Below the pieces are notes generated by a model that saw only the letters and a list, made by a program, of their open reading frames with translations, searched no databases and was not told the DNA's origin. DNA of 64,000 nucleotides from assembly GCF_052324685.1 (NCBI RefSeq), contig NC_135214.1, positions 1,754,317 to 1,818,316 of the forward strand. Reading direction: 5' to 3'. This document shows, in pieces, positions 1 to 64,000 of the stretch; positions within the stretch are counted from its first letter, which is position 1, and each line of letters opens with the position of its first letter. Both the position numbers and the translations under genes were made by a program. The stretch is from Brachyhypopomus gauderio (Eukaryota > Chordata > Actinopteri > Gymnotiformes > Hypopomidae).

Positions 1-24
1 AATGAAAGTGATGGTGAAACATGA

Positions 25-455
25 AACTCCCCAACTTGTACCTGTCCGATTTCTGTGTGTGTGCATATGTGTCTGTTTGTGGGTGTGTTTTCTTGTGCTT
101 ATCAGGTTCCTGTTTGGCGCTGTCTGTTGCACCGCGGAGCTTCGCATATTTATGTGGGTTGCGGAGAGAACCGAGAGAGAGGGAGCTCATGAGCGAGTGA
201 ACAGGAAGAGCAGAACTCTGTGTTTCTGTGTTTTCCCTTTTGCCCCGTTTGTTTATTGTATGTGGCTGCGGTTCTCCTACATACTAGGTTGTGAGTGTCT
301 GGTGGCAGTGTAGGTTTGAACAATGTAAATAAACCAGGTTTCACAAGGTTTTCTCCGGTGTCTTGCCTAACACCTCACAACCTAGACCCAGTCATTGTTG
401 CTGCTCCTCCCCTGTAGCCTAGACCCGAGTCCAACAACTGGGAGGGGCATAAAAC
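25..455 (+). mobile_element. Solo-LTR-like insertion in the 3' flank of B30.2 copy 1
   Basis: The paralogous flank of copy 2 (24096-24120) runs from the shared motif gtgatggtgaaacatga straight into the 3' part of the B30.2 exon region. Here the same motif (8-24) is followed by about 420 bases absent from copy 2. The extra block has a T/G-rich first half and an aataaa signal near 330, as an LTR would, but I could not define a clean TG...CA pair or a target duplication. It may be a solo LTR or another retro-insertion. The long plus-strand reading frame across it shows no recognisable protein and is treated as chance. Confidence 0.35.
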
Positions 456-460
456 TCAGA

Positions 461-575
461 CTTATATGATCTTCAGTTTGTCTCCACTGTACTAAACACA
501 GCGTAGATTCCCCCACACTTATATGATCTTCAGTGATCTGTTTGTCTCCTCTGTACCAAACACAGGGTATATTAT
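461..575. repeat. 57-bp local tandem duplication
   Basis: The word cttatatgatcttcagt occurs at 461 and again at 518, each time followed by a diverged copy of the same tail (tttgtctcc...aaacacag). Copy 2 of the gene has this segment once (24119-24175). The duplication therefore arose in copy 1 after the gene duplication. It lies just downstream of, and slightly overlaps, the terminal B30.2 exon. Confidence 0.6.
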
Positions 576-3500
576 CCCACACTTACTGAAGTCTGTTTTA
601 AATGTGAAAATATTTTTCCTTTTCACTGTGTTGTAGAATGAAAGTTGGCCTTCCTCTATATCTAGATACACTCCTATCTTAGACGGTGTGTCCTGATTGA
701 GTTTGGTGACTGGATCAGTCAGAGCCATCAGAGATCCTAGCTGCAGACGCAGAGTCCAGTACCCTGCTGTTGTGTTCAAATTAATGAAGCCACGTCGTGG
801 AGCTGACTCCTGCACTACACCCAACCTCCACTCACATTTCCCAGTTACATCCACCTCCCAGTAATGTCTGCCTGTGCTGTAGCTGTTTTTGGCTTGGACA
901 CATGGCCAACCATCATACTGATGAGGTGTTCGTTGGTGTGACAGCCATGGTTCAGACTCATCATGGGTCTTGGTTCTCACAGAACACCCATCCTGAGACA
1001 CCACCAGAGTTGGGTTTGCTGTGTTTGGATCTAGAATGACTTGATCTAGAAATAAAAAAAACAAAAACTATTAAAATAACAGCACAGGGTAGTGTTAGGA
1101 CCTTCTGTGACTGAAGCACTAGCATTTCAGAATAAATACAGAAGATGAGGGAAAACACAAGATATCCTAGCCAAACCAGGAAGTGGTCATTTGAATACTA
1201 AATGAAATTTAGGTTCTCGTTTAGTTATAATTTGTGTGCTTGGTGATGTATCCTGATGTCCTACCTGATGACTTCATAATCCACTTCCATACTGAAAAAG
1301 AATAATATTTATTTGTTTGTTCATATTTGTTTAATATCAGTCTCATCAATCTGTCATAGAGCATGAACTGACCTGGAGCTGGGACATGCATGTCACCTGG
1401 AAAGGAAATGACATCATTTTACACAAAATCACCAAGAAAATATTCTAAAGTTGTGAACTACATGTTGCTTTCATACCACTGGTTCAAACTTCAGCATTTA
1501 AGACTTCTGCACACACAAAGTAGTTTTGATTACCTCACATAAATACAACAATAATTATTGTAATCCTACCTGTTTTTTTAAACCTCTGTTCAGTCTTAAA
1601 CCACAGTTTAAGGAGGGACTCCTGGAGAGATAAAGAGAAGTCATGTGAACAGCAGCATCATACTTCTGTACAGATGCGTTATCTGGTTCCTCACAGTGAA
1701 CGTTCCTCTAGGCCCACGTGATGGTCTGTACCTCTGACTTGTCTTCCAACATGATGTTTCTTATGATCAAGTCCATGACCGGCAGCATGTTGGTCAGTTG
1801 TCCTTTCTTCCACTGCTTAACCAGATCTTTAATCAAAGCTTTTTGCTCGGCTGTGAAATCCAGCCTTTTGAAGTCCTAGAGAAAGAAAAACATCTAAATA
1901 AACACATAAATACATATATTTATGTAGTATTATTTCATCCATTTTATTGTGAAAATCTTAAGAAACTGCCAGTTTTATCATCAAAGTTAGTTGTATCATC
2001 AGTTGTATCATCAAAGTGTGTGGTGTGCAGGTTAGAGTTGGGTGTAACATATTTGTATAATAGGAAAACAATATGTTACTATTGCATTATTGTTTTACCT
2101 GTGAACCTCTTTTAAATTCCTTTATCCAGTCAGAGAGGATTCTTTTTCCATCGTTTAATTTCTGTTGCATATCTGATCTTTGGGACGCTTGTCGATCTGC
2201 AACAACATTTAGCTGTTCTGGTACCTGTTGATACACATCAGGTTTTACTTTAGAGTGAAAAAGAAAGTACAAAAAGCAATAAGACAGAAGCAGAATAACT
2301 TGAAAGGCACTTGTAGTCTTTTCATCAGTCCTTCACCTTCATGGGTTGTTGTTGACTCATTTGTTGTGTGGATCTCAGCTCCTCTACCCACTGCAGGATC
2401 AGAGTACAACCCTCCTCTTCATTTATCTCACCATTACTCACTCCAGACACTATGGTGATGCCTCTAAGCTGAGGATCAATGCATTTGTTCAACATTGTCA
2501 GATTTTTTTTTCTCATTAATAATATTGTTCATTAATAATATTAATAACAGTATTATTAATTAATTAACTGTCATCAAATGTTTATTATAGTGAAGCAGTA
2601 TAGAGTTTAAGGGGTTTCTTCGTAATATTTACTATTTACCTGAACAATTCTGTCCAGCTCAGCTGCTAGGTCTCTGAGGAAACACTTGGAGTCCTCTATG
2701 GAGAAATCTGTTTGTTCATGCTTCTGAGGATCATTTTGGAGAACTGGTATATTTGTCTCTTTCAGATTTAAAAGCTGAACAGAAACCAAACATGAGAACG
2801 TTTTTGGCGTTTGTTTTCAACAGTATTTAAATACAGTCGTCTGTTTTCTTCGAAATTGAACTCACCTTACAATGAAGACGTTTTAAAATCTTCGCAAGAA
2901 TTTGATCCTTCAGCTAGACGCAAGATAAAGAGGTTAGACGTTGTACAGACATGTCTATGAAAACACAATGTTCCAGTTAGATATCACGGTGCAGTCCCGG
3001 ACTCCTCCCTGGACGTGTCTGAGTGCGTGTTTGTTCTTGTCCGTGTGTCTGTGTTTGTGTTTGCATGGGTGTTCATCTTCATCATGCGTTTCACCTGTCC
3101 CTTGCCTTATTAATATGATGTGCTACAATTGTGTCTCGTTTGTATTCGTGTATTTAAGTGTGCGTCATGTCTAATGTCGTTGGGTGCTCATTAATAGTTG
3201 CATTATGAAACTAAAATAAACGCAAACTCTCGCCTCAGGAAATAATGTGTGTACTGTGATGCACTATTGGTACTTGGTGTGGATTCTGCAAAACCTGATT
3301 GAACCTTTAACACATGCTTATAGCAGATTTCTTCTCCCCCTTTTGAGCTTGTTACCTTCAAATGTGGTTTGTTAAATGGTTGTGAACAGCAGGCCCGTTT
3401 ACTTCTCTGCTCTCTGGGTGGATTTACCAGACTTCCAAGACTGTGGTAAGCCCCATTATTGCAGCTCTCTGTAGGAACGAAAGCAAAAGTACATCAGAAG

Positions 3501-4210
3501 AGGCTTGTGACTGATGTGTTTTCAGTTTTCGCTATCAGGAGTAAAACAAAAGACTTGTTGATCTTCAATGTTATGTAACAGGCCACGCCCCAACCATATA
3601 AGGAACTAAAACTTGTGCTGCGCAACAGCATTTATTTTAGTTCCTTGTAATTTTCCTCAATCTGACTTTCATGCCACACTGGATGATTACAGTTCAATAA
3701 TTTAAAACCTGCCTAGGAGTAGCTTAAACATAAATTTGCATGTATTTAAAAAACTGCACAATTTTAACTGTGATCCAAAAAACAAACGATCCAAAAAATA
3801 CTTCCGTTTGCAATTTTATTATCGTACAATACCACTGTCTTGTGGGTAGAACTGCAGACTGAGTGGTGCATTCAGTGCAGCTGCACATCAAATGTAATAT
3901 ACAAGTATAAACAATACATATGAAATAAAGGACCAATTATCTCATCATAGGACACCAACCAGTGCACGACCCCGAGTAAAGACGGTGCACGTACCTGTGA
4001 CATTTAGACGATACGCCTATAGCATACAGACACTGAGGTAACAAAACTTTAAGAAAAATACAGGAAGTACTATGGGTTCTGTGCAGTATTTATAAGTAAT
4101 TCCTTCAAGTTCAGACTTTTATTTTTCACAATCGGAAAAATGCAGGCTGGTCAATTTTTCTTCATGCATTTACCTGTGGCTGAAGAGGTCGTATCTGTCT
4201 GATATGACAT
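519..4210 (-). CDS. B30.2/PRY-SPRY protein, copy 1 (454 aa, 11 exons, intact)
   Basis: Exons read on the minus strand: 4210-4174, 3468-3356, 2913-2866, 2774-2640, 2468-2337, 2224-2099, 1875-1732, 1621-1570, 1396-1373, 1291-1265, 1045-519. All have AG/GT borders and compatible phases, and they total 1365 nt = 455 codons with the stop. I chose the ATG at 4210 because only that frame joins the second exon in phase; the ATG at 4284 is out of phase. The N-terminal half (about 270 aa) is mostly charged and probably helical. A short linker ([14 protein letters not shown]) leads into a C-terminal PRY-SPRY domain of about 175 aa with [14 protein letters not shown] and [12 protein letters not shown] motifs. 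I see no RING, B-box, NACHT or signal peptide, so it is not an ordinary TRIM. B30.2 domains bind protein partners, often in innate immunity; the partner here is unknown. A diverged tandem copy lies at 24-50 kb. Confidence 0.85.
2975..3240 (+). repeat. Old LTR-like repeat in an intron, predating the gene duplication
   Basis: This block resembles a decayed member of the family whose intact solo LTR lies at 5354-5694: an early 'cggac.cctccctgg' segment, a G/T-rich middle, gtgtatttaagtgtgcg as a late TATA-like motif, and aataaa. The matching block stands at the same intronic position in copy 2 (about 49640-49830), so it inserted before the two gene copies separated. Confidence 0.45.
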
Positions 4211-4301
4211 TTTTTAAACTCATGCAAAGGAAACTTCTCTTCAAGCAGTTCAGAAAATCCACACACTTTGACAGACGAAGACATTGAGAGCAAAACAAAC
4301 A

Positions 4302-4376
4302 TATTTATACAGTTACTCACGAGGGGCGTGGCCTAAAACCTGTTTACTCTCGTGTGTGCTTTTACTTTCACGTTTC
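4302..4376 (-). promoter_or_regulatory. TATA box and ISRE upstream of B30.2 copy 1
   Basis: On the minus strand, GAAACGTGAAAGT (4376-4364) fits the interferon-stimulated response element pattern GAAANNGAAA. A TATA-like tataaata follows at 4309-4302. A start site 25-30 bases below the TATA (about 4275-4280) leaves a 5' UTR near 70 nt before the ATG at 4210. That the gene is interferon-inducible is inferred from motif and spacing only. Confidence 0.55.
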
Positions 4377-4474
4377 TCCATTTATTGCTGAGGTTCTGGA
4401 TCTGCGTGAAGTGCTGTTTTCGTTTGTGCTATTAAGGCTTTTGAGTAATTTAAAAATAGATTTTCTGACCTGTG

Positions 4475-4655
4475 ACGTCATGCAGCCCCCCCTCCACGTC
4501 CAAATTTCTTCAAAGTAGTCTCATTCGTTTGTGCTCATTTGTGCCGTCAAAATTAACGCTTCAATCACTTGCTTTGTAAAGTTACAGTCGTTTTATTTTT
4601 CACAAGCGTGACGTCACCAGCCCCCCTCCACGTCCAAATCACTCCAAACTGGTCT
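4475..4655. repeat. 132-bp-spaced direct repeat
   Basis: A gtgacgtca...cccccctccacgtccaaat segment at about 4475 recurs at about 4607 with few changes. It lies 5' of the B30.2 copy 1 promoter. Nothing coding is visible. Confidence 0.5.
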
Positions 4656-4675
4656 AATGGAGGGGTCATGAACAA

Positions 4676-4990
4676 TCAGAACCAGGTTTATTAGCCAAGT
4701 GTGCTGTCACACATAATGAATTTGAACTTGAGCAATACAGGCAATATAATGTGAATATATAATATACAAGTAATATGCAAACAATATACAGATGATGTAC
4801 AAGACCAACAATATAAAATATAAAGTCACAGAGTGGTAGTGCTAACAAGAATAGTAAGTTTACTTTTTGGGAGTGATGTGTTGATCATTATACAATGCAT
4901 AACTGTAACCAAAGAGCCCTGTGTCTCCAGGTTGGGGGAGAACAATGTGAAGTAAGTAACCAAAACAAAACCCATAGAGCAGTGATTCTC
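4676..4990 (-). mobile_element. LINE 3'-end fragment
   Basis: The segment around 4686-4730 (tttattagccaagtgtgctg...acataatgaatttga) looks like the reverse complement of the short 3' tail of CR1/L2/Rex-group LINEs. The rest is low-complexity TA-rich sequence. No reverse transcriptase remains. Family assignment is by recollection of the motif only. Confidence 0.35.
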
Positions 4991-5095
4991 AATTATGTTC
5001 TGTTAAGCCCCCCCTAGGAAGAAGAAAACGCTTTGCACCCCCCAATAAATAAATAAATAAACGCTTTGCACCCCCCAATAAATAAATAAATAAAT

Positions 5096-5097
<2 letters not shown>

Positions 5098-5184
<87 letters not shown>
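5098..5184. repeat. (CA)n microsatellite
   Basis: About 43 uninterrupted CA units, preceded by two copies of a segment with aaataaataaa and gctttgcacccccc. The Cys/Val-repeat reading frames across it are artefacts. Confidence 0.95.
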
Positions 5185-5187
<3 letters not shown>

Positions 5188-5353
5188 ATCCCACCACCAC
5201 CCTGGTCACTACTCTCTGCCGCGACTATAAATACTGTGGGTGTATAAATCCCATACATACATAAATCCCATGACAAAATGGGGTAAAAAAATACGCCCAC
5301 TGTAGTATAATTTATCTGTAAAATTGTTATAAGTACACCTTAATAAGGTCCTT

Positions 5354-5694
5354 TGTTACGGTGACAGCCCCGGACCCTTCCCTGTGGACGTGCCGCTATG
5401 TTGTCTGCGTGCAGTTATGTCCATGTTTGTAGTTCCGTGGGTGTGGGTCGTTTGTGAGCATGTTCATAGTCGCACCTGTGCCTTGTCTCGAGATCACAAG
5501 GGTCTGTGTTCATCACCTATATAATGTGCGTTTGCGCAATGTCTTGTGCTCGTCTTTGTCTAAAGTTCGTGCTTGAGTGAGCTACATGTAAGTGTGCTTG
5601 CGCTATTGCGCCGGATTTCACTTCTTGTTCGACGTAATAAATGTATGTGTGAGGACCAAAGCCTTCGTCGTGCCTGCCTCCACCCATCATCACA
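5354..5694 (+). mobile_element. Solo LTR (341 bp), TSD TCCTT
   Basis: It starts TGTTACGG and ends ATCATCACA. The 5 bases before (5349-5353) and after (5695-5699) are both tcctt. Its length equals the 341-bp LTRs of the element at 50587-52837, and it shares blocks with them (ggacccttccctgtgg, cctgtgccttgtctcgag, tcttgtgctcgtctttgtctaaag, ttcgtcgtgcct). It is a diverged solo LTR of that family in the same orientation. Confidence 0.85.
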
Positions 5695-5699
5695 TCCTT

Positions 5700-5957
5700 A
5701 TTATCACTGAAGAAATAACAAATAATTTTTATTAACTTTCATTTTTAGTTTGTAACAGAAACAAGTGCATCAGTTTGCATGAAATGGAAATAAAATGAGA
5801 TCCTTATTTAAACTAGAAAAAATTTTGAACTGACTGGCATTTGATACTGAAAAATGAAATTAAATAAAATCAATAAATAATAAATTTAACAACATTAATT
5901 CAGGAGCACAATATATTAACACCTTAACCTACAAAACATGTAATACAACAATTCTTG
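5700..5957. other. AT-rich spacer
   Basis: A/T-rich DNA with no open frame, splice-site set or repeat that I can name. Confidence 0.5.
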
Positions 5958-6281
5958 TGTCACGTTCGAGGCGTAGCGAAGAACGAGACAGAAATCCTTC
6001 TTGACGTAGAACGAACGTGACATTTTATTTTACAAATAGCGCAGAAAGCGCACACAGAACACAGCAACACACACACGTGTATGACGAGCACAGGACACTG
6101 CGCGGACGCACATTAAATAGACAAATCACATAATCCCCACGTGATGACGAGACGAGCCACAGGTGAGACGGATTATCACAAGACATAACCGCACCCACGG
6201 AGATCCACAGACGCAGACGAATAGACGCAGACAACGTTAGCACACGCCCAAAAGGGAGGGGCCGGGGACCTCACCGTGACA
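5958..6281 (-). mobile_element. Solo LTR-like element, minus orientation
   Basis: Read on the minus strand it runs TGTCACGGTGAGG ... GAACGTGACA, with an inverted TGTCACG/CGTGACA terminus pair and a ttaaat/aaaat-containing 3' half. This resembles the LTR family at 50587, though diverged. I found no matching 5-bp target duplication (tcttg before, tgagt after), so rearrangement or a different family is possible. Confidence 0.5.
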
Positions 6282-6295
6282 TGAGTAAGCCAGAA

Positions 6296-7480
6296 CTAAT
6301 GGCTACAATGAGCCCGTTTTGCAGTGCACAGCTTTTTGAAGCGGGGTTTGACGCATGACACAGCCACTCTCAGCTCCTGTTCAATGTTTAGCTGGGACCT
6401 GTACTTTGTCTTTATTGTAGCAAAAGTAGAGAAGCCAGTCTCACAAAGATATGATATGTTGCAAATGGAATAAGGATGCCCATAGCCTTCTGCCCCAGAG
6501 TGGATACTCCCTCTCGACACTCAGCCAGAATTCACTCAGTGTCTGTGATGTGAACCTCAGTCTCAATGTGGAGTCAGATGTCATGTCAATGAACTGGTCC
6601 TCCTCTGCAGAGCTGAAACCTGTAGGAGCTGGTGCATTGAAAGGATCTCGGACCCAATCATACTGGGAACTTTTTTCAGGGAAGTACTTTTCAAAGAATC
6701 CCATCAATGATTAAATATGCTGCTTGATACAGGGAATCACCGAGGTGTCATCATAGTCAGAAGTGTCAACAAATTCATGTAGGTTCTCGAATTAATTTGT
6801 TTTTCCTTCATCAAGTTGCCTGCCCCACATGGCAAGCTTCCGAGTGAGAGAGTTGATCTTGTGTGTTACCTGAGGGAGGTGTTTATCTTTCCCTTGAAGC
6901 TGGAGATTCAGTTCATTAAGCCTTCCAAATACGTCACTCAGGTAGGCCAGTTTCCCCAGGAAGTTCTCATCACCAAATTTTACTGCAACTTCATACTTGT
7001 GCTTCATACTTTGAGTTAAAAAACTCGGGACAAAACTTTTCGTTGTGGCAGCCACCGTGCTTCACTGTGAAATAGCACAGCTTGGTGTTCAGCGCCCATC
7101 TCCTCACAGATAGCAGAGAAGACTCTTGTTTTTAGTGGTCTGGTCTTTATAAAATTGACCACACCTATGATGTCAGTCATAACCTCACTTAATTCAGAGG
7201 AAAGGTGCCTTGAAGCCAGTGCTTCTCTATGTATAAGACAGTGTGTCCACTTAGCATTGGGTGAGGCCTTTTAGATGAGTGCCTGCCATGGTCTGTGCTC
7301 CATCACTCCAAACACAGGTGCAATTTTCATCAGTCCGGTGTTTTGAATAGCTCTTCAGCTGTGGCTCTGTTTCTGACATTTACAAAAAAGTAGATCCTCA
7401 CACAGGGAGTTTGTCATGTCAAAAAATACACAAGACACGAACAAACAGTCTTTGTTGCTGTCTGTTGCTTCATCGAATTG
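6296..7480 (-). pseudogene. hAT transposase (ZBED5/SCAND3-like) remnant
   Basis: Minus-strand pieces in consecutive order (about 7480 to 6296) give motifs typical of this domesticated-looking hAT group: LQFDEATDSN, GVMEHRP, CLIHREALASRHL, SEARWLPQRKVLSR, GKLAYLSDVFGRLNELN, FFEKYFPEKS, and finally YLCETGFSTFATIKTKYRS. The frame changes several times and stops interrupt it, so no functional transposase is possible. I did not find its terminal inverted repeats. Confidence 0.75.
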
Positions 7481-8030
7481 CAGGGCTGTAACGTTGGGGA
7501 GGTTGAGTAATCAGGGGGCGGACGCACTGGCGCTGCCGTTTTAAGACACAAAATACACACCGGTCTTTCTTCGTCTCCCACATTAGTAACGGTGAAGCCA
7601 AGCGCTACTTACGCTTCGTCATACTTCCTCGTTTTAGCATTTTTGTTGGTCTCATTATCTTCTCTCTGCACCTTTCTTTTCATTGCTGTTACTTTTCCAT
7701 GTTGTCTCTTGTGCGATGACAGCTCAGGCTGACAATTACAGTGCCACTGCCACCTACTGTAGTAGATGTGCAATTACAGTTTGTGTAATGTGGGGTCACA
7801 TGTGCCCCACAGGCACCACCCCCCTATTTGAGAAGGACTGCCATAGAGCAAGGGAGACAAACTACAGCAGACTATTTAAACCATAATCTAACACACCTGA
7901 TCAAGCTGATCAAATATTCAATATCTTGTTATTTTTAGCCAGGTGTGCTCGATTAGGTTTGGAATTAATCTCCAGGAAGCCACTGGTACCTGGTTTATCT
8001 CAAGACTGGTTACTTCTGCACTGTGTGCTC
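7481..8030. other. Spacer without recognisable gene
   Basis: Unique-looking sequence with a partly palindromic block around 7890-7960 (gatcaagctgatcaaatat). No supported coding or RNA gene. Confidence 0.4.
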
Positions 8031-8035
8031 AGCAC

Positions 8036-8797
8036 CCTCCAAAATTATTGGCACCCCTAGTTAAAATATGTTAAAAGCCTTAAAATAGTTTTTTTTATTA
8101 TTATTGCAGAAGCATAATCTCACTAAAAAAATAAACCTTTGACTCAAGAAAGAAAAAAAGAAAGAAAAAATCCTGACTAAGAAATCATTAATTCCCATAA
8201 AATGACATGTTCCACAATTATTTGCACCCACCAGATTCTGATTAAAAATGTCCTGATATTTCAGTTTTCAAGTTTTCATGATCCCATGTATCTCTACAAG
8301 GTTCCCAGGACCTTTGGAGGAGAAACAGGCCCACATCATCACAGATCCTCCCCCTACTTAACAGTGGGCACGAGGTGTTTTTCTGTGTACACATCCTTGA
8401 TGTTCTGCCAGACCCACTTAGAGTGTCTGGTACCAAAAAGCTCCATCTTGGTCTCATCTGACCAAGGCACAAGATCCCGGTTATAATCCCAGTACCGCTT
8501 CGCAACCTCCACTCATTTACACTTATGAGTACAACTCATAAAAGACTTTCTCCGGGCATGCCTCCCAAACAGCTTGTTGGCATGTAGATAGCGCCCGATG
8601 GTTGTTTGGGAGACCTCGTAACTCCAAGATGCTTCCTTTTGATTCAATTCTCTTACAGTGAGCTTTGGAGTTATTTACCAATTACTAATTAAAGGATCAT
8701 ATATACTTTGATCCAATTTATAAAATACAGTACAAATAACATAATTGGATTTATTTCCAAGAAATTGTTAAGGGTGCCAATAATTGTGGAACAGGTC
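8036..8797 (-). mobile_element. Tc1/mariner element, internally deleted
   Basis: Inverted ends: ccaaaattattggcacccct near 8038 and agggtgccaataattgtgg near 8770-8790. A third copy of the motif (ccacaattatttgcaccca) lies at 8211, suggesting internal rearrangement. The minus strand between 8505 and 8260 encodes a decayed Tc1 transposase segment (SFLVPDTL, then VGLFLLQRSWEP where intact members read a WACFS-like motif), with frameshifts. Confidence 0.75.
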
Positions 8798-9056
8798 TGT
8801 GAGACAAGGCAGACAAGGCACAGGGTCTGGTTCAGGTAGGGTGCAAAGAAATAGCTGTGTTTATTTAATCCCCATATAGAGGCAAGAAAATTATTTACAG
8901 GAACAAACTAAGACATAAAAAAACAAAATGTGATAGTTCACAAGTTCCTCACATCAATTGTCACAGTTCAGTCAGAAAGATAATTTCTTACTTTCAGCAT
9001 TACATGCTCTCCCACCAAAAACCTCAAACAATTCACATCAGGCCTTTTATAGTGCT

Positions 9057-9089
9057 ATCCAGGAAGTGGCATGATGCCACTTCCTGGAT
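9057..9089. repeat. Perfect 16-bp-arm palindrome
   Basis: atccaggaagtggcat (9057-9072) and its exact reverse complement (9074-9089) are separated by a single g. It lies about 70 bases upstream of a possible first exon at 9157. Function unknown. Confidence 0.8.
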
Positions 9090-9156
9090 GTTAGGCAGGA
9101 AACCCAACCCATAAAAGCTCTTCACAGAACCCAATCTTTTTCTTCAACAAGACAAC

Positions 9157-9187
9157 ATGGCTGCCTTCCTCTGCATACTAATCACCG
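9157..9187 (+). pseudogene. Possible orphan first exon encoding a signal-peptide-like start
   Basis: ATG at 9157 in a good context (caacATGG) opens MAAFLCILIT and is followed at 9188 by the consensus donor gtaagt. A TATA-like cataaaag lies near 9108, about 50 bases upstream. A short acceptor-bounded piece (gcag then ATTCTCCCTTG) follows near 9276. The start resembles the hydrophobic leader exon of a secreted protein, but no further exon is visible before transposon sequence begins. It may be the severed 5' end of a gene or chance. Confidence 0.22.
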
Positions 9188-9334
9188 GTAAGTGTTTTCT
9201 TTAGTTTAAATTGCTCAAATAAAATTCCCATATTTCATAACAGACATTATATAATCTTTCTTTTTTCTGTGCAGATTCTCCCTTGGTAAGCTGATGAATA
9301 TTACTCACTAAAAAGTAAATTAAATCATATGTGT

Positions 9335-9789
9335 AGTGATGGCAAAACAAGGCTTCATGAACCAATGGGGCTTTCCAGCTCAAAGGTTCACCAGAAGGTT
9401 CATTACCCGAAGCCTCGTTGACTCGTTCTCACTAGTGACACCTGCTGTGCAAAAGGATATATGACAGACTCAATGAATCCTGAGTCTGAGAAAACTGGAA
9501 TGTCTGTGTATGAAATAAAATATTTTGCCACGGCTCAATGAATATAAAAATGTGTTTTTAAATGGAAATATTATTATTTGAGTGATGATGTTGAACACGT
9601 AAAATAAATACTTAAAATAAATGCTTGTGGAACTGGGAGTACAAGAGTGCTTATGGAACTGAAAGACAGGAAACTGCAACAGATGGAACAAATAAAAAAT
9701 TACTGATTTTTATTAAAAACTTTTTAACAGTGTTGGGGTTGAGTTGATTCCTTTTCTTAACCCATCTGTGCAGTTAGAACACACACACA
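9335..9789 (+). mobile_element. Probable 5' end of a hAT element
   Basis: tagtgatggcaaaacaaggc at 9335 is the kind of start seen in Ac-like hAT elements, and hAT transposase remains lie downstream at 10262-10940 in the same orientation. The stretch between is A/T-rich and interrupted by a SINE. The right terminus was not found. Confidence 0.35.
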
Positions 9790-9986
9790 CACACTAGTGA
9801 TGACTAGCGGGCTGTGGATCACACGTGCCCAGAGTGGTGGGCAGCCCTAGCCTGGCACCCGGGGAGCAGTTGGGGTTAGGTGCCTTGCTCAAGGGCACCT
9901 CAGTCATGGCCTCAGGTCTGGGAATCGAACCCACGACCCTCCGGTCACTAGAACAGTTCCCTACAACCAGGCCATGACTGCCCCCA
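9790..9986 (-). mobile_element. tRNA-derived SINE
   Basis: On the minus strand it begins gggggcagtcatggcctgg, carries a B-box-like ggttcgattccc in a tRNA-like 5' third, and continues with ttgagcaaggcacctaacc and a gggcagccctagcc-type body. This is a widespread fish SINE layout. The tRNA-like part is not a functional tRNA gene. It sits within the hAT-derived stretch. Confidence 0.75.
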
Positions 9987-10261
9987 AATCGCATGCTGCA
10001 GGGCACTGGGAGCTCATCCCTTCCATTCCTTTCCAAGGGAGCGCAACATCCAGTGCTTCCATTTGCTTCTGTACGTGTGTCTGTGTTTCTTTTGCAGTAG
10101 TGCTGGTTCGGGAATATGAATCCATTTTGCGGCATTTTTCTCTCAACTCCTCCATGAATCTTGTATGAGCCAATGCCAAATTCTCAGCAGTATGTATATA
10201 TATATATATATATGTTGATGTTCAAGTAGCAATGAAACACTTAATCCATGTTCCTACAATA

Positions 10262-10940
10262 CGCACCTGTCTGGTTGGCAGAACATATGTTGGATCCAGT
10301 ACATGCATGAGCTCCTTAAGACTGAGAGCTTAACTACAAACATGGCAAGGCAGCTTGGTGCCAATTTGGTACACCGGGTCATAGACCGTTCATTGAAAGC
10401 AGAGGAAATAACTGTGATGACCACGCCCACTTTACTGGACCCAAGATAAAAAAAAACTGGGTTTCTTCAGCCCCACAAAATTAGAAGCAATTACAAGGCT
10501 GAAAGGAAATTGTGCTGAGATAATAAGAAATATTCCCTCTTCAACCCCCTTCAGCAATCAGAGACTTCACAAACTGGACAATCTTCAGACAATAGTAAGT
10601 CTTTATTCAGTTTAGTAATATTATATAATGTCAATGTCATTAATAGATGTTTTTTTCCCCTTGTACACTTATAGGTGACCTTTGGCATCTCCTGGATAGC
10701 ACTGTGGGACAGAGCAGGCAGAGCGCAAGTGCAATGGCTGATGCTACAATTGAAGTAGATCGTTACTTGTTTGAGGTAAACCGGCCAAGATCTGAAGATC
10801 CACTACTATACTGGAGCAAAACTACAATTTCCACATTTATATCAGCTAGCACTGACATTTATATGCACTCCAGCTTCCTCTGTGCCATGTGAAAGGATGT
10901 TTTCTAAGGCTGGGGAAATTGTGTTTAATTACTAAGCAGT
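10262..10940 (+). pseudogene. hAT (Ac-like/ZBED) transposase C-terminal remnant
   Basis: First part (10262-10595): LLKTESLTTNMARQLGAN, then TVMTTPTLLDPR, matching the conserved 'TPTFLDPRFK' region, followed by a frame break. After a possible intron (gtaagtc at 10591, ag before 10675) comes MADATIEVDRYLFEVNRP and EDPLLYWS, typical of the C-terminal dimerisation region, then SFLCAM with a stop before the final KDVFSKAGEIV-like block. Stops and frame changes mark it as dead. Confidence 0.7.
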
Positions 10941-11320
10941 ACTTTTCACCAGTTTTGCGAATAATGCCATTAAAAATAACACAGATACACATTATCTCCA
11001 AAACAACCCATCATACGCAACAGAAAAACACCTCTCAACACTAACCTAATGATACAAATACAACAAACACACCGCCTCTTATCTGAGGTATCTAGACAAG
11101 AAATCACCTACGTGGTGTTCAATGTACGAGTGCACTCATCTAACCTCGCCCAGCCCAGAGAAGACAAAAGGGTAACAAGCACAATAAACAATCACCTCTA
11201 CTCAGTACAAAACAACCAAAGAAAAAGACTAATAAACAACGGGTGTGTACATGGAACCGTGTAGACGCTCCGACTCCCCTCGTGTTCTCTTCTCTCCTCG
11301 TCTTCGTCCGCTTTTATTGA
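10941..11320. other. Spacer, possibly LINE 5' sequence
   Basis: A-rich plus strand leading into the endonuclease fragment that starts near 11325. It may belong to the same LINE, but no domain can be assigned. Confidence 0.3.
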
Positions 11321-11324
11321 TTTG

Positions 11325-11640
11325 TCATCTTTTGAATGTCTGGTGTTTGTATGTAAATCGCCCACGCCAGTGACAATACTGCTCATTTATCGGCCTCCCA
11401 AACCAAACCAGTCTTCATTTCTGAGATGAGCAACCTCCTCTCAACATTCTGTGTAACGTCTGCCAATGTCTTCATACTCGGGGATATAAACATACATGTT
11501 GACACTCCATCCTGCCACTTTGCAGCTGAATTTCTTCAGCTGTTGGACTGTTTCAACCTCAGTCAACTTATCGATTTCCCCACCCACACCAGGGGCCACA
11601 CTCTTGATTTGGTCATTGCTGACTGCCTCTGTCTGTAATC
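11325..11640 (+). pseudogene. Non-LTR retrotransposon endonuclease fragment
   Basis: Across one frame change the plus strand reads TILLIYRPPKPNQ and then NVFILGDINIHVDTPS and HTRGHTLDLVIADC. The YRPP, LGD(F/I)N and HTLDLV motifs are those of the APE-type endonuclease of LINEs. The frame closes at 11638, and no reverse transcriptase follows before unrelated sequence. Confidence 0.7.
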
Positions 11641-12199
11641 TGTCAGTGTACGAACCCTGTTTCTGTGTATTTAGTTTCCTCTGCCCTGTCCTTCGTTGTC
11701 AGTCCTTGTTTGTAAGTGTTTCCCCGTTACCTTTCTCACCTAGCTCTCTCCCCTCCTCTGCTTCCCTGTTCCGTGCATTTTTATATCCTGTTACTTGTCG
11801 TGGAAATTTCCTGAAAACAGATGAGGACTTAGACGTGGTTAAAAGAGAGTTTTATTACAAAAGTACAAAAAAGCATGAGAGTCTCATCTAGAACAAGAAC
11901 TCTGAGGAGAGAGGGCAGTCCAATCTCCTTTATTCTATTATCACATGTTCATAGTACATTTGGGCACACTGAGAACCTGAGGGGGGAGAATACGCAGTAG
12001 ACAGTTTTCGTCTCACATGTGTATTCCTCTTAATATGGATCTTTACTGATTTTAACAGAACACAGAAAGAGCTGATGGTCAGCAGAGGGATGACAGACAT
12101 AACATATATGTTATGATTACAGATGAATCACTAAACCGAATCACTGAGCAACATTATTCACAGTTTTTCTGCTAATGTACTAAATCATAATATTCTTAT
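11641..12199. other. Region flanking the ERV-like fragment, possibly its LTR
   Basis: Contains gagttttattacaaaagtac and a C-rich cacacctccccccttt near 12230 next to the pol fragment, which on the minus strand would be a purine-rich tract. This could be the 3' end of the provirus, but I could not fix LTR borders. Confidence 0.25.
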
Positions 12200-13184
12200 A
12201 TGATCTTAAATGACATAAGCAAATTTCCCTCACACCTCCCCCCTTTGATTCTGTGTAATCATTCAAATATGCATTCATTTATTTCAGGCCCCCGAATTTG
12301 TCCTGTTGCTTGGCGCTGTGTGGCACAACCCAGTCTCCCGGTTGGAATCTGTGCAGTGGATTCTCCGACACCTCTGGCAACTTTGACCTGCTCAGACATA
12401 ACAGAGACAAACTTGTGCAGCAGTGACTCATTCACCAAGTGTGTGTCCCATTCAGGCGGCTCCACTCCTGTGTTTGAAGGCCATTCAAACACTATCTCAG
12501 GTTGATATGCCTGTGCATGTCTGGGGGCGAGTGCAGATATGCCACAATACCAGAGACAGGCATTTCACCCAGTTTAGTCCTGTTTCCTGAGTCAGTTCAG
12601 AAAGCACTCCGTTTATTGTGCCATTGGCTCTACTGCTCCTGCGCTGGCAGGGTGGAAGATGCAGTGATTTCTCATGTCTAATCCTATGTGTGTGTTGTGC
12701 ACAGACTAACAGAGGTGGGACCAAGTCAGTGTTTTGCAAGTCTCAAGTAAGTCCAAGTCTTTATACCTCAAGTCCCGAGTCAAGTCTCAAGCAAAGACAC
12801 TCAAGTCAAGTCAAGTCTCGAGTCAAGACAGGCAACAGTCAAGTCAAGTCCCAAGTCTGAAACTTGGAATTTCAAGTCCTTTCGAGTCTTTTTTTTTTTT
12901 TTTTACCAATGTTGAAGGTATATTTTAAATGTAAATAATAGACATGCGTTCTTATTTAAATCTGTATTCTCCTCAAATCTTGATAAAACATGTGCAACTG
13001 AAAACACGAAGTATAAAAAAAATTTAAAATTACACCTCTTTATTGCACAGTTCAATTTGTTAAACTTAGCTGCAAAAATATTCATACTTTAAACTACAAT
13101 TTTCCAGAAATAAATATTCTGTGAAAAAGTCATAAGTAGAACTCCATGTTCAAATTCATAGTACAATACAAAGAACCATAACAG

Positions 13185-14100
13185 CATTTTCCCTCTCTTC
13201 TCTTATCTGGTTTCTTGGTTTCTCTGACACAGTTCCAATCTTTAAATCTAGACTTAAGACTCACCTGTTTAGTCAAGCCTTCAGCTAAAATCCCCCTTGT
13301 AAGGTGTAGGGGCTTGGGGGCCCCCAGACGTTGAGATTTCTGGTGATCTGAGATGTTGATGCTGTCATCCAGCTGTGTCTTGGCATCACTCTATTTGTGA
13401 CTATGACTTGACTGGAAAGCAATGTCTCAGTGAGCCCTCATGCCTGTGGTCACCTCTGAACCTCTCCCTTTAGTTATGCTGCTATAGATTAGTCTGCCGG
13501 AGCCACATGCTGATCACTGGCACGTGAGCTACGTACATTTAAATCAACGGTGGTTTAAATTCATGTCCACTCAGTCTGTATTATCTATCTTCTTGCATGG
13601 CTCTACACAAGACGATTGGATACAGGCACCTGCAGGCACCTGGGGGATGGTCTGGCTGCCGGTGGATGTGCTGATACCGGGGTTCACCTGGGGAGTAACA
13701 CTGCAGTCGGAGCCTACAATACCAGCATCACTGCTCCGACACGGAATGAAAGCCTGGCATTCATCAACAGACATTTACAGTGACAATATCAAAACCCAGA
13801 ACTTTCAATTCTACCTTTTACCTAGTCTGATTGTGTGAATTATGTGTGACTTGTGTATTTGTGTGTTAACGGGCCGCCCAATGGAGGATGGGTTCCCTTT
13901 TGAGTCTTGGTTCTCCCGAGGTTTCTTCCTAATCCCCACCATCATAGGGAGTTTTTCCTCGCCACTGTCGCCTTTGGCTTGCTCATTAGGGTTCTGGACC
14001 CATAGTATTGTTAACCTTGTAAACCCTGTAAAGCTGCTTTGCGACAACTTGAGTTGTTAAAAGCGCTATACAAATAAACTTTGATTGATTGATTGATTGA
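13185..14100 (+). mobile_element. 5'-truncated LINE with (TGAT)n tail
   Basis: The left edge encodes the end of a reverse transcriptase (TVPIFKSRLKTHLFSQAF). The long 3' UTR has the signature gggccgcccaatggagg, gaggtttcttcctaat, gggagtttttcctcgccac and aaagcgctatacaaataaa before tgattgattgattga. A close relative lies at 42480-43265. It is nested in the hAT element. Confidence 0.8.
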
Positions 14101-14377
14101 GAACATGTGTGAGTGACACAAGACAAACAAATATAAGAACTGAACAATTAACAGGAATCTGCAACTTTAGACATTTCAGTAAACTATTCTGCATTGCATT
14201 TGCTGGCCAAAAGTCTGTATGTCATTTGTGCACGATGAATGATGTCCCCATAGCTGAAAACTCGCTCCACTTTTGTCAATATATTTTTTTCTCGACGTAG
14301 ATGTCTTCAAATACACAATCCTGGATATTATGATGGTGACAGAGAGAGGCTCTCTTCCCCGAGTTCAGATACAGAAC

Positions 14378-14640
14378 CCAGGGTTGCCAACTCTCACGCA
14401 TTGAGCGTGAGACACACGCATTTGACCGTCTTCACACGCTCTCACGCCACACATCCGATTTCTCACGCCGGAAAAAAATCTAGTTTATTTACCTCTGATC
14501 CACATCTATGATTCAATGAGTTACTAGTTCGCTCTGGCACCAACCACTGGCGATCGATCGATCGATCGCGATATAATACTTAATTTGTGTCCATTTTACA
14601 CTCCGCCCGGTAAAAATTTACGTTCGCCAACCCCCCATTT
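14378..14640 (+). mobile_element. Truncated copy of the CAGGGTTGCC MITE
   Basis: Starts cagggttgccaactctcacg and matches the complete copy at 50135-50410 over most of its length, but the right terminus is missing. It contains gatcgatcgatcgatcgcgat. It is nested in the hAT element at 12710. Confidence 0.75.
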
Positions 14641-15298
14641 GATTGGTTGTGCTGCAGCTCATGCACACACACACGTACAGAGTGTGGAAAAGCAGAGGAC
14701 TGGTCTGCTTCAAGAGGACGGAAAAGAAATTAATGGGGCGCACTTTATAAATATTAATATGCGTTTTAAAATTTAGATTTGGGGTAAAAAAAATCAAGTC
14801 TTTGCAAGTAAACAGGTTCAAGTCCAATTCAAGTCCCAAGTTATTGGTGTAAAAGTCCAAGTCAAGTCTAAGTCTCTGAATATTTTTTCAAGTCAAGTCA
14901 AAAGTCTTAATATTAATGACTCGAGTCTGACTCGAGTCCAAGTCATGTGACTTGAGTCCCCACCTCTGCAGACTAAACATCGTCATTATCCCCCCTTTGC
15001 TCATTGTGACTCCTCCCATGAGCAATTCCTATCAGCAATTTCTATCAATTTCTACCCCACATGTAGGCTGTAGGGAGACATGGCTTACCTGTCTCTGTGT
15101 GTATCCAGACTGTCAGGGCTGGCTCGGATGCCACACCATCTACCTCCACTAGGGGCACCCGAGTCAGCCCTAGACTACATCCACGCAATCAGCAATGATC
15201 CGTCTCACCTGTTGCCATAGGCCCTTTTCACACTTCCGCATTTTTTCTTCCGGAAGCTCTCGTTGCAGGGTAAAGTTACTTCCGTTACACATTAAACA

Positions 15299-15508
15299 AT
15301 GGCAGAGTCCAATAACAAGAGCTTTTGCAGTGCACCAGGGTGCTCGATCTCGAAGCAAAAACAGTCGTATCTCAGTTTCTACTGTTTTCCGGCTGACGAC
15401 GAGCAGAAAAGAAAATGGGTTTGTGCAATTAGGAGGGATGAAGGGGAAAACTTTGTGATACGGAGCATCTTTGTGTGTAGCCAGCATTTCACTGCTGCAG
15501 ACGGCTAA
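15299..15508 (+). CDS. THAP-type zinc finger fragment (69 aa)
   Basis: A short open frame from ATG 15299. Cys10 and Cys15 (CSAPGC) pair with the later CSQHF (Cys and His near residues 60-63), giving the C2CH pattern. The invariant Trp (KRKWVCAI) and the YLSFYCFP and FPADDE region fit a THAP domain. THAP domains bind DNA and are the N-terminal part of P-element-type transposases. The frame stops soon after the domain and then enters tandem repeats, so the transposase body has been lost. Confidence 0.75.
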   Translation: MAESNNKSFCSAPGCSISKQKQSYLSFYCFPADDEQKRKWVCAIRRDEGENFVIRSIFVCSQHFTAADG

Positions 15509-15522
15509 AGCTCGCGGCTAAA

Positions 15523-15624
15523 AGTTGGTGCTGTTCCCTGTTACTGTTCCCAGTACTGTTACTGTCCCCGGTACTGTTACTGTTCCCAGTACTGTTACTG
15601 TTCCCAGTACTGTTACTGTTCCCA
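15523..15624. repeat. 18-bp minisatellite
   Basis: About five units of tgttactgttcccagtac. It directly precedes the inverted-arm structure around the 21-bp array. Confidence 0.8.
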
Positions 15625-16215
15625 GCCGGTTTCAGTGGAACAGTTGCTGTCCGCGTTTGAAAGATCAAGCTCTCGGCTGGGAGTACACGTACGTCCGCTA
15701 GCATCTAGCTGTTACCCGCTAGCAACTAGCCCCGGTTCGCTAGCTTCTAGCTCCGATTCGCTAGCTTCTAGCTCCAGTTCGATAGCATCTAGCCCCGGTC
15801 CGATAGCATCTAGCCCCGGTTCGCTAGCTTTTAGCTCCGGTTCGCTAGCTTTTAGCTCCGGTTCGCTAGCTTTTAGCTCCGGTTCGCTAGCTTTTAGCCC
15901 CGGTTCGCTAGCTTCTAGCCGTCATCCGATAGCATCTAGCCCCGGTTCGCTAGCTTCTAGCCCCGGTTCGCTAGCTTCTAGCCCCGATCCGATAGCTTCT
16001 AGCCCTGATCCGATAGCTTCTAGCCCCGGTTCGCTAGCTTCTAGCCGTGATCCGATAGCTTCTAGCCCCGATCCGATAGCTTCTAGCCGTGATCCAATAG
16101 CATCTAGCTAGAAAAGAGCAAGCTCTCGGCTGGCAGTACACCACGAACATCTACTAGTCGAGAGTTTGCTCTTTCAAATGCGGACAGCAACTGTTCCACT
16201 GAAACGGCTCTGAAA
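15625..16215. repeat. 21-bp minisatellite between inverted arms
   Basis: About nineteen units of a 21-bp repeat (gctagcttctagccccggtt-like) fill 15700-16110. The array is enclosed by an inverted repeat: gtttcagtggaacagttgct at about 15628 and its reverse complement near 16185-16207, with the neighbouring gcgtttgaaagatcaagctc block also inverted. Because 21 is a multiple of 3, the plus strand stays open as a Ser/Ala/Pro heptapeptide repeat (15635-16111). I regard that frame as a by-product. Confidence 0.85.
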
Positions 16216-16397
16216 CTAGCTGTGATCCGCTAGCATCCAGCTCTGCTCGGTAGCATCCAGCTCTGACCATCACTTTGCTGTCGACTATATTGGACACTGA
16301 ATAAACAATAACCTGTAATAACTTGGTGTGTGTCATGAACTTTATTGATACTGATGTAAACCAAACAATCAATAGCTGACGTCCCTTGGCTTGCTAA

Positions 16398-16724
16398 AGC
16401 TGGGCGTACACTGTACGATATCTTAAATGGTGTACTCAGCTCCATCTCAAACTGTACGACTAAATCGCAGGGAGAGTCGGCTCGTGGAGCTGCTTCAACA
16501 GTGTGATACTCTCACGAAGAGCGATTTGAATTTCAAACATGTTTGATATTCTTGCGACGCTGCGATTTCTGATCGGGAGTTGGTCGTTAGGTGTGAATCG
16601 CTCCTCGTTTCCCTGTGTAAACTATACGATGCACGACACGCGATTGAGCCGAAACTCAGCCCGATCGCAAAAATAGTCGCACGAGTGAAAAATCGGCTGA
16701 AAATGGGCCAAAAATCGCACAGCT
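16398..16724 (-). mobile_element. Harbinger-type MITE, TSD TAA
   Basis: Starts agctgggcgtacactgtacg and ends agct, flanked by taa on both sides (16395-16397, 16725-16727). It matches the complete copy at 38016-38372 in reverse orientation. The right terminus has lost about 11 bases (gtgtacgccc). A 3-bp TAA target site is characteristic of PIF/Harbinger elements. Confidence 0.8.
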
Positions 16725-17739
16725 TAACCTAGCTAGATATTGTTAACTAAAGCTGTCAGTATAATATGTAATATTATAATATATAACATAATAATATAGA
16801 CTGTTTTACCACTCCGTAGGATGACTAATGGAACCAGCTATACCTTAAATAATAGTTAGTTACCTAGCTAGTGCTAGCTGGTGTTAGCTTACCCTGGTAT
16901 AAGTGAATAAATTATTCTACAAACAATTTGTAGCCTCTATTTAACTTGGAACCGTTCGTTGTTGAATGTTCTCCAACGATACTGGAAACGTATTTAAAAT
17001 TCAGTCTCGGCAGCGACGACAGGGATGAAGTAAACACACGCTCCATGCTGAGGTGAATTGACAACAACTATCTTCTGCGAGTACTGGAACTTGTTTTACC
17101 CGGCGGTGACGTATTTCCGTTTTGTTGTGAAAAGGGCCTATGGCTTCTTAAGGAAGCTTTTGGAGACGGATCATTGCTGATTCGTTTTGGTCTTGCCGGT
17201 ACGCTATCAGCCCTTCTCTTCTTTCTCTGGAGTTGCATTTCGTTGTAAGGTGTCTCGCCACTTTATTCTCTCTCTTTTACTTATTCGAGTACTTACCTCC
17301 TGCGCCGCTCCCTGGCCTCTCTCAAGTTTTCCTCCCGCTGTTATCCTTCCTGTCGGTTATTCTTTTATTTTGGGAAGGGTTTTGTTTTGTTGCGGCGTTC
17401 GCCTGCTGCCAGTATTCCCCTGGCGTCCTTCTATTTTCACGCGTCGAATTTATTCCGCGTTCTTTCCGTTGTCTTTGTTATTTTCTCTCCCGTGTGTTTA
17501 CGGTTTAGTTTCGTTTTCGCGCGCTGAGTTTATTTATTCCGCGTCAGTTTTGGGGTTTCGTTTTGCTACGGTGTGTGTATGCAGAGTCACTTTCGTTTTT
17601 GTTCGCGTGTGCTTATTTCATACACACAGTCCTATTATAAGCATTTATCCCATTTGGTTCCTAACGGCATTTGGGTTCAATACTCCCTTCATTTTCTTAC
17701 GCGGTGTGTACCGGTCTGTACACCCCGCGTTACACAGAC

Positions 17740-17869
17740 TCCCCCCCCCCCCCCCCCCCACTGTTTTACACCCCCTTTTTCCCATCTCTGTTTTTCTTAC
17801 ATTATGGCGTGTGTTTTGTATTGCTCTGGTTGTTAGGGGGGTGTCTTCTGTCGCTGTGATCCGTTAGCA
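17740..17869. other. Poly-C tract and spacer
   Basis: About 20 consecutive C near 17741-17759 followed by T-rich sequence. No gene. Confidence 0.6.
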
Positions 17870-18300
17870 TCATTTGTGTGTGTGGAGCCTGTGAAGCTGT
17901 GTGTTGGGCTGTGGCGTCTGTGAATTGCCTTTTGCTACCGTGTCGCCTGTTCTGGTGTGTGCGGCAATAGTACGGCCTCCAACAGTTGTAAGACTTGGTG
18001 GTTTTTTAAATCTTTGACCCTGAGCTGGCAACGGTGAGGGATATCGGCTCAGCTGCTTGGGCAGAATAATGTGACGGGAGTGATATTGTTTCCAAAACCT
18101 CTGTGTGGACAAATATGCTACTTTCTGGTCCTGTAAAATTCGAGAAACAGCATGTTTGACCAGAAGTGTGACTTGGGTGTGCCCCACTATGTCTCTGGAT
18201 GCTACCAGTGCCTTTTCTGCAGCTGCTATCGCGCACACACGCAGGGGCAGCCTGGCTGCCCTGGGGTCTAGTTTTCCTGAGAAGTACGCTACCGGTCTCT
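17870..18300 (-). pseudogene. Endogenous-retrovirus-like pol fragment (RT connection/RNase H region)
   Basis: The minus strand reads RPVAYFSGKLDP, CAIAAAEKALVASRDIVGH and KHAVSRILQ, the motif order of the RT-RNase H junction in retroviral pol. The frame is open for about 120 codons, then loses similarity and no active site is complete. Strand and position fit it being the upstream part of the broken provirus whose integrase end lies at 12.2-15.1 kb, with the solo LTR at 15111-17734 inserted between. That join is an inference. Confidence 0.6.
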
Positions 18301-18520
18301 GTCTGTCACCGAGTCAAAACACATGTCATATTTCTTCTATATATTCTTTCTACCATCAACACTCCCCACACACATACGAACACTGCATTCTATTTCAGAA
18401 TTCAAAACTGCTCTTAAGACTCATTTGATTAAACTGGCTTATTCTCTTTAACAAATGTTATTTTTTTATCTCTTTGTTGTTTTAATTTTAATACATACTT
18501 TATTCACTAAAGTGGGGAAT
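18301..18520 (+). pseudogene. Small LINE reverse-transcriptase C-terminal scrap
   Basis: The phrase FKTALKTHLIKLAYSL near 18395-18450 resembles the end of fish LINE reverse transcriptases (FK..LKTHLF). Nothing else of the element is visible. Confidence 0.4.
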
Positions 18521-18529
18521 AGCCACAAT

Positions 18530-19435
18530 AGTGTAGCTTTCTCCCCAAATGAAGGAGTGGCAAACTGAGTGGATAATTGTATGTGAGTGCTCTGGTGAGA
18601 ACATTTCTCACTGTGCATAAAGCAGGGGGGGCTGGGGCAGATCTGGGAGACTTAGGATCTATTTTGTCTGCTTCATCTATTTTGTTCACAAGTAACAAAC
18701 TGCAGAGAAGGTTCACCACTCAACAGCAACAGGCACTAGAACTGATCCTGAGCAACACCAACCCTTGTGACTCAGATGGAGAAGACATAGTCCTCCAACC
18801 GGATTCAGAATCTGAGATGTCTTCAGGTTAGATTTCTCAAACTACCTATTTTCATTTCCTGACTTACCTTTTTATTTAGAACCAAACAAAAAGATAATTT
18901 GAAATGATTTATCTTGCAGAGGAGGAGACTCCTCTACCAAAAAAGAGCTCGTTTGGGGAGTGAGCCAACTGCAAAAGATGGCACAGTGTGGCGTGGAGAA
19001 CAAGTGGGGAAACGTCTCCATTTCACCCCAATAGAAATGTATGCTACAGATGGAGAGCCAAGGGCTAAGGCCAGAAGAAGTATCCGGGGGCACCTTCAGA
19101 GCTTCCTCTGTTTTATTACTCTTGACATGCTTCGTAGTATGAGACCGATAAGTTTGCTGCAATCTCCGATGTGTGGGGATCGTTTGTCACCAACTGAATC
19201 ACACCCTACAACCCTGGTCAACACATCACTATTGATGAACAGCTTTTCCCATCAAAGACTCGTTGCTATTTGCTGAAATACATTGCAACAAAACCAGACA
19301 AGTTTGGCATCAAGTTTTGGGTACTCGTACAACGACTGCTTAGCCGGAAAACCATTATCCTCAGCACTGTCAACCAGAGTCGCCGGGAAATTCCTCAACC
19401 TGCTAGACAGATGGACCGCACTGAATTCACCACTC
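18530..19435 (+). pseudogene. piggyBac transposase remnant (PGBD4-like)
   Basis: Starts with an N-terminal block (RRFTTQQQQALELIL, DSDGEDIVLQPDSESE), interrupted around 18831-18914, then frame-shifted pieces ending in DKFAAISDVWGSFVTN, NPGQHITIDEQLFPSK and KPDKFGIKFWVL. The YNPGQ.ITIDEQL and K.DKFGIKFW motifs are those of PGBD/DDE_Tnp_1_7 transposases. Several stops and frame changes make it dead, and the middle of the protein is missing. Confidence 0.8.
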
Positions 19436-20204
19436 AGGTGTTTTCAACTTGTCACGCCTGGCACCGCCCCCTCCCTGTCTGTCTAGCTTGGCTCCTCCTC
19501 CTCTGGTCTTTTCAGCTTCTGTTTAGTTCCACTTCTGTTTTTGTTTCCATGGTTTCAGTTCTTTTCTCTCATTGGACACAAATGCTTCTAGTCATTACTC
19601 ACAGCTGTACCTGGCTGTAAAATGTCTAATTCTCTATTTAAAATATAAAAAATAATTAATTGTTTGTGCTTTTCTGCTCAAATAAAACTAAGCTAAATAC
19701 AATATATAGAATCTTTATATTATAAAATACAATAAACTGAATAGAACAAACTAGAAACTAAATGGCTAAACTCAATAGAAAACCATGGTTAGTTGGGAGT
19801 TAAGCATGCCCCCTCCTGTGGTGCGCCAATAATGGCCTTATTTACAGAACAAAACGCCTGTTCACAGCTGATTATAGGATGTTAGCTAAAATCCTTCAGG
19901 TCAATCGACCCGTCTCTGGGTTCCAAAGGCAGAAATTAGGGGTGGGAATCGTTTACTATCTCACGATTCGATTCCGATTTTGGGGGCCACAATTCAATTC
20001 AAAATCGATTTTCGATTCAAAACGATTTTCGATTTTCTGCTTAAGTCTATAAAATCTGCATGATATACTACAGTCTGCTTTGCAAGACAGAATGACAAAT
20101 ACAGAAAATAAAGTGTCTAACATTTAATTAACAAAAATAATGTGCTTTGGTAAAATAAAATGCTTTTTGTTGTTACCAAAATTCTTGAGCTTCATTTTAC
20201 AAGC
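19436..20204. other. Mixed spacer with a short hAT-like MITE scrap
   Basis: T-rich sequence to about 19640, A/T-rich to 19800. At 19935-20040 is a segment (aggggtgggaatcg, then repeated gattcgattttcgatt words) resembling a common fish MITE with no matching right end. No gene. Confidence 0.35.
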
Positions 20205-20865
20205 TGTCAGGGCTGGCTCGGATGCTGTTCCCCCAGCCATGGCTAGGGGCACCAGAGTCAGTCCCAGACTATACTGTCATAACCGTATGTTCTCAGCCAG
20301 TCTCTGCTTTCACTGTGATTGCTTCTCGTTTGAAGGTGTCTCGCCACCTCTCTGTTATGCTTTCTCTTTACTTATTCAAGTATCTATCTCCTGCGTTGCT
20401 TCCTGACTCATCTCAAGTTTTCCCAATCCTGCATTTCTTCCTATCCGTTTTGCCTTTATTTTTGGGAAGGGTTTTATTTTGCTGCGGCGTTTTTTGCCAA
20501 TTACTTCTTCTGGCGTCCTTGGTTTTGTTTTCGCGTTGCATTTATCCGCGCTGTTTTTAGTTACTGTTGTTTTGTTTCTTTCTCCCGTCTCACTATGGTT
20601 AACTGTTATTTTTCCCGTGTTGTATTTTGTGCGTTGTTTTTTGTTTCTGTTTGCTCCATGCCCTCACGGTTTTGGTTTCTATTCTGTTGCGCGTTGAGTC
20701 TCCCGTGTTGTTTTGTTTGTTTGTTCTGGGTCGCTGTGCGCGTTTCCCTCTCGCTAATATATGTGACGAGTGTCAAATGTATTGCTTTTGCGAGCCGGCA
20801 CTCATGTCCACCCTTCTCTATATTATTTCACGCTGTGTGTACGTTCCCGTGCTCACCGCGTTACA
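20205..20865 (+). mobile_element. Solo LTR, same family as 15111-17734
   Basis: Begins TGTCAGGGCTGGCTCGGATG and ends GCGTTACA. The flanks are caagc and catgc, a 4/5 match consistent with an aged 5-bp target duplication. Internal blocks such as ggtgtctcgccac, cttattcaagta, ctctcaagttttcc-like and gggaagggtttt match the first copy. T-rich open frames inside it are not genes. Confidence 0.75.
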
Positions 20866-21370
20866 CATGCCTTGCACAAGAACTACATTGTGTCAAGTTC
20901 GGTCTTCCCTGGCATTCGTAAATACCAAAATGAACCCATATTTTTGCATTAAATGAAAAGTTGCCTGAATAAATTCAAAGTGACACGTAATGTAATTAGT
21001 TAAAATTTGATTAAAATGTATTGAATAAATTAACTAAATTTAAGCAAAAAAAATAAGCACATGCTAATAAAAGTAGCAGAATGAAAAGTATTGGTATAAC
21101 GCGGGGGTGAATTTTAATTTTAAGAAAATTGCAGCATATGTTAAACAAACGTCTATCAATGATCCTTTATGTGGTTTGTGATCAATAATAGTTTTGCAAA
21201 GGAAAAAATAAAAACTTTCTATCACTGTACCAGCTTCAACCTCAAAGGACCTAAATGCATACCCATTGGGCTGGCGTCCCTGACACAGAAGGCATATGCA
21301 TACACAGATTACCCAAACATAGCTTCAAAATATTTTTAAATATACTGTTATAACTTAAATAAGTTAGTTA
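20866..21370. other. A/T-rich spacer
   Basis: No open frame or repeat I can name. It lies 3' of the SAMD3-like pseudogene, where a C-terminal exon would be expected but is absent. Confidence 0.4.
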
Positions 21371-22743
21371 TTAACAAACTGAGAAGTAATTGAAGGATAC
21401 CTTGTGTAGGATAGCTTTTAACCTTAATCCTAGTGCTCCACCCTTGGAATGGAAGAGTGCCAGAAGCTTTGGAGTATACTCATCCAGCTTGGACATGAAA
21501 TTTGGTTCAAGGTGCACTGTTGGGATTCTGTGAAACTCATCCTGGAGCTGAAAGACAAACAATAGAATTAGAACCTCAAATAGTAAATTTATAAATATTG
21601 TTTTGAGAATGTTTTTTTACTGCGGTCGTTATACATGGACTATGAATATATTTTAACAACATGCAAGTCTAAGCAACACTGGAACTCATATGAGATGCCC
21701 TAAACAGAGCAGGCCATCTGGCTTTAATGTCTTCTATGCTGGGTGTCTGGTTTATGATTTTGTGTCTTCTGTGAGCAAATGTTTTGGCCATTTTTTCTTT
21801 TATCAGTGTGTAATTTTCCTGTTTCTTTTATTCAGTGAGCAACTCAATCCTTTCGTTTTCTTGACTTTCTTCATCCTCTCCTGCTGGGAGGGCAGGTAAG
21901 GGGGCAGGTAGTTTACCTCTGATTTTCTGGGCTTTTTTACATTCTTTGCAGACTTCTGATCAGCAGGTCTCTTGTGCTTTACTGCATTGCATATCACCTA
22001 AGGAACACCAAAACCTTGAAGTTTGGTGCGATAATTGGCCATCTTGTATTTTATGCTTTGTTGCCAGCCATAGTAACCAGAGAAGGAGATGGGTTCCTTG
22101 AGGCAAGGATATTTCTGAACCAGTGCTTCAGTAACATCACTGATCTGTGCACATGACAGATAGGCTGTATATGAATATATAGTTTCAGCCAATTTCTCTA
22201 GTATGTCCGTCTTGACCTTTGAGGTAGTTAGAAGAGTTCCGTTCTTCTTGTAATCTTCAAGGGCTCTTTCGAGGTACATCTCAGTTTCATATGCAAACTG
22301 TGGAATGGGGAACTGCTTTGGCCATGGTTGACAGCATTCTGTGGAACTTCGCCTAGAAAGAATAATGGTGTCATGGGAAGAAGTGGATTCACCAGATGGC
22401 TCTGCATACGATGCAGTCGACTCTTCACAAGATGCAGTCTCACAGTCAGTTGATGGTTGACCAGAGGTACTGCCAAAACGTTCACCAACTGGATACGAGT
22501 TAAGAAGAATTGGGGCAGTGCAAACAACCTTTACGGTGTCTTTGTGTTTAATTTGATCACTTTTATTCAGGGTAAAGTAGTCTTCAAATTCTGAGTCCAG
22601 ATACTGAAGACTGAAGTAATCAGAAAGTCCAAAGGTCTCCTTTACTACAGCTTGCAGCTCCTCCACACTGTGCGGGATTCCCCATGGAAGAACCAATTTT
22701 TCAATACGATCATCAATTATTACTCTGAGTTTTGCCTCCATCT
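21371..22743 (-). pseudogene. SAMD3-like multicopy fish gene, N-terminal part, disrupted
   Basis: Start ATG 22741 follows an acceptor (tttacag). The first 100 residues resemble a PB1/ubiquitin-like fold (LRVIIDDRIEKLVLPWGIP, TFGLSDYFSLQYLDSEFEDY, TLNKSDQIKHKDTVKVV). Then come a Ser/Thr-rich linker and the block FPIPQFAYETEMYLERALE ... DILEKLAETIYSYT ... YGWQQSIKYKMANYRTKLQ, which I associate with teleost genes annotated as 'sterile alpha motif domain-containing protein 3-like'. A stop (TAG, about 21998) replaces a residue before VICNAVKHKRPAD; a frameshift near 21895 and another stop near 21855 follow. A later exon (about 21555-21403) is intact, but the C-terminal exon is missing downstream. 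I see no SAM domain. Molecular function unknown. Confidence 0.6.
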
Positions 22744-23180
22744 CTGTAAATATACACACGTTCAAAAGCATCACAAGCAGAAACCAACAGACATGACCAG
22801 ACATACAATGCAAAATTTGAGGAAAAGACTGCAATTATTACATTAGAATAATTAGATTTTTGCGTCTTATTACAATGAACTAATGCTTTACATTTTTTTT
22901 TTGTTATCTCAAATTATATTTCTTGACTTTCTCTAAATGCCTTTGTAATTTTTATAATGCAATTTTAATATTTAAATAATTGTATTACCAGATTGTATAT
23001 TACCAGAGTAATGTGCAGTATACGTGTCATGAAATGTAAACAATACTATTGTTTATTACCTAAAATGCACAACAAATGTGCCGTTTCGGTGTAACCAAGC
23101 GTTTTCCTCCCACACTGTATGCGACCAAGGGGTACACGTCATCAAGTTTCTGCTGCTCCAAGAGTCATTTTGCCAGTGTC

Positions 23181-23700
23181 CTACAGTTGAAAAGATCTTA
23201 GATGCTCTTCATACCAGGCCGCAAGTAATTTTACAATGAAATGCAGACAGTTGTCCAAAATGGCTATCTGAACAATCTCAGCAAAGTCAGGCAGTCCGCC
23301 AGTAGAGCCATAAGACAAGATCATTCCAACAGTGTACCTTGTTCCATGGTAGGTAACAGTGCTGGCCAGCTGCACAGTTGACAGAAGTGGTGACATTTCC
23401 CTTAAGGCCTCCTGTATGTCTGAATGTAGCACATCAATAGGCATTACAGTGACACATGCGTTTCATATTTTCGTGACACACAAGGGTGGTTTTCCCCACG
23501 TCTGAATGCATGTGGTATGCCATCATCATCTGATGTCTTGTAGAAAGGGTCAACAACACATTTCTGAAATTGTTAGTGTGCTTCACAACTTGCTTGAAAA
23601 ATCTGTGCTTAGCTTCGAAGCGCATTGTCCATACACCAACCAGAGGTCCATATTTCCATATGGACCATCCATATCAGTGCAAGATAGTGTTCCAAAAAAT
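23181..23700 (-). pseudogene. SAMD3-like gene, C-terminal fragment lying upstream
   Basis: Across a frame change the minus strand gives TMRFEAKHRFFKQVVKHTNN, NVLLTLSTRHQMMMAYHM, then VQLASTVTYHGTRYTVGMI, GGLPDFAEIVQIAILDN and LLAAWYEEHLRSFQL. This is the C-terminal domain of the same protein family as 21371-22743, but it precedes the N-terminal part in transcriptional order. So these are either remains of two copies in tandem or a rearranged single copy. Confidence 0.55.
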
Positions 23701-23709
23701 GATGTTTGA

Positions 23710-24095
23710 CAACAACCACCTAATGAGTAAAATCTATCAATATTCTGTATCCTTGAAGTAACCGATAAAATTTAAGTAAAGTCTACTCAATGTGTCACAG
23801 TTAATTTTATTAAAGCAAAGTTTTGTAAAATACAATTAATAAACACATTACATTTCTTGAATTTGATTTTTAACTACATGTATCCTTTTTTATTATGTAT
23901 TGGTAACTTTTAATTATTTAGTAAACATTAATTAACCCCAGTCCCACTTTTTACAGTGTAAAGTGTTTTATATTAAAAGTGCGTAATTGTGCATCATGTT
24001 ATAATACAATTAGACTGAGCTACATAATGTGATGAACACATGACTATATATCAACAAGTTGCACTGCCAAGGCAAGAATGGTGTTGTATTGTTGT
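23710..24095. other. A/T-rich spacer upstream of the B30.2 copy 2 terminus
   Basis: No gene or repeat recognised. Homology with copy 1 begins at 24096. Confidence 0.5.
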
Positions 24096-24122
24096 AATGA
24101 AAGTGATGGTGAAACATGATTT

Positions 24123-27100
24123 TCAGTTTGTCTCCAATGTATCAAACACAGGGTAGATTCTCCCACACTTACTGAAGTCTGTTTTAAATGTGAAAATATT
24201 TTTTCTTTTTTCTGTATTGTAGAATGAAAGTTGGCCTTCCTCCATATCTAGATACATTCCTATCTTAGAGGGCGTGGCCTGATTGAGTTTGGTAACTGGA
24301 TCAGTCAGAGCCATCAGAGATCCTAGCTGCAGACGCAGAGTCCAGTACCCTGTTGTTGTATTCAAATTAATGAAGCCACATCGTGGAGCTGACTCCTGCA
24401 CTACACCCAACCTCCAATCACATTTCCCAGTTACATCCACCTCCCAGTAATGTCTGCCTGTGCTGTAGCCCTTTTTGGCTTGGACACATGGCCAACCATC
24501 ATACTGATGAGGTGTTCGTTGGTGCCACAGCCATGGATCAGACTCTTCATGGGTCTTGGTTCTCACAGAACACCCATCCTGAGACAGCACCAGAGTTGGG
24601 TTTGCTGTGATTGGATCTAGAATGACTTGATCTAGAAATAAAAAAACAAAACTATGATAATAACAGCACAGGGTAGTGTTAGGACCTTCTGTGAATGAGG
24701 CACTAGCATTTCAGAATAAATACAGAAGATGAGGGAAAACACAAGATATGCTAGCCAAACCAGGAAGTGATCATTTGAATACTAATGAAATTCAGATGTT
24801 ATCGTTTAGTTATAATTTGTGTGCTTGGTGATATATCCTGATGTCATACCTGATGACTTCATAATCCATTTCCATACTGAAAAATAGAGAATATTTGTTT
24901 GTTCATATTTGTTTTAACATCACTCTCATCAGAATACACAGAGGTCTGTCATAGAGCAGGAACTGACCTGGAGCTGGGACATGCATGTTATCTGGAAAGG
25001 AAATTACATCATTTTACACAAAGTCACAAAGAAAATATTCTAAAGTTGTGAACTCCATGTTGCTTTCATACCACTGGTTCAAATTTCAGCATTTAAGACT
25101 TCTGCACACACAAAGTAGTTTTGAATACCTCACATAAATACAACTATACTTATGGTAATCGTACCTGTTTTTTTAAACCTCTGTTCAGTCTTAAACCACA
25201 GTTTAAGGAGGGACTCCTGGAGAGATAAAAAGAAGTCATGTAAACAGCAGCATCATACTTCTGTACAGATGTTATCTGGTTCCTCACAGTGAACGTTCCT
25301 CTAGGCCCACGTGATGGTCTGTACCTCTGACTTGTCTTTCAACATGATGTTTCTTATGATCAAGTCCATGACCGGCAGCATGTTGGTCAGCTGTCCTTTC
25401 TTCCACTGCTTAACCAGATCTTTAATCACAGCTTTTTGCTCGGCTGTGAAAAGCAGCCTATTGAAGTCCTAGAGAAAGTAAAACAACTAAATAAAATGTA
25501 GTTTACATATATCTATGTAGGATTATTTCATCCATTTTATTGTGAAAATCTTGTGAAGAAACTGCTGGAAGTTTATAATGTTCAGTTGTATCATCAAAGT
25601 GTGTGATGTGCAAGTTAGAGTTAGGTGTAACATATTTGTATAACAGAAAAACAATATATTACTATTGCATTATTGTTTTACCTGGGAACCTCTTTTAAAT
25701 TCCCTTATCCAATCAGAGAGGATTATTTTTCCATCGTTTAATCTGTGCTGCATATGTGCATATTTCTGTTGCATATCTGATCTTTCGGATGCGTGTTGAT
25801 CTACACCAAACTTTAGCTTTCCTGGTACCTGCTGATACACATCAGGTTTTACTTTAGAGTGAAAATGAAAGTACAAAAAGCAATAAGGCAGAAGCAGAAT
25901 AACTTGAAAGGCACTCATAGTCTTTTCACCTTCATGGGTTGTTGACTCGTTTGCTGTGATGATCTCAGTTCCTCTACCCACTGCAGGATCAGAGTACAAC
26001 CCTCCTCTTCATTTATCTCACCATTACTCACTCCAGACACTATGGTGGCATCTCTAAGCTGAGGATCCGTCCCAGCAAACATGGCAACAGTGGCCCTCTT
26101 TGGGACCACAGCGGGCTTAAAATGTGGCCCTATTTGGGCTGCCCACATTGGACCCCTTCCGTTTTGAACGTGGGGGCGTAACAGGGCCCACTGTTATGGA
26201 CCCAAATGGGCTACCCGCAATCAGCCCAGTTATCCGAGTTTGCCCAATTCAAGCCCTTTCTTAGCCGACTACTTAGCCCACAGTTGCCTACACTGGCCCC
26301 ACATATCCCAGCAAACATGGCAACAGTGGCCCTCTTTGGGACCACAGCGGGCTTAAAATGTGGCCCTATTTGGGCTGCCCACATTGGACCCCTTCCGGTT
26401 TGAACGTGGGGGCGTAACAGGGCCCACTGTTATGGACCCAAATGGGCTACCCACAATCAGCCCAGTTATCTGGCTTTGCCCAATTCAAGCCCTTTCTTAG
26501 CCGACTACTTAGCCCACAGTTGCCTACACTGGTCCCATATAACTTGCCATTGTTCAGCCTATAGCGGTCAATTTGCCACTTTCCCACTCTGAGCCACTTA
26601 TGGACCCAATCAGGGCCACTACTCAGCCCACAGCTGCCTACACTGGCCTCACATATCTTACTCACATTAAGCTATTGCACTGTTCCACCCATAGCCACCA
26701 CCACTTTCCCATAGTTTGCCATCTGTGTATTCTCTTCTTTAAACTACAAATAGATTATCCAGAAAATATTTTTTTTGCCTCTTTTGGAGCCTAAATGCTT
26801 ACCTCATGTAAAAACCACGAGGAGTTTGGAAAAGGGTCAAGTCATTATTTATTTTACATTGAAAAAACATTAAGTTTAAACTTAAACTAGCATTTACATT
26901 TGAACTGCAGATGCAGATGTCTTTTGCATTCAAAAGATTCTTATAATTTATAATGTCACATGCTTGCTGAATATTCTGAGCACAGCAAAAATTATGAGTA
27001 ATATAAAACAGTAAATGAAATATCTTTCAAGTGCAAGAAAAAAATGACACTGAATTCACTAAGAATATTTTAAACAGAACGACTGGAAAACCATAATCAA

Positions 27101-30100
27101 TAACATGAACATCATAAATCAGACTTGGTTCTGTGTGTGTCTTCTCAACATTCTTTCTTTTCTACCTCCATCACGGTCTCTAGCGTTCCTCAGCCACACC
27201 TTGATTGCAGCCTCAACTGCAGCATTGGTCACTTGTTCTGGTGCACTTCTGTGGACTGCCGCTATGTAGTTGTACAGCACAAATGTACAAAAATATTCTG
27301 AATGTTTCAGATTAATAAAACAGGTAGAGACTAAAACACTTTCATAAAATTCTATAAAATGTAAAATACATTTTAAACATCTATTAAGTGTTGCCTTCAT
27401 CCACTATCACTTTACCACAAAAGTGAAAAAGTATTGACTGAGCAATTTCCAGTGAAAACTTAGACAAACTGTACAGATGAATTGCAAGCAAAAGAAATAA
27501 TAAACCAAAATATCAAAATCCTTCTCACCTATGACCACTTTACAGAGGATGAGATCTTGAAAAGATCTCTTCTCCCCAGAGCCTTTCCAAGAGAGCTGCA
27601 GAGCAAGACTGTTAGCAAAGTTGAGGTGATGGAATAAGTTGTAGACACCTAGAAAAAAATATAGATATAAATTTACCTACACATATTCACTGTGTATACA
27701 CAGAGTTGTATATAAAAGCCAGCAACTAGACTGTAGGTGCTTGAAATCTCGAACGCGGCCTATATTTCGTGTTAAGATATATCTCACAAACAGCATGCTA
27801 ATGTGTAAATGTTTAGCTAGCGGGTCTTGTCAACTAACTAAATTTACGGGCGCACTGCAAACATTAAATATACAGTGTGTGTGTGTGTGTGTGTGTGCAT
27901 GCGCGAGCGCGTAATAGGTTTGATAAGACACCCTAACAGCAATGGCGTTTATAACGTGGTAGGGATTACACTATGACCCAGACAGCACAGATACGTCGGC
28001 AAGACGTTTATGCGACGTTCACAGTTACGTCGTTAAAGCATCTGCGGTCGGTCGTTTGCTCACTATCGAACGCCGTTTGGGTCAAAACGTCTAGAATGAC
28101 GTCCGTGTTAACACGTCAAATTTGGACGTCTTAAGACGTACAAAAATGCCGTGTTAAGACGTCACTTTTTAACGTCTTAAGACGTTTTAACGTCTTAACA
28201 CGACGTTTAAAATTGGGTGCTACCACTTCATCAATTGCTGAGGGGAGAAATCAAAACATTGCCAAAAAGCCCCGCCCCCATTGTGAAAGCAGCAAATAGA
28301 GCAAAGAGGACACAGAACCCCTTCTCTTTAACCCCTTCAGACCCGAATTATGTTCCAGTAATGGAAAAAATATATACAAATGCAAATTTCTGTCTGTAAT
28401 GAACTCCAAAACAAGACTCAGTAAAAAAATATTAAATATAATACTTTTATAGTAATTTTTTTTATGTCCACTGCAGTGGATGGTGGGTCTTAACTGTTGT
28501 AAAGCAATGCTATACAATATGTATAATTTTATGGTTTGTTTGTTTTTCCCTTTTTGAACATAAACCTGATCAATAGACTAAAAATGCTATCCAAGTTTTG
28601 GGGAACATCTCTTATTATGAAAAGTAATATATATAACAAGGAGAAATTAGTTGAAATTATGGATGCATGTACGATTCCCAGTACATTCGCAAACCTCAGA
28701 ACTCCCATTGCAATGTGCAAGCCTACAAGGGCTTCTATTTCATGCACTGATGCACTGCCATCTTCAGAAGTTTTCTGATGACTCTGCTATAGTTGGTTGT
28801 ATCAGCAGGGGTGAAGAGGATGAGTACAGGACAACGGTGAAGGACTTTGTCACATGGTGTGAGCTGAACCATCTACAGCTCAATGTGATAAAGACAAAAG
28901 AACTAGTGGTGGATCTAAGGAGGAACAAGGCACCAGTGACCCCTGTGTCCATCAATGGGGTCAGTGTAGACACTGTTGAGGAATATAAATATCTAGGGGT
29001 CCACATCGATAATAAACTGGACTGGGCTAAGAACACTGACGCCCTTTACAAAAAGGGACAAAGTCGTCTCTACTTTTTGAGGCGCCTGAGGTCCTTTAAC
29101 ATCTGTCAGGTCATGCTAAAAGTCTTTTATGAGTCTGTGGTGGCGAGTGCTATCCTCTATGCCGTCACATGCTGGGGTAGCAGACTGAGGAGGGAGGACG
29201 CCAACAGATTCAATAAATTAATACGCAGGGCCGGTGATGTAGTGGGTGTGGAGCTGGACTCTTTGGATGCAGTCTCTGATAGAAGGACGCTGTCTAGACT
29301 GCATGCCATTATGGACAATGTCTCCCATCCACTACACAATCTAGTGATGAGACATAGGAGCACATTCACCGCTTGTCTCATCACACCAAAATGTACCACA
29401 GAGCGTCACAGGAGGTCATTCCTACCTGTGGCCATGAAGCTCTATAACTCCTCCCTCAATACATGACACAATACAGGACACTACTGTTTATTTTCAGTTT
29501 ATTTTTATTTTATTGTTAATTTAATTTTATTTTATTTTATTACATATTATGTGCAATACATACTTATTTTACATTTTATGTTAAATTGAATATTAGGATG
29601 TTTATTCTTTATTATTTTGTACATATTTTTATATTTTATAGAGGTGTTTTATTAAAATAATATGCAAATGGTTGCACTGTAACAAAAGCAATTTCCCCCT
29701 GGGATTAATAAAGTATTCTGATTCTGATGCATGTTTGTAGCCCCTCACAGCAGTTTTTTCAGCATAGACATTTGTCATGGTGGTCATCAGCTCAAACATC
29801 TCTTGTGGAACGTATCATTTGAAGTAAGCATATGGAGTTAATGGTTCAGTGATGTTTGTGATAGGATCTTCCCAAGTAGACGCCACTGGACGTTTGTTCT
29901 TTGTCAGGCTAGCATAAGGATCACCTTCACAATATAAAACAATCTCTTCCTAATTTTCCTGCCCTGATCCTTCCTCATCATGTAGTATCTCAAGAACAAC
30001 GTCTTGTCCTATCACTGGTACTTCCTCATCTCCTGGAATAAATAATAAAAGTAGCTATATGTTCATACATTGTTTTATGGACAACAATGGGAGTGTTGGA

Positions 30101-33100
30101 GTACCAGTATTTAACAGATAGCTACACTTATCTACTCTTGAGAGACATGCACTCTACATCTTCACCATCATTACTATCCAAACTTTCAATTTCTGATATA
30201 TTTCTGCTGTCAAATAACTGAAATATTAATGAATTTTTTAATGGTTCTGATATTCCAAAATTTGTTTTATTTCTTATTTACAGAATGCTTTTGAAGTTTA
30301 TGTATTCAACTGTAATTTATTTGTTCATTTGTAATAAACATCAAGTGACTGAGACTGCTTGCTTATTCTAAAACTTAGTGTAATGACATTAATTCAAAGT
30401 TGTATGTGTGTATGACCTCAGTCTCAACCAATATTTTTACATTAGCTTCCTATAGCCATATACAAAGAATTAACATGACAATCATAGATTTAATATCAAT
30501 TTGTTCTGTCTCACTACCCTGGTATCGTGAAATAACTTACACCATTAACAGTTTAGAACATATTTGGTAAAAGTTATACTTCATCAAGATGTGAGCTAGT
30601 AGCAGTTTAATCACAACCATGGGTATTGTCTTCTGTTTAGCAAGAATCGTTGGTTTCTTCAAGAAACAGGAGTGGGGATTTCAAAGAATGAAGTTTATTT
30701 GTATGTGCTTTTTATTCCAAAGTAATCTGACAGTCTACCAACACATAGGTTACATACAGAAAAAACCACACCCCTTGAGGTGTTAAAGAATTTACATACA
30801 GACATACATTGTCGGGGGAGAATCCCATATGGCAGACTGTAAGATAGCCCCAGCCGGGTGGTTGTTACGTCAAAGGAGCGCACCAAGGTCAAGGGGCTTT
30901 TTATTGTCATTACATCTGAGCACAGGTAGAGTGTGATGAAATTTTGTTCCTCCGGAACCATGGTGCAACACAAATCGACAGTACAACAGACAAAGTGCGG
31001 CAGGGTAACAAAACAATGTGCAAAATGTGCAATCTCACAGCAAGACATTACAATAAATACAACAGGCCAGAGACAATTGAGACATGGTGTAAAGTGCTGG
31101 TGCAGTGCAATGTGGTATGAGATAAGTGATGTACTGTGTCATATGGAACATACATGAACACAGTGGTTCTGAGGTAGTTATTAGGTCCTGTGGGAGAGCA
31201 GCAAATATTTCTGGTGGGGGGTTTCAGTGCGTGTGTGGGGACAGATCAGTGTTGGTGTGTGTCAGTTCCGTGTATGGGAGTTGAGGAGCCTGATTGCCTG
31301 GTGAACGAAGCTATTACAGAGTCTGGAGGTGGAGGCTTGGATGCTCCTGTATATTTTGCCGGACGGCATCAGAGTGAAGAGACCGTGTGATGGGTGGGTT
31401 GGGTCTTCCACAATGCTGGTGGCTTTGCGGATGCAGCGTGTGGTATAGATGTCACTGATCGAGGGGAGAGAGACACCAATGATAGATGCAATCAAGATTA
31501 ACACAATAGGTAAATAGAACAAAGAGAGGTCTCGCGGGAGATCAGTATAACTGGCATATGTATCATATTTAAGAGAGGAAGTTAAGTACCTGTTCAAAAA
31601 TATCAGTTCCCAAACTGTCTCTTGCACTCCCCAAAGGATTTATGTTTTGCCTGAGGTGTCCCAATTGTTCTTCAGTAGGTATAAACTGATTAACAGGGAC
31701 ATCAATTGTTTGAGGCCAGTCAAAGGCAGGCACTCTAGCCCCGTGGCCCTCCGCTGTGGCCGCCCCTGCCCCGTGGCCCTCCGCTGCCCTCAATCCAACT
31801 GTTGCAAACGGGTTCCTGACCATCCCCTGGCACTGTCTGTTCATCTGCATCTGTTCATCTGCAAACACACTTTGAATGCCAGTGTGATGTTGCAAATGTT
31901 GTGACAGACAACCTTGCACAAAAATCTGATACGGTGACATGTGTTGAGCAGTTCTTAACTTGTGGTGGTTCCACTGACTAACAAACAACCTGAGATCACG
32001 GTTTATCCGAGGGAGATAAACAAAGTGAAGAGCCCAGATGTGTATTTCATTACTGGATTCCAATTTTCGTTCATTCTCCAGATATACAAACAACGAATGG
32101 TAGACCTTTGTAACACCTCTCCACACATCGCCTCACAGTCTCTCAATGCGCTGGTTATGAGTGCTCCTCCCTCGTAAAGCACTTCCCCTGCTTGAGCCTC
32201 GGAAGACATCCATAAAGAGACACATCACATTGTTTTCCCCTCCATGGTCACATCTGACCCTTGAAGGGACACCATACTGGCTGACCGCTGCAATGAACAG
32301 ATCCATTACAGTGTCACTTCTGTTGTTGTTCGACGCATGAAGGAACACCACAAGTCTGCTGTAACCATCAATACCTCCATGGATCACAATTCTCCACCTA
32401 AAAAATATGGAAAAAGATCAGGGAGTGACAGAAGAAGAAAAAAACACATTAAATTAAAAGCTATTCACACAAATAGTTTGAATGTAGCTACAACGAGGAC
32501 TACGCCTCTATGCTATGGTTGGGCTTTCATAGTGGTGGGTGGGGGGGGGGGGGGGGGGGGGAGATCACTGCTGCATTCAAATGAATTCACACTTAATATA
32601 ATGTCATTATTAGTCCCCCAATATCCCCCACTTATAACTAACAGACATCTTTATATCCAACCAACTTGGGCAAGCATTGTATGTGCAAGAGATAAACAGT
32701 AGTGTTTTTATTCTCCTGTTTTAACATATAACCAAAAATCTTAAATGATAGTTGGGATGATGATTATTATTTTTGTAATAGTATAAAGATTCCAATCCAT
32801 TACACCAGACTCTTAAATAACAGTTATTATAAAGAGTACAGCAACCATCTTTTATAGCCTTGAATTGGAGGTTGGGTGACTGCTGCCCCTACATTTTAAT
32901 ATTCCATTCTTGCAGTTTGACCTGATTAGGTCCCAAATGAGCCTCCACCTGTTACTATATGGATATAAGTGGTACGCAGTTCAGTAGTTGTTGCTTTTAA
33001 AGACTTGACACCTATTGAATTTATGATTCAACAGTTACATTTAGAGCTGTTCCCATCCATTTCTAATACCATCTTGTTCCATTAACCCTGTTCCCATCCA

Positions 33101-36100
33101 TTTTCTAATGTCTTAGGCAAAAACTGCATTTTCTTTGCAACAGATGTACTCTTTGTTCCTTCCTAGACACACAGTCCTGACCTGAACTAATCTAGACACA
33201 GACTTTGGACATTTTCCCCATTTACATTTATATTGTTGTCATTCCCTAAGATTATACAAGATTGAACTTAACAATACCAACTTCATAATCAAAGAGTTAG
33301 CTTTACATTGGCTATTGACACAGTTGGTGGAAATAAATCAACTTAAGTAAAAAAACAGTTTCTATTGCTACTTACTTAATGAGTTTATGGTTTCCATCTA
33401 TATGCCACTATCCTGCCACTCTGTATGTTCTTCTGTGAAGCCTGTGGGACATAGTCCGGAGAGCAGCACCTTTAGGATTAGTCCTGATTACACTTTGACG
33501 AACACGTCGTCTCTGGACTAGGACGCCTTCACCAGCAAACCGAGCCCCAACAGCTTCAGGTCCTATTTCGTCATTGGCAGAGACAATCTCCAGCACACGG
33601 TTGTCAAGTGCTTCATCTGATAGAGCTGTGTAACGGTCCCGGAAAGATAGATTGTACTGTCTAGAAACACAAAGTGTATAAGAATGCAGATTAGTTTTAC
33701 GATAAGGGAAAGACATATTTTAATACTGTGCTACAGTAGTAAAATACAGTCAATACAGTCAACTGCTTTACAGTGAACAAATCATAAATCAGATACTAAA
33801 ACAAACAGAACTCATTCACATATTTTAAGTGCAATTCCAAAAATGTGGCTAGTAAATTAGAATTTTCAACTGCTGTGTTATATGAATACAAAAGGACTAC
33901 ACTAATACACGAATCATGTATGTTTTTTTCAAAACTGTGATTTTATGCAAATAATTTAAATCAATCCAAGCTGCACTATACCGTATCTTGAAGTAGTTAC
34001 TCCACCCCCTTACTTGATATATAAATTTAATGTGTTTCCACTTAGAAATTCCTATTTAAATGTCCAAAATACACAAAAATTTGGATGGAGGGGGCCACCA
34101 CTTTTAATCACAGATCATGCACTCTACTCCAGATAAGAGCTAATTAGCACAGGTTTCTGTTAGCTAATGGATCAGAGCTAAGCAGTGTTCTACTGCGAGC
34201 ATATTAGCTTCCTTGTGATGCTGCATCAGTGTTAGTTCAAGACAGTGTCTTCACATATATCATGTATTGTTCTACATCCTACTGGTGTGCAATTAGATTT
34301 GCAGTTCCAAAATTTCGTGTTCATTATTCAATTTGTAGACAGAACAATTCACAAATGTTTCATAGAAGGGCTTAAAAAAAAGACCTATCAACACATACCT
34401 TAACCGTCATTTCACTGTGCTTCTTGATACACAGTTAAATTATAACATCTGCAACTGTTGTTGTGTTACTTGACACACTGATCTCCCCACGTGTCCTGCC
34501 CTTCGTGGTACAGTGAAACCAGGAAAAGCTATAGTCCAAGAGAAAGTAGCATAGAATTAATAAAAATAACAGAAAATGGAAAAAACAAATCAACTTCAGA
34601 TTTGAAATAGAAAAACCAATGAGCCCAAGTAAAATGATTTGCTTTGGAATTTCATATGTTGGTTATACAGTTTATACAGAAATATTTTTGCAAACATTCA
34701 ATTGCAGTTGTTACTGCTAAGGGTGTCACAATCAGTTAATAAGCTTAAATAACCTTTTCACATTCTATACATTTTAACTACATTTTTATCTATGATAAAC
34801 GTATTTATGAAATCAGCTGGAGAGCATTTGAACACAACACTGTTACAAAGCTAACTAGAACAATGCATTTCCTGAACGAAATACTATAGGGCTTGAAAAG
34901 GTGTGCCCGTTATTAAGTTAGTTACTGTTGACAATTCAACCCTAAGCTAAAAATAAGGGTTGCAGATGTCTGCTTGGTGTATGTGTGTGTTAGTGTGTGG
35001 ACTGGGTATGAGATATGTATGTGTGTGTGTGGTGTATATCTGTGTGTCTGTGTGTGTGTTTGTGGAGTGGGAATGAAAGGTGTGTGTCTTTGTAGTGTTT
35101 ATGTGTATGTGGAGTGGGTATGAGAGATGTATGTATGTGTGTGTGGTGTATATGTGTGTATGTGTAGTGGGTATGAGAGATGTATGTGTGTGTGGTGTGT
35201 ATGTGCAGTGGGTATGAGAGATGTATGTATGTATGGTGTATATGTGTAGTGGGTATGAGAGATGTATGCATGTGTGTGTCTGTGTGGTGTATATGGAGTG
35301 GCTATGAGAGAGAGATGTAGTGTAATATTATTGGGTTACTGTTTCTTTAAGTTGTGTGTGTGTGAGAGAGTGCGCGAGGAGCGAGAATGAGAGAGGAAAT
35401 TTACTTCTGTTGAGTGAATTCGCTTGTATTAATGTTAAAATAAAAGAGAAGAGTTGTCAACAGTGTGTGCGAGATCTGTGCGTGTGTGCACGTGCGTGTG
35501 TGGGGGGAGGGGGAGAGACATTCCTCACACTAACTAATCTCTGTTACTGTGAGTGGAGAAGGCTTGTTTAATGTGATTTGCACACTCCTAACAAACGGTC
35601 GTAGTTCGGGACATATTTAACTTATCACTTAACCGAAGAGATTGTATGAAAGAGGACCCCTTGGTGATGATTTTGGTGTAATTGTTTGACCCTAAAATGA
35701 CAATTCGGATTCTGAGAAATTAACATGGGAGCTAATGGAGCAGTTTTCTGTGCCTAGTGCCAAACAAATGCTCATAACTCTAAAACGAATCGATCAAATG
35801 ATTAGATATCCCGGCGTGCCAGAAAGGACAAGTTTCTCTCCCATTTAAATTTTAAATTGAGCTTCTAGGTGAAGGTGTAAGGATTTTACAGCAGTTTATC
35901 CAGGAGAGTTTTGATAATTTTTCATGCCTGCACACCCTCTAAAGCCCTATCCGGACGGGATTAGTTTCTCAGGGGGTCCTGGGGTAATTTTCACTTTTAC
36001 GGGGGGTCCTCTGTGATTTTAATCCCGTCCGGAACGAGCATGTCCGTGTTTTTCTCAGACGTCCTCAGAGAAAATTACAGGCGGAATTACCTACTGTTTT

Positions 36101-39100
36101 TCGCTGTACTCCGTGGTCGTCTGGTAATTTTAGTCCCGTCCGGATCCACATGTCTGAGTTTATACATGCAGACATCACCTCGCGTTTAATAAAACAGCTA
36201 TATGTCCACTGCCACGCACCGTAGTTACACGTTGGGCGCGCGTTTTCACGGAGATCCACGTAAAGACAGCGGCGAGCGAAAATGGATTTACTGGATTTTT
36301 TAATGGATTTATTTTATTTTATTTAACGGATTTATTTAGCTATTTACATTCATTAGCGATTTTTTATAATGTGTTTTCTGTATTGGTTTAAAAAAATAGC
36401 TTAACTTAAACGGAGATCTTAAATGCTGAACTGAACAGTAGTAAAGTTAAAAGTTAAAAAGGAATCATCAGAGTTGGCAGTGTGACATTATTAAACATGC
36501 TATCACGTGACAAGGCGATGTCATGTGACCGAGAAAGCCAAAAACTCACGGGTCCTCCTGTTTTTTCAATTGCTGTCCGGATGCAAGAGTTTTATCACTG
36601 AGTACAAGGGTGAAATATTTTTCACAGACGTCCCCCTGAAAAACTAATCCCGTCCGGATAGGGCTTTAGTCACACGGTAACTCGCAGTTGTAATTTGAAA
36701 CCTCCATTCATTTCAATGGGGGGCTTAAACATTTTAAAACTTAAATTCATTCAAATCTATACATCCTATCGACTCAAAAATTACATAGCGGCTGTTTTAT
36801 TTGACAAGCAAACTTACCATGTTGATGTTGATTGCTAGCTTCCTGAATTAATTCACTGATGAGTCCAAGCATTATCAGCCACTTCGGCTTCAACCAGTCG
36901 GCCACTGGCCCAGCGAATGCTCGAGGCCATAGTCTCCAATCAGTTTCAGTCACATAAAACGTGATATAAATTCACTGTCGTAACATGACCCGTGTTCTCT
37001 ACTTTCTACTACAAATATGTTGATGAACTCGGTTCAGAATGAAATACAATTCACTTTAAAATATCACGAAGCCACAACTACATTTATGTGAAGAAACCAG
37101 AGTATATCAAATAACTTTTGTACACTGTACTAATTGATAGCATACCTAGTTATAACAGGTTGTACATTATCAAGTTGCTGATCATCCGACGATAAAACTC
37201 GTGTACATTCTAAAAATGTTCTACGGCAGTCGTTCAAAAAATTCCTGGAAGCCATCGCGTTCTCTACTCGACCAAATTACCTGCGCAAATAAACCCACAT
37301 GGACTATTCCAAACACACCTTCACCGCTTCATCTAAGTCACGTGATAGATACGTAGCCCCAGAACCAGCCCACGTAAGGCCCATGTGACCACAACGTAAA
37401 GCCCATGTAACCACAACGTAGAGGCCATGTCACCGCAACGTAGAGCCCATGTGACTAAAACGTAAGCCCTACGTCAACAAGGGGTGGGTATATTGGCGGC
37501 CACCAATAGTATGGAAGTCTAAACATCTAAACTAGGGATGCACCGAAATGAAAATTCTTAGCCGAAACCGAAAACCGAAAATGAGGAAACCAAGGCCGAA
37601 AGCCGAAAACCGAAACACATTATGCCAATTATTAGTAACACTGGATTTATGGCTAACCTCACTAAAATCAAGGCATTGCTATTCAAAGAATAAATCAACT
37701 ACAAAATTTGATTTGAAAATATTTATTTAGCACTGACATTACAGTAATGCATATTATAAAATAAAATTAGTGGTGGGCCGTTAACGGCGATAACGCTGAC
37801 AACGGCCGACCACTAATTAAATTTAACTCACTTGCAGACCGTTTTTATCTAAGAGGATAAATATATGTATTTTATACGAGTAAAATTTAATTATAACTGA
37901 CTGGCCTGAAAGATAAATATAAATTCTCTCATAAAACGTGACGTGAGTTGCAACAACATTAAACAGCTCAGGTAAACACACTTCTGAGAAATGTTGTCTA
38001 CTCGGCAAAACATAAAGCTGGGCGTACACTGTGCGATTTTTGGCCCATTTTCAGCCGATTTTTCACTCGTGCGACTATTTTTGCGATCGGCCGAGTTTCG
38101 GCTCAATCGCGTGTCGTGCATCGTTTACACAGGTAAACGAGGAACGATTCACACCTCACGACCAACTCCCGATCAGAAATCGCAGCGTCGCAAGAATATC
38201 AAACATGTTTGAAATTCAAATCGCTCCTCGTGAGATTGCTTGAGAGCGTCGGGTCGTATAGTGTGAGTATATGAATCGTGAGCTGTGAACTTTTAAACCC
38301 TGCGATTTAGTCGTACAGTTTGAGCTGGAGCTGAGTACACGATTTAAAATATCGTACAGTGTACGCCCAGCTTAAGGCAACTAGTTCCATAATTTTTGGT
38401 GTAATGTCCTTTGCCTTGGCGCCATCACTGGAAAACTTTTTTGCTAGCCTTTATCCAAATAAGCGCGAGCAGGTGGCGATTTTTGCTTGTGTCATCACAA
38501 CACATTGTTTCGGCTGTGTTGTTTCGGTGATGAAAGTATTTCGGCCGAAAACCGAAAATGCAAATTTAAGCCATTTCGGCCGAAAATTTTCGGTGGCCGA
38601 ATTTTCGGTGCATCCCTAATCTAAACGTCTTAAGACGTCCAAAAGTTACGTGTTAACACGGCACATTTTGTCGTGTTAAGACGCTAAAACGTCTTAAAAC
38701 GTCAAAAAGTAACGTCTTAACACGGCATTTTTGTACGTCTTAAGACGTCCAAATTTGACGTGTTAACACGGACGTCATTCTAGACGTTTTGAGCCAAATG
38801 GCGTTCCATACCTTACCAACGTCGTTTTTGGATCAAGCCATGCGAGTCCGTTATTCCGTCGAGCGTTTTCGCAGAGTTTGCATGTTTTGTTCTTTTAAAG
38901 ATCTTCACGCGAGCAGCAGTAGCCTATTTATTCTTGTTCTGCATATAATCCCAGGTAGACAACTAGCTAGATAACGAAATAGTTGTTTGTGGAGTTTAAT
39001 TCCTATTTCCTGTTATTCAGATTTTGCCTTTAAATGATTTAAAGAGACAGCCAGTTTACAATTTTGAAAAGTTGCATTAACCAATTCACATGCACAAACA

Positions 39101-42100
39101 AAAACTTAACAAATTCTAAAGTGTACATAAAATATTATTTTGAAAAGTTGTATTTTAGAACCAATTCACATGCATAAACAATTATTAAAAAATGATAATG
39201 TAAATCACATTATTATTATTCAAAATAATCATCTTTCGGCAATTGCGTGTCAGTCTGTCCATGACAATTGCGAACAGTCCTCATCCTTTAACTTCCACCA
39301 CCTGATCTTAGGTGGCGCTCTCACTCTCCTCTTCTTCACCTCTAAAACCATACTACATATCACCATCCTATGCTGTTTAGCTACACTCTCCCCTGGTAAC
39401 ACCTTGCAATCACTAACCTCTCTCAGGTTTTGTCTCCTAGAGGAAATAGTCGACCTGTGTGTATCTTCCCCCACTCTTACGTTACCCTGTGCTCTTCCTT
39501 TTTCTTAAAGTAAGTGTTAACTACAACCATCTTTATCTTTATCCTCTTAGCAAAATCTACCACCATTTGTCCTTCCGTATTCCTTTAACACCATATAATA
39601 ATAAAAGTGTTGTCGTTGTTTAACTATGATATTGTAAATCATTTTCTCAGTGCTGTAACAAAAACGCAACTGTCCATGTATGAACACGAAGGGCTTAAAT
39701 CGACTTGATCACGTTGATTCAGCGTGGTCTTCCGCGATGAAGTCTGTCAGGCGCCAGACGAAGCCAGTCTTTCATCGACTTTTCTGCATCAGCTTCACAT
39801 GGGTGGGACAGCTGAGGATTTCTCATCGCAGATGCTGTAAGTACAACATTGTTTAATTAGAAAATTACTTGTATGTTTTAGTTTCTAAGATAATTTTGGG
39901 CCTAAGGATGAGCCTGTTGCTAATAAGCCATTTAGGCACTATTGCTAAGAAGTGCTAATGAAAAGCTGTGTACATGAAGTTTAGTGGCTGTTCAGATACA
40001 GAAACTCTATGGCTTGTGGGTGTGGAAAAATGAATGGGATGGAAAGAGGGATGAAAACACAACAGATGAGTGCAGGTACTAATTAGTATGCCTGTGGTTT
40101 AGAGCAATACGGCACTATGGATATTATACTTTGAATACATTTTTCCAATGACTGCTTTTCAATTTGGCACTAATTTCTCTTCATAGAAGAGTATGTGCGT
40201 CTTAAGATTTAAGAGTGACACTGAATTGTTTCATGTAATATGCATTGCAAATCATTTCTGAGATATGCCATCTTAAAATTTCTTAAAAAGTCAGTTATTT
40301 TACTCAGTGGTGTCCAGTTCTATCCAGAAAGGGGCACTTTGGCTGCAGAAGCACACATGATAATTTTTTAAAAACTGATACCAACATGAAGCCTTTGTGG
40401 ATAAGATTATTCACCCCTGTTGTGACTATACACATCAAAACTAAGGATCACCAACCAAGACGGTAAATGTCAATTATAAAACAAAGCTATTTGTGATTTG
40501 TTTTTTATGGTACTATATTTGTCATGTTTGGTATACTATGGTCTTATTTTCATACTTACATACTACAAGTTCCTTGATGCGAGTGTGCCCAATTCCTTTT
40601 TTTCTCCTCTGCCACACCAGTTCCCTAACCACAAGGCCCTGACTGCCCCCATCTAATGACAGCTTTGACATCTGTAGACAGACAGAAAGATAAATAAAAA
40701 CCAGGGACCAAATTCATAAAAGGTTTTTAAAATTTACAAAGGTATGAGTACAAACATTAAGGAGTTCATAATAATGTTCCTTAAATCAACCCTCAGGATG
40801 GATGGATATATCGTTCTTAATTTTGTACTCGAAAGAAAAGATAATTACTTTGTTCCTAAATAAATGTTTATCTTTTACAAGATGTTTACAAAATGTGTAC
40901 TCTGTGTGAGTTTGTTAAAATGGTATATTTCAGTACTGACCTTTTTTTTTGTGTCACTGTTGGTCAAATCATGTTCTAGACGCACAAAATCCTCTGCACA
41001 CTGGAGGGGGAGTATGTTTTCTTCCAGATCTTCTTCCAGTGGTGTTGGAAGATTTCTGCTCCTCTCTCCTGCCATTGCCTGAACAACTGCAGTTAAATGC
41101 TGCAGTTGCAGCTGCACCTCACCAATAGCCTCAAGGATGCATCAATCAGTGGCTGTGACATATATAACATACACAACAATAAAATTTAAATGAATATTCA
41201 AAAAGGTTTGCATTAACATTATTATATACATGGATATATTTAATTTGAGCAAGGATGTTTAGTGAAATTGAGTTTGTTTGGAATTAAATTTTTGAAAACA
41301 TACGAGTGCACTGGGAGGGTATTAAACGTCCTGAGGCACGAGCTCTTGATGCTAAAAAAGTAGTAAAAACATGCAGTAATTAGAGTCAATGCAATGGACA
41401 AAAATAAGGATAAAATAAGGATATTGTCTTAAACTGCTGTGCCCAACAACAAATATTTAATATGAAGACCCAGTGTATGTGTAATATTGCACTGCTTAGA
41501 GTAAACATTTTAAACTTTCAGTATGTGTCCTACCATGAGGTGGAGATGTGAGACCAATCGGAGGACTCCTATTGTGGCTGTGGCGCTGTGGAAAGAATAT
41601 GTCTTTGGTAAGTACATGTGTGTTCATATGTGTTTGTAATTTCTTTAAAAAGGTACACTGCAGATACTGTCTGCATTTTAGGGAACAAGCTAAGTTTACA
41701 TGGAGTATCTGTTTTACTGTACCCTATAACCTTACTTTGATAGGAGGACATTGTTCTAAAATCGACATTCTGACTGTGTAGTGGCGGGTTTGATGCTGGG
41801 GGGGAAACATTGACACAATAGGTTTAATCAGACTTAATTGATCAGATTTTAATGACATAGTTTAGATCAGCAGTGCTTTCTTACTTTGAAAAGTATCCAT
41901 TAGAATATGACCACTGAGTGGTGTCAGCAGAGCAAAGTGTAATGTTCACAATAAGTGTGTTTTTAGCATCATGAATACTATTATAACAATGCTGCAATAC
42001 GTGACTCCCTCTGGGATTAATAAAGTGATCTATTTATGTTTCTAAATGGGTTGAAATGTGGTGTTGTATTAATTTAGTAGGTATAATGTGGAAGTATGCA

Positions 42101-45100
42101 GGTTTTCTTTGTTTTACACTTTTCCCCCTCATTTTCAGAAGTGTCGACTGGATTCCTGGCCCCTATTCTGTGTGTGAGTAGTTCTGCTAGGAGATTTATT
42201 GAATGTTAACATTGCTGATATATTTCTTTTAGCGTTGTTTAGTGAAATCCCTGAAGTTAACCTCCATCCAATGCTGCCTTACTCTGGGTAGACTTGGGGC
42301 TGTGAATACATAAATGGCATATGAATATAAATACATTTAAGTCATTCTTTTTTGTATTTCAATGCAGGTATGATCAGGTACCTACAAGTGTTTGGAGGGT
42401 TTACTGGTTTCCCCTTGGCTGTAAGCTGTGGTTTTGATATTGGAGCTAAGAAGAGGTAAGGACATTAGTCCTATACTATCGTCATTACATTAGCTGCCTG
42501 TTAGATTCCGTATTAACTATAAAATACTTTTATTAACATATAAAACACTGTATGGCTTAACTCCAGAGTATCTTAGTGAACTTATTGATCATTACAACAC
42601 AGCACGTTCACTTCGTTCACAGGACGCAGGGTTATTAACTGTTCTTTTATTAACTGATCAAAAAGATCACAGCAGGTGGAAGAGCCTTTTCTTTTAAAGC
42701 TCCACAACTGTGGAATAATCTTCCTGCCTTTATGCGGGACTCAGACACAGTCTCAATGTTTAAAACTCGACTAAAGACTTATCTGTTTAGTTTGGCCTTT
42801 GAATAATCTGTTACATATTTACCACATCATTTATCTTTCTTCTCCGAGGTTCACCTGGGGAGTAACACTGCAGTCGGAGACTACAATACCATTATCATCA
42901 CTCCGACACGGAATGAAAACCTGCCGTTCATCACAAGACATTTACATTGACAATATCAACACCTAGAACTTTTATTCTAGTTACCTTATACTTAGCCTGA
43001 TTATGTGATTTGTTTGTGACTTGTGTATTCGTCTGTATAATTTGTGTGTTAACGGGCCGCCCAATGGAGGATGGGTTCCCTTTTGAGTCTTGGTCCTCCC
43101 AAGGTTTCTTCCTATTCCCCACCATCTAGGGAGTTTTTCCTTGCCACTGTCGCCTTTGGCTTGCTCATTAGGGATTTGGACCCATAGTATTGTTAACCTT
43201 GTAAATCCTGTAAAGCGCTTTGTGACAACTTGTGTTGTGAAAAGTGCTATACAAATATATTTGATTTGATTTAGTAAGGGACAGTGCATTTTAATTATGT
43301 ATGTATATATTATTTGGAGTTTAATATATTTGTAGAGAACATTCTGTACATCAGGGTTTCTCAATCCTGCTCCTACACAATATTTGGGTGTTTTTGTGCT
43401 TACTGTGTACTTGTGGTGGTGGCCGAGGTAATTTGCTCTTGGGCCTCTTTGCTTTGGTTGAGACTCTTCATCTGACCACCAACATGGTCTCTTTTTTGAT
43501 CTGTAAGTAAGTTATAGTTGAAGTCATCTAAATCACAATATATACTTATGTCTAGATTACCTCAGTGGAAGATAAATGTACCTTGATTTAGGTCGGTTTT
43601 CTCCATCGGAAATAAGGTCGGATGTGTCACATGATGTCTTCCATTTCCTGTTGACATTGTCTAGTGCAGGGGTACTCAACTAAATTTGTCCGCGGTCCAA
43701 TTTTGGCAGATAGCGGTCACCTGAGGTCCGGGGGGTGGCGAACGCAAGTTGTTGAGCGGGGGTGGCGAACGTAACACTCGTGACGGAGTGTTTTTTCAAT
43801 AGCCCTGAAATAAATACTCCGGTTTAAAATTAATTCTCCCGTCAAAATGAATAAATATGGTTTTTTTGGGTCCGTATCCAGTTAATCAGGAATGAGATTG
43901 GGTCCGGACAGGACTGCGTTCGGGTCCGGATACGGACCGCGGTCCGCCAGTTGCCGACCCCTGGTGTAGTGTATCTAAAAAGTAAGGAAATAAGTTAGCC
44001 AACAACACTAACGATTACACTCCCTTTCCCTTTTTTGTCAATGTTTTAGTTACAAAGAAGCTAATCTAAGGCGAACTAGCTAGCTAACCTAGGCTACAGC
44101 TAACGGACAAGCTGGTTTGAACTCGCGGTGTTGTCTCGCGCGATTGCCGTCAGGGCCGTTGTAGTAAAATGATGGTTAGCTTAGATGCTAACACTTTAAC
44201 CGTAGGCCGTTGTAGTAAAATGGATAGCTAAGATTTAACTTTCAGAGATAGTTAGATTCTTGGAAACAACCAGTTATTAAACATTACTTCATTATTTTAC
44301 CTCAGTAGAGTTATAACTACATAACCTACCTGGGTTTCCCTGAAGAAGTCCGTCTGTTGCTCACCCACAGGTACAGGACTGCTGGACGCTCATTGGTCCT
44401 TTCCATTATACGTCAACATTCTAGAACGTCATGGCGAGTGTATTGACCCCCAGTAATTTGCCAGGACAAATGTATTAGAGAAGGATGATTATACATTGCT
44501 TAACTGTATTGTCCTATATTAATGAAACTCAATCAACATGAAATGGTCTCAGCTGTGTAATTCTAAAGTGAATTTGACCTACCATCAACAGAGACTGAGT
44601 TACAAGGGGGTGCATTTTACGGCAGGTGCTTGGAAGCAACAAGGTAAATATAAAGCAAAGTTATTAATATACAGTGGTATTATAAATCACAATAAATCAC
44701 ACACATACTAGAAATCATGCCAAATGCATTTTTGAGAATGTGTGTATTGTCATAATTACACTAAAGGGCGTTCCTGCGAAAGACAGGCTGTAACGTGCAG
44801 CACTCTCCGTCATGCACGTCAGCAGGATCGTGGTGGTGTCTTGGCTTTGAACGTGAGTGTACAGTAGACTACAGCAGTTGTTGTAACATTATAATTTTAA
44901 TTTAAAAGTTCACAAGAACTTTATCCGTTTTTACACTTGAACCCAAATTATGATGATGGTCAAGTGGCATTTGTCAAGATCTTTTAGTTACTTGTATTAA
45001 AGATTTTGTTGTCTTAACAGTCAACCTTATTATTTAGCAATGCAGGCTTATCATTTTGATCGATCTAAACTGTCCTTAGTTTGCAGAGTGCATATTAAAG

Positions 45101-48100
45101 GAAATGGCTGTCAACACCCAAACCACTCAAGAGGCAGTCAATGAGCTGAGGCTGGGCATTGCCATGACTCTCCTCCAGGAATCTGGCGTGTTGTCTTTGT
45201 GGTTGGTCACTGTAAATGGCATAAAATTTATGTCCTCTGAAATGCATGTTCTTTATTAAAATAATATACGTTTTATGCTAGTTAATTAGTACCACATCCT
45301 GTATGGACATATGTTTGACATGTAAAAATGAGGAAATGTATTAATACTTTCATCTCAGACAATCTGAGCAACCTGTGCCATTACTGTGGAATGGAGGATC
45401 ATGATCAAACAAACTGGGTAAGCGCAGCAACACATCTAAATACATTGATCTGCATGTACTATTGTTGAGATATTAGTACTACAAATATTAGGCTATTAGT
45501 CGTACATAATGTCATAATATAGCATTTTCTCAGGGATCCTTTAAATCCTACAAACTACGAATTATACTCATTTATAATTATGCTCAGTTATACTGTGAAT
45601 TAGACCCATTTTCTCAAATTTCTATCAGAGACCTTGGAACAGGCTGTCTTTTCTCAGTTTTATTAGTATCTTGAGAGGAACAAATTTCTTTAAGTCAACC
45701 ATCTGTGGTACAGACCAGGGTATTCACCAGATATTGCTGTATTGTCAATAACAAAACCTCCCCACAAAGCCAGGAAAAGGTTGTCTTCTGTTCACATCCT
45801 ACTAGATTGGTCTACTGTTTTTGATACTGTGAACTACTACATGTGAATTTCATCACTTTCTTGTGATGCTTGGTTCTCATCCTATCTTCAGGGTTTATCT
45901 GGTCATGTAGCCTGGGATGGCTCACACACAACCTCACCTTCAAGTGTCATTGCTGGAGCTCCTCATGAGTTTGATCTTTTCTCTTGAAATGCTAAATCAA
46001 TACGAGCAACATCAGTAAGCTCTAGTCATCTTTACACTTGACTACTGTAACTCACATTTTGCTGGCTTCTAGAAAGCATTCAAAATACTGCAGCTCATAT
46101 TGTTTGTCAACATGTGATTCTTGTTGAAAACACCATGCTGGCTTCCTGTTCAAGTAAGGAAGGTCTAATTCTCACATTTTCATTTTCAAAAGGCTCATCC
46201 TTTCACTGCTTTGCATCCAGGCTTCTACCTCTGGGCCCTTGTAATACACACTCTTATTCCTGATTGCCCTCCCGTTATGACCCGTGCCCGTGACTACGAC
46301 TCTGTTTATGGAATCCCCTTGAATAAATCTCGCTCTTCTCAGCGTTTGTGTCCGCCTCCCTGCTCTGTGTCAAGCAGAATGTTACACTCACCTTTTAGGC
46401 AGTTTAATATGCTAACTCTGACATGCAAATGAGTGCAGTAAATTCTCAATCATTTATTTTGTAACATCTTTGCACTTAACTTATCAATAGAGCACTGCAT
46501 CAAATCTTTGGACTAAAAATGTAAAGCATGATAGTAATTTCTACATTTTAGATGGGCACCTTTCAGTTAGACCTGCTTTTCATTTGTTCCAGATATGCTG
46601 TGACAACTGTGAGAGATGGTACCACCATGACTGCGTCCAGAAGCCTCCAGTTGATAAAGATTATACATGTCCAGCTTGCAAATAAAATGCATTAATGGCT
46701 GGTTATTATTATGTATTATTATTGGTGATGTTTATTGTTTGTGATTTTAAATTATTGTTTTTGTTAAATTACTGTTGTTGCTGTTATTATTGTTGTAAAT
46801 ACTTGGCCTAACCTTGCACTGTTGGTGTTTTTTTTTTTCTTTTGTAAACTTCTTGCTTTAGGTTCTGCTGTTATTTATTTAACTGTAAAATAAAAAATAT
46901 TACCAATTATTTCTATAAATGTGCAGTAGCTCTCACTTTTTGTTTGAATGTTGTTGATTCTAGCTCAAAATCATTGTAGCCATATAGACACAACCAACCA
47001 TCTTTACAGATGCAACACCATAACTTTAATTTAAAATGTATATGCATGTCAGTTAGAATATACAGAAAAATAATGTTATAATTATATCTCAGTATTAAAT
47101 ATAACAGGATGCACTGCTGTCAGGCCTCGTCAGTACATGATTTTTCTAACAGACTGAAACAAACACAGCACTCACATACAACACAGTATGTGTCGAACAC
47201 AGGACATAACTATCCATGCCTTCATTGCAGCTGTTGTTGATGCCATCAATCAATTAAAACATTACTTAGCAAACTCTTTAATATGCCAACGTTTTGTAAA
47301 ATCAAGGGCAAATAGTAACTGCCCACCCGTGGTAGATAGATCAGCACAGTAATTCCAATGACGCGCCCACCGAACTGCGACGAAACAGCAGGGCATGTTA
47401 GTTCTCAGCGCACCGCACTCACCGATAATCAGACGCCAAAAGAAGCGCCATACCCCGACGGTATTAAGCTGGTCCACCAAAGGAAGCCAGGCCCAACAAT
47501 AACTTGCCACCGTTAGAGGTGCTGAGAAAACCGGATGACAGAAGGGAATCCGCACCCGTAACCATACCCCCGCTATTTATAATGCCAGGATTAACCTACC
47601 CCGCGACTCACACGGCTCCACCGCAATTTACAATTAGGGAGGGAGTGGGGTTGCCCCAAAAATCTCACTCTGCCACATCAGGATGGGAAACGTTGTTTTG
47701 ACGTCGCAGCGATGCAATGGCGATGAATATGACGCTCCCGCTTTAAATCGTAAATTAGATGTGCATATGATGTATATGCGACGTTCGAAAATGGAACGCG
47801 ATGTTTTTACGATATACTGATGTAAATACGACGTCTCTGAGACGTACTTGTGCTGTCTGGGTGAGTAAAAATGTTAACTGCTTCGAAATTTTGTGCATAA
47901 TTATTCGAAATTTAAGTGTACGTATCAAATGATTGTATTGGTCAAAACATACCTTACAAATTCGTAATCGATGAACAGACGAGAACCGAGAAAGAGCTGG
48001 CAATCTTCTCAACAAACGATTTGCGCGTGTTCTTCTTGCCGCGATTTAATTATGTGCCTGTTATGTGCCTGATGAAAAATGTTAAGGGCCATCATACAGC

Positions 48101-50083
48101 TAATTGACTGAGGCAAAACGCCTGTTTTTGAATCACAAATCGTTTAAGTTTTGTGTTTTTGTTTCACTCAGTATATTTTTTTATAAGATGAAAAGCGAAC
48201 AATTGTGGTTAGACACCCAACACTCGCAACAAAAAATATAAAGTGGGATGCAAAATAATATTCTACATGAGTGTCCACCAACTGCTGTTTTAACTACAAT
48301 TCATCAGACTACAATACACAAAAGTGGGACTGAGGACTTGTTTAGTTTTAAAGTGCTACTTTTAAAGGTGTGGCATATGATGACCAACCATAATAACCAC
48401 ATCTGATGTGAGACTTGAAAAGAGACACAATGCAGCATATTCAAGTAAAAGCAGCTGGGCTGCTGTCCTTAATTTTCTTTACAGTAATCAAACATGCATT
48501 TCTTAGTGTGGGGTTGACTATGGGCAAGCCCTGGTGCACTGCCCACATTTAACCTGTAATGGCCAGAAGTGGGCTAATGGGCACGGGCCCAGAGTGGGCT
48601 AAACTATTTTGTGCCCTCATGAGGTTATCAGTGGGCAAGCCCAATGGTGCACTGCCCACATTTAACCTGTAATGGCCAGAAGTGGGCTAATGGGCACGGG
48701 CCCATAGTGGGCTAAACTATTTTGTGCCCTCATGAGGTTATCAGTGGGCAAGCCCAATGGTGCACTGCCCACATTTAACCTGTAATGGCCAGAAGTGGGC
48801 TAATGGGCACGGGCCCATAGTGGGCTAAACTATTTTGTGCCCTCATGAGGTTATCAGTGGGCAAGCCCAATGGTGCACTGCCCACATTTAACGGCCAGAA
48901 GTGGGCTAATGGGCACGGGCCCATAGTGGGCTAAACTATTTTGTGCCCTCATGAGGTTATCAGTGGGCAAGCCCAATGGTGCACTGCCCACATTTAACCT
49001 GTAATGGCCAGAAGTGGGCTAATGGGCACGGGCCCAGAGTGGGCTAAACTATTGTGTCCCATCATGAGGTTATCAGTGGGCAAGCCCTATCCCTCACTGC
49101 CCAAAGGAAACCCAAAATGGGCCCAAATGGGATTGTTTGCTGGGGTGTGTTTGGTCAATATTTTGTCAGATTATTATTTAATTTTCATTATTAGTATTGT
49201 TCATTAATAATAGTATTACTACTTAAATGTCATCAATTGTTCATTATAGTGAAGCAGTGTAGAGTTTAAGGGGTTTCTTCGTAATCTTTACTATTTACCT
49301 GAACAATTCTGTCCAGCTCAGCTGCTAGGTCTCTGAGGATACACCTGGAGTCCTCTATGGAGAAATCTGTTTGTTCATGCTTTTGAGGCTCATTTTGGAG
49401 AACTGGTACATTTGTGTCTTTCGGACTTAAAATCTGAACAGAAGCAAACAAGCAAAGTAAATTTTTGACAATGTTTTTAACACTTTTAAAATATATTATT
49501 TTTTCTTCGAAATTGAGCTTACTTTGAAAGGAAGACGTTTGAAAATCTTCGTAAGAATTTGATCCTTCAGCTAGAAGCAAGATAAAGGGGTTAGACATTA
49601 CACAGACATGTCTATGACAACACAATGTTCCAGTTAGAGATCACGGAACCGCCCCTACGTGTTTACATCTGTTCTTGTACTTGTGTCTGTGTCTGTGTGT
49701 GTGCATGGGTGTTCGTCTTCATCATGCGTTTCACTTGTTCCTTGTCTTGTTAATATGATGTGCTACAATTGTGTCTCGTTTGTATTAGTGTATTTAAGTG
49801 TGCGTCATGTCTAGGTCGACCCAAGGTCGTTGGGTCTACGTAGAAGGAGGCCATGACTGTGTGTACTGTGCTGCACTGTTGATATTGGTTGTGGTTTCTG
49901 CAACACAATACCTGTTAACCTTTAACACATTGTGCTTAAATATGATTTATTCTCCTTCTGAGTTTGTTACCTTCAAATGTGGTTTAACAAATGGCTGTGA
50001 ACAGCAGGCCCGTTCACTTCTCTGCTCTCTGGGTGGATTTACCAGACTTCCAAGACTGTGGTAAGCCCCAGTACTGCAGCTTT
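24123..50083 (-). CDS. B30.2/PRY-SPRY protein, copy 2 (10 exons seen; first exon not found)
   Basis: Exons on the minus strand: 50083-49971, 49570-49523, 49433-49299, 26058-25930, 25828-25682, 25468-25325, 25216-25165, 24991-24968, 24876-24850, 24631-24123. Each matches its copy 1 counterpart, keeps its borders and phase, and has no premature stop. One exon is 3 bp shorter (43 against 44 codons), one has a 21-bp expansion (KYAHMQH, 49 against 42 codons), and the last ends 18 bp earlier (FDTLETN). The sum with a 37-nt first exon would again be 1365 nt. The first exon and promoter of copy 1 have no match up to 64000; homology ends near 52947. The intron between 26058 and 49299 holds the 23-kb insertion, so the protein may be poorly made or not made, but the open frames argue that the copy is young or still constrained. 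Confidence 0.75.
26071..26700. repeat. Left subterminal tandem repeat (236-bp unit)
   Basis: The unit starting cccagcaaacatggcaacag at 26071 recurs at 26307 with few differences, and a decayed third copy follows to about 26700. The terminal inverted repeat is therefore itself duplicated at this end. Units are rich in gccca/gggc words, partly inverse to those at the right end. Confidence 0.85.
26701..27118. other. A/T-rich spacer
   Basis: Downstream of the DUF4806-like last exon on the minus strand; may hold its 3' UTR. Nothing else is visible. Confidence 0.4.
27119..27650 (-). CDS. DUF4806-like gene, last two exons
   Basis: Exon 27650-27530 is bounded by tttttttctag and GTGAGAAG. In the open frame it encodes [15 protein letters not shown] and [12 protein letters not shown], matching the 'L...LA....W.G...K..F..L.l..vi' region of DUF4806. 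The last exon (about 27275-27119) reads [20 protein letters not shown] and RRHTQNQV then stop, the usual 'E.AIK.WL..A.DR.GGR' end. The probable N-terminal exon lies at 40941-41129, beyond the integrase gene. Function of DUF4806 proteins is unknown; they are often multicopy and transposon-associated in fish, as I recall. Both exons are open. Confidence 0.6.
28069..28215 (+). repeat. acgtc-rich inverted arm, left
   Basis: Starts gaacgccgtttgggtcaaaa and is built of acgtctt/aagacgt and cgtgttaaca words, many self-complementary (acgtcttaagacgt). It is inversely repeated at 38626-38811 with about the same order of words. Confidence 0.8.
28216..30060 (-). pseudogene. piggyBac element remnant split by a LINE
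   Basis: Minus strand, upstream piece (30060-29740): [20 protein letters not shown], then [22 protein letters not shown] and [19 protein letters not shown], with two stops. Downstream piece (28765-28530): [20 protein letters not shown] and [13 protein letters not shown]. Together these follow the N-terminal order of piggyBac/PGBD transposases; the catalytic core is absent. ttaaccccttcagacc at 28329 looks like a piggyBac terminus on its TTAA site. The LINE at 28770-29740 sits exactly between the two pieces. Confidence 0.65.
28770..29740 (+). mobile_element. 5'-truncated LINE (L2/Rex-like), RT C-terminal part intact
   Basis: Open from the reverse-transcriptase catalytic box FSDDSAIVG through [69 protein letters not shown] to the usual C-terminus [17 protein letters not shown] (stop 29464). 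The 3' UTR ends aataaagtattctgattctg. Truncation begins immediately at the FxDD box. Related 5' parts are visible at 61995-64000. Confidence 0.85.
30061..30780. other. A/T-rich spacer
   Basis: No gene or identifiable repeat. The left end of the piggyBac element (toward higher coordinates) should be here but was not found. Confidence 0.35.
30840..31480 (-). mobile_element. LINE 3' end (Rex1/L2-like), minus strand
   Basis: The minus strand near 31445-31262 encodes the reverse-transcriptase C-terminus ([38 protein letters not shown]). A long UTR follows and ends near 30890 with a tgacaataaaaagccccttg-type tail. 5' truncated. It abuts the last exon of the integrase gene. Confidence 0.7.
32537..32563 (+). 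repeat. Poly-G tract
   Basis: About 20 G with one early interruption, in the intron between integrase exons 5 and 4. It may be unstable in assembly. Confidence 0.8.
34975..35330. repeat. G/T-rich minisatellite
   Basis: Diverged units of about 50 bp built on gtgtgtggtgtatatgtgtg and gggtatgagagatgta, within an integrase intron. The His/Thr/Tyr-rich minus frame across it is an artefact. Confidence 0.8.
35942..36666. mobile_element. 725-bp MITE, TIR AAGCCCTATCCGGACGGGAT
   Basis: Left end aagccctatccggacgggat (35942) and the exact inverse on the right (to 36666), with TA outside both (35940-35941, 36667-36668). Inside, gtcctc and cccgtccgga words recur near each end. No coding capacity. It lies in the intron between integrase exons 3 and 2. 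Confidence 0.8.
37372..37472. repeat. About 24-bp tandem repeats upstream of the integrase start
   Basis: Four to five units of acgtaaagcccatgtgacca-like sequence, 120-220 bases 5' of the integrase ATG at 37255. The position suggests subterminal or promoter-associated repeats; acgt is shared with the acgtc arms. Confidence 0.75.
37533..38618. mobile_element. hAT element, 1086 bp, TSD ATCTAAAC
   Basis: Starts TAGGGATGCACCGAAA and ends with the inverse cggtgcatcccta. The 8-bp flanks atctaaac are identical (37525-37532 and 38619-38626). Ends are rich in ccgaaaaccgaaa/ttcggccg words. No transposase remains. It contains a complete Harbinger MITE (38016-38372). Confidence 0.9.
38016..38372 (+). 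mobile_element. Complete Harbinger-type MITE, TSD TAA
   Basis: Starts agctgggcgtacactgtgcg and ends with the inverse cagtgtacgcccagct. taa flanks both ends (38013-38015, 38373-38375). Nested in the hAT element at 37533. It is in the opposite orientation to the copy at 16398-16724. Confidence 0.9.
38626..38811 (-). repeat. acgtc-rich inverted arm, right
   Basis: Reverse complement of 28069-28215 in word order, somewhat longer, ending ccaaatggcgttc. Beyond 38811 the similarity stops. It lies just upstream of the integrase gene start once the hAT insertion at 37533-38618 is discounted. Interval 28069-38811 may therefore mark the integrase-bearing unit. Confidence 0.8.
38812..39224. other. Spacer
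   Basis: Right of the acgtc arm; a donor-like exon end (aatcccaggtag) near 38950 is not interpretable. A 30-base segment (aaaagttg...accaattcacatgca) is repeated directly at 39068 and 39144. Confidence 0.35.
39225..39590 (-). pseudogene. RTE-type LINE fragment
   Basis: With a frame change the minus strand reads [20 protein letters not shown] and [16 protein letters not shown], preceded by [16 protein letters not shown]. The DCKV.PGE...QHR and K.R.P...WW/RL motifs belong to the endonuclease-RT linker of RTE/Rex3-type fish LINEs. Only this piece survives. Confidence 0.65.
39591..40600. other. Spacer without supported gene
   Basis: Contains a plus-strand exon-like segment near 39720-39840 (ends gatgctgtaagt) that I cannot translate into a known domain. 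Otherwise A/T-rich. Confidence 0.3.
40612..40652 (-). mobile_element. SINE 5' fragment
   Basis: The minus strand reads gggggcagtcagggccttgt and continues ggttagggaactgg, the 5' end of the tRNA-derived SINE seen whole at 9790-9986. The remainder is absent. Confidence 0.65.
40941..41129 (-). CDS. DUF4806-like gene, N-terminal exon
   Basis: Bounded on the minus strand by ccttgag and gtcagt. It reads [20 protein letters not shown], then [20 protein letters not shown] and [13 protein letters not shown]. The 'LPL...E.....LE..L' block is the start of DUF4806. The exon that should follow (short, ending in a Gly-Gly-type turn) was not found. If it belongs with 27119-27650, the gene spans about 14 kb and encloses the integrase gene and the nested mobile elements. 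Confidence 0.5.
41534..42456 (+). other. Possible exons of an unknown plus-strand gene
   Basis: Three segments have acceptor/donor-like borders: to 41607 (ctttg then gtaagt), 42139-42173 (ttttcag then gtgagt) and 42368-42456 (aatgcag then gtaagg). The last is open as [19 protein letters not shown]. Phases do not join uniquely and no family is recognised. They may be upstream exons of the PHD-finger gene. Confidence 0.22.
42480..43265 (+). mobile_element. 5'-truncated LINE, (TTGAT)n-type tail
   Basis: With frame changes it encodes the reverse-transcriptase C-terminus ([14 protein letters not shown], then [14 protein letters not shown] and [17 protein letters not shown]). The 3' UTR is the same as at 13185-14100 (gggccgcccaatggagg, gaggtttcttcc, aaagtgctatacaaata, ttgatttgat). 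Confidence 0.8.
43667..43963. mobile_element. hAT-type MITE, 297 bp
   Basis: Ends caggggtactcaact and agttgccgacccctg. The 8-bp flanks are gtctagtg and gtgtagtg (one mismatch). Contains tccggata/tccgcggtcc words near both ends. Non-coding. Confidence 0.8.
43972..45084. other. Spacer, possible 5' region of the PHD-finger gene
   Basis: A G/C-rich exon-like block at 44765-44853 is open as [17 protein letters not shown] and ends with the donor gtgagt. It may be an upstream exon. The rest is A/T-rich. Confidence 0.3.
45085..46685 (+). CDS. PHD-finger protein, 3' exons
   Basis: Exon 45361-45418 reads [19 protein letters not shown] and ends at gtaagc. Exon 46592-46685 (after gttccag) continues [16 protein letters not shown], then DYTCPACK and a stop. 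The joined piece has the eight ligands of a compact PHD finger: CxxC, CxxC, HxxC, CxxC, with the aromatic WYH before the His. An upstream open segment (45090-45200: [20 protein letters not shown]) follows an acceptor but its donor is uncertain. PHD fingers read histone tails; in a transposon one could guide insertion or chromatin tethering, which is inference. The C-terminal finger and stop are clear, followed by aataaa signals (46683, 46889). It lies between the candidate inner termini and may be element-encoded. Confidence 0.65.
45419..46591 (+). other. Intron of the PHD-finger gene with LINE-like scraps
   Basis: The 1.17-kb intron contains a pseudo-coding stretch around 45650-46400 (bits such as [11 protein letters not shown] and [18 protein letters not shown] phrases in changing frames) that looks like a very decayed LINE reverse-transcriptase C-terminus. 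Weak. Confidence 0.3.
46900..47860. other. Right interior of the candidate inner element
   Basis: After the PHD gene's polyadenylation signals. A minus-strand frame of 97 codons (47555-47262) shows no recognisable motif. From about 47690 the sequence turns into acgtc/gatgta words leading to the CCCAGACAGCAC inverse end at 47861. Confidence 0.35.
47865..48514. other. Spacer between the inner and outer right termini
   Basis: A/T-rich with no gene. Counterpart of 26701-27976 on the left if the two elements are nested. Confidence 0.35.
48515..49080. repeat. Right subterminal tandem repeat (113-bp unit, five copies)
   Basis: cagtgggcaagcccaatggt occurs at 48629, 48742, 48855 and 48961 (the last gap is 7 bases short, having lost ctgtaat), with a further start at 49073 and a diverged first unit before 48629. 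Words gggcacgggccc and agtgggcta echo the gggccc/gggc words of the left-end repeat. Immediately precedes the right terminal inverted repeat. Confidence 0.9.
49640..49870 (+). repeat. Old LTR-like repeat in the copy 2 intron
   Basis: Collinear with 2975-3240 in copy 1 (gcatgggtgttcgtcttcat, catgcgtttcac, gtgtatttaagtgtgcgtca), so it is orthologous to that pre-duplication insertion and not a separate event. Confidence 0.6.
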
Positions 50084-50134
50084 CTGGAGAAACGAAAATA
50101 ACATACATCAAAAGAGGCATGATGTGACCGATAT

Positions 50135-50410
50135 CAGGGTTGCCAACTCTCACGCATTGAGCGTGAGACACACACATTTGACCGTCTTCACACCCTCTCA
50201 CGCCACACATCCGATTTCTCACGCCGAAAAAAAATCTAGTTTATTTACCTCTGATCCACATCTATGATTCAATGAGTTACTACCACTGGCGATCGATCGC
50301 CATATAATACTTAATTTGTGTCCATTTTAAATTTAATTTACGTTCGCCACCCGCCACCCCCTCCAGGTTTAAATCTCACTCCAAGTGATCTTGAAAGGTT
50401 GGCAACCCTG
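50135..50410. mobile_element. MITE with CAGGGTTGCC termini, TSD CGATAT
   Basis: Begins CAGGGTTGCCAACTCTC and ends AGGTTGGCAACCCTG. cgatat is on both sides (50129-50134 and 50411-50416). Copy 1 lacks the MITE and has a single actgatgtg where copy 2 would read accgatatg after removal, confirming insertion after gene duplication. A truncated relative is at 14378-14640. Confidence 0.9.
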
Positions 50411-50586
50411 CGATATGTCTTCATTTTTGCTTTTACATGTATAGTCTTAATAGTTTCCCTGTCAGAAAACCCATCAAAGGCAAACAAAGGTGAAGGTATT
50501 TTGTTTTAAACCAGTGGATAACTTGGTTTGATCTTCACTGTTATGCAACAGGCCACATCCCAAAGTTACAAGAAACTAAACGTTAG

Positions 50587-50927
50587 TGTCACGGTCACAG
50601 CTCCGGACCCTTCCCTGTGGGCGTGCCGTTACGTTGTCTGCGTGTCGTTATGTCCATGTTTATACTTCCGTGGGCGTGGGTTGTTTGTGAACGTGTTCGT
50701 TTGTTACACCTGTGCCTTGTCTCGAGGTCACGTGGGTCTGTGTTATTCACCTATTTAATGTGCGTTAGCGCGGTGTCTTGTGCTCGTCTTTGTCTAAAGT
50801 TTCGTGCCTGTGTGAAAGGTGTATTTTTCTGTTCGCACTCCGCACGGAGCTTCGTGTTTGTGTTCAGCAATAAACGTTCTTCATTGCACAGTTCGACGTT
50901 CGTCGTGCCTCTCTACCGAGCGTCACA
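50587..50927 (+). repeat. 5' LTR of the young element
   Basis: Contains a TATA-like ctatttaatg near 50751 and an aataaa signal near 50869. Ends cgtcaca, followed by gaaagacgagccacc, where a primer-binding site would be expected; I could not match a tRNA. Confidence 0.9.
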
Positions 50928-50945
50928 GAAAGACGAGCCACCACT

Positions 50946-52348
50946 ATGCCAGGATACACGTCGGCACGCAAGAAGGGTAAGAAGAAGGCTAAGCGACGTC
51001 ACGCTTCTTCCCCTGCACGTCGCTCCGAGGTACCAGACCCGGAGCAGGAGATGCAGCAGGACCCCGTCTGTGCGTGCCTACTGCGCCAAGTTCAGGCGGC
51101 TGAGGACGAGGAGGAAGCGGAGTACTTCCGACTGGCCGCGAGAGGCACGGAGCTCCGCCCCTGGCATACCCTGCAGAAGGGACCTTCCCCCCCACGGACC
51201 TGGAGGAGACTGAACCGTTTATGGTGGGGGTAGGCGCATTTGCCCTCACTCCCCCCGAAGATGAGTTCGGGAGTGAGGACTCCGGAGAGGGGGAGAGTGA
51301 GGATGAGATCAGCTGCCCTTCCCTCACGTCTGCGGCTTCCCCGAGGTCGGACGAGGAGAGGGAGACCAGTCCCACGCCGTCGGTCTACTCCGCGCCGACC
51401 GTGTACTATGGCGAAGAGAAGGCAGACACCAGCCCTCCGCCGTCTGAGTGGTCGGAGTACACCGAGCACTCCGATGAAGAGGAGAAGGAGGTCACCAGCC
51501 CCCCTCCGTCGTGGTGCGCAGCCCCGTCAGAAGAGGGGGAGAGTCTCCGGTCGGCGAGTTCGCTCCTGACGGTGTACAAAGGGGGTGGGAGCGGACCGGA
51601 CAGTCCGCCCGCATCGGAGAGTGGGGACTCCGACGAGGAGGAGCCCATGGAACACTCACGGTGCGAGGACCCCACTCAGTCGATGGACTGGAGCGTAGCC
51701 GAGGAGGGAGAGTCGGCGATGGACACCACCCCCGATACCGGAGCCAGGGAAAGCCGGACTGGCACCGGCGGGGCCTCCTACGGGGGTCACCCGGAGTGGG
51801 GGAATGGGCGCCGGCAGGCTTATGGGGCGGCAAGCCCTTACGGCAAACCCGGTGGAGGGAGCCGCGGACCTGGGAGAACGGTTGCCGCGAGACCCACCGG
51901 TAGTGCTGCCTCCAAGCGGGCTACCAATCGCGCTGCACCTCGCGCGCCCGCCAGAGGGACTGCCCCCAAGCGGGCTACTGGTCGCGCTGCACCTCGCGCG
52001 CCCGCCAGAGGGACTGCCCCCAAGCGGGCTACTGGTCGCGCTACACCCAGCGCGTCCGCTGGCCATGCGGCATCTGGCGGTGAGCGGTCAGAAGAGGCGG
52101 GAGGAACACCGCCAGCTGCAGCGTCTCCAGCCCCCGGAGCTTTTGCGCCGCTACAGGCGTTGCCTCAGGCGGGAAGCCTAGCTCCGGGAATGAATGTCTG
52201 TGTTCCTATGTTTTTGTCTATCCCCTTGTGTCTCCCTAACTTCCTTTTCCCGTTTGTGCCTCTTGTGTTTCATGTTCCAGTGTGCGTGTTTGTGAACGTG
52301 CCATTGTTTAATGTTTTCTCCCCTGTCTTCCCAGGGAGGGTGTACTAG
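50946..52348 (+). CDS. Gag-like protein of the young LTR element, in two overlapping frames
   Basis: ORF A (50946-51233, 95 codons) starts MPGYTSARKKGKKKAKRRH and is basic. ORF B (51221-52348, 375 codons, frame -1 relative to A) is first acidic and Ser/Pro-rich (EDSGEGESEDE and repeated SPPPS motifs), then basic with a repeated RAAPRAPARGTAPKRATG unit, and ends hydrophobic. ORF B's frame is also open upstream across a run of seven C (51187-51193), so a -1 ribosomal shift at C CCC CCA, or a single-base indel in the run, would fuse the two into one protein of about 470 residues. No zinc knuckle or enzyme motif. Base composition is much more G/C-rich than the surroundings. Gag-like is assigned only from position. 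Confidence 0.55.
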
Positions 52349-52496
52349 AGCTGTTCGCGGCGGTTCCCGCCGTCGGGGGCGACTGCTCTCGGAGGCTCGT
52401 GATCCCGGCGGCTCCGGACCTGCCCGTCGGTGTTGGATCGGGGCATTCCAGCTGCGCGGGACGCTCCGGGAGTAGCGAGCCCCTGGCAGAGGGTTC

Positions 52497-52837
52497 TGTC
52501 ACGGTCACAGCTCCGGACCCTTCCCTGTGGGCGTGCCGTTACGTTGTCTGCGTGTCGTTATGTCCATGTTTATACTTCCGTGGGCGTGGGTTGTTTGTGA
52601 GCGTGTTCGTTTGTTACACCTGTGCCTTGTCTCGAGGTCACGTGGGTCTGTGTTATTCACCTATTTAATGTGCGTTAGTGCGGTGTCTTGTGCTCGTCTT
52701 TGTCTAAAGTTTCGTGCCTGTGTGAAAGGTGTATTTTTCTGTTCGCACTCCGCACGGAGCTTCGTGTTTGTGTTCAGCAATAAACGTTCTTCATTGCACA
52801 GTTCGACGTTCGTCGTGCCTCTCTACCGAGCGTCACA
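52497..52837 (+). repeat. 3' LTR of the young element
   Basis: Near-identical to the 5' LTR. Directly preceded by ggcagagggttc, a short purine-rich tract. Confidence 0.9.
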
Positions 52838-52842
52838 GTTAG

Positions 52843-52947
52843 GCTATGCTGCGCAACAGTAATAATTTTAGTTCCTTGTAACTTACAACAACTTGACCCT
52901 CATGCCACACTGGGTGATTATAGTTTAATCGTTTAAAACATGCTTGT
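52843..52947 (-). other. End of homology with B30.2 copy 1
   Basis: gctgcgcaacag, ttttagttccttgtaa and catgccacactgg match copy 1 at about 3620-3700. Beyond 52947 the match ends, before the part of copy 1 that carries the first exon and promoter. Confidence 0.7.
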
Positions 52948-54537
52948 TGGGTTCTTTAATAAAACAAAAAGAAGGACGAGACCGGGTTTTCCGTGGCTTC
53001 ACTTTACTCGCATGTAGTTCAACAACCAACAGCCTTCTACCGTGTCCATCCCTATCCGGCACGTAGGGCTACGCCCCCCTCTCCTAGCTGTCACTCCGGA
53101 TTCCCTCGTGTCTGTGTTTCTTGCCCGTTCATCCCGCCCTGCTCGTTTGTCTCTGATTTCCGAGAAGGGTAATGCTGCAGGTCGGAGCCCCGGTGGGTGT
53201 GGGTAAAGGGCGGAGCATGTATCAATCATTTTCGACTGCAACCAATCAGATACTAGACTTTCGTTGTCAATTGGCTTAATAAAAATTGATTGACAGCTAA
53301 CTCTGGCTGATAATTGGCTTAATAAAAATTGATTATCAGCCAGAGTTAGCTGTCAATCATTTTTTACTGCAGCCAATCATCGTAACAGATCTGCCAAAAG
53401 AAGGCGGAAACTGCACGGAGAAGCTCTTTAAACAGAAGTATATGCCGCTCTTACACAAAAGTAGCTGAATAAAAACATTAGAAGAGCCATGACTTTAGAC
53501 ATTTTTTAATCAAAGTTTAAAATACTTCTCACTTGTTATTCTGGAACGGCACTTTAATGTTTTTTTTCCTTTATTGCACATATTGCATCATTTGTACATC
53601 ATATAGATATGTGGCGAGTGTAAATTGTTAGCGGAGGGGAGATGTAAATGGACACAAATTAAGTATTATATCGCGATCGATCGAAGTATAAACGCCTCCG
53701 CCGAGCAGAGCGTTGAGGAGCGATTTCGATTGGAGGATCGTGCTCTATTTTTTATTATTAATTTTTTTGCTGATGCTGGTCCAGCGTGTCGCGTGCCAGT
53801 GATTATGCCTCGGCGTGCCAACGGTGGCCCGCGTACCATAGGTTGCCGACTCTTGCTTGCTGTAGAGCCTTTGAATATTAAAACCATTGTCGAAATTAAG
53901 TTCAGATGTGACCAGCAATGGAGCGCAAGTAAAAGAAGGACGCGATCACACAGTCTCATTGAAAATGTAGAAGTTAATGAATAAAGTGCAGCAACGCAAA
54001 ACCCGTGACATAATCTAAATAAAGTTTGAATACCAGCCTCCAGTGTTATGTAAATTGGCCGTGTGTCAGGTATGGGTGGTTGCTGCTTGTGTAGGTATTG
54101 TGGCGCCGGTGAAGAAGGAGACTCACTCAAGAAGCTCATCTTTGCAAGAAATACTCTTTATTGAACATCAAGAGTAATAACTGCTTTATTACTTTCTCTC
54201 TCTCAGGTGCTTTGGCGGCAGTCATGCCATATCACTGCACACATTTAACCTTGATGGTGATTTTTACTCTCCCCAACAAAACGTCCCCAAAGCATTCCCA
54301 CATTTCCATAAATGAACTAACACAAAGAATTGCCATGTTAAGGAACATTAACAAACGTAAATCTCCCACCCTGTACATTTCCCAGCATCCTCCACTAGTC
54401 GGTGGCGGAGCTCATAGGTCCATATTCCCAGCGCCGTCACAATATGAATGTATGGTAGTGCGTGATACTATATCCTGTTCAGCCATACCATTCATCAGGG
54501 GCGTTGCCTGGGTATGTAAAGATCCGGGGCTCAGCCC

Positions 54538-54540
<3 letters not shown>
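52948..54540. other. Intergenic repeat-derived sequence
   Basis: Contains the hairpin at 53287-53359. A segment at 53617-53690 inverse to the interior of the CAGGGTTGCC MITE (gtggcgagtg, ggacacaaattaagtattat, cgatcgatcg). Near 54500, a caggggcgttgcctgggtat end is repeated at 60547. The open frames of 119-157 codons here show no domain and overlap these repeats. Confidence 0.4.
53287..53359. repeat. Perfect hairpin, 28-bp arms
   Basis: Arm 53287-53314 begins tgattgacagctaactctgg and its exact reverse complement is 53332-53359, with a 17-base loop. The loop region aattggcttaataaaaattg is also a direct repeat of 53269 onward, and the outer tcaatcattt...ctgca block is repeated on both sides (53223, 53354). 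The structure looks like a foldback or an inverted duplication of one 130-bp unit. Confidence 0.9.

Positions 54541-54610
<70 letters not shown>
54541..54610. repeat. (TA)n microsatellite
   Basis: About 35 TA units. It immediately follows the caggggcgttgcc...cccaattata block that also precedes a short TA tract at 60590. Confidence 0.95.
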
Positions 54611-54614
<4 letters not shown>

Positions 54615-54657
54615 TGTAGCGACTACTACTCCTCGCAGCGAATTCCCTAACAGACAG

Positions 54658-54905
54658 TGTTACGTTATGTTCTCATAAGTGTATTATTTATGGTTATTTT
54701 ATTATTGTTGTTCTTGTCAGACAATAATGTCTCCACTTGTATGCAATATAGTCTCATCTTATTAAGCACTTTTATTTTGACACGTAAGGACACTACAGAA
54801 AATAAAGTTTTTTGTGTTTGTATTCATCTGTTAAAAAGGCGGACTGCTGTTCACTTGTCCTGCTGCTGCTGTGTAGTGAAAATTGAGAAATAAATACACT
54901 ACAAC
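54658..54905 (+). repeat. Copia 5' LTR
   Basis: 248 bp with aataaag and aataaatacact signals. The following bases (ttgaagagtgtcc) mark the start of the internal region. Confidence 0.85.
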
Positions 54906-54979
54906 TTGAAGAGTGTCCAAATGATCTTCATTAACATCTTTATTGGTTTATTGAGAAAGAAAATCTACTCCTAACCGAG

Positions 54980-57900
54980 ATGGAAAGTGAAGAACACGTT
55001 CAAGAAAACGCAACAGGTTATGGGCCCAGGCGAGCCAAATCAACAGGCGGGAAATGGGAAAGGTTAGTTTTCAACGGAGACGAAAACAAATATGAACTGT
55101 GGGATGTAAAATTCCTTGGATATTTAAGGATGCTAGCTTTGAAAAACATCATACTGTCCGAAGAAGAAAATGTTGACGAAGATAAGAATGAAGAATGTTA
55201 CGCTGAATTGATTCAGTTCCTTGACGATAAGAGTTTATCTCTCGTCATGCACGATGCTACAGATAACAGCAGAAAGGCTCTACAGATACTACGGGGTCAT
55301 TACGCTAGCGAAGGTAAGCCCAGAATCATAGCCCTGTACACGGAATTAACCTCGTTAAAGAAAGCTGACAACGAGACGGTGACAGACTATATCATCAGAG
55401 CTGAGAAAACAGTGACTTCCCTAAGAAATGCGAAAGAAGTTATCAGTGATGGACTAATTATAGCAATGATTCTAAAGGGCTTGCCAGAATCCTACAAACC
55501 TTTCGCCATTCATATAGCACAGAGTAGTGAACAAATCACGTTTACACAGTTCAAAAGCAAACTACGAAGCTACGAAGAAACAGAAAAGTTTGACGGTAAA
55601 ACCAAAGCTGACAACGTGATGAAAGTGGACATCTCCACCGTCACCTGCTATGGATGTGGAAACCGAGGTCACGTAGCTCACGACTGCCGACAGAAAGGGG
55701 CGTCGAAGTGGTGCAGCTACCACAAGAGTTCAACGCACAGTGACGAGACCTGCAGAAGAAGGGAGAAATTCAAAGACGAGGCAAAGCAAACAGCAGAAAG
55801 ACAGGACCGTAACAACTGGTGTAGTTACCATAAAAGTTCTACACACAGTGACGAGACGTGCAGAAATAGAGACCAACACAAAGATGACGCGAAACAAACA
55901 TCTAAAAGACAAAAACCTGACAAAGAAGAACAAACTTTTGTGTTTACTGTCAGTCACACAACCTTTCCAGAGAACATCAAGAAACATGGACTGATGGTGG
56001 ACTGTGGAGCAACCTCCCACATCCTAACAGACATAAACTGTTTCACACAACTCGAAGAGGACTTCAACCCAAGCTCCCACTACATGGAACTGACTGATGG
56101 AACTAGAATGAACAACATCGCATTGAGGAGAGGAGACGCAGAGGTGCTGCTGCAGGACGTGCGAGGAAGAGGCGTCACAGTCACCCTGAAGAAGGCCCTG
56201 TTCATACCAACATACCCCCAGAGCATCATCTCTGTGCAAACAGCTACCAATGATGGGGCCAAGGTGATCTTCAAAGAGGGACAGAATGAACTGATAAACA
56301 GGAATGGAAGAGTGTTCAACATTGAAGTGCATGAGCGGCTGTACTACCTGAAAACGGTAAACCACCTCAAACACCATGTCAGTGCCCCTGTTAATGATAT
56401 GATGTCCCCAGATAAGGTCAATCTAGCTTGTGATGTTAAGACGTGGCATGAAATAATGGGGCACTGCAATGTTGATGATGTGCTAAAATTACCTAAAGTG
56501 GTAGAAGGTATGAAAATCACTGGTAATAAGAAGCTAGACTGTAATGTATGCACTGAGGGAAAATTCACAAACACTAGAAACAGGAAGCCTGATTCAAAAG
56601 CTACTAAAATTCTAGAGCTTGTGCACACAGATTTAGCTGACCCCATTGAGCCAACGTCTCATGAGGGGTTCAAATATGCAGTGTCGTTCACAGATGACTT
56701 TTCTGGTGCCGTGTCTGTTTACTTCCTTAAGAATAAAAGTGACACTACTGTAGCCACAGAAAAATTCCTTGCAGACACAGCACCCTATGGTATAGTTAAA
56801 TGCATCAGATTGGATAACGGCACGGAGTACACAGGAAATGAATTCCAGTCACTACTGCGAGGGAGAGGGATAAGGCATGAGACGTCATCGCCTTACTTCC
56901 AGCATCAGAATGGTACAGCCGAGAGACAATAGCAAACCATTTTTGAAATGGGAAGGTGCCTTCTACTAGAGAAGGGGTTACCAAAAACATTCTGGCCTTA
57001 CGCCATCCAAACTGCAGCACACATTCGAAATCGGTGTTTTAGTGACAGAACACAAAATACCCCATACTTCATGTTAACAGGAAAGAAACCAGACCTTTCA
57101 AAAATGTGGATTTTTGGGTCTGACTGCTATGCATACAGACATGACCATAGCAAATTGGATTCAAGAGGTGACAAGGGAATATTTGTAGGCTATAGCAGGA
57201 ACAGTCCTGCGTATCTGGTTTACAACCCTCAAACCAGAAAGATCTCAAAACACAGATTGGTGAAGTTCATCACAAAGAACAATGTGGAACAACAGACCCA
57301 AACTGATGATGATGACTATGAACTCCAAAAACACACAGAGAGAATATGTGATAGTGAAAACAAAAATGAGAAATCACAAAGTGAGAGCCAGGTCATAGAT
57401 GAAGATAGGGAGATCCCAAAAACAAGTGACAAAAACGAATCAAAAGAGGATGACCACACAGAGACAGAAATGAATGACAATGATGGAAATACTGCAGGGA
57501 CATCAATAGAAACACAACAAAGACACCATTCAGAAAGGGAAAGGAGAGCCCCAAGATACTTGGAAGATTATGTAACATGCTCCAAAGATAAAATGACCAT
57601 TACAAATGTTGATTCTTGTTACAGGGCAGTGTTTGGACTCCCCCAAACATATAGGGAAGCGATCATGTCACCTGAAGCTTCTAGGTGGGAACAGGCTATG
57701 AAGGAAGAGATGTCCTCACTCAAAGAAAATGACACATTTGAACTGGTGACATTGCCAAAGCACAAAAACACAGTAGGGGGAAGGTGGGTCTACGCTTTAA
57801 AGGAAAATGCAGATACAGGCAAAATTTTCAAAGCTAGATATGTTGCAAAAGGGTACAAACAAACAGAAGGAATAGACTACCACGAAACATTTGCTCCTAC

Positions 57901-59184
57901 AGCAAACCTCACTTCAGTGCGCGCACTAATGCAGATAGCTGTACACAATGATTTGTCTGTACATCAGATGGATGTGAAAATAGCATATTTACATGCCCCC
58001 ATTGAAGAAGAGATATACTTAGATCAACCAGAGGGTTTCGAAGAGTTATCAAAAACAGGTGGAAAATTAGTGTGCAAATTAAAAAAGTCCCTATATGGCC
58101 TCAAACAATCTGGGAGGAATTGGTACAAACTCTTAAACGACCATCTAGAACAGAATAATTTTAAGAGAAATCAGGTCGATCACTGTGTGTATAAGAAACA
58201 AATTGAAAGTGATAAAATCATAGTGATCATCTGGGTAGACGACTTGATCATTGCAGCAAGCAGTGAGAATCAGCTGAACATGTTTAAGGAAACAATGAAA
58301 TCCCAATTCAACATGAAAGACCTTGGACAAATCAAATTTTATGGGTATACAGTTTGAACAGAAAGAAAGAGAAATTAAAATGAGCCAAGAAAAGTACATT
58401 GTAAAAATGCTGGAAAGATTTGGGATGTCTGACTGTAAGCCTAGGGCTACACCAAATGAGTTAAAAATGGAGTATAACAAAAATGTGGAAGAAAACACGG
58501 AGTTAGAAAATCCCAAAGATTACAGAGAAATTATTGGAAGCTTGATCTATGCAATGACTTGCACCAGACCTGACATCAGCTGGATTGTCAGCAAACTGTC
58601 ACAATCCTTAGCAAGACCTAGAGTACAGGACTTAGTAGCAGCCAAACATGTTCTAAGATACTTGAAAGGTACCTCCCACTACGAGCTGTGTTTCAAGAAA
58701 TCAGATGAAAGCTTAAGTCTGTTAGCATTCAGTGATTCTGACTGGGCATCCTCAGAAGAGGACAGACGTAGTACCACTGGATACTGCTTTAGCTTGACAA
58801 AACAAGGTCCTGCTATTTCTTGGAAGTCCAAGAAACAACCGACAGTGGCACTGTCGACTTGTGAGGCTGAATATATCGGTTTAGCAAACACAACTCAGGA
58901 AAGCTTATACCTAATGCAGCTAATGAATGACTTGGATTCAAATGTGTACAACTGTACAACAATTTATGGTGACAATCAAGGCAATAGCACTGAGCAAAAA
59001 TCCAGTGCATAGGTCAAGGTGCAAACACATTGATGTGAAATACCACTTTATCCGTGATGTGTTGAGGACAGGAAAAATAAATATTAAGTACTGTCCTACA
59101 GAAAACATGGTCGCAGACATACTGACAAAATCTGTAACAAAAGTTAGGATCCTTCAGTTTAAGAATATCCTGTTTGGAAATTAG
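54980..59184 (+). pseudogene. Copia gag-pol polyprotein, three lesions
   Basis: First open part (54980-56932, 650 codons): a UBN2-type gag with LQILRGHYASEGKPRIIALY; a zinc knuckle CYGCGNRGHVAHDC; a duplicated WCSYHKSSTHSDETCR unit; protease VDCGATSHIL; a GAG-pre-integrase H..H..C..C block; and the integrase core with HTDLAD, RLDNGTEY and HQNGTAER. Lesion 1 is an amber TAG right after AERQ (56930). The frame goes on (QTIFEMGRCLL) to 58357 with the reverse transcriptase: ARYVAKGYKQTEGIDY, FAPTANLTSVRALM, LKKSLYGLKQSGRNWY and the active-site box VDDLI. Lesion 2 is a one-base shift near 58340 before MGIQFEQ. The third part has the RNase H, with SDSDWASSEEDRRSTTGYC and LSTCEAEYIGL. Lesion 3 is a small deletion in YGDNQG (58985), after which the last part (ALSKNPVHRSRCKHIDVKYH, NMVADILTK) continues to 59184. 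Otherwise complete; no envelope frame. Confidence 0.9.
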
Positions 59185-59234
59185 TTACAGTAAATTGTAT
59201 GTATGGGATTGTAAAGATGAGAACAAGGGGGGGG

Positions 59235-59480
59235 TGTTAGGTTATGTTCTCATAAGTGTATTATTTATGGTTATTTTATTATTGTTGTTCTTGTCAGACA
59301 ATAATGTCTCCACTTGTATGCAATATAGTCCCATCTTATTAAGCACTTTTATTTTGACACGTAAGGACACAGAAAATAAAGTTTTTTGTGTGTGTATTCA
59401 TCTGTTAAAAAAGGCGGACTGCTGTTCACTTGTCCTGCTGCTGCTGTGTAGTGAAAATTGAGAAATAAATACACTACAAC
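59235..59480 (+). repeat. Copia 3' LTR
   Basis: 246 bp, same order as the 5' LTR with about five small differences. Confidence 0.85.
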
Positions 59481-60300
59481 CAGACCCGGCGGCATGGGCG
59501 GGCATTGGCGGGCAGTGCCCCCCCACAGAGTCAGCTATGCCCCCCCTGACTGGACTGGAAGCCGTATATGTATTTTTTTTTTTTGTTTTGTTTTCACCTC
59601 TGAGTGACCATCTTTCTATTTTTCCTATCTCAGTTTGTCAGTCATACAATTCAACCAATCAGTGAAGGAAGGCAACGTTCTAGCCAATTACAGTTGGAGG
59701 GGGGCGGGTCACTGACTAAAGTTCATACTTGAGAAACAGCTACGCTCACCGTTGTTCGTGTGGCATGGATATTCGGACCTATTTCCAAACAAATAAGAGG
59801 ACAACAAGTGACACTGGAGTACTAAAAGTGGAGTAAACCTCTTTCTGCTCACCACACCTCCTCCCTCACATGCACAAACGTAGGTTTCTTGCAGGCAGAA
59901 CAGTTCTCTGTTCTGCTGCTTGTACTCCCTAGCTGTTGTAGTTAACCCTCCTAGCATGAATGTTTACTTCAGTCAGTGTTCTGACATCAGTGCTTATGTT
60001 TCTCACTGCATGTGTTTTTGCATATATTTGACTTTTAATTTAATTGAATGAACAAAGCACTGCACTATTGTTTTTTTTTTTGTTTGTTTGTTTCGATTTT
60101 GGGATTTTATTGACAGATTGTTGTTTCTCAGCACTGGAGTCGCCATAGAGCCGCTGTTCAATTTTAAGCAAATAAAAGGCTTTTTGAAAAAAATGTGCCC
60201 CCCTGAAAAAATACAATGCCCCCCCTTTAAAATGTTTCAGATTTTAGAAAAAAAACAAACTTCATTCAAAGAAAACATGTCCTGTACATTAAATTAATAA
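59481..60300 (+). pseudogene. hAT-related fragment with gcccccc-rich ends
   Basis: Starts cagacccggcggcatgggcg and has agtgcccccccacag near 59515 and gtgccccc/tgccccccctttaaa near 60195-60230. Near 59766 a short frame reads DIRTYFQTNKRTTSD, like the N-terminus of a hAT-group transposase, then stops. The rest is T-rich. Termini and target duplication were not resolved. Confidence 0.4.
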
Positions 60301-61214
60301 AGTAATAAAGGTTTGAAAAGTGCTGGAATTTAGGCTAAAGTACTTGAAAATGCTTGAAATTGTAACTACTTCGTTTCACAACAAATATCTGTCTGACTGA
60401 ACAGTTCTCTTGTATTACGTTAACAAATACGAACCTCTTGTAATTCCAGGACGAAACATGAGAGAACGTGAAGACGTTAAGATTGGGCGTTTTGAAAATA
60501 AACAACCATTAAATAATGTGATAAAAAAGCGAATTATTTCAAATCAGGGGCGTTGCCTGGGTATGTAAAGATCCGAGGCTCCACCCAATTAATTATATAT
60601 ATATTTAACAAAGGGTGCACAAATTCTGCAAAATGACTGTTGGTGACCTAAAGATAGTGAGCTTTTACTAAAGGACATGGACCAGGTATATTCCATCAGT
60701 ACATCCATTCCTCAAGTAAAGTATGCAAAACAGTATGTCAACAATGGATTTCATGCAACTGTGTAATAATGTAAACAATTAACTTGTTTCTAAATTGTTC
60801 TTTTACCTTTTATGACTGAAACAAATTATTGAAAGACATATTAATAATTATTACTGCAAAGGGGTCTACATAATTAATACTCTTTAAGAATTACTTATTA
60901 TCGATCCTGTATGTTTTTCATGAGTTCCAGCTCATGAAGTCTTTTTTCTCCTAACCTGTTCTTTCTTTAGATCAGTCCAGTCCTGATCAGTTCAGTTCAT
61001 TTCAGGTCTCTCCACATTTCATATTTCCTCTCTCTCTACCCTCTCTTCTACCCTGTTAAATAGTAATTCAGGAAAGCATGCTTACAATAAAGCTGGAAAC
61101 AATATTTTAAATACAAAAGACTGTGCTAAAACAAACTACATATGGCATTATTTTGCTAGTCTTACTAAAAACGTGTATTTTATTAATAATGTGTTTATTA
61201 GGCATTGTTTTCCA
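60301..61214. other. A/T-rich spacer with a MITE-like end
   Basis: At 60545 the caggggcgttgcctgggtat block seen at 54497 recurs, followed by ttatatatat. Its right partner may be gcgcccctg near 62000, but no matching target duplication was seen. No gene. Confidence 0.4.
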
Positions 61215-61510
61215 TACCGCTTGTATTGTCTTCTCCCATCTCCTCTCCTCTCCAGTTCTACTGTTCTCCTCTCCTGTTCTCTGCTCTCCTCTCCTGTTGT
61301 CTGTTCTCCTCTCTAGTCCTCTGTTCTCCTCTCCTGTTGTCTGTTCTCCTCTCTAGTCCTCTGTTCTCCTCTCCTGTTGTCTGTTCTCCTCTCTAGTCCT
61401 CTGTTCTCCTCTCCTGTTGTCTGTTCTTCTCTCTAGTCCTCTGTTCTCCTCTCCTCTGCTCTCTTCTCCTGTTGTCTGTTCTCATCTCCTCTCCTGTTCT
61501 CTCCTCGCAA
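61215..61510. repeat. C/T-rich 40-bp minisatellite
   Basis: At least four near-identical units of ctctgttctcctctcctgtt + gtctgttctcctctctagtc, degenerating at both ends. Purely pyrimidine-rich with G at fixed places on the plus strand. The Ser/Leu/Pro frames are artefacts. Confidence 0.9.
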
Positions 61511-61874
61511 GTTCTCTTTGTTTGTATTAGGAAATAAATTACACCACAATACTTGAGATTTGAACAAACTCTAACAAACCCTAACCCTCAACTATTAAAA
61601 GTAAATTATTTTTTGCAACATTCATTCATTTATGCATATTCGAAAGTTTTCTTTTAAAAGCACTTGATAAAGTAAGTGGTGATATGCTGTGCTGTGTAAA
61701 CTCAATTGTTTTGTCAAAGGATTGTTTAGTGGAGGAAACCCAGGAAGAGGGGACGGAGGGGCGGAATTAGACAGCGCATCCAGAGAGCAAACAAACTGCC
61801 GCCTATGATTCTCTGCAACTCCTGTTCACTCATGGGCACAGATGGAAATTCTGAAGTGAGGGGGACCAAGCTGT

Positions 61875-61917
<43 letters not shown>

Positions 61918-61994
61918 TTGTAGATGCTAGATTTCGGATGGGGTCAATATAAATCTGGAGGGGACATGTCCCCCCCGTCCCCAGTGCCATCTGC
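61511..61994. other. Spacer with a (TA)n tract
   Basis: TA repeat at 61876-61916, followed by ggacatgtcccccccgtccc ending at the 5' edge of the LINE. Confidence 0.6.
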
Positions 61995-64000
61995 GCCCCT
62001 GCGTTCACTTAGGAATAAGTTGGACAATCTACGCCAGTATGTTGGAGCTTGTTGGGAGTTTCGTACGTCTGCTGTGTTGGCTTTTACTGAAACGTGGTTT
62101 GGAGATGATGTGTCGGACAATTTTATACAAATTGACGGATTTTCCTATGTGAGATTGGACAGAGATGCAAACTCGGGCAAAGGTAAGGGGGGTGGTGTGT
62201 GCATTTATATAAGAGATAGCTGGTGTTGGAATATTGCAATCAGCGGAAAAATATGCAACCCCGATTTAGAACTGCTGTGCGTTTCCCTGCGCCCATATTA
62301 TCTGCCAAGGGAGTTCACCAATATTTTTGTGTGCATTGTTTATTTTCCACCAAGTGGGAACGCCAAGAGTGCAGCTAAACAAATCTCTGACTGTGTGCAC
62401 CACCTCTTGGATAGTAAACCTGGTGCACCTTTGCTGATATTAGGTGATTTGAATCACTGTAAATTGGAAAATAACCTGCCTGGTTTCTATCAATATGTCA
62501 AATGCAGCACTAGAAATAAAAAAATACTCGACAAGTGCTATGGCAATATTAAGGACGCTTACACAGCTAAAGCCAGACCACCTCTCTGTAACTCCGACCA
62601 TAATGTCATTTATCTGCTTCCAACGTACCGGCGGTGTTCAAGTCCTCTAAGCCTGAAATACGAACTGTGAAGGTTTGGACAGACGACAAGAAAGAGGAGT
62701 TGAAAGGCTGCTTCCTCTGCACGGACTGGGACATTTTCTTGGAGGGGGCAGATATAGACAAGGCTGCAGAAGCAGTCACAGATTACATTATTTTCTGTGT
62801 CCATTCAATTATCCCTCAAAAAACTGTCAAACGATATCCAAACAATAAACCATACATTAATGAGGGTATCAGGGAATGCATCAGGAGGAAAAAAGTTGCT
62901 TTCTCCTCTGGTGATGTTGCAGGTGGTCATGCTGCTCAAAAGGACTTGAATGACCAACTAAGGGTGGCACGGTGTCAGTTCAAGGAGAGGGCAGAACATG
63001 ACCTGGCCACATCCAATACAAAGAATCTGTGGGATTTAATCAGACAGATGACTAACATGGATGCAAAAAGGAAATCCCTGTCTGCCCTTGATGAAACAAC
63101 TAGGGCGAATGAACTAAATCATTTCTACATGTGGTTTAACACAGTGCTAAGGAATGTACTGCAGTACTGGAGAATATAACCTGTGATTTAAATATGGACA
63201 GTTACAATTGATCTACAAATGGTCACTAAAATTTTTAAAACTATACAGACCAACAAAGCCACAGGCCCAGATGGTATGACTGCATTTATGTTGAAAACCT
63301 TTGCCGAAGAGCTCTCACCTGTATATCACAAATTATTCCAGCTTTCTATAGATACCCACACTGTGCCAATACTCTTGAAAAAATCTGTAATTATTCCGGT
63401 TCCTAAAACAATCAGCCCTCAGGAGAATAACGACTATAGACCGGTGACACTTACTTCAAATGTTTTTAAATCATTTGAAAGATTGATACTTGAAAAGCTC
63501 AGAATACAGGTAGAACCGCAAATTGATAAATTCCAGTTTGCTTACACAAAAAAAAGAAGCACAAGCGATGCCATAGCAACAGTAATGCATTTTATTCGTA
63601 AGCATATTGAATGTCCAACTGCATATGTTCGACTACTGTTTATTGATTTTAGTTCAGCCTTTAACTTAATACAGCCACATTTGCTTCTTAGTAAGTTAGT
63701 CCATGCAAACGTAAATCCATTCTTAATTAAGTGGTACTATTCGTTCCTGTCAAATAGGCCACAACGAGTTAAATTTAACTCTGCTCTGTCTGACATAACA
63801 GTACTGGTGCCCCCCAGGGGAGTGTTAGTTCACCTTTCCTTTTTACTTTCTACACTAATGATTGTGTTAGTATGGAGGCAAACCAGCACTTGATAACATT
63901 TTCTGATGACACAGTTTTACTTAGTTTGTTAACAAAAACCTCTAATCCAAACACTTATCGTATAGCGGTAGAAAATCTTGTGGCCTGGTGCGAGGTACAT
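61995..64000 (+). pseudogene. LINE with endonuclease and reverse transcriptase, frameshifted, runs off the window
   Basis: Begins at LRSLRNKLDNLRQYVG (5' truncated). Endonuclease motifs: FTETWFGD, YFPPSGN, LGDLNH, and SDHN near 62600. A frame change near 62630 leads to a linker (VKVWTDDKKEELKGCF ... NLWDLIRQMTN) that stops at 63177. The reverse transcriptase begins near 63219: KATGPDGMTAFML, NDYRPVTLTSNVFKSFERL, DKFQFAYTKKRSTSDA and LFIDFSSAFN. A further shift at the AP(Q/P)RG box (about 63815) puts HLITFSDDTVLLSLL and VENLVAWCE in another frame to the window end. Motif style matches the 28770-29740 LINE (L2/Rex-like). At least three frame lesions make it dead. Confidence 0.85.

Follow-up and report, generated by a model that had tools for sequence, protein, structure and literature searches.

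A 23-kb block in Brachyhypopomus gauderio DNA read as a nest of cut-and-paste DNA transposons

A block of 23 kb found beside a B30.2 gene copy of Brachyhypopomus gauderio is very probably a nest of cut-and-paste DNA transposons, in which an innermost element (I) lies within a middle element (M) that lies itself within an outer one (O). Three nested pairs of ends are present in the block, accompanied by full or partial duplications of their flanks, and a broken integrase gene is located wholly inside the innermost pair. The size of 23 kb would then be due to nesting and not to a single giant mobile unit. The initial annotation had left the choice between a giant element and a smaller one grown by nested insertion. 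The end pairs of M and I inside the block speak for nested growth, while a single 23-kb giant is unsupported. If so, one candidate giant transposon is removed and the case shows that nesting can mimic a giant. The features discussed below are compiled in Table 1. Coordinates refer to the window, which is the whole stretch of 64,000 nucleotides that was analysed.

Table 1. Position of the nested elements, their genes and their flanking duplications in the window
Feature	Position	Strand	Length	Remarks
Outer DNA transposon O, as block	26071..49144	.	23,074 bp	Exact 11-bp terminal inverted repeats (TIRs), GT flanks, paralogous empty site
GT target duplication of O, left copy	26069..26070	.
GT target duplication of O, right copy	49145..49146	.
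Left end of O	26070..26541	+		236-bp unit, two copies in tandem, 97%
Right subterminal array of O	48521..49087	+		113-bp unit, 5.1 copies
DUF4806-A of O	27119..27610	-		Last two coding exons: 27530-27610, 27119-27265
Middle DNA transposon M, as block	27977..47861	.	19,885 bp	Exact 13-bp TIR, CCCAGACAGCACA/TGTGCTGTCTGGG
TGA target duplication of M, left copy	27974..27976	.
TGA target duplication of M, right copy	47862..47864	.
DUF4806-B of M, tentative	39743..41078	-		Segments 40941-41078, 40564-40662, 39743-39832
PHD gene of M	45104..46685	+		Three exons, by inspection: 45104-45187, 45358-45417, 46593-46685
Innermost IS3EU-like element I	28064..38810	.	10,747 bp	Inverted arms, TATCG..CCATA ends
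Integrase gene of I (rva_4, PF24764)	31572..37255	-		Five exon regions: 37255-37145, 36939-36792, 34529-34347, 33662-33375, 32405-31572
Possible piggyBac remnant inside I	28529..30240	-		Split by a LINE-like segment (ORF 28651-29466, +)
MITE-like segment inside I	35942..36666	.		Inverted ends
hAT-like element inside I	37533..38618	.		8-bp duplication ATCTAAAC on both sides
MITE inside the hAT-like element	38016..38372	.		TAA flanks; relative at 16394-16722, 84%

The outer element and its empty site

The own sequence of O amounts to ~3.2 kb and is found in two parts (26071-27976 and 47865-49144). It begins with CCCAGCAAACA (26071-26081) and terminates with TGTTTGCTGGG (49134-49144), which are the exact 11-bp inverted ends attributed in the initial annotation to the 23-kb block. 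The GT announced on both flanks is also in place, the junctions reading CCGT/CCCAG at the left and CTGGG/GTGTG at the right, and so are the subterminal tandem arrays that had been described, with the 236-bp unit twice on the left side and the 113-bp unit 5.1 times on the right side. The left TIR of O occurs at both 26071 and 26307 because the 236-bp unit is tandemly duplicated. With the left terminus doubled in this way (26071-26306 and 26307-26541), excision of a shorter element, from 26307 onward, is in principle conceivable too.

Taken alone, terminal features of this kind are not rare. Shuffling the window 20 times in 2-base blocks produced 11 cases of a CCCAG..CTGGG pair combined with a flank duplication of 2 or 3 bp, when at least 11 of 13 TIR matches were required. 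Past the 11-mer, the two ends of O are hardly similar (local score of 14.0, attained by one of 500 shuffles). Chance pairs not being rare and the ends of O barely alike, the outer TIR and the GT duplication are therefore not decisive on their own.

The borders of O are firm through a paralogue, copy 1 of the B30.2 gene in the same window, which places them independently of the TIR and of the GT. To the left of the block, 537-2477 aligns with 24123-26067 (90%), and to the right 2484-3507 aligns with 49150-50121 (79%). Similarity halts at 26067 and restarts at 49150, and the paralogue therefore breaks precisely at O, in agreement with the firm borders initially claimed. The empty-site comparison, which concerns the borders of O, was carried out by joining the flanks and aligning them with 2431-2560 of the window. 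The score is 72.0 when one GT is removed, against 68.5 both when nothing is removed and when four left-side bases are removed, a difference that corresponds to one 2-bp gap. Of the gap-free alignment proposed earlier for this empty site, the removal of a single GT is retained as the best-scoring solution, but the gap-free stretch over the joined junction has several mismatches to the paralogue.

The middle element and the DUF4806-like and PHD genes

Inside O, an exact 13-bp inverted pair is formed by CCCAGACAGCACA, which starts at 27977, and TGTGCTGTCTGGG, which extends up to 47861. They delimit M, whose own sequence is ~9.1 kb long. The similarity between the ends of M extends inward, with a local score of 25 that none of 500 shuffles reaches (best shuffle, 16). 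TGA is found on both sides of M, a match that taken alone has a 1-in-64 chance. O and M are the only CCCAG..CTGGG pairs of the whole window to show both a duplication of 2 or 3 bp and at least 11 of 13 matching TIR positions. A LINE-like segment recognised by inspection (42740-43271) is also found inside M, and its 42844-43271 portion has 87% identity to 13677-14090.

The terminal likeness of O and M is limited to CCCAG, both elements having 2-3-bp duplications (GT and TGA). Comparison of the left end of M with the right end of O gives a score of 5.0, attained by 494 of 500 shuffles, and that of the left end of O with the right end of M a score of 5.5, attained by 412 of 500. Their ends are rich in repeats, which are tandem arrays in O and ACGTC/GACGT words above expectation in M (four in the 87 bp of one end, six in the 262 bp of the other). 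The tandem-repeat search of the window reported no tandem array at the ends of M.

The DUF4806-A exons of O are identical to residues 72-145 of P0121, a Brachyhypopomus gauderio protein that was the one match found. Such agreement would fit DNA of this species or of a near relative, or else a recent move of the element; taken with the nearest integrase relatives, from Astyanax, it points to a characiform or gymnotiform fish. P0121 carries DUF4806 (Pfam, E=2.8e-7), and the DUF4806-A tail alone gives no Pfam match. For residues 1-68 of P0121, nothing in the window matches below E=0.6, so the upstream part of DUF4806-A is missing here. Its upstream exons are absent beyond M as well, where the nested model predicts them unless they were lost.

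M probably has a DUF4806-like gene of its own, a tentative assignment drawn from segments that are collinear with P0121 over the DUF4806 domain. The alignment scores 66, the best of 1000 shuffles reaching 51, for segments that were picked by eye; two additional exons, 43410-43502 and 43578-43649, are no more than guesses by eye. The first segment matches Pfam DUF4806 with E=0.1 (13.3 bits for a cut-off of 25), the composite gives E=0.097, and the segment at 39.7 kb compared alone with P0121 gives E=2.8. The selection by eye and the E-values of 0.1 and 2.8 are the reasons to keep DUF4806-B as tentative. If it is real, there is no need for one gene extending across the inner border. A single DUF4806 gene across the inner left border was considered and rejected, the upstream part of P0121 being unmatched and M having its own weak DUF4806-like segments. 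Excerpts of a study in zebrafish (PMC11075544) discuss DUF4806 genes as possible chromatin factors; some DUF4806 genes might be transposon genes.

The spliced reading of the PHD gene is stop-free and codes 78 amino acids, with a PHD finger in the ORF of the last exon (Pfam, E=3e-6). An 80-amino-acid protein of Hypomesus transpacificus, the one candidate scored, is related to it (66% over 97%). That Hypomesus has it as a short stand-alone protein suggests that the PHD reading of M is a real gene. The integrase gene, DUF4806-like exons and PHD finger listed initially as contents of 26071-49144 are thus found there, but they are best read as genes of different elements, the integrase belonging to I, the PHD gene and the tentative DUF4806-B to M, and the DUF4806-A tail to O.

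The innermost element and its integrase

The arms that bound I were identified by a repeat finder as inverted copies of 141 nt (28064-28204 and 38670-38810; 95%). Between the left end of M and the left arm lie 87 bp. The clear similarity of the two arms sets in at TAT on either side (TATCGAACGCC at the left; at the right, in the inward direction, TATGGAACGCC). The hexamers flanking I, GCTCAC and CCTTAC, are equal at 4 of 6 positions, for which the chance is 3.8%. The arm regions (28064-28206 and 38623-38810) are composed of CGTCTTAAGACG-type palindromic units.

Complete IS3EU families are described in excerpts of Kojima and Bao (PMC10045372) as having always TA..TA termini and usually 6-bp duplications. 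I resembles this group (IS3EU/GingerRoot) by its TA..TA ends, a TIR longer than 30 bp, an integrase-core protein and 6-bp flanks that match in part. It departs from the consensus TAYGG..CCRTA, given for fungal IS3EU in excerpts of Kojima (PMC12730594), by its left end TATCG, only the right end conforming. I was likened to IS3EU through published descriptions of termini and duplications.

IS3EU elements have an IS3/IS481-like DDE integrase that lacks HHCC; the integrase of I has a strong Pfam match to rva_4 and a weak one to rve. When compared to Astyanax proteins the gene is broken: the stretches that align contain four or more in-frame stops as well as deletions and a frameshift. Its relatives are numerous, 3039 of 5991 candidate proteins matching at E up to 0.001. 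Among the best 120 of these 3039, the nearest are two proteins of Astyanax mexicanus, P0001 (69% over the query) and P0007 (88% over 38%), and the taxa represented are foremost fish, with molluscs, echinoderms, a coral and a nemertean also present. P0001 features weak helix-turn-helix matches ahead of the core, each below cut-off. All integrase matches fall between the arms of I, for which reason the multi-exon integrase is best read as the putative transposase of this nested element rather than of the 23-kb block.

I hosts other insertions. The hAT-like element is flanked by an 8-bp duplication of hAT type and was named from its ends and this duplication, no transposase being seen in it; 8 bp is the usual duplication length of hAT according to excerpts of PMC12730594. 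The possible piggyBac remnant has a DDE_Tnp_1_7 match below cut-off (E=0.05) on 29720-30060 and no Pfam match in its 28529-28786 part. The LINE-like segment that splits it was read as such by inspection, the sole Pfam match of its ORF being ALKBH8_N (E=1.4e-12).

Nesting order, alternative readings and known transposon systems

The order of insertion, O then M then I, is deduced from the nesting. The CCCAGCAAACA-ended O would have entered beside the B30.2 gene copy, duplicating GT. The CCCAGACAGCACA-ended M, carrying the small PHD gene and probably DUF4806-B, would then have entered O with duplication of TGA, and would in turn have received the integrase-encoding, IS3EU-like I at 87 bp from its left end. 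I would later have gained the hAT-like element along with MITEs and further segments, and its integrase gene degenerated. O and M may have been mobilised by a transposase acting on their CCCAG ends, the integrase having presumably moved I only.

A Pfam scan of stop-masked frames detected no transposase in 38811-47861 (six of six frames) and none in the own sequence of O (10 of 12 frames, all except two on the minus strand of the right part); in I, two of six frames were scanned in this manner. The scan is insensitive and missed the PHD domain, so these are weak negatives. The matches below cut-off were COX7C (0.1), Tis1_ImmP (0.63), PHO4 (0.008) and Fer4 and YABBY_N entries (0.19-0.71). A search of viral contigs was negative for the O end and yielded 10 pattern matches for the integrase, none of them a relative.

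It is very unlikely that the block is one giant autonomous element (26071-49144) with integrase, DUF4806 and PHD genes, moving as a unit with duplication of GT. The paralogue does confirm its outer borders, and the DUF4806-like exons from ~41 kb to 27.1 kb are readable as one gene over the inner borders. However, two more transposon end pairs lie inside and the integrase is bounded by its own 141-bp inverted repeats. The P0121 exons upstream of the shared tail differ from the exons at 41 kb in the window, and M may have a C-terminal segment of DUF4806 type at 39.7 kb, so that one cross-border gene is not needed. A more serious competitor, yet unlikely, has two layers only, O and a 19.9-kb middle element using the integrase as its transposase, the repeats at 28064-38810 being subterminal with one copy inverted. 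The location of the integrase gene within M would fit this organization, as would the 87 bp that separate the left arm of I from the left end of M and the many ACGTC/GACGT words which, by sight of the alignment, the arms of I share with the M ends rich in them. It is opposed by the sharp start of the arms at TAT on both sides, with flanks in which 4 of 6 positions match. An IS3-like integrase has moreover been published in combination with TA ends (excerpts of PMC10045372); none of the searches made here revealed one associated with a 3-bp duplication and CCCAG ends.

An assembly artefact or a set of unrelated short repeats, the inner ends being then separate, unpaired MITEs of the same family, would be in line with the fact that 64 kb should contain exact inverted 13-mer pairs by chance and with junctions known from assembled sequence. 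This reading is very improbable, the similarity of the M ends exceeding the 13-mer (0 of 500 shuffles) and TGA being found on both sides. The nest of I in M in O is the organization retained here.

Polintons have a 6-bp duplication and long TIRs, CACTA elements are also known with repeats under their ends, and the canonical Harbinger target duplication is TWA. The 23-kb block resembles Maverick/Polinton and other giant DNA elements by its overall size and integrase-like gene, and differs from Polintons by its 2-bp duplication, its 11-bp TIR and the location of the integrase in a nested element. The duplications of O and M (GT, 2 bp; TGA, 3 bp) are within the 2-5 bp reported, together with CA..TG ends, for the CMCT clade (EnSpm/CACTA and kin) in excerpts of PMC12730594, whereas their CCCAG..CTGGG ends are distinct. 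They also fall among the 0, 2 or 3 bp that the same excerpts give for the PHIS superfamily (PIF/Harbinger, ISL2EU), in which PHISTA duplicates TA (PMC12730594). GT and TGA misfit both this TA and the TWA of canonical Harbinger, and the insensitive Pfam frame scan detected no IS5-like DDE transposase of PHIS type in O or M.

It is rather doubtful that O and M represent a so far undescribed DNA transposon group of fish, defined by CCCAG..CTGGG ends, 2-3-bp duplications, repeat-rich ends and genes for DUF4806 (BEN-type DNA-binding) and small stand-alone PHD proteins, and mobilised by an as yet unrecognised transposase. The ends of O and M that are unlike past CCCAG, and the lack of a reported tandem array at M, argue against a single group. 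No published description of these ends was found in the listed titles and abstract openings of papers on fish and 2-bp-duplication transposons, IS3EU, IS481EU and DUF4806/BEN.

The window has other repeats outside the block. Direct repeats at 54657-54905 and 59234-59480 (97% over 250 bp) enclose matches to rve (2.5e-12) and to a retroviral SH3-like domain (9.8e-12) at 56600-57200, and 54657-59480 looks like a Copia-type LTR retrotransposon. The direct repeats at 50587-50928 and 52497-52838 (99%, 1.9 kb apart), which have a relative at 5354-5580 (86%), are possibly LTRs or two copies of one repeat.
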